Origin: Tubiluchus corallicola
Lineage: Eukaryota; Priapulida; Priapulimorpha; Priapulimorphida; Tubiluchidae
Length of the DNA stretch: 64,000 nucleotides
Assembly (NCBI GenBank): GCA_030141605.1
Contig: JAQGDQ010000166.1
Span: forward strand, 228,661 to 292,660
Direction: 5' to 3'
Shown here: piece by piece, positions 1 to 64,000 of the stretch
How positions within the stretch are numbered: the first letter of the stretch is position 1
How the letters are laid out: each line of letters opens with the position of its first letter
Notes under the pieces: model-generated
Databases searched by the model: none
What the model was told of the DNA's origin: nothing
The model's input: only the letters and a program-made list of their open reading frames with translations
Made by a program: the position numbers and the translations under genes

Positions 1-372
1 CCTAGCAGTGAAACCATAAAATTTGTATTAGAACATGTCGCCGATTGTTTTCCTAGCAGTGGAACAATAAAGTTTGTATTAGAGCGTGTTGCCCATTGTT
101 TGTATAGCAGTGGAACAATAAAGTTTGTATTAGAACGTGTTGCCCATTGTTTGCCTAGCAGTGGAACAGCAGAATTCGCATTAGAACATGACACCCATTG
201 TTTGCCTAACAGTGAAACAATAGAATTTATATTAGAACATGGCTCCCATTGTTTGCCTCGCAGTGAAACACTAGAATTTGTAACAAAACATGGCTCCCAT
301 TGTTTGCCTAGCAGTGGAACAATAGAATTTGCAATAAATCTTGGTGCCTATTGTGTTGAGCCACAATTTGCT
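1..372 (+). repeat. 51-bp minisatellite, about 7 copies
   Basis: The unit begins cctagcagtggaacaataaa and repeats every 51 bases, from the left edge to about 372. Because 51 is a multiple of 3, one frame stays open and reads a 17-residue repeat on the plus strand; I regard that as a by-product. It lies in the CLPB intron after exon 14. Confidence 0.9.
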
Positions 373-423
373 TGTGCCTAGCAATCTCTCTGCACACGCG
401 TGGCATGTGAATCTATGCCTCAC

Positions 424-20382
<19,959 letters not shown>

Positions 20383-20896
20383 GATGCAAAACTAATTTTT
20401 GGTATTTTCAAAGCAAAAAAATCATTATTAATGAGTTTTTACCGCCGGCGATTGATTGCTGCAAGCAATACGGGAAACCTTGAAGATCCTTCAAAATACG
20501 GGTTTTGGAATAAATTGCCCTATTCCTAAAAATTGAAAGAAAACGTTTTCTTTGGTGGTTTCTTGTAGTGTTTGGTCCAAAGAATAACATATCCAAAGTA
20601 GGCCAAAATTTGAATACCCAAAAGGGTCTCATTATGGCCTCCAAAAAAGATGGCATTCATTTGACCATTACGAAAATGAATTATTGGTATTAAGTATTAG
20701 AATGGTAGAAATGTTCATTTTGACTCAAAAGCACGAAACTTTGCATATCACTAGAACCCAATAAAGTGATTAGTTTTGGTTATCAAGTCAATCAAAATTC
20801 ATCCAATATAGCCACCACATTCAAGATAGGTGATAAGAAGTGAGGACTACGGTGATGATTGATAATCCTTTCTGTCCCCCTTTATCTCTCTTTCTC

Positions 20897-20944
<48 letters not shown>

Positions 20945-22115
20945 ATCTCCTCTTTTCCCACTTTTCTTTCTTCACGTCCATTTCCCTATTAAATGCCAAA
21001 AACCAAGTGACATTAAAATAGCGTAGACTCTCTTCAGCAAATCTAACTGTGTTTGCACACACCGTTTTCCTATCAGATAAGTGAGACTGTGTCACATGAG
21101 TACTAAGTCGTATATGGGTTGTCATTGTTAGTGGCATTTTGGGTAAGGAAAACAACAGCCTTGACGTTTTGACATCTTCATGTTGCAACTAGTCTCCCAA
21201 AGCAAGAAGGCCATAATGCAATTGATTGATATCATTCCTTGCCTAAACTATGGGATGTACTGTAGCACGGTGAGCTATATTGTAGAAAAGACAACAATCA
21301 GGCTGCCCGGAACGAATCAACTTGGCAGCCAGTGCTAAGTAGACACAGCGAAGATTTACTGGAAGTGAAAAACAATAAACACAATAACTTCTACTGTTTT
21401 AACGAAGTTTAAGTAGGTCTCTTATTATAGCTACCCAGCTTCTCACCCAAATTTCTTTATTTTTTCATGAAAATACTGGTCACCAGGAAATCAAGACAGT
21501 TTTCTTGAGCCGAAGTTTGTGTCTCGGTCCCATGGCAACCTGCTGTTGTATCAGTCATCATGTCCGGGATGCACAAACATTTACGTTTGCATCGAGGACG
21601 CATGCAAAAAACACATGCAACTGACATGTGTCAGGAACGCACCATGTAAATATGCTCTAAGGAAAACTGAGAGGCATCATCTTTACGAGTGTTGTACTAT
21701 CTGCTTAGCATGGATAGCATAGTTAAAAATGAAGGATATATGGCAACAACATTATTTTCAACATCTATGGGCATATACTTGCTTTCAGCCAGACTGAAGG
21801 GTAAGAAAAAGTATGTTTCAAAAAACATTCCATGCATTACAAAGTTATATTACCCACTATTATGCTCACTAGTTTGAATGACGTAATAATATGTGACTGA
21901 ATGATAACAATTTCTCCGCATTGTTATCAGAGATGATCTCCCTACTCTGGCAGTACTTTGGTCAATCCTTTTTTTCACAAAGAGTTGCCATATTGTTATT
22001 ATTGCTCAAGTACGGAAGTCTTTCACGACACAGTTCAGCTGTTGCGATTTTGCAATTTGCAGTGTGTGAGTTTGTGGTTTGTAAACATTTTTAGAGTCAT
22101 TTGTTTTTATACAGA
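20383..22115. promoter_or_regulatory. Divergent intergenic region between CLPB and MAEL
   Basis: The two start codons are 1.73 kb apart and point away from each other, so both 5' UTRs and promoters must lie here or in unseen upstream exons. I see a (TC)n run at 20880-20941 and no transposon I could recognise. No convincing TATA box or CpG-rich core could be assigned by eye. Confidence 0.5.
20880..20942. repeat. (TC)n tract
   Basis: A nearly pure CT run in the CLPB-MAEL intergenic region. Confidence 0.95.
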
Positions 22116-22259
22116 ATGCCTCCAAAACGAGCGCAGAAATTCGTAAAGAAAAATGGATTTTATATGTTCATGTTGGAGCTGATGCCAAAATTTAGACAAG
22201 AAGGGAGAGCTGTCAATAATATGGCAGAAGTTTCAGAGCTTGCAGCTCCGCGATGGAAG
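22116..22259 (+). CDS. MAEL: MAEL exon 1 (start, HMG box)
   Basis: ATG at 22116 gives [20 protein letters not shown], matching the MPxRKASxNAYYFFVQE-type start of the family. An in-frame ATG five codons earlier is possible but less family-like. Donor gtaagt, phase 0. Confidence 0.93.
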
Positions 22260-25200
22260 GTAAGTTCTAAGTTCACTGTAGTAATATTTGCAAAACGTTA
22301 TCTGTGTTACAGGGTCAATGAACTGAAATGCAATATGTTTCTCAACTTTGCCAACAAAGTAAAGTCTTTGCGCAGATTCGACCGTTTAATCAAAAGCTAC
22401 TGTACAATTTAAGACCTATAATATTTACGCGTTTACATATATAGTGTAGTCATTAGTCCGGCATGTTAGGTCTAAGCAAAGTGGCAATCAGTTTAGTTCC
22501 TGCCAAAACTTAAGCGGTATGCATGAGAAAGGTGATATATTAGAACTATTAATACATTGTGCCAAAACTATTTTTATGTTACTTGATTAAGTGTTAGGAA
22601 ACCCTAACCTTGTTAACAATTAGTTGATTATGGCAGCAATGCTAGGACTACAACGTCACAGTTAGAGAAGTGACGACCTTAAGCCAGCATTACATATAGG
22701 AGTAAGTAAGTAAATAAGTAAAAAATTTATTTGTCTCTGAATTTTACAAAATAAGCATAAACAAAAGCTAAAAACTAAAATGAAGACGGAAAAGAGGTGG
22801 CGTTGCAAAAAGACCAAATGTCACCAAGTCAACCACCCCTATCCAAACTAAAGAAAATTAAATGACCTGTCAAGTGAGGTATGTACAAATGTAAATAATA
22901 AGCAACTTAACAAAATAAATAAAAAAAATAAATAAATGAGACAACAAGTTCAAATAAGTTTAAATTTAGAGTCAGTAAATAAGTTTGGCTATGAGAAGAG
23001 GCAAGTTTTAAATTAGCAAACAAAACGGAAAATTTAAACTCATCAAAAACAAAACTAATAATTACATATAAATCAAGAACTCGAACCAACGTAAGACGCA
23101 ATATAAAAAAACTAAAGCAATATCGAAGTTACGTCAATTACAGATACATTGAACAAAATATAACTCAAGTAAAAATAATGAAAGTAGGTCAGCGATAAAC
23201 AATAAGGATAATGCTGAATCTTTTTTTTCTAGACTATGTGAATATTCAGTGAAATAGATGTCGAACCGAAAGATAACTAAGAGATAAATTCGAAACTAAG
23301 ATTAAAAAAAATTTTTTTCCTAAATCCATTAATTAACTGAATAGTTGCCGATTAAATAGAGGCAAAATTTTTTAACTGCAGTGTGCAATGTTTGGCATGC
23401 TAAGATTTCATGAGGAAGACTATTAAAAAGTTTGACACCATTATGGTGTAGAGAATTCAAGCCACATTGAGTCTTGTACCTATTTTGAAAGTAGAAACCT
23501 TTTTTGAGGATCTCGTGGAGTATGAATGGACTTCGTTTATTTTTAAAAAATAGTTCTTAATTTTTTAACTGCAGTGTGCAATGTTTGGCAAGCTAAGATT
23601 TCATGAGGGAGACTATTAAAAAGTTTGACACCATTATGGTGTAGAGAATTCAAGCCATATTGAGTCTTGTACCTATTTTGAAAGTAGAAACCTTTTTTTG
23701 GGGATCTCGTGGAGTATGAATGGACTTCGTTTATTTTTAAAAAATAGTTCTTAATTTTTTAACTACAGTGTGCGATGTTTGGCAAGCTAAGATTTCACGA
23801 GGGAGACTATTAAAAAGTTTTACACCATTATGGTGTAGAGAATTCAAGCCATATTGAGTCTTGTACCTATTTTGAAAGTAGAAATCTTTTTTGGGGATCT
23901 CGTGGAGTATGAATGGACTTCGTTTATTTTTAAGAAATAGTTCTTAATTTTTTAACTGCAGTGTGTAATGTTTGGCAAGCTAAGATTTCATGAGGGAGAC
24001 TATTAAAAAGTTTGACACAATTATGGTATAGAGAATTCAAGCCACATTGAGTCTTGTACCTATTTTGAAAGTAGAAACCTTTTTTTGAGGATCTCGTGGA
24101 GTATGAATGGACTTCGTTTATTTTTAAAAAATAGTTCTTAATTTTTTAACTGCAGTGTTCAATGTTTGGCAAGCTAAGATTTCATGAGGGAGACTATTAA
24201 AAAGTTTGACACCATTATGGTGTAGAGAATTCAAGCCACATTGAGTCTTGTACCTATTTTGAAAGTAGAAACCTTTTTTGAGGATCTTGTGGAGTATGAA
24301 TGGACTTCGTTTATTTTTAAAAAATAGTTCTTAATTTTTTAACTGCAGTGTGCAATGTTTGGCAAGCTAAGATTTCATGAGGGAGACTATTAAAAAGTTT
24401 GACACCATTATGGTGTAGAGAATTCAAGCCATATTGAGTCTTGTACCTATTTTGAAAGTAGAAACCTTTTTTTGGGGATCTCGTGGAGTATGAATGGACT
24501 TCGTTTATTTTTAAAAAAATAGTTCTTATATATATACCTGACAAAGTACCTGTTTTGTACTTGTACATAAACTTAAAGAGTTCCAAACTGTATATATCGC
24601 AAACTTTTAATATATCGTAACTGTTTATACGAAGGTGTAGCATGTGCTTTGGAATGAGAGAATGTAATTAATTTAACAATTTTGTTTTGTAAGGTAGTAA
24701 GTGGTAAGTGGTTGTAGTATATATTGCTTAGTTTTTCCCCAGCACAGCACACAGTACTGTAAGTATGGATACACTAAAGCATAATATATCATTATGAGGA
24801 TTGGCCAAGGACTACTATACTACTATATATAGTATATAGTAGTAGTATAGTAGTCCTTGGGATTGGCATATTAATATAGTGACGTAGTTTTGCAAATACA
24901 CCTGCAGTTTTACTTAGTTTTCTTGTTATAGTATTAATATGAGTTTTCCATTTTATGTTACTATCAATTTGAAGCCCAAGGTACTTAATGCAGTTGGTTT
25001 GAACTAAATCATGGTTACCTATTTTTTAAATTAAACACCAATTTCTCATTTTGTGATATGTTCCTTCCAATTAACATGTACTTGGTTTTTGCTAAATTTA
25101 CTGACAGGCTGTTGGCTAACATCCAATTATTGACTTTTAGTAATTCAGAATTAGTTCGATTTTGGAGAGACTGTAAATTGGTGTCTGATAGAAAGAAACA

Positions 25201-28200
25201 TGTGTCGTCGGCGAAGAGTCGAGTGTTTAAGTTAGAACAAAGAGGCAAGTCGTTAATGTAGATGAGGAAGAACAGAGGGCCAAGTACAGACCCCTGCGGA
25301 ATGCCACATGTCACTGGGAGTTGGCGGTTGTCGAGGTATGATTTGATAAGACTCAGGGCTGTGCCTCATATGCCATAGTTTTGTAGTTTCTGAAGTAAGA
25401 TATGGTGCTGAACTGTGTCGAAGGCTTTCGAAAGGTCTAAAAATATAGCACAGGTGACAGAGTTTTTGTCCAGGCAGTGCAGTAAGTTTTCCGTAAATTC
25501 TGCAGTAGCTAGGGCTGTAGAGAAGAATTTTCTAAGGAGAAAATTTTCTAGAGAAGCAGAAAAAGTAAAACGGCTAATCTGCTACTTGGAATGATTTAAA
25601 GGGACTTTAGTAGTAGGTGTAGAACAGAAATTCTACAGTCAAACAAATCCATAATAAGAACAATTATAGAGCACGCATCACCAGTCTGGAACCCATATTC
25701 CTTGCAAAATACTATATTAATTGAGAATGTTCAAGGAAGAACCACAAAACTCTGCAGTTCACTAAAAACCTGCCCTACCACAAGAAACTGCAGTAACTGT
25801 GACTAGCAATATGCAAAGTTGTAGTGAACATACATATTTCTAGATGACATGTATGAGATCAGTACACATATGAATAACATATTTCAAATGAAGGTGCCAG
25901 TAAGAAAAGAACACTTGTTTAAACTTCATACAAGACTGGAGATACGTAGGAATTTCTATTCCCAGCAAGTAATAAATCATAGGAATCGACTGGCAGAAGC
26001 TGCATTAGATGCTGTAAATGTAAATCGGTTTAGGAACATCAGAGAGCAGGAATATGCAAATTTTGAATACACCAGTGTCTCGGTTCGCCGGCCCTCGCTT
26101 TTACAGAGATTGGAAGAATCGGACAAAATCTGGACCGTTAAAAAGTCCCGCATACTACGGACACAGTTCGTTGTTTCGCGACCTGACTGCTAGTTAGTTA
26201 AAAACGCAAACACAATTTCATGTTCGTGCCACTAGTTCTTCGCTGTTATACGGATTTTGCAATTCTCTAGTTAGACGGGCACTAGTGCCTGCATTTCGAA
26301 AACGAATTGCACAAAAAACAGGTGCTGTACTTCTCAGTTCAGATGTGTTAGTTTGTGATGAACTACACATGTTCGACAGCTCATGCCTGAGCACAGTGGT
26401 AAATTTGAAATTTGAATTTTTATTTTAAAAGTTGCCTGGTTTTAGTACAACACCCTAAATATCTTACAGTAGTTCTGTACTTCAATTTTTGCTTTGATAA
26501 AGACTTGCAGCGCGCTCGTGGAATAATTTTGCTGTTCCAGAAAATCATGTTAGTTTGTGATGTCGCCAATAGTTAGGTTTGCTTGCCGTTAAGTTTTAAA
26601 TCTATTACTTAATTATCAGAAATGCTTTTGCAGTATTTACTGTGTTAAAATGCATACTTTTTATCAGACATCAAAACAGGATAGAATATGAAAAGTCATC
26701 CTGTCTTCCTTTAACCACAATAGCATTGTTTTCAGTTGCTAGACGACAAAACTAGGAAACTGTATGATGAAAAAGCCAAAGAATACAACAAGCAGATGAG
26801 GCAGTCGGATGGATATGGTGGACGATTAGACTGCACTGGACAGCTGTTATCTGTAAGCTTACATCATAGTTCTACTCGATATGATTTATTTCCCATTGTT
26901 CTTTACCTATAAGGTTTCAAACTCTGCATCAATGGTAGAGTAATAAATATTGCACTGCGAAAAAATATGCATAATTAGAATTATCAGCTTCGTGGTATGT
27001 ACTAGTGCATTAATTACTGATATTACACGTGTATTAAACGAAAAGCGCTATTAGGCTTATTTCAATTCTTGCAAAAATAACAGAAGCATTTAGTAACAAA
27101 AGTGAGATGAGCACGAATTACTTTCAATTCGCGATTATTTCGTGCTTGGGGACTCCCAGTTTGAATGCTTATTTTTCCACCAATGACGTCATTTTGAATG
27201 CTTATTTTTCCACCAATGACGTCATTTTGAATGCTTATTTTTCCACCAATGATGTCATTTTGAATGCTTATTTTTCCACCAATGACGTCATTTTGAATGC
27301 TTATTTTTCCACCAATGACGCCTTTCATCAACTGAAGAAAAGCGGCATGCCATTAATAAGTTTTTACATAAAAATATAGTTAATTCTGTGATATTTTTGC
27401 GTTAACGTATAAAGTAAGCTGCGAAAGCTTGAATCACTCGCTTACGAAAAGCCTCGATGCGCTTACGAAATGTCACAATGCCATAATTTTCTATTGAATG
27501 GTGGCTACCACCACACCTGAAAATGTCTGTAAGTGGTAATTTAACTTTATAGACAGTTTTAGTGCCAATATCTAAGTTTAAGTTATAACCGGGTAAAATA
27601 ATTAATAGTTAAAAACAACACAACTCTATTAAAACTTTTACTTTGAAAAGTTAAAATCATGCCAAACGTTTCGACAGACTACTGCTGTTGTCATCATCAG
27701 TGGTAAAACTTTTAATAAAGTTGTGTTGTTTTTAACTGCAAATGTAACTTGTTCTTTGCTTTAACTTATAAATTATTCAAACAGGAAAGAGTGGATTCCA
27801 AAGCTGAAAAGGCAAAGGTTTTGAAACAAATCCGATGGGAGGTCAAAAAGAAATGGACATCAAAAGAAGGTTTGTGCCTAAATAGAAATGAATCTTTTGT
27901 CAAAGTCATTTTAGGTCTTTGAGCAGTGGCGGCTCATTTATAGGTACTGTAGTACTGCACCACCAACTGTTTTCACTCATTATTATCGATAATATTCAAT
28001 ATAATAAGTCTTTTTTTAGTTCTTTTTTATACTTGTGCAGAACCAGAGCACGTGAGGGAAGTACTGTTTGCTTCACAGCCTAGCATAGTGGCGTTTCGCT
28101 GTTGTGCGCATGGGGCCTTGTGCACATGTCTGAGATAACACGCTGTACGTTAGCGTCTGCTGCTAGGTAGAGCAAGTACTGTCTGTATCACAGTAACAAT

Positions 28201-31200
28201 TGCCACACGCTGTACCGTCATATTCTTGGATGTGATAAAATATAAACTTAGAGTGTGTGCTTAATACATAAATTATTTAATAATGGACGCCTTGCATCCC
28301 CAAGAAATAAGTTTTGTGACTGTAAGTGAACTACAACAGCTTAATTTTTTACAGTTGTCTCTCCATGAGAAAGTTGCAGTTAATAAGAGGCTCTTCAACA
28401 CCCGATCTTCAAATATAACTACATCATTAGAATTACATGCAATTGTTTCGTTTTACACTGCATTAAGACAATGGCTAAAAATTTTCTGAAGCAGCATCCC
28501 CACTAATTTTAGCTATGAGCCTCTGTCTTTCAGACGCAGCACATGCGGGGCACGTAATGTTTGTTACGCATTGCAAAGTGTGATTTGCCTTGTGGCAAAT
28601 AATGATGCAGTTGCTTTTCAATTTGCACGAGTGTTAATTGATAATTTTAGAATTTTATACCAGGGATGTTACAGTTACCAGTGAATGTACTTTCGGTTCA
28701 GTTTCGGCAACATCCCTGATATATATATAAACAAACGCTTAGCAATGTTTGTACCATGAGTCAAAATAAAGTTGTTTGAGGGGAAATGAAATCTAAACAT
28801 GTTGGTACGTGATAAAGTAATACATGTGTTTAAATAACCTACCTAAACAAACGTGTATCAAAAAGCTTAATATGTATGCGTGAATAACTTACATGAATAA
28901 AAACCTCGTGTATCAAAAAGCTTAATAAGTATGCATAAATAACTTACATGTATAAAAACCCCGTGTATCAAAAAGCTGGTTTATAATGGTGTTACTCGAG
29001 TCAATAGAATTACTTGAGACAAGAGTGTGGATAGGATTCATCAGTTTGTTTTTGGAGGTTAAGTGACATTGTTGTCATATAAGAATAAAATCTTATTCAA
29101 GGTAGTTATGCACGTGATAACATATGATGGTTAGTACCAGGATTGCATTACCCCATATGCTGCAGCCCAGGGCCCCTCAATCTTGGGGGGGGGTCACACT
29201 TTGCATTACTGAATAACTCATATAACAAAATAAAATTTCAACTTTAAAAAAGGAGGCCGGGAAAACTGAAAATCCAATTTTAAACTGCCTCCTCATTTGA
29301 AACAAAAGGCCCTTGTTTCAGGCTATTTGTGTGAGATAATGGCCCCTCTTTGAAGCCTTATTTATGATATGGGCCCTCCAGCTAATATTGCTGATGTTGC
29401 TGAAATATATCACGAGGAAACAAAATATTCCGCACGAGTGTTAGCAAATTAGAGGGTGGTTCTGTGTGATTGGGCGTCATAATTTCATTAACCTAGGGAG
29501 TCCAAAAAGTCATAGCCCGGCCCTTGTCGCTTATTGTACCGAGTACGCGATTGTAGTATTATGTGACCCATTTAATTGTGAGGTACTACTACACTAAAGT
29601 ACTGAATTAATCTATGCTGCCATCTACAGTCGTTGTTTTATTCTCTCAGCTTCATTCCCTCAGGCATGCAAGTTTCTGTTGATCTAAAGACAGCATTGAG
29701 AAAGGATGCAAAATTTCTACTGTAAAATATCATATTGCTAACTTTATGACAATTTGTTCAATTTTATGGTCTGCGATTTTACGTAAAAATTCTTTTAGCC
29801 TTCAGCAGAGTTTCAAAGCAATGAAGTTACATGCAGTTTTATTCTTAATATTCATGTCATTTTGACTTCGTAAATTTTTGCGCTTTGGCAATATGCACTA
29901 CTAAGTCTTTTCTACGTATTTATCTTACTAATCCTCTGTTCTTTATGCAAATATTTATTTTATTTGTCTTATAGTACTATTTCTACATAGCGATTTTTAA
30001 TTACATTTGTTTATCTTTCTTATTAGTACTTATTATTTATTCTAATAAACGTAAAATATCATCGTTGAAGACGTATTTAAAGGAGTAGAGATTATAAAGT
30101 TTATTTAGTATAAAGAAGCAAGATATTTCTGATCAATAGATATGAGTTATAATATGCGGTAAGCGTAAAGTGTAAAAATTATGGCTGTATCTCTTAACAT
30201 ACATATCGATTCAGTGTTATACAACGAACTCGCAAACTTTTTTAACTTTATGTAAGCAGGGTAATTCTTGTGGTTTATATTTTTTTACAGAATTGCTTAT
30301 ATGTGTTTTTGTGATATACAGTTCACTCACTACAGAGCAACTGTGAATCGCTTTCGTCTTCCAAAAAACAGTGACAGCTGGCCAATTCTATAGAAGTTTA
30401 TGATTTTTTTAAAAAAACGAAAAATCTGTCTCATGTAACCCCACTTCGACTCTTCTAACATTAAGTGTAGTCCCGACTCCGACTCCTTTAGCAGTAAATT
30501 TACTGCCGACTTCGACTCCATGGTCGGACTCCACGACTCCGACTCCAACAGGGATGAGAATTTTCCGTGGATACGCGGAATTCCGAGTTTTTGGAAAACC
30601 AGTAATGCCATTTTTGTAAATCGTGTAAATTCGTTGAGAAAACTTTTACAGACCCAGTACATTATTTCACAAGCTGACCGCTAATTGGCAGGCCGTCACT
30701 TTGTTTACATCACGTACATCAGTGTATATCTCTATGTATAAAAATATAGAATCAATTGTGCGGAGTTATTTGAGTCAATTGCAGACAGTTTTTATATACT
30801 TTTGCATAGGAGTGGCCAGTATTTAGGCATTTTTGAGATAATTAGGTATCATGTATCCTTGATAGTTGGGTATTTTAAATTATGCATGAAACAAGGTAAC
30901 TGGTATTTTAAGTTCACGTAGAGGCTCTCTATGGTCACAAAATTGCAATTTGTTGCTGGCTCCAAGGGGGGGGGGCTAGGTGGCCTTAAAAGCCCTGGCC
31001 TGTTTCAAAGTTTTTTGCAATTTGTTATTCTCATCCCTGCTCCAACTCCACAGTCCAGGTTTTGCATTAGCAATTTTTGCAGCAGGCACTCACAAATGCG
31101 TATTTTTAGCATCAATAGAAATGGATATCAACAAATCAACAATTTCCTTTCGTTGAAATTACTTAAAAGTCTGATGTGTCGACGCTACAGTACATATTTT

Positions 31201-34200
31201 GGTCCAAGGCTTTGGAATGACATAAATGATGAATTAAAAACTGTTCAGCCAATCCAAAAATTTAAAAAGAAATACAGAGCAATGATTCTCAACAAGTACA
31301 ATACTTCCTAATTTCCCACACCTACTGCAGCAGTCATAGCACAATCTTGGTAAAGATTATGCAAAACAAGGCATCATTGATAAATCCTTAGAGCTGATGT
31401 CAACATAGCACACTCTACTATCTTTTTTCCTACAATTTCCACTAATACATCCTTCTACCCTTCCTGTGTGATCTAACCTTTCTCCCTGTTCTTTTTTTGT
31501 TCACTCATCCATTCCTTTTTTATTGGGCTGACATGACAGTGGGCTTATACAAGTCTTTGCTTCTCTAGCGCACTGCAGTACAATTAATCTTTTATGATAA
31601 CGATAGTGTATGAAACATAACAATTTATTACAGTATGACATAATAATTTTGATGTCACTGTATGCTTTATGTCATTATATTGTACTGAATGTGTTAATAA
31701 TAAACTAAAAAATAAAAAAATAAAAACTACATTGTACTTATGCACAATGTATCAATTTTTTTTATTATTTCTATAGCTGTTGCCAAAGTGAAGTTTTACC
31801 TAATCCATTTCCAAACGTTTTGCAAAACAATCGAAGGTGAAGTTGTTCCAGCGGAACTCGGTTGCGTGGAATATTCCCTTAAAGATGGAATATCACGGGA
31901 GTACCACGAATTCATTGACCCAGGTATGTGGGTAACGGGTTATAAAATTCAATTTTTATTTATTTTGGGGAATGTTTTGGACATTCTTTTGATAATTTGA
32001 TGCTAGAATATAAAAGTCCAATATATTTAGCATGTATTTTTATAGAAAACGAAAAAATAACATTAGACCAAAATTTTCATATATTTTACTTTGAAGCATC
32101 ATAACGTAGTTTTAACTATGCCGACTTATGAACGGTTTTGGTATGCAAGCGCACAAATAATGCTCATTTACCAGTATGATTTCTGCTTATTTTTAGGCCC
32201 ACTTCCAATTGGATACACTTCGATGGCAAAAAGTAACAGTAAGTAACAGCTAAGAATATAGTTTTTCTAACTAGAAGCAAATAGGTGTCAGCGAGGTCTG
32301 ATTAATTCTTATATTTGATTTTGCTTAAAGCACAAGAAAACGCTTCATAAACATAAAGCTTAAAAATTCGTTTTGAAATTTTATATCACTTACATACTGC
32401 CTTTTTGCGTGCAGGACTTCAATCGGCAGTTACGCTGTATAAAACATGTAAATTTAAACTCCCGCGATGACCGTTAGACGCAGCTATTTTGACGACAGGT
32501 CATTTGAAACAAGTTTAGATAACATTTTGTAAAGTTTGAAAAAAGAATCAGAGCATTCGTAGCGCACAAGTCACTAACTAAGTAAAATTTAAAATTACTG
32601 TATCTTGTCAATAAGATTAAAAATACGTTTTTTGGTTAGTGAGTGGTGCACCCTGGAGAGTGAGTCAGCGACATTTTACCAATTGGTAAAAACATTTTAA
32701 ATAACTAATAATTTTCTTTTCTAGTTACATAAGTCTTTCTAGCAGGTAAGCGAAAATCTACGTAACATAGATTTGCACGGAAAGTCTTTTGAGATATAAT
32801 TTAACATTTCCTTTTCTTCCCTTCATTTACGTTTGGTGCATGACGTCATGTAATGGCGACTTTGGAACTGTATTGTGGGAGATTTAAAATGAAAACAAAC
32901 TAAAATTCCTTTCAGTGCGAGTACGATATACCCATAAAATTGCTGTAAAGTAATATAATTTTTTAAGGTGATTTTTCTCAAACCTACTTCAGGTACCACT
33001 TTTCTTGTCCTTTAAAGGAAACGAAAAGGGTATTTAAAAGTACACCATAAAGGAGTTTACATACAAAGTTATATTACTCAGCATTAGGTTTACCTACTTT
33101 AAAGACTTGTGTAGTTGAAAAAAATTGTTAATATTTTAAAATATTCCCGCCACCTGTTTAAACGTCGCTATCCTAGTGTGCACCACTGGCTCACCAAAAA
33201 ACATTGTTGAGCTTGTTGATACACTACATAAATGAATTTGAATTTTTACTTAGTCAGTGAAGAGTGCGATGTGCGTGTCTGTCCTTCTCTCTTTCTCTCT
33301 CTCTCTTTCACGCTCTCTCTTTCTCTCTCTCTCTCTCTGCCACTCTCTCTCTCTCTCTCCCCATAAAATGTATTATTGATCTTATTGACAAGTAGCAACA
33401 ATAGTATGCAATAAGACACTTATCCTGAGCAACAATAGTATGCAGTAAGTCACTTATCCAGGGCAACAATAGTATGCAATAAGACACTTACCCAGAGAAA
33501 CAATAGTATGCAAAAAGACACTTATACAGGACAACAATAGCATGCAATAAGCCACTTATCCAGGGCAACAATAATATGCAATAAGACACTTATCCCGAGC
33601 AACAATAGTATGCAATAAGACACTTACCCAGATCAACAATAGTATGCAATAAGACACTTACCCAGAGCAACAATAGTATGCAATAAGACACTTATCCTGA
33701 GCAACAATAGTATGCAATAAGACACTTATCCCGAGCAACAATAGTATGCAATAAGACACTCATCCCGAGCAACAATAGTGCAATAAGACACTTATACAGG
33801 GCAACAATAGTATGCAATGAGACACTACGCAAATGATACAAAATTTCAAGACGAATTTTTTTTAGTGGCAAGTATTTTCTTTTGCTTCAATATTCCACTT
33901 TAGGTGAAGACTACCATCGAATTCCTTGGAGAAATTTTGAACATGCAAATTCAAATTACCTGGGAATGTGGATTAAGTTGAAAAATTTTGTGAACCAGGA
34001 CGAAAAGAACGAATATCCACCAGTGTACTGTTTAGTAAGTAAAAATTCTATTCATATATGAAAGCAAAAATACGTTTTGAGGTCTGTTGTCAAACAAAAT
34101 ATCTCATTTTCCATCTATAGCTGTAATGACAGAAGCTTTTTCCAGCAGATGTAAATATCACTGAACTACTTTATTGCAACAAAATTCAGCACAAAAATGT

Positions 34201-37200
34201 TCCATGCAAAGAACTTGTATGGATTAACTTGACTGCTTGTCGCACAGGTGACTCACAGGTTATTAACCGAAAGCTGGCTTGAAAATAAAATGTTTACATT
34301 TCCTCCACAGATGGCGCCACATACATGAATTTTAGAAGTAAATTAAAAAATTGCAGCCACAATAGAGATACGTTATGCATGCTTGGTTTTCCTATTTTTG
34401 GATAATTTTCGATTTATAATATATTAATAACACTTGATTAAAACATTTTCGCCCCATAATTTGATTATATAATTTTGTATGTCATCATTCTATTTCATAA
34501 CGCAAATTTCTTTTTTCCATAATCATACATAAATCTTGTTTAGGCGTCCGAAGTTGGGGATGTAGAAAAATGTTTGGAATGGCTGGCTAAACGAGCGAGC
34601 GAACATCAAAAAATAAAGAAGGTTGCCGATTTGGAGGGCCTTGTCATAGATTTGGTTGTCTATGGCACGCCGATAACAGCACCATCTACAGAGCAAATTT
34701 ACAACCGCCTTACCAGCTCTGTTTTTGACTTTGATGAAGACACAAAGTATGTTTCTATTATTTTACAATCTCTATATTTAAAACACTAACTACACAAAGT
34801 ATGTTTCTGTTATTTTACAATCTCTATATTTGAAACACTAACTACACAAAGTATGTTTCTATTATTTTACAATCTCTATATTTGAAACACTAACTACACA
34901 AAGCATGTTTCTATTATTTTACAATCTCTATATTTGAAACACTAACTACACAAAGCATGTTTCTATTATTTTACAACCTCTATATGTGAAACACTAACTA
35001 CACAAAGTATGTTTCTATTATTTTACGATCTTTATATGTGAAACACTAACTACACAAAGTATGTTTCTATATTCTACGATCTCTATATTTGAAACACTAA
35101 CTACACAAAGTATGTTTCTTTATTCTACAATCTCTATATTTGAAACACTAACTACACAAGGTATGTTTCTATTATTTTACGATCTCTATATGTGAAACAC
35201 TAACTACACAAAGTATGTTTCTTTATTTTACGATCTCCATATTTGAAACACTATCTACACAAAGTATGTTTCTATTATTTTACGATCTCCATATTTGAAA
35301 CACTAACTACACAAAGTATGTTTCTATTATTTTACGATCTCTATATTTGAAACACTAACTACACAAAGTATGTTTCTTTATTCTACGATCTCTATATTTG
35401 AAACACTAACTACACAAAGTATGTTTCTATTATTTTACAATCTCTATTTTGAAACACTATCTACACAAAGTATGTTTCTATTATTTTACAATCTCTATAT
35501 TTGAAACACTATCTACACAAAGTATGTTTCTGTTATTTTACAATCTCTATATTTGAAACACTGTCTTCACAAAGTATGTTTCTGTTATTTTACAATCTCT
35601 ATATTTGAAACACTAACTACACAAAGTATGCTTCTATTATTTTGCAATCTCTATATTTGAAACACTAACTACACAAAGTATGCTTCTATTATTTTGCAAT
35701 CTCTATATTTGAAACACTAACTACACAAAGTATGTTTCTATTATTTTGCAATCTCTATATTTGAAACACTAACTACACAAAGTATGTTTCTATTATTTTG
35801 CAATCTCTATATTTGAAACACTAACTGCTTAACGAATAGGTGACTGTTCTGTGTTTATTTATGATTAAATATTTCCTCTGTGACTCGTCTAGTCATTAAT
35901 GTTGTATTTATTTTTTGGCAGTCATTAAAGGAAAACTGGATAATTATGTAAACATTACTTCAAAATAAAGTATGCTCTAAAATATTGAAAACTACAACAT
36001 CTTTTTGTTAAACCAAAGCTTGAATTAAATAATAATTACCTCGGATAGTTAAATTTTATTAAACTTTCAAAGCTACTTGCGGCTCAACGAATCCACTAAA
36101 ATTGGCAGTGGCGCCTTTTTGTCATATTTGCATGGGTGACAAATAGGCGCAGTATGGTGATAAGCATGATTGCGAACCACAGTGTTCATCTGTGACATCA
36201 GTATGATGTAGAGCTCATTTTCGTGACATCACATCAGCGTCTTATAGCAAGTTTCGCTTATGCAAACGTGTGTAACGTTTAATATTAGAAACAATTTGAA
36301 ATATTTGAAACAATTGCTAACTTTTATAGGCAAGAAAATGTATATTTTAGTCAGTAAATTAAAATGAGTTTGAGACATTTTGAGGACAATCATCCGGTTT
36401 TTCTTTAACTTGGATATTTTCATTTTTTCCATTGTAGACGTTTCGTTGTTGTTTCATAGGTCTGAATTTTATTTGTACACCTTCCTTGTTGTTTCATAGG
36501 CCTGAATTTCATTTGTACACCTTTCATTGTTGTTTCATAGGCCTGAATTTCATTTGTCTTTCCTTGTTGTTTCATAGCTCTGAATTTTATTTGTACACCT
36601 TTCCTTGTTGTTTCATAGGTCTGAATTTCATTTGTAGATGTTTCCTTGTTGTTTCATAGGTGTGGATTTCATTTGTACACTTTTTCTTGTTGTTTCATAG
36701 GTCTGAATTTCATTTGTAGACGTTTCTTTGTTGTTTCATAGGTCTGAATTTTATTTGTACACCTTTCCTTGTTGTTTCATAGGTCTGAATTTCATTTGTA
36801 GATGTTTCCTTGTTGTTTCCTAGGTTTGGATTTCATTTGTACACTTTTCCTTGTTGTTTCATAGGTCTGAATTTCATTTGCAGACGTTTCTTTGTTGTTT
36901 CATAGGTCTGAATTTTATTTGTACACCTTTCCTTGTTGTTTCATAGGTCTGAATTTCATTTGTAGATGTTTCCTTGTTGTTTCATAGGTTTGGATTTCAT
37001 ATGTACACTTTTCCTTGTTGTTTCATAGGTCTGAATTTCATTTGTAGACGTTTCTTTGTTGTTTCATAGGTCTGAATTTTATTTGTACACCTTTCCTTGT
37101 TGTTTCATAGGTGCGGATTTCATTTGTACACCTTTCCTTGTTGTTTCATAGCTCTAAATTTCATTTGTACACCCTTCCTTGTTGTTTCATAGCTCTGAAT

Positions 37201-40200
37201 TTCATTTGTACACCCTTCCTTGTTGTTTCATAGGTCTGAATTTCATTTGTACACCTTTGCTTGTTGTTTCATAGGTCTGAATTTCATTTGTAGAACTTAT
37301 GTTGTTGTTTCATAGGTGTGGATTTCATTCCGGTTTGCCGGATTATGCAGAATACGATGCGGAAACACGATATTGCGCTTTGGGTTTTTGCAAACGCAGA
37401 TGGTAAGAATATTTTGAATATTGATCTCAATGTTTGTGATACGCATATTTCATTTTTCCCTATCTCTAAGTTTTCCGTGTCTATGCTACCTTTGCTTAAG
37501 TATGAAATTAGTGGTGTTTTTGTGTTAGTAGTTACAAAGAATAAAAATCATGTTTCCCCTTTTAAAGTCAAATCAACAAAGTGGTGGTGTTTTTGAATAA
37601 AATTGAAAACGAAGTTGTCTGCCTGTGATTATAGAATTACCTCTTACCTCTAAACTTTATGAAGCTCACATGCCATTTCCTTATCTTCAATTCAATTCAA
37701 AACATGCATTTATTTCCATATTCATGATATAACTGAGGCAAGTAAATGTATTTAATTATCACAATGGAAATAGGATGGCGAAAGACCAAGAAGGTCAACT
37801 AGTCGAGCCATCCGTCAATGGATGTATGTGATTATTGGGATGACACTGTAGCTATTTCACTCATGAATAGTAGTGAAATTACATTATTACTATTTTACTT
37901 AGCAACTTGATCTGTTTAAAATTCACTAATCAACTTTAAATAACTGAAGGATGAAAATGCAATCAAAAATATCTAAACTTACAGGAAAATGATGAAGAAA
38001 AGCGATAATAAGGATGACTATGACATAATTAAGCAATGATCTTTGACATAGTTAACCAATGATCTTTGTATCATTGCCGTAGTAATCAACTTATCAGAAA
38101 ATTGAGGAAATTGTTCAGTTTATGTAAAAATTTGTTTATTTAATGCGCATGCAATAGATTTTATTGTATGGCCACTTGGAGGAATTTTAATTTGTACAAT
38201 GTCTGAAAACATAAAAATTTACTCACAATGTTTGAAAATGAAAATTTTTTAATAATGAATATGATTACAGTGCTCGGTGTCTAAGTATACAGCTTGGTGC
38301 AACATATTTTGATGTTATCTATAAGAAATGGGTGTTCAGTTTAATGACTAGATTCAATAGTAATACTAATTGTATACGTCAAAATTTACTTTACATTAGT
38401 GATGTAAAATTTATGTCGCATATCAGTCGCCATTGGTGGAATTTGCTATTAACTGTGTAATTGTTGTATACATCTCCGTGTATTAATTTATTGTGTTAAT
38501 GTGTGTGTTTTTGTTCCTTGTTGTAAATATGTAAATGTTTTATGCTATGAACCTCTGATTTGGAATAAAAAGTTAACAGATGAGAAAAGGGGTACCTGAA
38601 GTGGTTTCAGAAAAATCTCCTTAAAAAATTATACTACTTTATGGCAATTCTATGCGTATATCGTACTCGTGTTGAAAGGATTTTTTGTTTGTTTTCGTTT
38701 TAAATTTCCCATAATACTGTTCCGACCGCACCATTACATGACGTCATATACACACGACGTAAATCAGGGGAAGAAAAGGAAATGTTAAATTATGTATCAA
38801 AAAACTTTCCGTGCAAATCTATATTACTTACCACTTCGCTGACTTGCTGGAAACATTTATATAACTAGAAATAATAATTCAAAAATGTTTGTGTCAACTG
38901 GTAAAATGTCGCTGACTCACCCTCCAATGTGCGCCACTCACTAGGCAAAAACGTATTTTAATCCTATTGACAAGATTCAGTAAAATTTACTTAACTAGCA
39001 ATATGTATGCTATGAATGCTCTGATTATTTTTTCAAACTTTACTCGTTGTTGTCTAAACTTGTTTCAAACAACCTACCATTGAAATGGCTGTGCCTGACA
39101 TTGACGTTTGAGATTAAATTTTCAAGTTTTATACAGAGTTACTGCTGGCGCAAACCCTGCAAGGAAAAAGCCAGTGTTATAGAATGGTATAGAATTTCAA
39201 GACAAATTTTTTAAGCTTTATGTAAATGGAGAGTTTTCTTGTACTTTAAATCAAAATCAAAGTCAAATGAATTCGTACTTAAAACACAGGTGCACAGCTA
39301 TGATCCATCCCAGATGTTATAATTATGTATTCTTAGCAATAAACATGGAAGAACATTTTTTGTACAATGTATAATACGTTACGTTTCCAGCTTTGAGATG
39401 TCTGACATGCTGTGTGAGCATTATGGCTGTACAATGTATAATATGTTACCTTTGCAGATTTGAGATGTCTGACATGCTGTGTGAGCATTATGGCTGTACA
39501 ATGTATAAAATGTTACCTTTGCAGCTTTGAGATGTCTGACATGCTGTGTGAGCATTATGGCTGTTACCTTTGCAGTTTTGAGATGTCTGACATGCTGTAT
39601 GAGCATTATGGCTGTTACCTTTGCAGCTTTGAGATGTCTGACATGCTGTGTGAGCATTATGGCTGTACAATGTATAATATGTTACCTTTGCAGATTTGAG
39701 ATGTCTGACATGCTGTGTGAGCATTATGGCTGTACAATGTATAATGCGTTACCTTTGCAGCTTTGAGATGTCTGACATGCTGTGTGAGCATTATGGCTGT
39801 ACAATGTATAAAATGTTACCTTTGCAGCTTTGAGTTGTCTGACATGCTGTGTGAGCATTATGGCTGTACAATGTATAAAATGTTACCTTTGCAGCTTTGA
39901 GATGTCTGACATGCTGTGTGAGCATTATGGCTGTACAATGTATAATGCGTTACCTTTGCAGCTTTGAGATGTCTGACATGCTGTGTGAGCATTATGGTTG
40001 TACAATAAAAAATGCGTTACCTTTGCAGCTTTGAGATATCTGACATGCTGTGTGAGCATTATGGCTGTACAATGTATAATATGTTACCTTTGCAGCTTTG
40101 AGATGTCTGACATGCTGTGTGAGCATTATGACTGTACAATTACCAGTCGACACCTACCACAAAAGCCACAGAAACAGGTTAGTATAAAATTCGGCCCCGT

Positions 40201-41509
40201 GCAGACATGCAATTTTTAGTTGCACAACTGTTTTGTAATGTACTGTTTTCAATGAGAGCACACAGATATGCAAGTTTTAGTTGTGCAACTGTTTTGTAAT
40301 GTACTGTTTTCAATGAGAGCACACAGATATGCAATTTTTAGTTGTGCAACTGTTTTGTAATGTACTGTTTTCAATGAGAATGCGCAGACATGCAATTTTT
40401 AGTTGCGCATCTGTTTTGTAATGTACTGTTTTCAATGAGAGCACACAGACATGCAATTTTTAGTTGCGCATCTGTTTTGTAATGTACTGTTTTCAATGAG
40501 AACACGCAGACATGCAATTTTTAGTTGCGCATCTGTTTTGTAATGTACTGTTTTCAATGAGAGCACGCAGACATGCAATTTTTAGTTGCACAACTGTTTT
40601 GTAATGTAGTGTTTTCAATGAGAATGCGCAGACATGCAATTTTTAGTTGTGCAACTGTTTTGTAATGTAGTGTTTTCAATGAGACATGTAAATTCTGGAC
40701 ATGTAAAATGCATCTCCACTGATAAATGCTGACTCCGTAAATTATTTGATGGAAATAAATTGAGTCAAAAATTGATAGAAATCGATTTTTCAACACATTT
40801 GTATTTCAAGCATTTAAGCTTGTTATTTTTTTAAAAGATTGCTACAGTAGTATTCCCAGAAGAGGACATGCCAGCGACAGACTATCGTCAATACGAGCCA
40901 CCGGTTCACCCCAAAGTGGAGATCAAATTGTCGGAGGTACCGTAGTTACATCCTCATCTTGTACATTCATCAGTTTCATCAGCTTGTTAAAATACAATGT
41001 GAAACTGTTGTGTATTAACCGTAATTAGCTTTATTAATGTGAAGCCATTTAGGTAAATCCTAGCTGCCTCTTTAGTTTAAAATGTGTAATAAAATTTTTT
41101 TATTCAGACTGTCGTAAGTGACTTCTCAAATTGTATAGAGATTATTGTAATGTATGTCTGAAAAAGGTATAGCACTTCTTATCAATAAATATTTCTTCAT
41201 AGAATAAAAAGGTTGTTAAGCCATCAGTGAGTTCAATTCCTGGTCAGTCTAAGAGTGATGAACCACTGCGACCGCCAACAGCTCCACCAAAGAGTGAGTT
41301 TTATAAGTTTTGTTGTTGTTGTTGCTGTTGTTGTTATTATTGCTGGTGTTGTTGTTGTTGTTGTTGTTGTTGTTGCTGCTGCTGTTGTTGTTGTTGTTGC
41401 TGTTGTTGTTGTTGCTGCTGTTGCTGTTGATGTTGTTGTTGATGCTGTTGTTGTCGTTGTTGCTGTTGTTGTTGTTGTTGCTGCTTGCTACTGTTGTTGT
41501 TGCTGTTGC

Positions 41510-41550
<41 letters not shown>

Positions 41551-41677
41551 GTGTTGTTGTTGCTGTTGTTGTTGTTGTTGTTGTTGTTGTTGCTGTTGTT
41601 GTTGCTTGCTTGCTACTGTTGTTGTTGCTGTTGTTGTTGTCACTGTTGTTGTTGCTGTTGCTGCTGCTGTTGTTGTT

Positions 41678-41708
<31 letters not shown>

Positions 41709-42907
41709 TTTACAGGTAACTTGGCACAGGTGTTTATGTTATTATTACAGGTATGATGAAAGATCAATCCTCTCGCCCTCTGACTGGACAAGAAGCTTTA
41801 CCACAACAGTCTTTCCTAGGAGCTCCGCCTGGAATGGCAGGAATGGCTGCTGCTGCTCCCTACAGAGGTTTCTGTCATTTTTACACTAGTACAGTAGATG
41901 CCTTTATTAGACTCACGGTTAATAGACTCAGTCACTTAATTGACTCAAAAACACCTGGAACGGGCTGCTCTTATTCAAGTGTTTACAAAGACTGTTGATA
42001 CTCATTAAATTTGGATACCAAAATTGAATGCAAGGAAATGTGAAAAAGTTCAGATGCAGCCTTCATTTGAACCAGGGACCTTCTGCTCACACTGCAGATG
42101 CCTTTACCACTAAGCCATCGCATCTCCCAGTGTACCTATATATGTATATTATTTCAGGCAACAATGGCATGCAAATTTCGTAGTCACATTTTATCAATTT
42201 TTTTCTTAGCATTTGACATGAGGGGAGTGGTTGATCCTGAAATGGCCAGCGTCTCAGATATATCCGAAAGAGTTAACATGATGTTTGCAGGTATGTGTAA
42301 CATAAATTTGCTTTTTTATTATATGTGTGCTTGCAGAGTCAGCAATCAACTTTTCTAGTTATTCACATATCCTGAATCTCCATTTCATGAGGATCATTTT
42401 GATACCAAGTTCATTGCTCTATGTTATTTCTAAGCTGAGATAATCCACGTTGAAGTTGAGGTGCAGGCTGCACACTGAAAAACATAATCTTGAGAAAATC
42501 ACTGTTAAAGTCAGCCATTGTTTTTTGTCGCGTTTCTACAAATCACTTAGCAACCACACAAATGTTGGTTGCTATGGACTTTGCAAGAACACATTGAAGT
42601 TATATTTAAATCCAGTAGATGGCTCTTCCAGACGTAGGCCTAAAATTGGTATTTTAGCCTAGCATTAGAATCGATATATTAAAGTTTGGTTTTCCCACTC
42701 AAAAAATGTCTATTGACATGTATACAATATTACTTGATGAAGCAGATGATAAAAGATTATTATAATAGCCGACTTTGCTACAGAATTAGTAGAAAAACTG
42801 TATCTCATTTTCATCATCTTAACTTGCTCATTTTGTTTTTTAACATAGGTGCCGGGAGAGGGCGCGGCCGAGGTGCTGGCGTCTTAGGATACAGTGCTGT
42901 TAAATAG
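22116..42907 (+). CDS. MAEL: Maelstrom homologue (HMG box + MAEL domain), complete, 14 exons
   Basis: Exons: 22116-22259, 26736-26852, 27785-27869, 31777-31923, 32197-32238, 33904-34034, 34544-34746, 37316-37402, 40096-40177, 40838-40936, 41203-41293, 41751-41867, 42210-42290, 42849-42907. All phases agree and give 494 codons plus TAG. Residues 1-75 are an HMG-box-like segment ([20 protein letters not shown]... [20 protein letters not shown]). Residues about 117-345 are the MAEL domain, an RNase-H-like fold, with the family Glu-Cys-His-Cys set at E142, C291, H294 and C310. The C-terminus is GRGRGRGAG, a likely methyl-arginine motif. Known of the family: a germline piRNA-pathway factor needed for transposon silencing. 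It is about 60 aa longer than human MAEL, mostly in the low-complexity C-terminal part. No duplicate copy was seen. Confidence 0.95.
23360..24530. repeat. ~195-bp tandem repeat x6 of LINE C-terminal coding end
   Basis: The unit (ttttttaactgcagtgtgca ... gtatgaatggacttcgttta) repeats about every 195 bases. On the minus strand it encodes [20 protein letters not shown] and [15 protein letters not shown], so the monomer is the end of the LINE reading frame. Copies differ by only a few bases. Confidence 0.95.
24805..24860. repeat. Perfect-arm hairpin insertion in LINE
   Basis: Arm ccaaggactactatactact pairs with its exact reverse complement across a TATA-rich loop. The 7-base GGATTGG flanks both sides. 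Removing the insert restores the LINE frame ([19 protein letters not shown]). Confidence 0.85.
25575..26092 (+). pseudogene. LINE C-terminal fragment, plus strand
   Basis: Codons read [20 protein letters not shown] and [11 protein letters not shown], then [30 protein letters not shown] and VNRFRN. This is the CR1/jockey RT C-terminal layout (EYASPVW, RR.FFS.RV.N.WN.L). Frameshifted and truncated, head to head with the minus-strand LINE. Confidence 0.7.
26190..26718. mobile_element. MITE family E, copy 5
   Basis: Shares cgcaaacacaatttcatgtt, tgttagtttgtgatgaacta and the end ggatagaatatgaaaagtca then cctgtcttcctttaa. The end lies about 20 bases upstream of MAEL exon 2. Confidence 0.75.
26736..26852 (+). 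CDS. MAEL: MAEL exon 2 (HMG box C-terminal half)
   Basis: Encodes [20 protein letters not shown], the third HMG helix, then a polar linker. Acceptor ttttcag, donor gtaagc, phase 0 on both sides. Confidence 0.93.
27166..27320. repeat. 33-bp tandem repeat x5 with CCAAT/TGACGTCA
   Basis: The unit (gaatgcttatttttccacca, then atgacgtcattt) repeats at 33-base steps. Four copies carry the palindrome TGACGTCA or a one-base variant, directly after CCA. Confidence 0.93.
27607..27737 (-). other. Inverted-repeat element with hammerhead-like core
   Basis: 34-base arms (agttaaaaacaacacaact...) pair with one mismatch. On the minus strand the loop reads CCACTGATGA, a GACA...TGTC stem, GAAACGTTTGG. These are the CUGAUGA and GAAA core boxes of a hammerhead ribozyme, with CCA/TGG as stem I. 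An unpaired T between CTGATGA and the stem is a caveat. Confidence 0.5.
27785..27869 (+). CDS. MAEL: MAEL exon 3 (charged linker)
   Basis: Encodes [20 protein letters not shown] then KKKWTSKE. Acceptor aaacag, donor gtttgt, phase 1. No clear family motif; placed by frame and position. Confidence 0.8.
27929..28528 (+). mobile_element. hAT-like element, copy 1 (CAGTGGCGGCTC)
   Basis: Starts cagtggcggctcatttatag. Its other end (ctgaagcagcatccccacta ... atgagcctctg) matches the inverted end of the copy at 47172-47735. A 68-codon open frame ([20 protein letters not shown]...) lies inside; I do not recognise it with certainty, and it may be a transposase remnant. Confidence 0.65.
28850..28980. repeat. 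~65-bp tandem repeat, 2-3 copies
   Basis: gtgtatcaaaaagcttaata with a following aacttacatg block recurs twice, then a third partial copy. Confidence 0.75.
29130..29525. mobile_element. Probable DNA-transposon fragment (gggcc-rich)
   Basis: gcagcccagggcccctcaat near the left and tccaaaaagtcatagcccgg near the right resemble widespread hAT-type non-coding elements. The ends are not clearly inverted. Confidence 0.35.
30549..31039. mobile_element. hAT-like MITE (CAGGGATGAGAAT ends)
   Basis: The 13-base ends CAGGGATGAGAAT and ATTCTCATCCCTG are perfectly inverted, with CTCCAA just outside both. It has split a ggagtcgg-type repeat (30440-30548 and 31040 on). A tcaattgtgcggagttattt block at 30750 shows a further nested family. 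Confidence 0.8.
31080..31730 (+). pseudogene. LINE 3' end with C-terminal codons and A-rich tail
   Basis: Codons give [20 protein letters not shown] and [14 protein letters not shown], then a 3' UTR and a taataaactaaaaaataaaa tail. The UTR is shared with 44225-44615. The A-rich tail ends about 50 bases before MAEL exon 4. Confidence 0.8.
31777..31923 (+). CDS. MAEL: MAEL exon 4 (start of MAEL domain)
   Basis: Encodes [20 protein letters not shown] and [15 protein letters not shown], aligning to the EIGCVKYSLQEGI core of human MAEL. Donor gtatgt, phase 1. Confidence 0.95.
32197..32238 (+). CDS. MAEL: MAEL exon 5 (42-base exon)
   Basis: Encodes [13 protein letters not shown]. Acceptor atttttag, donor gtaagt (chosen over a weaker gtaaca eight bases upstream because it keeps phase 1 and the family alignment). 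Confidence 0.85.
32325..33025. mobile_element. Interspersed element family G, copy 1
   Basis: Shares ggtaaaacattttaccaatt-like blocks, cttcccttcatttacgtttg and ctttaaaggaaacgaaaagg with copies at 38570, 49870 and 62560. The TTTAAAGGAAA end links it to families E and F. Confidence 0.7.
33275..33360. repeat. (TC)n tract
   Basis: Imperfect CT run directly before the 34-bp array. Confidence 0.92.
33388..33830. repeat. 34-bp tandem repeat, about 13 copies
   Basis: The unit gcaacaatagtatgcaataa plus gacacttatcccga repeats, ending about 75 bases before MAEL exon 6. It does not include the acceptor. Confidence 0.95.
33904..34034 (+). CDS. MAEL: MAEL exon 6
   Basis: Encodes [20 protein letters not shown] then PPVYCL, matching the HKIPISNFE and PPIYC landmarks of MAEL. 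Donor gtaagt, phase 0. Confidence 0.95.
34544..34746 (+). CDS. MAEL: MAEL exon 7
   Basis: Encodes [20 protein letters not shown] and [11 protein letters not shown]. It ends DEDT plus AA (phase 2) at donor gtatgt. Its last seven bases and the donor are repeated about 21 times downstream. Confidence 0.94.
34740..35826 (+). repeat. 52-bp array spanning the MAEL exon 7 splice donor, about 21 copies
   Basis: The first unit begins with the last seven exon bases, acacaaa, followed by the donor gtatgttt. Units acacaaagtatgtttctatt ... gaaacactaact then repeat at about 52-base steps. Most copies keep AAA|GTATGT; a few have gcatg. Confidence 0.95.
35926..36418. mobile_element. MITE family F copy
   Basis: Starts attaaaggaaaactggataa and ends aatcatccggtttttcttta, inverted. 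The interior has gcgcctttttgtcatatttg. Confidence 0.78.
36440..37315 (+). repeat. 41-bp array spanning the MAEL exon 8 acceptor, about 21 copies
   Basis: Each unit reads cttgttgtttcatag then gtctgaatttcatttgtaca. The last copy is the real acceptor and exon start (tttcatag|GTGTGGATTTCATT). Some copies carry gtgtgga exactly as in the exon. Confidence 0.95.
37316..37402 (+). CDS. MAEL: MAEL exon 8 (Cys-His-Cys residues)
   Basis: Encodes [20 protein letters not shown] then ALGFCKRR, carrying C, H and C of the metal-binding set. Its acceptor and first 14 or so bases are the last member of a 41-bp array. Confidence 0.95.
37684..37830 (-). mobile_element. LINE 3' end remnant
   Basis: On the minus strand an A-rich tail (ttgaattgaattgaa type) ends a short UTR-like stretch. 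The 52080-52295 stretch has the same tail form. Confidence 0.4.
38570..39245. mobile_element. Interspersed element family G, copy 2
   Basis: Reverse orientation to copy 1; contains tgaagtggtttcagaaaaat, attacatgacgtcatatac and gcgccactcactaggc. Confidence 0.75.
39380..40140 (+). repeat. 67/51-bp array spanning the MAEL exon 9 acceptor, 12 copies
   Basis: Each unit has ttacctttgcag then about 45 exonic bases (ctttgagatgtctgacatgc ... ggctgtacaat) then gtataatatg. Eleven copies precede the real exon at 40096; two lack 16 intron bases, giving 51-bp steps. Confidence 0.96.
40096..40177 (+). CDS. MAEL: MAEL exon 9
   Basis: Encodes [20 protein letters not shown] then PQKPQKQ. It is the last copy of a 67/51-bp array, and the only copy followed by a strong donor (gttagt) and conserved downstream codons. 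Confidence 0.92.
40192..40690. repeat. ~61-bp tandem repeat, about 8 copies
   Basis: The unit agacatgcaatttttagttg, then ctgttttgtaatgtactgtt and ttcaatgagagcac, starts about 15 bases after the MAEL exon 9 donor. The donor itself is not repeated. Confidence 0.94.
40838..40936 (+). CDS. MAEL: MAEL exon 10
   Basis: Encodes [20 protein letters not shown] then [13 protein letters not shown]. Acceptor aaaag, donor gtaccg, phase 0 on both sides. Confidence 0.85.
41203..41293 (+). CDS. MAEL: MAEL exon 11 (Pro/Ser-rich)
   Basis: Encodes [20 protein letters not shown] then LRPPTAPPK. Donor gtgagt, phase 1. The downstream intron is almost wholly TTG/CTG repeat. Confidence 0.87.
41308..41713. repeat. 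TTG/CTG trinucleotide array filling MAEL intron 11
   Basis: About 400 bases of TTG with CTG interruptions. It starts about 15 bases after the exon 11 donor and ends 38 bases before exon 12. It produces spurious poly-Leu, poly-Cys, poly-Val and poly-Asn frames. Confidence 0.97.
41751..41867 (+). CDS. MAEL: MAEL exon 12 (low complexity)
   Basis: Encodes [20 protein letters not shown] then [16 protein letters not shown]. Acceptor attacag, donor gtttct, phase 1. Confidence 0.85.
41890..42000. mobile_element. Fragment of ttaatagactc pogo-like family
   Basis: cagtagatgcctttattaga and gttaatagactcagtcactt match the left end of the element at 54088. Confidence 0.6.
42058..42130 (-). other. tRNA-like SINE fragment
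   Basis: The minus strand reads GATGGCTTAGTGGTAAAGGC (A-box-like), a TCTGC...GCAGA anticodon-type stem with a 7-base loop, GGTCCCTGGTTCAAATGA (B-box-like) and a T run 20 bases on. The loop lacks U33 and the acceptor ends do not pair, so this is not a working tRNA. Confidence 0.55.
42210..42290 (+). CDS. MAEL: MAEL exon 13
   Basis: Encodes [20 protein letters not shown] then RVNMMFA. Acceptor tttcttag, donor gtatgt, phase 1. Confidence 0.87.
42335..42800. mobile_element. Interspersed element family H, copy 1
   Basis: The ttcatgaggatcattttgat, tttctaagctgagataatcc and agatggctcttcc blocks are shared with 51165, 55245 and 61745. Confidence 0.7.
42849..42907 (+). CDS. MAEL: MAEL exon 14 (Arg-Gly tail, stop)
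   Basis: Encodes [19 protein letters not shown] then TAG. Repeated RG pairs fit symmetric dimethylation and Tudor-protein binding, as in other piRNA factors (inference). GC-rich compared with the flanking intron. Confidence 0.88.
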
Positions 42908-43074
42908 GATCTCTAGTCCGGTAATCTTAATTACGTCATATTTTCCGTATAGGCCCGGCCGAGTTCCATCATGTGGTTTCCACATTTTTTAAGAGTAATT
43001 CTTAAATGATCAGAGCAGGAAATTCAGTTTTTTTGACATTTTGACGCATTATGTCAAAATTGTTGCTGTCAGTA

Positions 43075-43465
43075 ATCATTTTCACATTTCCAGTTATTGA
43101 TGATGATCATGAAAAGGTCAAAGGTTAAGTGTATCAGACAGGAAATTTGTGTACAATTGACAATGCCTCGCAGCTCATGCTATTGTAATAGAAACAGTTT
43201 TAACAGCTAGCCAGAGCCTTACCTAGTTCATTTTTTCTTGTTTCCAAACAAGATACTGCTAGTAACTCACTCTGTGCATAGACTAATGAATCATTAAGTA
43301 AAGTCCAGGTGAAACAACTGAAGTTACTGAATTGATGTGGCAAACGGCTTTGCCTTACATACATGTCGCATGACGGACATACTTTAGACGCATTCCTGTG
43401 GTACACTTAACCTTTGACCTTCATCAACTGAGCGTGCGCATAACAAAACTGCAAAAAGGCTTGTT
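43075..43465. mobile_element. MITE family D, copy 3
   Basis: Inverted to copies 1-2; carries gaaaaggtcaaaggttaagt and acacttaacctttgacct. Confidence 0.82.
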
Positions 43466-43594
43466 TCATTGTGAAGTGATGTGATACAAACAATGTGAAA
43501 TGAAGCCAGGATTTACTGGCCGTCTGAACATGGAATAAAGCAGGCAAAATCCTAAATAAAGTATCATTCTCTTCGTACCCAACTCATGTGTGTA

Positions 43595-43970
43595 CAGTGT
43601 TCCCTCACTTATCCCGGGTATTCCGTTCCAGGCCCACCCGCGATAAGTGAACTTTTGCAAAATAGGGACGCTGTAATTATTTGCAGGCGCAAGTACTACA
43701 TTTCGTTTTTGGTGTGTATTCATCCGCCGAATACACTATTTACTGTAAATGGTAATTTTTTATGATTTATAATATTCTTTTAATGTTAGAATTAATATTT
43801 TTAATATATTTTTATACATTTTGTGATTTTTTATGCATGTGCAAAAATACTTTAGACGGAGCACCGCAAAAACAGTAAAAATACCTCGATAAATATTTTA
43901 CATTAATATTTCTGAAAACCCGCGAAACAGCGAGTCCGCGATAAACAAATCGAGTAGCGAGGGAACACTG
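43595..43970. mobile_element. pogo/Tigger-like MITE, copy 3
   Basis: cagtgttccctcacttatcc to gcgagggaacactg, flanked by TA on both sides (target duplication). Confidence 0.88.
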
Positions 43971-44224
43971 TAACTGCACTACTTACAGTCGTATGTAATG
44001 TCACTTTACCACAATGTAAAGTTGAGGCCTCAGCATTTCCTGTAAATAAACCATACTGCAAATTTTTTTATTTAAAATATAGAATTTCATTTTATTGTTT
44101 CTATTCTGAATTATGTAGCGGAACCATAATGTTTTCAACGCGTAGGGGCTCTTCATGTCTTAATCCCGGCTCTGAATATATTCTAGAATTATAGCATAAT
44201 TGTACCCGTAGCCAAAAATTGCGT

Positions 44225-44618
44225 TAGTTGCACATCAATATCATACCACAATCCTGGTACAGATTATACAAAACAAGGCATCATTGATAAATCTTTAGAG
44301 CTGATGTCAACATAGCACAGCCTTTTATCTTTCTTCCTACCATTTCCACTAACACGTCCTTCTACCCTTCCTGTGTGATCTAACCTTTGTCCCAGTTCTT
44401 TTTTTGTTCAGTCATCCATTCTTTTTTTTATCTGGTTCACATGACAGTGGGCTTATACAAGCCTTTGCTTCTCTAGCCCCGCTGCAATACAATTATTCTT
44501 TTATGATAACAATAGTGTATGAAACATAAGAATTTAATACAGTATGAAGTAACAATTTAGATGTCACTGTGTGCTTAATGTCATTATATTGTACTAATAA
44601 TAATAAAAAAAATTCATC
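44225..44618 (+). mobile_element. LINE 3' UTR copy (same family as 31316-31730)
   Basis: aaaacaaggcatcattgata, ttagagctgatgtcaacata and agtgggcttatacaagcctt match, ending in an A-rich tail. Severely 5'-truncated. Confidence 0.8.
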
Positions 44619-44638
44619 ATCGCCATTTTTTCTTGCAG

Positions 44639-44802
44639 AGTGTAAAGTAATGCCGGTGTGCCGAAGTGCCGATGCGCAATATTTAGTCAGCACCTTTTCC
44701 ACATTTTCGGAGAAACTTTTTAGGCTTCATCGATCTTTTGCTATTTTCTTTATAAATAAAAAGGGAGAAAGTATTACTGAAACAAACTTGCCTACAGTCT
44801 AG
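44639..44802 (+). CDS. Orphan terminal-exon-like ORF, possible alternative MAEL end
   Basis: A strong acceptor (ccattttttcttgcag) is followed by an open frame ECKVMPVCRSADAQYLVSTF, FSEKLFRLHRSFAIFF, KKGESITETNLPTV and TAG. The entry phase suits MAEL exon 13 (GCA G then AG TGT). The composition looks more coding than its flanks. I recognise no family. It could also be an exon of an unseen gene or part of a transposon. Confidence 0.3.
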
Positions 44803-45560
44803 AATCGCAATGAACTTAATGCGAAAAAAATATGTTCAACTATTGTAGCACTTTTAATTTTAATTTTAATTAATTTTTTATTGTGTTTTGTATAATTTTC
44901 TAACAGTATTATTCATTTATATTTGTTAATCGTAATGCAACAGTAATAATATGGGAAGATATTATTTAAAGATAATTGTAATCAAGCTTACATGTAATAT
45001 TTAAGAATTTGTTGCAATTTTGTGGCTTACTAATTAAACGCTTTATGTCAAGTTTTTGTTTATGATGAAGAATCCGTCATCTTTTATAGGTTTTACATGT
45101 CAAATGTAGACCTGCGTTAACTCAAATGTAGATTTAGGTAATTCAAATGTGTCTTGGTAACTCAAATGTAGACTTAGGTAGTTCAAATGTGTTAACAATG
45201 ATTTTAAATTTAATCTTCTTTAATTTCAATTTAATAATTGCTCTTAAGTTAAAATAACAACGTTAGAAAACGATACCTTCTTAAATAAACAATGTTTCTT
45301 GACAGAAACTAATTCATTAATGCATTAAAATTTAGCGTAAATGTGACATGTTTTTACCAGCTAGAATACGGCTTTCTTATCAGTAGAATTCGTTTGTAAA
45401 ACTTGTGTTATGTATTTCCGAAATCCCACAAAAATTAATATTCTCGATAATGTCAAGTTTTAATTTATCTTATTAAAGCGGATTTAGGTTTCATTATATG
45501 TTTAAGGTTTTTTTTAATTTATCATTGTCAAAGTTGGATTCCGTTGGATTGTGATGCATA
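44803..45560. other. Intergenic, nothing recognised
   Basis: AT-rich sequence with a minor caaatgtagactt-type motif repeated four times at 45100-45190. No coding or transposon signature seen. Confidence 0.5.
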
Positions 45561-45569
45561 TTAAGCAAA

Positions 45570-46628
45570 CTGTAATTGTGCAGTATTCGCAGTAGTAACA
45601 TTAAAAACTGTAATTGTGCAATATTTGCAGCAGTAACATTAAAACTGTAATTGTGCAATATTCGCAGTAGTAACATTTAAACTGTAATTGTGCAATATTC
45701 GCAGTAACATTAAAACTGTAATTGTGCAATATTCGCAGTAGTAACATTAGAACTGCAATTATGAAGTATTCGCAGCAGTAACATTAAAACTGTAATTATG
45801 CAATATTCGCAGCAGTAACATTAAAACTGTAATTATTCAGCATTCGCAGCAGTAACATTAAAACTGTAATTATGAAGTATTCGCAGCAATAAAATTAAAA
45901 CTGTAATTATGCAATATTCACAGCAGTAACATTAAACTGTAATTATGCAGCATTTGCAGCAGTAACATTAAAACTGTAATTATGCAGCATTCGCAGCAGT
46001 AACATTAAAACTGTAATTATGCAGCATTCGCAGCAGAAACAGTAAATGCAGCATTCGCAACAGTAACATTAAACTGTATTTATGCAGCATTCGCAGCAGT
46101 AACATTAAAACTGTAATTATGCAGCAGTAACAGTAAAACTGTAATTATGCAGCATTCGCAGCAGTAACATTAAAACTGTAATTATGCAATATTCGCAGCA
46201 GTAACATTAATATTCGCAGCAGTAACATTAAAACTGTAATTATGCAATATTCGCAGCAGTAACATTAAAACTGTAATTATGCAATATTCGCAGTAGTAAC
46301 ATTAAAACTGTAATTATGCAATATTCGCAGTAGTAACATTAAAACTGTAATTATGCAATATTCACAGTAGTAACATTAAAACTGTATGCAGTCTTCGCAG
46401 CAGTAACATTAAAACTGTAATTATGCAATATTCACAGTAGTAACATTAAAACTGTATGCAGTCTTCGCAGCAGTAACATTAAAACTGTAATTATGCAATA
46501 TTCACAGTAGTAACATTAAAACTGTATGCAGTCTTCGCAGCAGTAACATTAAAACTGTAATTATGCAATATTCACAGTAGTAACATTAAAACTGTATGCA
46601 GTCTTTGCAGCAGTAACATTAAAACATG
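45570..46628. repeat. 37-bp minisatellite, about 28 copies
   Basis: The unit cagcagtaacattaaaactg then taattatgcaatattcg repeats with length variants (short forms actgtatgcagtcttcg). It sits between the convergent 3' ends of MAEL and the EGF receptor. Confidence 0.96.
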
Positions 46629-47171
46629 CGAATATGTAACGCTCGCATCACACGGTGTAATAACTTCAAATTCCAAAAATACAGGAAATGAGATATACGA
46701 AATCTATTTACATTTATTACTGTCCAATCTCGAAAGGGGGGTGGGGTCTACATGATACTTTTCACATCTTAAAAGCAACAAATTTGATTGTAAATTCACT
46801 AAATTCAAACAACGGGTCTTCGACTGTGCCTTGACAAACAACCATTTAAAATCACTAACATAAAACTGCCAAGATGTTCGTTTAAAATGTAAAAGTGTAC
46901 AAAGTTTAAAAATTATACAGTAAAAAAGTTTTAAAAAATTATGCCACGTAAAATTATTATAAATTACTCAGTTTGCTGCACGACGTCTTGTACATTGTAA
47001 CATTCACAATACCATGATGATAAAACCATTAGCTGTTTAAGAAAATCGCATAGTACACAATAATTAAATAATTACGCTCTAGTCATATATATAAAATACA
47101 GAAGCTTAACAAAAGGTAAAATACAGAAGCTTAACTTGATTATAAACGGTGCATTAAGGGGGACCAGGAAG

Positions 47172-47735
47172 CAGTGGCAGCTCGTAGAAAAATTACAGGG
47201 GGTGCTGCTTCAGAAAAAATTTTAACCATTGTTTTTATATTGTGTAAACCGAAACAAACATACGTAATTTTGATGTTGTAATTTGTAATTCTAGTTTTAA
47301 ACAAAGAAACATATAAAAGTTTATACATAAACTTAATAAAATCCTAAACAAAATTTTTTTTGCTTACGAATAGCCGAAACTGTGTGAATGACATTACTTT
47401 TCTGCCTAGGCCCAGACATGTGCACATGCCCGCATGCACACAACAGCCAAACCTAAACAAAAATGTTTTTGCTTACGAATAGCCAAAACTGTGTGAGTGA
47501 CAGTACTTTTTCTAGCTAGGCTCAGACATGTGCACATGGCCGCATGTGCACGACAGCCAAACACACCACTGGGCTGTGAAGCAAACGGTACTACCCTCAC
47601 ATGCTCTTGTTCCGTACAAGTATAAAGAAAGAACTTGAGAAAAACGACATTTTATATTGAATATTATTGATAATATCGAGTGAAAATAGGGTGTGCTGCA
47701 CTTTCACAGCAGCCTACACAAGAGCTGCCACTGCT
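47172..47735 (-). mobile_element. hAT-like element, copy 2
   Basis: Ends cagtggcagctcgtag and gagctgccactg are inverted. The flanks ccaggaag/ctagaaag agree at 6 of 8 bases, as for an old 8-base hAT target duplication. Opposite orientation to 27929-28528; two tgtgcacatg-rich blocks are duplicated inside. Confidence 0.75.
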
Positions 47736-47815
47736 AGAAAGGCTTGAAATGTGCAATTCAAGCACGCAATATCACGGTACTTTCAGAAATAACTTACTAC
47801 ACAAATGCACAAAGA

Positions 47816-49482
47816 TCACATACGCGTAACTGATGATTTGAAACTTCGAGGCGTATCGTACAATTCACCACTCAGCGAAGTCAATGAATTTTCATAGATC
47901 CCATACGAATCGTTGGGATTAGAAAACATATCTGCAGCGTTCGGTTCGTCATGAATGTTATGGTTAACGCCACTATCACAAAGCTGCGTATTTTCCGGGA
48001 TATTTTCTAATTGAGATTTTTGTTGAATGTCGCCATTAGTCCTACCGTCCGAGCTCGAATCACCGTCAAAATTGCTGGAAGAATCACCCGCCATTGCATC
48101 AGTGAGAAAGGACGTTCTGGGAATATCGTAAACGCTATCGTCCGACGCGGTCGAAATGCGATTACCGGATGCGTCCGGGTTTTCCGGGGTTTTACTCCGT
48201 TCCTTGTCCGGAATTCGCGGCGGCGGATACTTTCCAGTCAGTTGACCTTCCGTTAAACTATTCATTGACCTGGTTGAAATTCTGGATCTTGGCGATTGGG
48301 ATCCACTGCCGGAACTACTTTGCGAAAATCTACTTGCATCCGATCTATCGCTCACACTAGATAGCAGCGAGATGGGTCTTCCGATATTGTCCGAAATTTC
48401 CGAGTAAATGTTCGACTGCGGCCTTAGGTTGTCATCTTCGGCATTCGAATTTAAATATTCATCAGGTCTAGGAGGGAGGGGACTATTAGGGGGGCTGCGC
48501 TGTACACGGCGGGGTTTACTGGATGTCTTGGGACTAGTCGGTTTACCGGGAACTAGCTTTCGTGGACGAGGTCGCGGGACGGAAGACTGTTTTCCCGAAT
48601 GCTGATCGACATCGCTTATCTCGTGTTTCGGAATCTCTTTTCTCGGGCGAGGAAGAGGCGGTTTCCTTCTAGGTTTTTGTTCGTTTACCGCTATGTATTC
48701 GTAGGTGCTAGATGGCTGCAGCGGTACGTCTTCGTTGTCGGAGCCGTCAAAAAACGTACTTTTGCCGACGGAAACCGTTTTTGCCGCATCACGTCTGGGA
48801 ACCGGTTCTTCGGGTAAGTCAAGCTCACAGTACTCGTTCTCCAATACAGATGGAGGATTATTTCCATCTGTCAATGAATCGTGCAATCTTGACGGTGAAC
48901 TTACCGGCTCGCTAGCATCAGAGTTCGAACGCACAGATGATGCGGTATCGATACCGCTGCTCAACCGCCCGTATATGCTTGGCGGGGACGATGGAACCTC
49001 CGCAGCTGGACGAGTGAACTTACGCGAACGGTCGATTGTATCGTACTGACCGCCACTCGCCGACAATTCCACATCATCCGGGTAATCCTCGGAATTTTTC
49101 GTCTCTTCTTCGATATCGGCGTACACCACATCCTGCGTGGGCTCGTTTCTGGCGACAACGATCAAATCTTCGCCTTTATCTCCAACAGCACTGCGCACAT
49201 TATTCAAGTTCGAATTACAGCACTGTACCGTAAGACCTTCCGGTTCTTCTTGAGGAGCTATGTATTCGTACACGTTATCAGATGTTGGAGAATCATTTCC
49301 TTCCGTTGGTGGTAAATCGGCACCCGCGTCCGCGAGCGGATTATTAACCATCACAGGAGCGTTAATGTCCACTCTCGTGAGAGGCGTCTGCTCCGTAGAA
49401 TCGCTGTCACTTTCCACTGGACTGCCGGTACTTTTTGACGAAGAATGGTAATAAATCGGATTCATCCCGGAAGCGGCTGTTC
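47816..49482 (-). CDS. Cytoplasmic-tail terminal exon, tyrosine-rich
   Basis: 555 codons from acceptor tttacag to TGA at 47818-47816. After NPIYY it is disordered and Ser/Pro/Asp-rich with spaced tyrosine motifs: VYEYIAP, VYADIEE, YDTIDR, YGRLSS, YCELDL, YEYIAV, YLNS, YSEISD, YDIPRT, YENS and YDTPRS. The proline block KPPLPRPRK and [13 protein letters not shown] fit SH3 binding. YxxI/L pairs suggest ITAM-like docking, YxN suggests Grb2 and YxxP suggests Crk/Nck (inference). GC content is clearly higher than in the surrounding DNA, as expected for coding sequence. Confidence 0.9.
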
Positions 49483-52400
49483 CTGTAAAAGCAACCGTGA
49501 CAGATTAGAAGATGTTATAATGATCACCGTTTTGTTCACGGAACTAAATTCAGGACTTTGCTCGGTCAGCATGGCAATGTACTCGTACATGTGACTGAAT
49601 CACGTGCATAAACAAAGGTCTATAAAACCGTCTAAAGTTTACACTAGATGCTAAAGTACAAAAACATGTATGCTCATGTATTATTTATACATCTTGCTAC
49701 AAGCGAGCTAATCTTAAATATGAAATAAATGCAATGAAAAGTGCTACTTGGTTACATACCAGAGAACTGGAATCTTTATCTTAATCTTACTGTAATTACA
49801 AATAGATGACAACTGTATTAAATCATGTACTGTGCAACATACATTATTTACTTAATTTATGTAATTTGACACAAGAAAAGAGGCACCTGAAGTAGATTTC
49901 AGAAAAACTGCCTTAAAAATTTTATTACTTTATAGCAATTTTATGCGTGTATCGTATTCGCGTTGGAAAGATTTTTTGTTTGCTTTCATTTTAAATCTCC
50001 CGCAATACTGTTCCGAAGTCACCATTATATGACTTCATGTACCAAACGTAAATCAAGGGAAGAAAAGGAAATGTTAAATTATATCTCAAAAGACTTTAAA
50101 GCAAATCTATATTACTAACATTTTCGCTTACCTGCTAGAAAGATTTATGTAACTAGAAAAGAAAATTATTAATTATTTAAAATGTTTTCACCAATGGGTA
50201 AAATGTCGCTGACTCACCCTCCAGGGAGCGCCACTCACTAACCAAAAACTTATTTTTAATCTTATTGACAAGATAGAGTAATTTAAAATTTTACTTAGCT
50301 AGTGACTTGTGCACTACGAATGCTCTGATTATTTTTTCCAACTTTACACAATGTTAAATAAACTTGTTTCAAATGACTTATCATCAAAGGCTGCGTCTAA
50401 CGGTCATCGCGGAAATTTACATGCTTTATGCAGCGTTCCTGTCGATGCAAGCCCTGCATGCAACAAGGCAGTACGTAAGTGGTATAAAATTCCAAGACGA
50501 ATTTTTTATGCTTTATGTAAGTGAGAGGTTTTCTTGTGCTTTAAAGGAAGACAGGATGGTTTTTCATATAACTACCCAACTTTCAAATGCGGTAAAAAGT
50601 ATACATCTTAACTCCAATAATACGGCGAAAGTGTTTTGATAAAGAATAGACTAAAATCTTAATTAACGGCAGGCAAGCCCAACTATTGATGACATCACAA
50701 ACTAACATAATTTTCAACAACAAAAATATTCCATGAGCGTGTTGCACGTGTTCGCGAAAGAGAAAATTGAAGTTCAGTGCTACAGTAAGATATTCAGTGT
50801 GTTGTACTAAAGCAAGGCAAGTTTTAAGGTAAAAATTTAAATTTAAATTTTATCGCTGTGCTTACGCGTGAGCTGTTGAACGAGTGTAGTTCATCACAAA
50901 CTAACACATTTGAACTGAGAGGTACAGCAGCTGTAGGTGCAACGTTTTGCGAAATGCAGGCGCTAGTGCCCGTCTAACTAGCGAATGGCGAAATGCATGT
51001 AACAGCGAAGAACTAATGGCGCGAACGTGAAATTGTGTTTGTGAGGAAATAATTCTTCCACGTAAGTCATTTTTGAAAAATAGTGTTTCCTTTCAATATT
51101 TTAAAGAATAAATTGTTTTGACCTACAGTTTAGGGTTGCTCTGGCTTTCCTTTACATAGTGCACTGCAATTGACTCATAGAAGCCGTTTATTGATAAAAA
51201 CAGAAATCCCTTAGTAGAAGCTGAATAACGATGCAGCCTAAACTATTATTAAGTTTTCTAAAAACATCAAATTTGTGTAAACCGAAGCACACAAGTTATC
51301 AATTATAATCATTATATAAAACAGATACGTGTGCTTGCAAACCAAAATCGTCCATAAATCGGTATAGTTAAAACTACATTATGATGCCTCAACGTAGAAT
51401 GACCAAAAATTCAGTCAAATGTCAATTTTTGTTTTTTTATAAACACAAATGGTAAATAAACGGCCTTTTATATTAAAAAAACATTGAAAATTCAATTTTA
51501 TAACCTCCCAACCACTTTTCTGGCTAGAAACTAGTACTGCAATTGTATTTTCAACTCCGATGATAGCTCCTGGAAGCTGTCATTTTGCTTCAGGTTTTTT
51601 CTATTGCCAAGCCCAGAGATCTTTGTCAGGAAGAGCCATCTACCGGATTTAAACATAACTACAATGTGCTCTTGGAATGTCTGTAGCAACCAACATTTGT
51701 ACGGTTCTAAGTGTTTTGTAGAGACGGGACAAAAAACAATGGCTGACTTTAACAGTGATTTTCTCAAGATTATGTTTTTCAGCTTGCAGCCTGCACCTCA
51801 ACTTCAACGTGGATTATCTCAGCTTAGAAATAACATAGAGTGATGAACAGGGTATCAAAATGATCCTCATGAAATGGAGATTCAGGACGTGTAAATAACT
51901 AGAAAAGCTTAATTGCCGACTTATGGACGATTTTGCTACACATGCATTTATATCAATTATAATAATTATATAAAACAGATGAGTTTCTAAATAAAAAAAA
52001 TCACTGCATTTATGTGTGGTTAACACTCTTAATTCTTTACTGTGCTTGACGTTATGCCTTGTTATGCTTTGAATTGCATTTCTGTGTTGAGCTGATTTTT
52101 GTTGCTTTTGCCTTTTATATATACATATACATACATATACATATACATAAAGCCTGTAAGTAAACTTGTATTTTTAATAAGGGGCAGCTGACCAAGTGAC
52201 TAATAGGTCTTTCGCTGCTCCTTTTCAGCTGCAATGAACTGTAAAAATAATTATGACGAATTTTAACTGCTATTGAGAAAATAAAAAAAATTGAATTGAA
52301 TTTACCTGTACGTGTTGTGCTGGAAGAACTTCAATTGTTCACAATCTTAATTTTTTACCTGTATGTGTTGTGCTGGAAGAACTTCGATTGTTCACAATCT

Positions 52401-55400
52401 TAATTTTTTACCTGTACGTGTTGTGCTGGAAGAACTTCGATTGTTCACAATCCTATTTTGGTCGTAATTGGGATTTTGAAAGTTATACTCCGCCTCCGTG
52501 GGTCTCCTGTACGTTCGTGGCGGAGGTCTTCGCGGCGGACTGGACGAATTACCGACATAGTGAACATCTCCATTGTGGACACAGCGAGTCTTCAGTTCAA
52601 TATCAGCACCAGATCTGTAAATAATTTGACACGATGACCAAACTAACTAGATCATGTGATGCAGAATAAGAGTTTTCACAGTTTCAGTGATTGATGATGA
52701 TCGTGAAAAGGTCAAAGGTTAAGTGTACCAGACAACGCATTTGTGCACACATGACGATGTCTGTCTGAATAAACCTTTTCGCAGTTCCAGCAATTGATGA
52801 GGATCATGAAAAGGTTAAGTGCACCAGTCAACACGTTTGTGTACACTTGACAACGCCTCGCAGCACATGCTGTTGTAATAGTAACAGTTTTAACAGCTAG
52901 CTAGAACCTTACCTAGTTCATATTCTCTTGTTCCCAAGCAAGATTCAAAACAAATGAAACAACTGAACTGATGTGAGAGACAGCTTTGCTTTACCAACAC
53001 GTCATGTGCGGTTGCTGTTAAAACGCACAGCTGTGGTACACTTAACTTTTACCCTACAGCAACTGCAAGTGCGCCCAACGAAACTGTGAAAAGGCTTAAT
53101 GGAGACATTAATAATAATGCAGCAGCTTGAAATTACATAACTTAGTTTAAACACCAGCATAAATTTGATCAAGTTTTTCTTGCACACATGTGTGAAAGCA
53201 GCTTAATCAGCACAACACATTTGCTCACGTGGCAGTTACTCAGCATGTTATCATTAGACAAATGCTTTTTCCTGAAATGTTTACACAATCATGCATACCT
53301 CTGCTTGCGACGCCATCGCACAACAAGCACTGCTAATAAGATAAGCAAGAAAAACACGACTCCTACAACGCAACCAATCAGGATGGGCAAAAAATCGCTT
53401 CCTTCGTTGTCTGCCCCTGCGACGAGTTCTGCCACCTCGCAAGTGTCTCCTTCCCAACCTGCCGTGCAGTTGCACCAGCCGGTCACTGGATGGCACTGTG
53501 CACCATTTTTACACCTACATGCAAAGGCACAATCCGGGCCATATCTTCCAGCTGGACATTCTGAAAATTTCAGACTAAAATGAGAAATGTGTAGAACTGT
53601 TATAACAATGCAAAAATTTTTCATCATATATTTACTATGCCAGATTATTAATATCCTGCTATTTGATCTTATAATAAATTATACAGTAGGTTGATATGAA
53701 GAAGTAAAATACAGGTGAGCTTTATTTATATATTTAAGTCACATGCTTACTAAGTGATCTCTGAAAGCCAACTGACCAGGTAAGTTTTTTTCCATGAAGC
53801 AAGGAAGCCAGCAATTCAATGAAGGTAAATGTTATTCATACTAGTTCAAGGTGAAAGTTTAGACTGTATATAAGAAATAGACTTATTTTATAGCTGAAAT
53901 TTCTTAATGTTTTAATGTTTTTTAATGTTTTAACAAGAGAATGTAATAATATGACTAATGATCATAATTAAGAACTAATAATTAATAAAAATAAGATAAA
54001 GAAATTGTGAGCTTCACGACAGCTGATACCTCAGCTTACATATCTGGATTGAAGCCGTGAGACTATACAAAAGCAACATAGCAAACACAGCAGTCGCCGC
54101 TTAATAGACTCGCGGTTAATAGACTCAATCGCTTAATTGACTCAAAACAGCCTGGTACTGGCCGCTTCTACTCAAATGTACATAAAAACTGTCAGTAATT
54201 GACTTAAATAACTTAGCTTAATTGACCCAAAAACACCTGAAACGGGCCGCTTCTATTCAAATGTACCTAAAACTATCGGTAATTGACTCACATAAATTCA
54301 CTTAATTGACTATTTTTCCTACTTAAAACAAGACATTTGTTTGTATCCAAACAGCCTTTCCTACTTTTATGTCATCTTTACTTCCCTTTTGTGCATTATG
54401 TATGTAGAAACAATCATGTTAAGTACCGTTTTGTTTGTAAACAGGTACGCTTATCATGCGCTAATACACTAGTGTAGCGGTTTTGCTTTGAATCTGTTAC
54501 CTGCTCGCCCAATGCAAATAACCTTGCTACCCAAAGAATTTCTGGAAGCTAAACATTTAATCACTTGCTTAGCGGTTTCCTTTTGATGCTCTAGTTGCAA
54601 ATCACGCTTTCAGGCTTAATGAGTTAATAGTAAAAGATGCGCGTACAGTATAATCAGCTGGTATTCGTTGAGACTTACAAGAGTAAACATCGTACAGCAA
54701 GTAAGAGCATAGAGTTAAGAAGTTTGAAAAATGGAGCATAAGCATAAAAATCTAACAGTTAAGGAGAAACTGAAAATTTTAGCTCAGTACGATCTAGAAA
54801 AGTATACTTTTTAATTTACTGTTAATTCACTTATATAAATTAATATTTTAAAATATTTTTTTTCTAATTTATAACTGCACAAAGGAATTTAGGGATTACT
54901 TCGTTTCTAAAATTCATTAAAAACCTTTGCAGTGCATATTTATCTGATGAATCATACTTCTATACCTGTAATAGGACACCCATCGGTTAATAGATTTAGT
55001 CGGTTAATTGGGTCAAAACACTTCAGTCCCAAAGTGAGTCTATTAAGCGGCGCCTACTGTATCATAATTCAATTTTAACGAAATAGTTCAATGTTGATTC
55101 TAATATCATAAGCACTGCTTGATAAAATGCGATATTACAACGTACAATTTCGCATTATTTGAGACATCCCCGTATTCTCGGAAAAATTTAATCTAACACA
55201 TTTGAATATAACCCGAAGCACAATCGGAAAAAGAGAATGCTATACATGGGCTTGTATAGCAAAATGCAAGACTCACAGAAACCATTTATTAATAAAAATC
55301 AACAGAAATCCCTTAACACAGGCTGAATAACGATGCAGTCTAAACTATTATTAACTTTTCTAAAAACAGTGAATTTGTGTAAACTGAACTAAATTATCAA

Positions 55401-64000: not shown

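Follow-up and report, generated by a model that had tools for sequence, protein, structure and literature searches.

Five tandem arrays multiply splice junctions in two neighbouring genes and resemble the mirages of lancelets

Five junctions of two neighbouring genes lie inside five tandem arrays in the window, i.e., the whole stretch of 64,000 nucleotides that was analyzed, and each junction is repeated 3 to 24 times. Together, the arrays contain 82 copies for 5 real junctions, that is, 77 extra copies, as counted by copy-by-copy wrap-around alignment to the unit. This is a structure of a known kind, termed mirage, in an apparently new lineage. The arrays are probably ordinary minisatellites that were born by slippage across junctions and that are tolerated since splicing hides them.

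Three genes were modelled in the window:

22116..42907, plus strand: MAEL, 15 coding exons, 536 amino acids, single open frame (hand-built model with translation check; Pfam)
47820..63933, minus strand: 3' part of a MEGF10/11-PEAR1-Draper-type receptor, 10 exons seen, low end approximate
424..20270, minus strand: CLPB/SKD3 mitochondrial disaggregase, 14 exons (from reading and homology), start of the first exon approximate

The MAEL model has GT at all donors and AG ahead of all internal acceptors. Its product matches the Pfam Maelstrom domain (1.3e-33) and also has an HMG box, and a search of the assembly with PF13017 found one matching place, so that MAEL is a single match. The receptor has eight exons with laminin-type EGF repeats, the eighth of which also encodes the TM segment, followed by a juxtamembrane exon and a long tail exon. 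Among solved structures an EGF-like domain protein (6u11) was its top match, then Tie2 and, weaker, SCARF1, and the top protein matches among the 106 listed were MEGF10, PEAR1 and MEGF11. Because the structure and protein matches are of this kind, the gene was assigned to the MEGF/Draper type. The initial annotation had called it the EGF receptor; EGFR was excluded, since Pfam, PDB and homologues indicate MEGF10/PEAR1/SCARF/Draper. The third gene, CLPB, was added to the set, and the about 38 known exons of that annotation were replaced by a count of 39 exons with 74 junctions (28 in MAEL, 19 in the receptor and 27 in CLPB).

Some further features of the window were observed. CLPB exon 2 has an apparent GC-AG intron (ACG/GCAAGT, window 19431-19432), which keeps the frame. 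Trinucleotide repeats at 3941-4294 stop about 12 bases upstream of a CLPB acceptor (exon 3862-3929) and may act as the tract ahead of the AG. A broken LINE with a reverse-transcriptase-like reading (by eye) lies at about 24900-25450 on the minus strand, and a 193-bp x 6 array (23366-24528) adjoins it. A tRNA-like match at 42052-42124 on the minus strand (Rfam RF00005, 31 bits, E 0.017) is possibly a SINE head; ARAGORN found no tRNA gene at this place.

The arrays and the exons that they enter are as follows:

34544..34746, plus strand: MAEL coding exon 8, its donor ACACAAA/GTATGT is the first copy of array 1
34740..35826, plus strand: array 1, 52-bp unit x 21, 7 exonic and 45 intronic bases, runs into intron 8
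36432..37329, plus strand: array 2, 41-bp unit x 22, 28 intronic and 13 exonic bases, AG in 22 of 22 copies
37316..37402, plus strand: MAEL coding exon 9 (CGFHSG... of the Maelstrom domain), its acceptor is the last copy of array 2
39361..40140, plus strand: array 3, 67-bp unit (two copies about 51 bp) x 12, 45 exonic bases, AG in 12 of 12 copies
40096..40177, plus strand: MAEL coding exon 10, its acceptor is the last copy of array 3
63039..63831, minus strand: array 4, 33-bp unit x 24, 18 exonic bases, its first copy is the donor of a receptor EGF exon
63813..63933, minus strand: receptor EGF exon, its donor is the first copy of array 4
52301..52459, minus strand: array 5, 53-bp unit x 3, 41 exonic and 12 intronic bases, GT in 3 of 3 copies
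52412..52614, minus strand: receptor juxtamembrane exon, its donor is the first copy of array 5

That five arrays each hold a real GT or AG junction had been proposed in the initial annotation, and both TRF and the in-frame models bore this out, including the positions. The proposed range of 7-45 exonic bases per unit also held (7, 13, 45, 18 and 41 for arrays 1 to 5). The junctions were real, but the MAEL exon numbering was off, and the sites are the donor of coding exon 8 and the acceptors of coding exons 9 and 10. All in all, three donors and two acceptors are affected, and MAEL intron 8 begins in array 1 and ends in the unrelated array 2. The copy attached to the exon is always found at the edge of the array, i.e., it is the first copy in the donor arrays and the last copy in the acceptor arrays, and the extra copies are on the intron side in all five cases. 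It is precisely the exon-attached copies that the open frames of MAEL and the receptor use in the in-frame models. The intronic splice dinucleotide, GT or AG, is present in 78/82 copies. Array 1 has GT in 19 of its 21 copies and GC in two, array 4 has GT in 22 of 24, GC in one and CT in one, and thus four of the 77 extra copies (three GC, one CT) have neither GT nor AG.

A scan independent of TRF, in which each junction was compared with its own intron, gave scores of 25-35 for five of the 74 junctions and at most 14 for the other 69. Decayed copies were not evident at these 69 junctions, and because the scores are sharply two-peaked, there are no obvious relic arrays. Acceptor 10 of the receptor beat its controls in the decay scan, yet its score is at background level. 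For other arrays in the window, the initial annotation had given a number of at least five; with TRF 21 others of period 10 or more were counted. Among the repeats of the window, a 61-bp array (40201-40684) begins 24 bases past MAEL donor 10 and a TTG repeat (41310-41693) begins 17 bases past MAEL donor 12; neither includes the donor.

The strength of the multiplied sites was scored with a splice matrix derived from the remaining 34 donors and 35 acceptors of the window. In arrays 1-4, 78 of 79 sites scored at least as high as the lowest genuine site, and in array 4 as many as 21/24 copies reached or exceeded the median genuine donor. The real site was not the strongest in arrays 1 and 4, it was 0.1 bit under the best in array 3, and it was tied in array 2.

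The consequences for the proteins were analyzed by swapping the real site for each extra copy in the gene model. In arrays 1, 2, 3 and 5 a premature stop resulted with all 54 extra copies (20+21+11+2; two are GC donors). For MAEL this means that each of the 52 extra copies would truncate the protein if used. The 54/54 stops are therefore evidence against splice-site buffering, which had been suggested as one meaning of the arrays. According to that idea the extra copies are retained as backup splice sites, and the intact dinucleotides of nearly all copies are in its favour. Any backup in the four arrays would, however, lead to a stop, and for MAEL the idea is largely refuted. The variation between the copies was also taken into account. 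The deviating bases in splice-core versus other columns of full-length copies were 5/144 versus 22/688 in array 1, 3/300 versus 53/520 in array 2, 8/135 versus 12/468 in array 3 and 21/216 versus 18/576 in array 4. Because the core variation was lower only in array 2, and not in arrays 1, 3 and 4, the extra copies in arrays 1-4 do not generally show signs of selection. We give hardly any credence to a retention as backup sites.

Array 4 is different in that the frame stays open with 23/23 extra copies, because 33 bp are 11 codons without a stop. The frame is open throughout the array, (GKxVNxDHCDI)n, and the insert would consist of GKxVNxDHCDI repeats. Generation of protein variation, another meaning proposed initially, is thus possible at the 33-bp array only, while the stops make it, like buffering, unlikely at the four others. 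Array 4 might then be a length dial, in which alternative in-frame donors add steps of 11 residues to the EGF region of the receptor. The unit length, the open frame and the many donors at or above the genuine median would fit, and an in-frame AGGT repeat array with stochastic splicing is described in passages of PMC10809524 for human UBC. On the other hand, by a rough estimate chance alone would give about 0.8 open units with a length divisible by three among five arrays, the changes between copies are mostly amino-acid changing (by eye), each step would add one extra cysteine, and the last copy, with CT for GT, could not serve as a donor. We thus consider such a dial very unlikely.

With respect to the origin of the arrays, no similarity was found among the five units, and no convincing match of the units to the rest of the window (the best outside matches were 13-15 bp, E 0.075 or worse). 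The unrelated units point to separate origins of the five arrays, in agreement with the initial proposal. Short repeats were present at the borders of three arrays. In array 3, the 8 bp TGTACAAT are found at both borders, one intronic and one exonic, and in array 2 CATT (4 bp) is found at both. In array 4 the final copy terminates in GGCTATAAATG, and GGCTATAA is shared by that copy and the left flank, i.e., the exon just before the array. No clear border repeats were seen at arrays 1 and 5, and slippage is therefore not indicated for these two. In addition, array 2 contains a four-unit block of 164 bp about three times over (36591-37082).

Copy numbers of repeats are difficult to assemble, and an assembly artefact could have altered them. 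However, it could hardly have created the arrays, since copies differ from one another, variants recur in a patterned order and a similar array is present on another contig. For these reasons an artefact was rejected as the sole cause, and we regard it as extremely unlikely as an explanation.

It had been claimed that five hits are far above chance, and this was retained only in part. The main null for the window comprised 26 arrays of period 10 or more and the 74 junctions. When whole arrays were shuffled, 6.1 matches were expected versus 5 observed, and five or more were obtained in 80% of the trials (P=0.80). When one-unit footprints of the 26 arrays were used, 1.52 matches were expected (P=0.014), and the expectation was 1.12 with 7 bases on each side (P=0.0034) and 0.84 with at most 45 exonic bases (P=0.0011). 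The one-unit null gave 0.74-1.31 for the 23 genic arrays (P 0.0006-0.007) and 0.71-1.16 for the 16 arrays with a period of 20 or more and about three or more copies (P 0.0005-0.004). Of the six arrays of ten or more copies, four are at junctions versus 0.24-0.34 expected (P 3e-5 to 1.3e-4). Sliding of all arrays together gave P=0.012. An alternative merging of TRF rows (31 arrays) resulted in expectations of 2.30 or 1.77 (P=0.084 or 0.034), and thus the merging alone moved the expectation for the window from 1.52 to 2.30. All these P values are uncorrected and are for a window that was itself chosen, post hoc, because of the junction-array pattern. A crowding of the 21 other arrays near junctions was not seen, as 1, 4 and 7 of them are within 50, 100 and 250 bp versus 2.9, 5.4 and 11.3 expected. 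The arrays at junctions are thus weakly in excess of chance, 2-6 fold with P values of 0.001-0.08 under the one-unit nulls, but below the expectation when whole arrays are shuffled.

The excess under the one-unit nulls, down to P values of 5e-4 in the subsets, and the four of six high-copy arrays would be in accordance with junctions as true hot spots, at which some property of spliced DNA or of the nascent RNA would favour duplication or expansion right there. This has to be weighed against the whole-array shuffle, the P values of 0.03-0.08 with the other TRF parse and the choice of the window. In addition, none of the 27 CLPB junctions is inside any array, and donors as well as acceptors are involved. 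A focus on U1-bound sites, as initially suggested, does not fit two acceptors among five sites, and neither does a focus on R-loops fit the G skew of the coding strand, which ranges from -0.42 to +0.54 without a common direction.

The rest of the genome was sampled with two Pfam families, for which 116 matches were listed in the assembly (343.5 Mb, 2344 contigs). Five ATPase matches in very long open frames, possibly bacterial or intronless (L032, L033, L034, L036 and L050), and 27 myosin matches beyond the DNA stretches taken were left out. The sample comprised 84 exons (66 myosin-head and 18 E1-E2 ATPase) with inferred, not annotated, junctions. Of 168 edges 133 distinct ones were counted, and 35 were dropped (no candidate splice site, short flank or duplicate). 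One clear further case was found, the donor ACAATG/GTAAGT of a myosin-head exon, with which a 36 bp x 9.9 array begins, and reading past the first donor leads to a stop in the second copy. Furthermore, the donor region of an E1-E2 ATPase exon resembles the unit of an adjoining 61-bp array and is a possible decayed case (70-mer score 27 versus 22 for the best of 500 shuffles). The two arrays are:

L062 4401-4755, minus strand: myosin donor array, 36-bp unit x 9.9
L038 946-1487 / L066 7971-8512: 61-bp array beside the E1-E2 ATPase exon

Junction-spanning arrays are thus present in at least three genes of one genome. Because one clear case compares with 0.35-0.70 expected under the one-unit null for the 133 edges, the genome sample shows no excess, which also speaks against hot spots, a reading that is in our view unlikely. 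The rate was 0.75% (95% interval 0.02-4.1%) in the sample versus 6.8% (2.2-15%) in the window; for 1/133 versus 5/74 the Fisher test gave P=0.023, or 0.10 if the decayed case is counted. The window is array-rich, since 15% of it is made up of arrays with a period of at least 10, versus 3% in twelve 10-kb gene stretches. In the same search, two myosin loci in opposite orientation on contig C917 of the assembly (about 20.4-24 kb and 90.7-94.2 kb) had largely matching rows and scores, which suggests an inverted duplication or an assembly fold-back. The E1-E2 ATPase matches on contigs C151, C1761 and C863 are in open frames of 750-886 amino acids, and these contigs are possibly bacterial.

The explanation by slippage-born arrays that splicing hides would work as follows. 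A short stretch across a real exon-intron junction would have been tandemly duplicated on the spot by slippage or unequal exchange. The border repeats of three arrays and the multi-unit block of array 2 suggest that slippage came first and unequal exchange second. Splicing would use the exon-attached copy only, and the other copies would leave with the intron; a normal mRNA is expected in view of the reading frame and the example of the lancelet mirages. Growth into the intron would be invisible as long as the exon-proximal site wins, and thus the arrays could persist. The open frames, the near-identical splice signals, the 54/54 stops, the border repeats and the recurrence in a myosin gene count for this explanation. 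The lack of clear border repeats at arrays 1 and 5 counts against it, as does the higher rate in the window than in the genome sample. The in-window counts above most one-unit nulls and the high share of many-copy arrays at junctions count against a process that is indifferent to junctions. A combined reading, according to which minisatellites preferentially arise or grow at splice junctions throughout the animals, a so far unrecognised positional rule lets the spliceosome select the exon-attached site from more than 20 near-identical ones and the receptor has a tunable 11-residue dial, is regarded as improbable.

Judged from its CLPB sequence, the host animal is no close relative of Branchiostoma. 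The identity of the CLPB of the window was 64.9% to Branchiostoma (one lancelet compared) and 64.9-70.1% to the other 19 sequences, which makes a lancelet origin of the window very unlikely, and in a tree of 21 CLPB sequences it grouped with three sequences with a support of 0.92. No close protein relative of the window genes was found among the matches listed (5; the best 120 of 7993; 106). Mirages had previously been described as a feature of lancelets, and it had been proposed that new introns may arise through them. They are now seen in an animal not closely related to Branchiostoma, where 20 or more nearly equivalent splice sites follow one another, and this suggests that they are a general by-product of slippage in intron-rich genomes. 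The arrays are also natural test loci for the choice of the spliceosome among near-identical sites.

Several known systems were compared. Among the papers listed by a literature search there was no report of mirages outside cephalochordates (most subscription papers and bioRxiv preprints were outside its scope). Repeats in an earthworm metallothionein gene were rejected as a precedent, because they are intronic in the source, as far as its available text goes. For potato RdRp, PMC4974935 describes an intron gain by tandem duplication; a duplication across the intron-exon boundary is shared, but no new intron is inferred here. In segmental duplications of the human genome, genes are modified by variable minisatellites (on average 30 bp x 4), some of which are at an exon-intron boundary. 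In passages of PMC2812944 these boundary repeats are tied to novel introns or exon-retained repeats in recent paralogs, whereas MAEL has an intact frame here and is a single match in the assembly. The dual-specific splice-site arrays of UBC and VCX3A share the AG/GT and the multiple-of-three unit with array 4. In the UBC type, as presented in parts of PMC10809524, the intron lies within the array and its length is a multiple of the unit, whereas the introns run far beyond the arrays here, and no intron has both ends in one array, as is exemplified by MAEL intron 8 with its ends in unrelated arrays.

The closest counterpart are the mirages of amphioxus, i.e., tandem repeats over exon-intron boundaries, which passages of PMC3087553 and PMC3902484 describe for Adh3, the globins BflGb6 and BflGb9, TnC and PGBD5. 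Mirage-like structures are cited there also for amphioxus retinol dehydrogenase and presenilin, the lancelet Adh3 data and globin RT-PCR are taken to show that regular splicing continues, and somatic instability is cited for the Adh3 mirage. Unlike these, the arrays described here have up to 24 copies, versus 6 and 3 in two BflGb6 haplotypes, normal splicing is predicted from the DNA of one haplotype, and the host is very unlikely to be a lancelet, which is a descriptive and not a structural difference. The structural features agree with the amphioxus mirages, the units of which are 10-160 bp long in these accounts. As in the mirages, minisatellite-like repeats lie over donors or acceptors, the unit crosses a genuine exon-intron boundary in 5/5 arrays, both 5' and 3' boundaries are affected, and the extra copies are intronic, many of them with splice signals.
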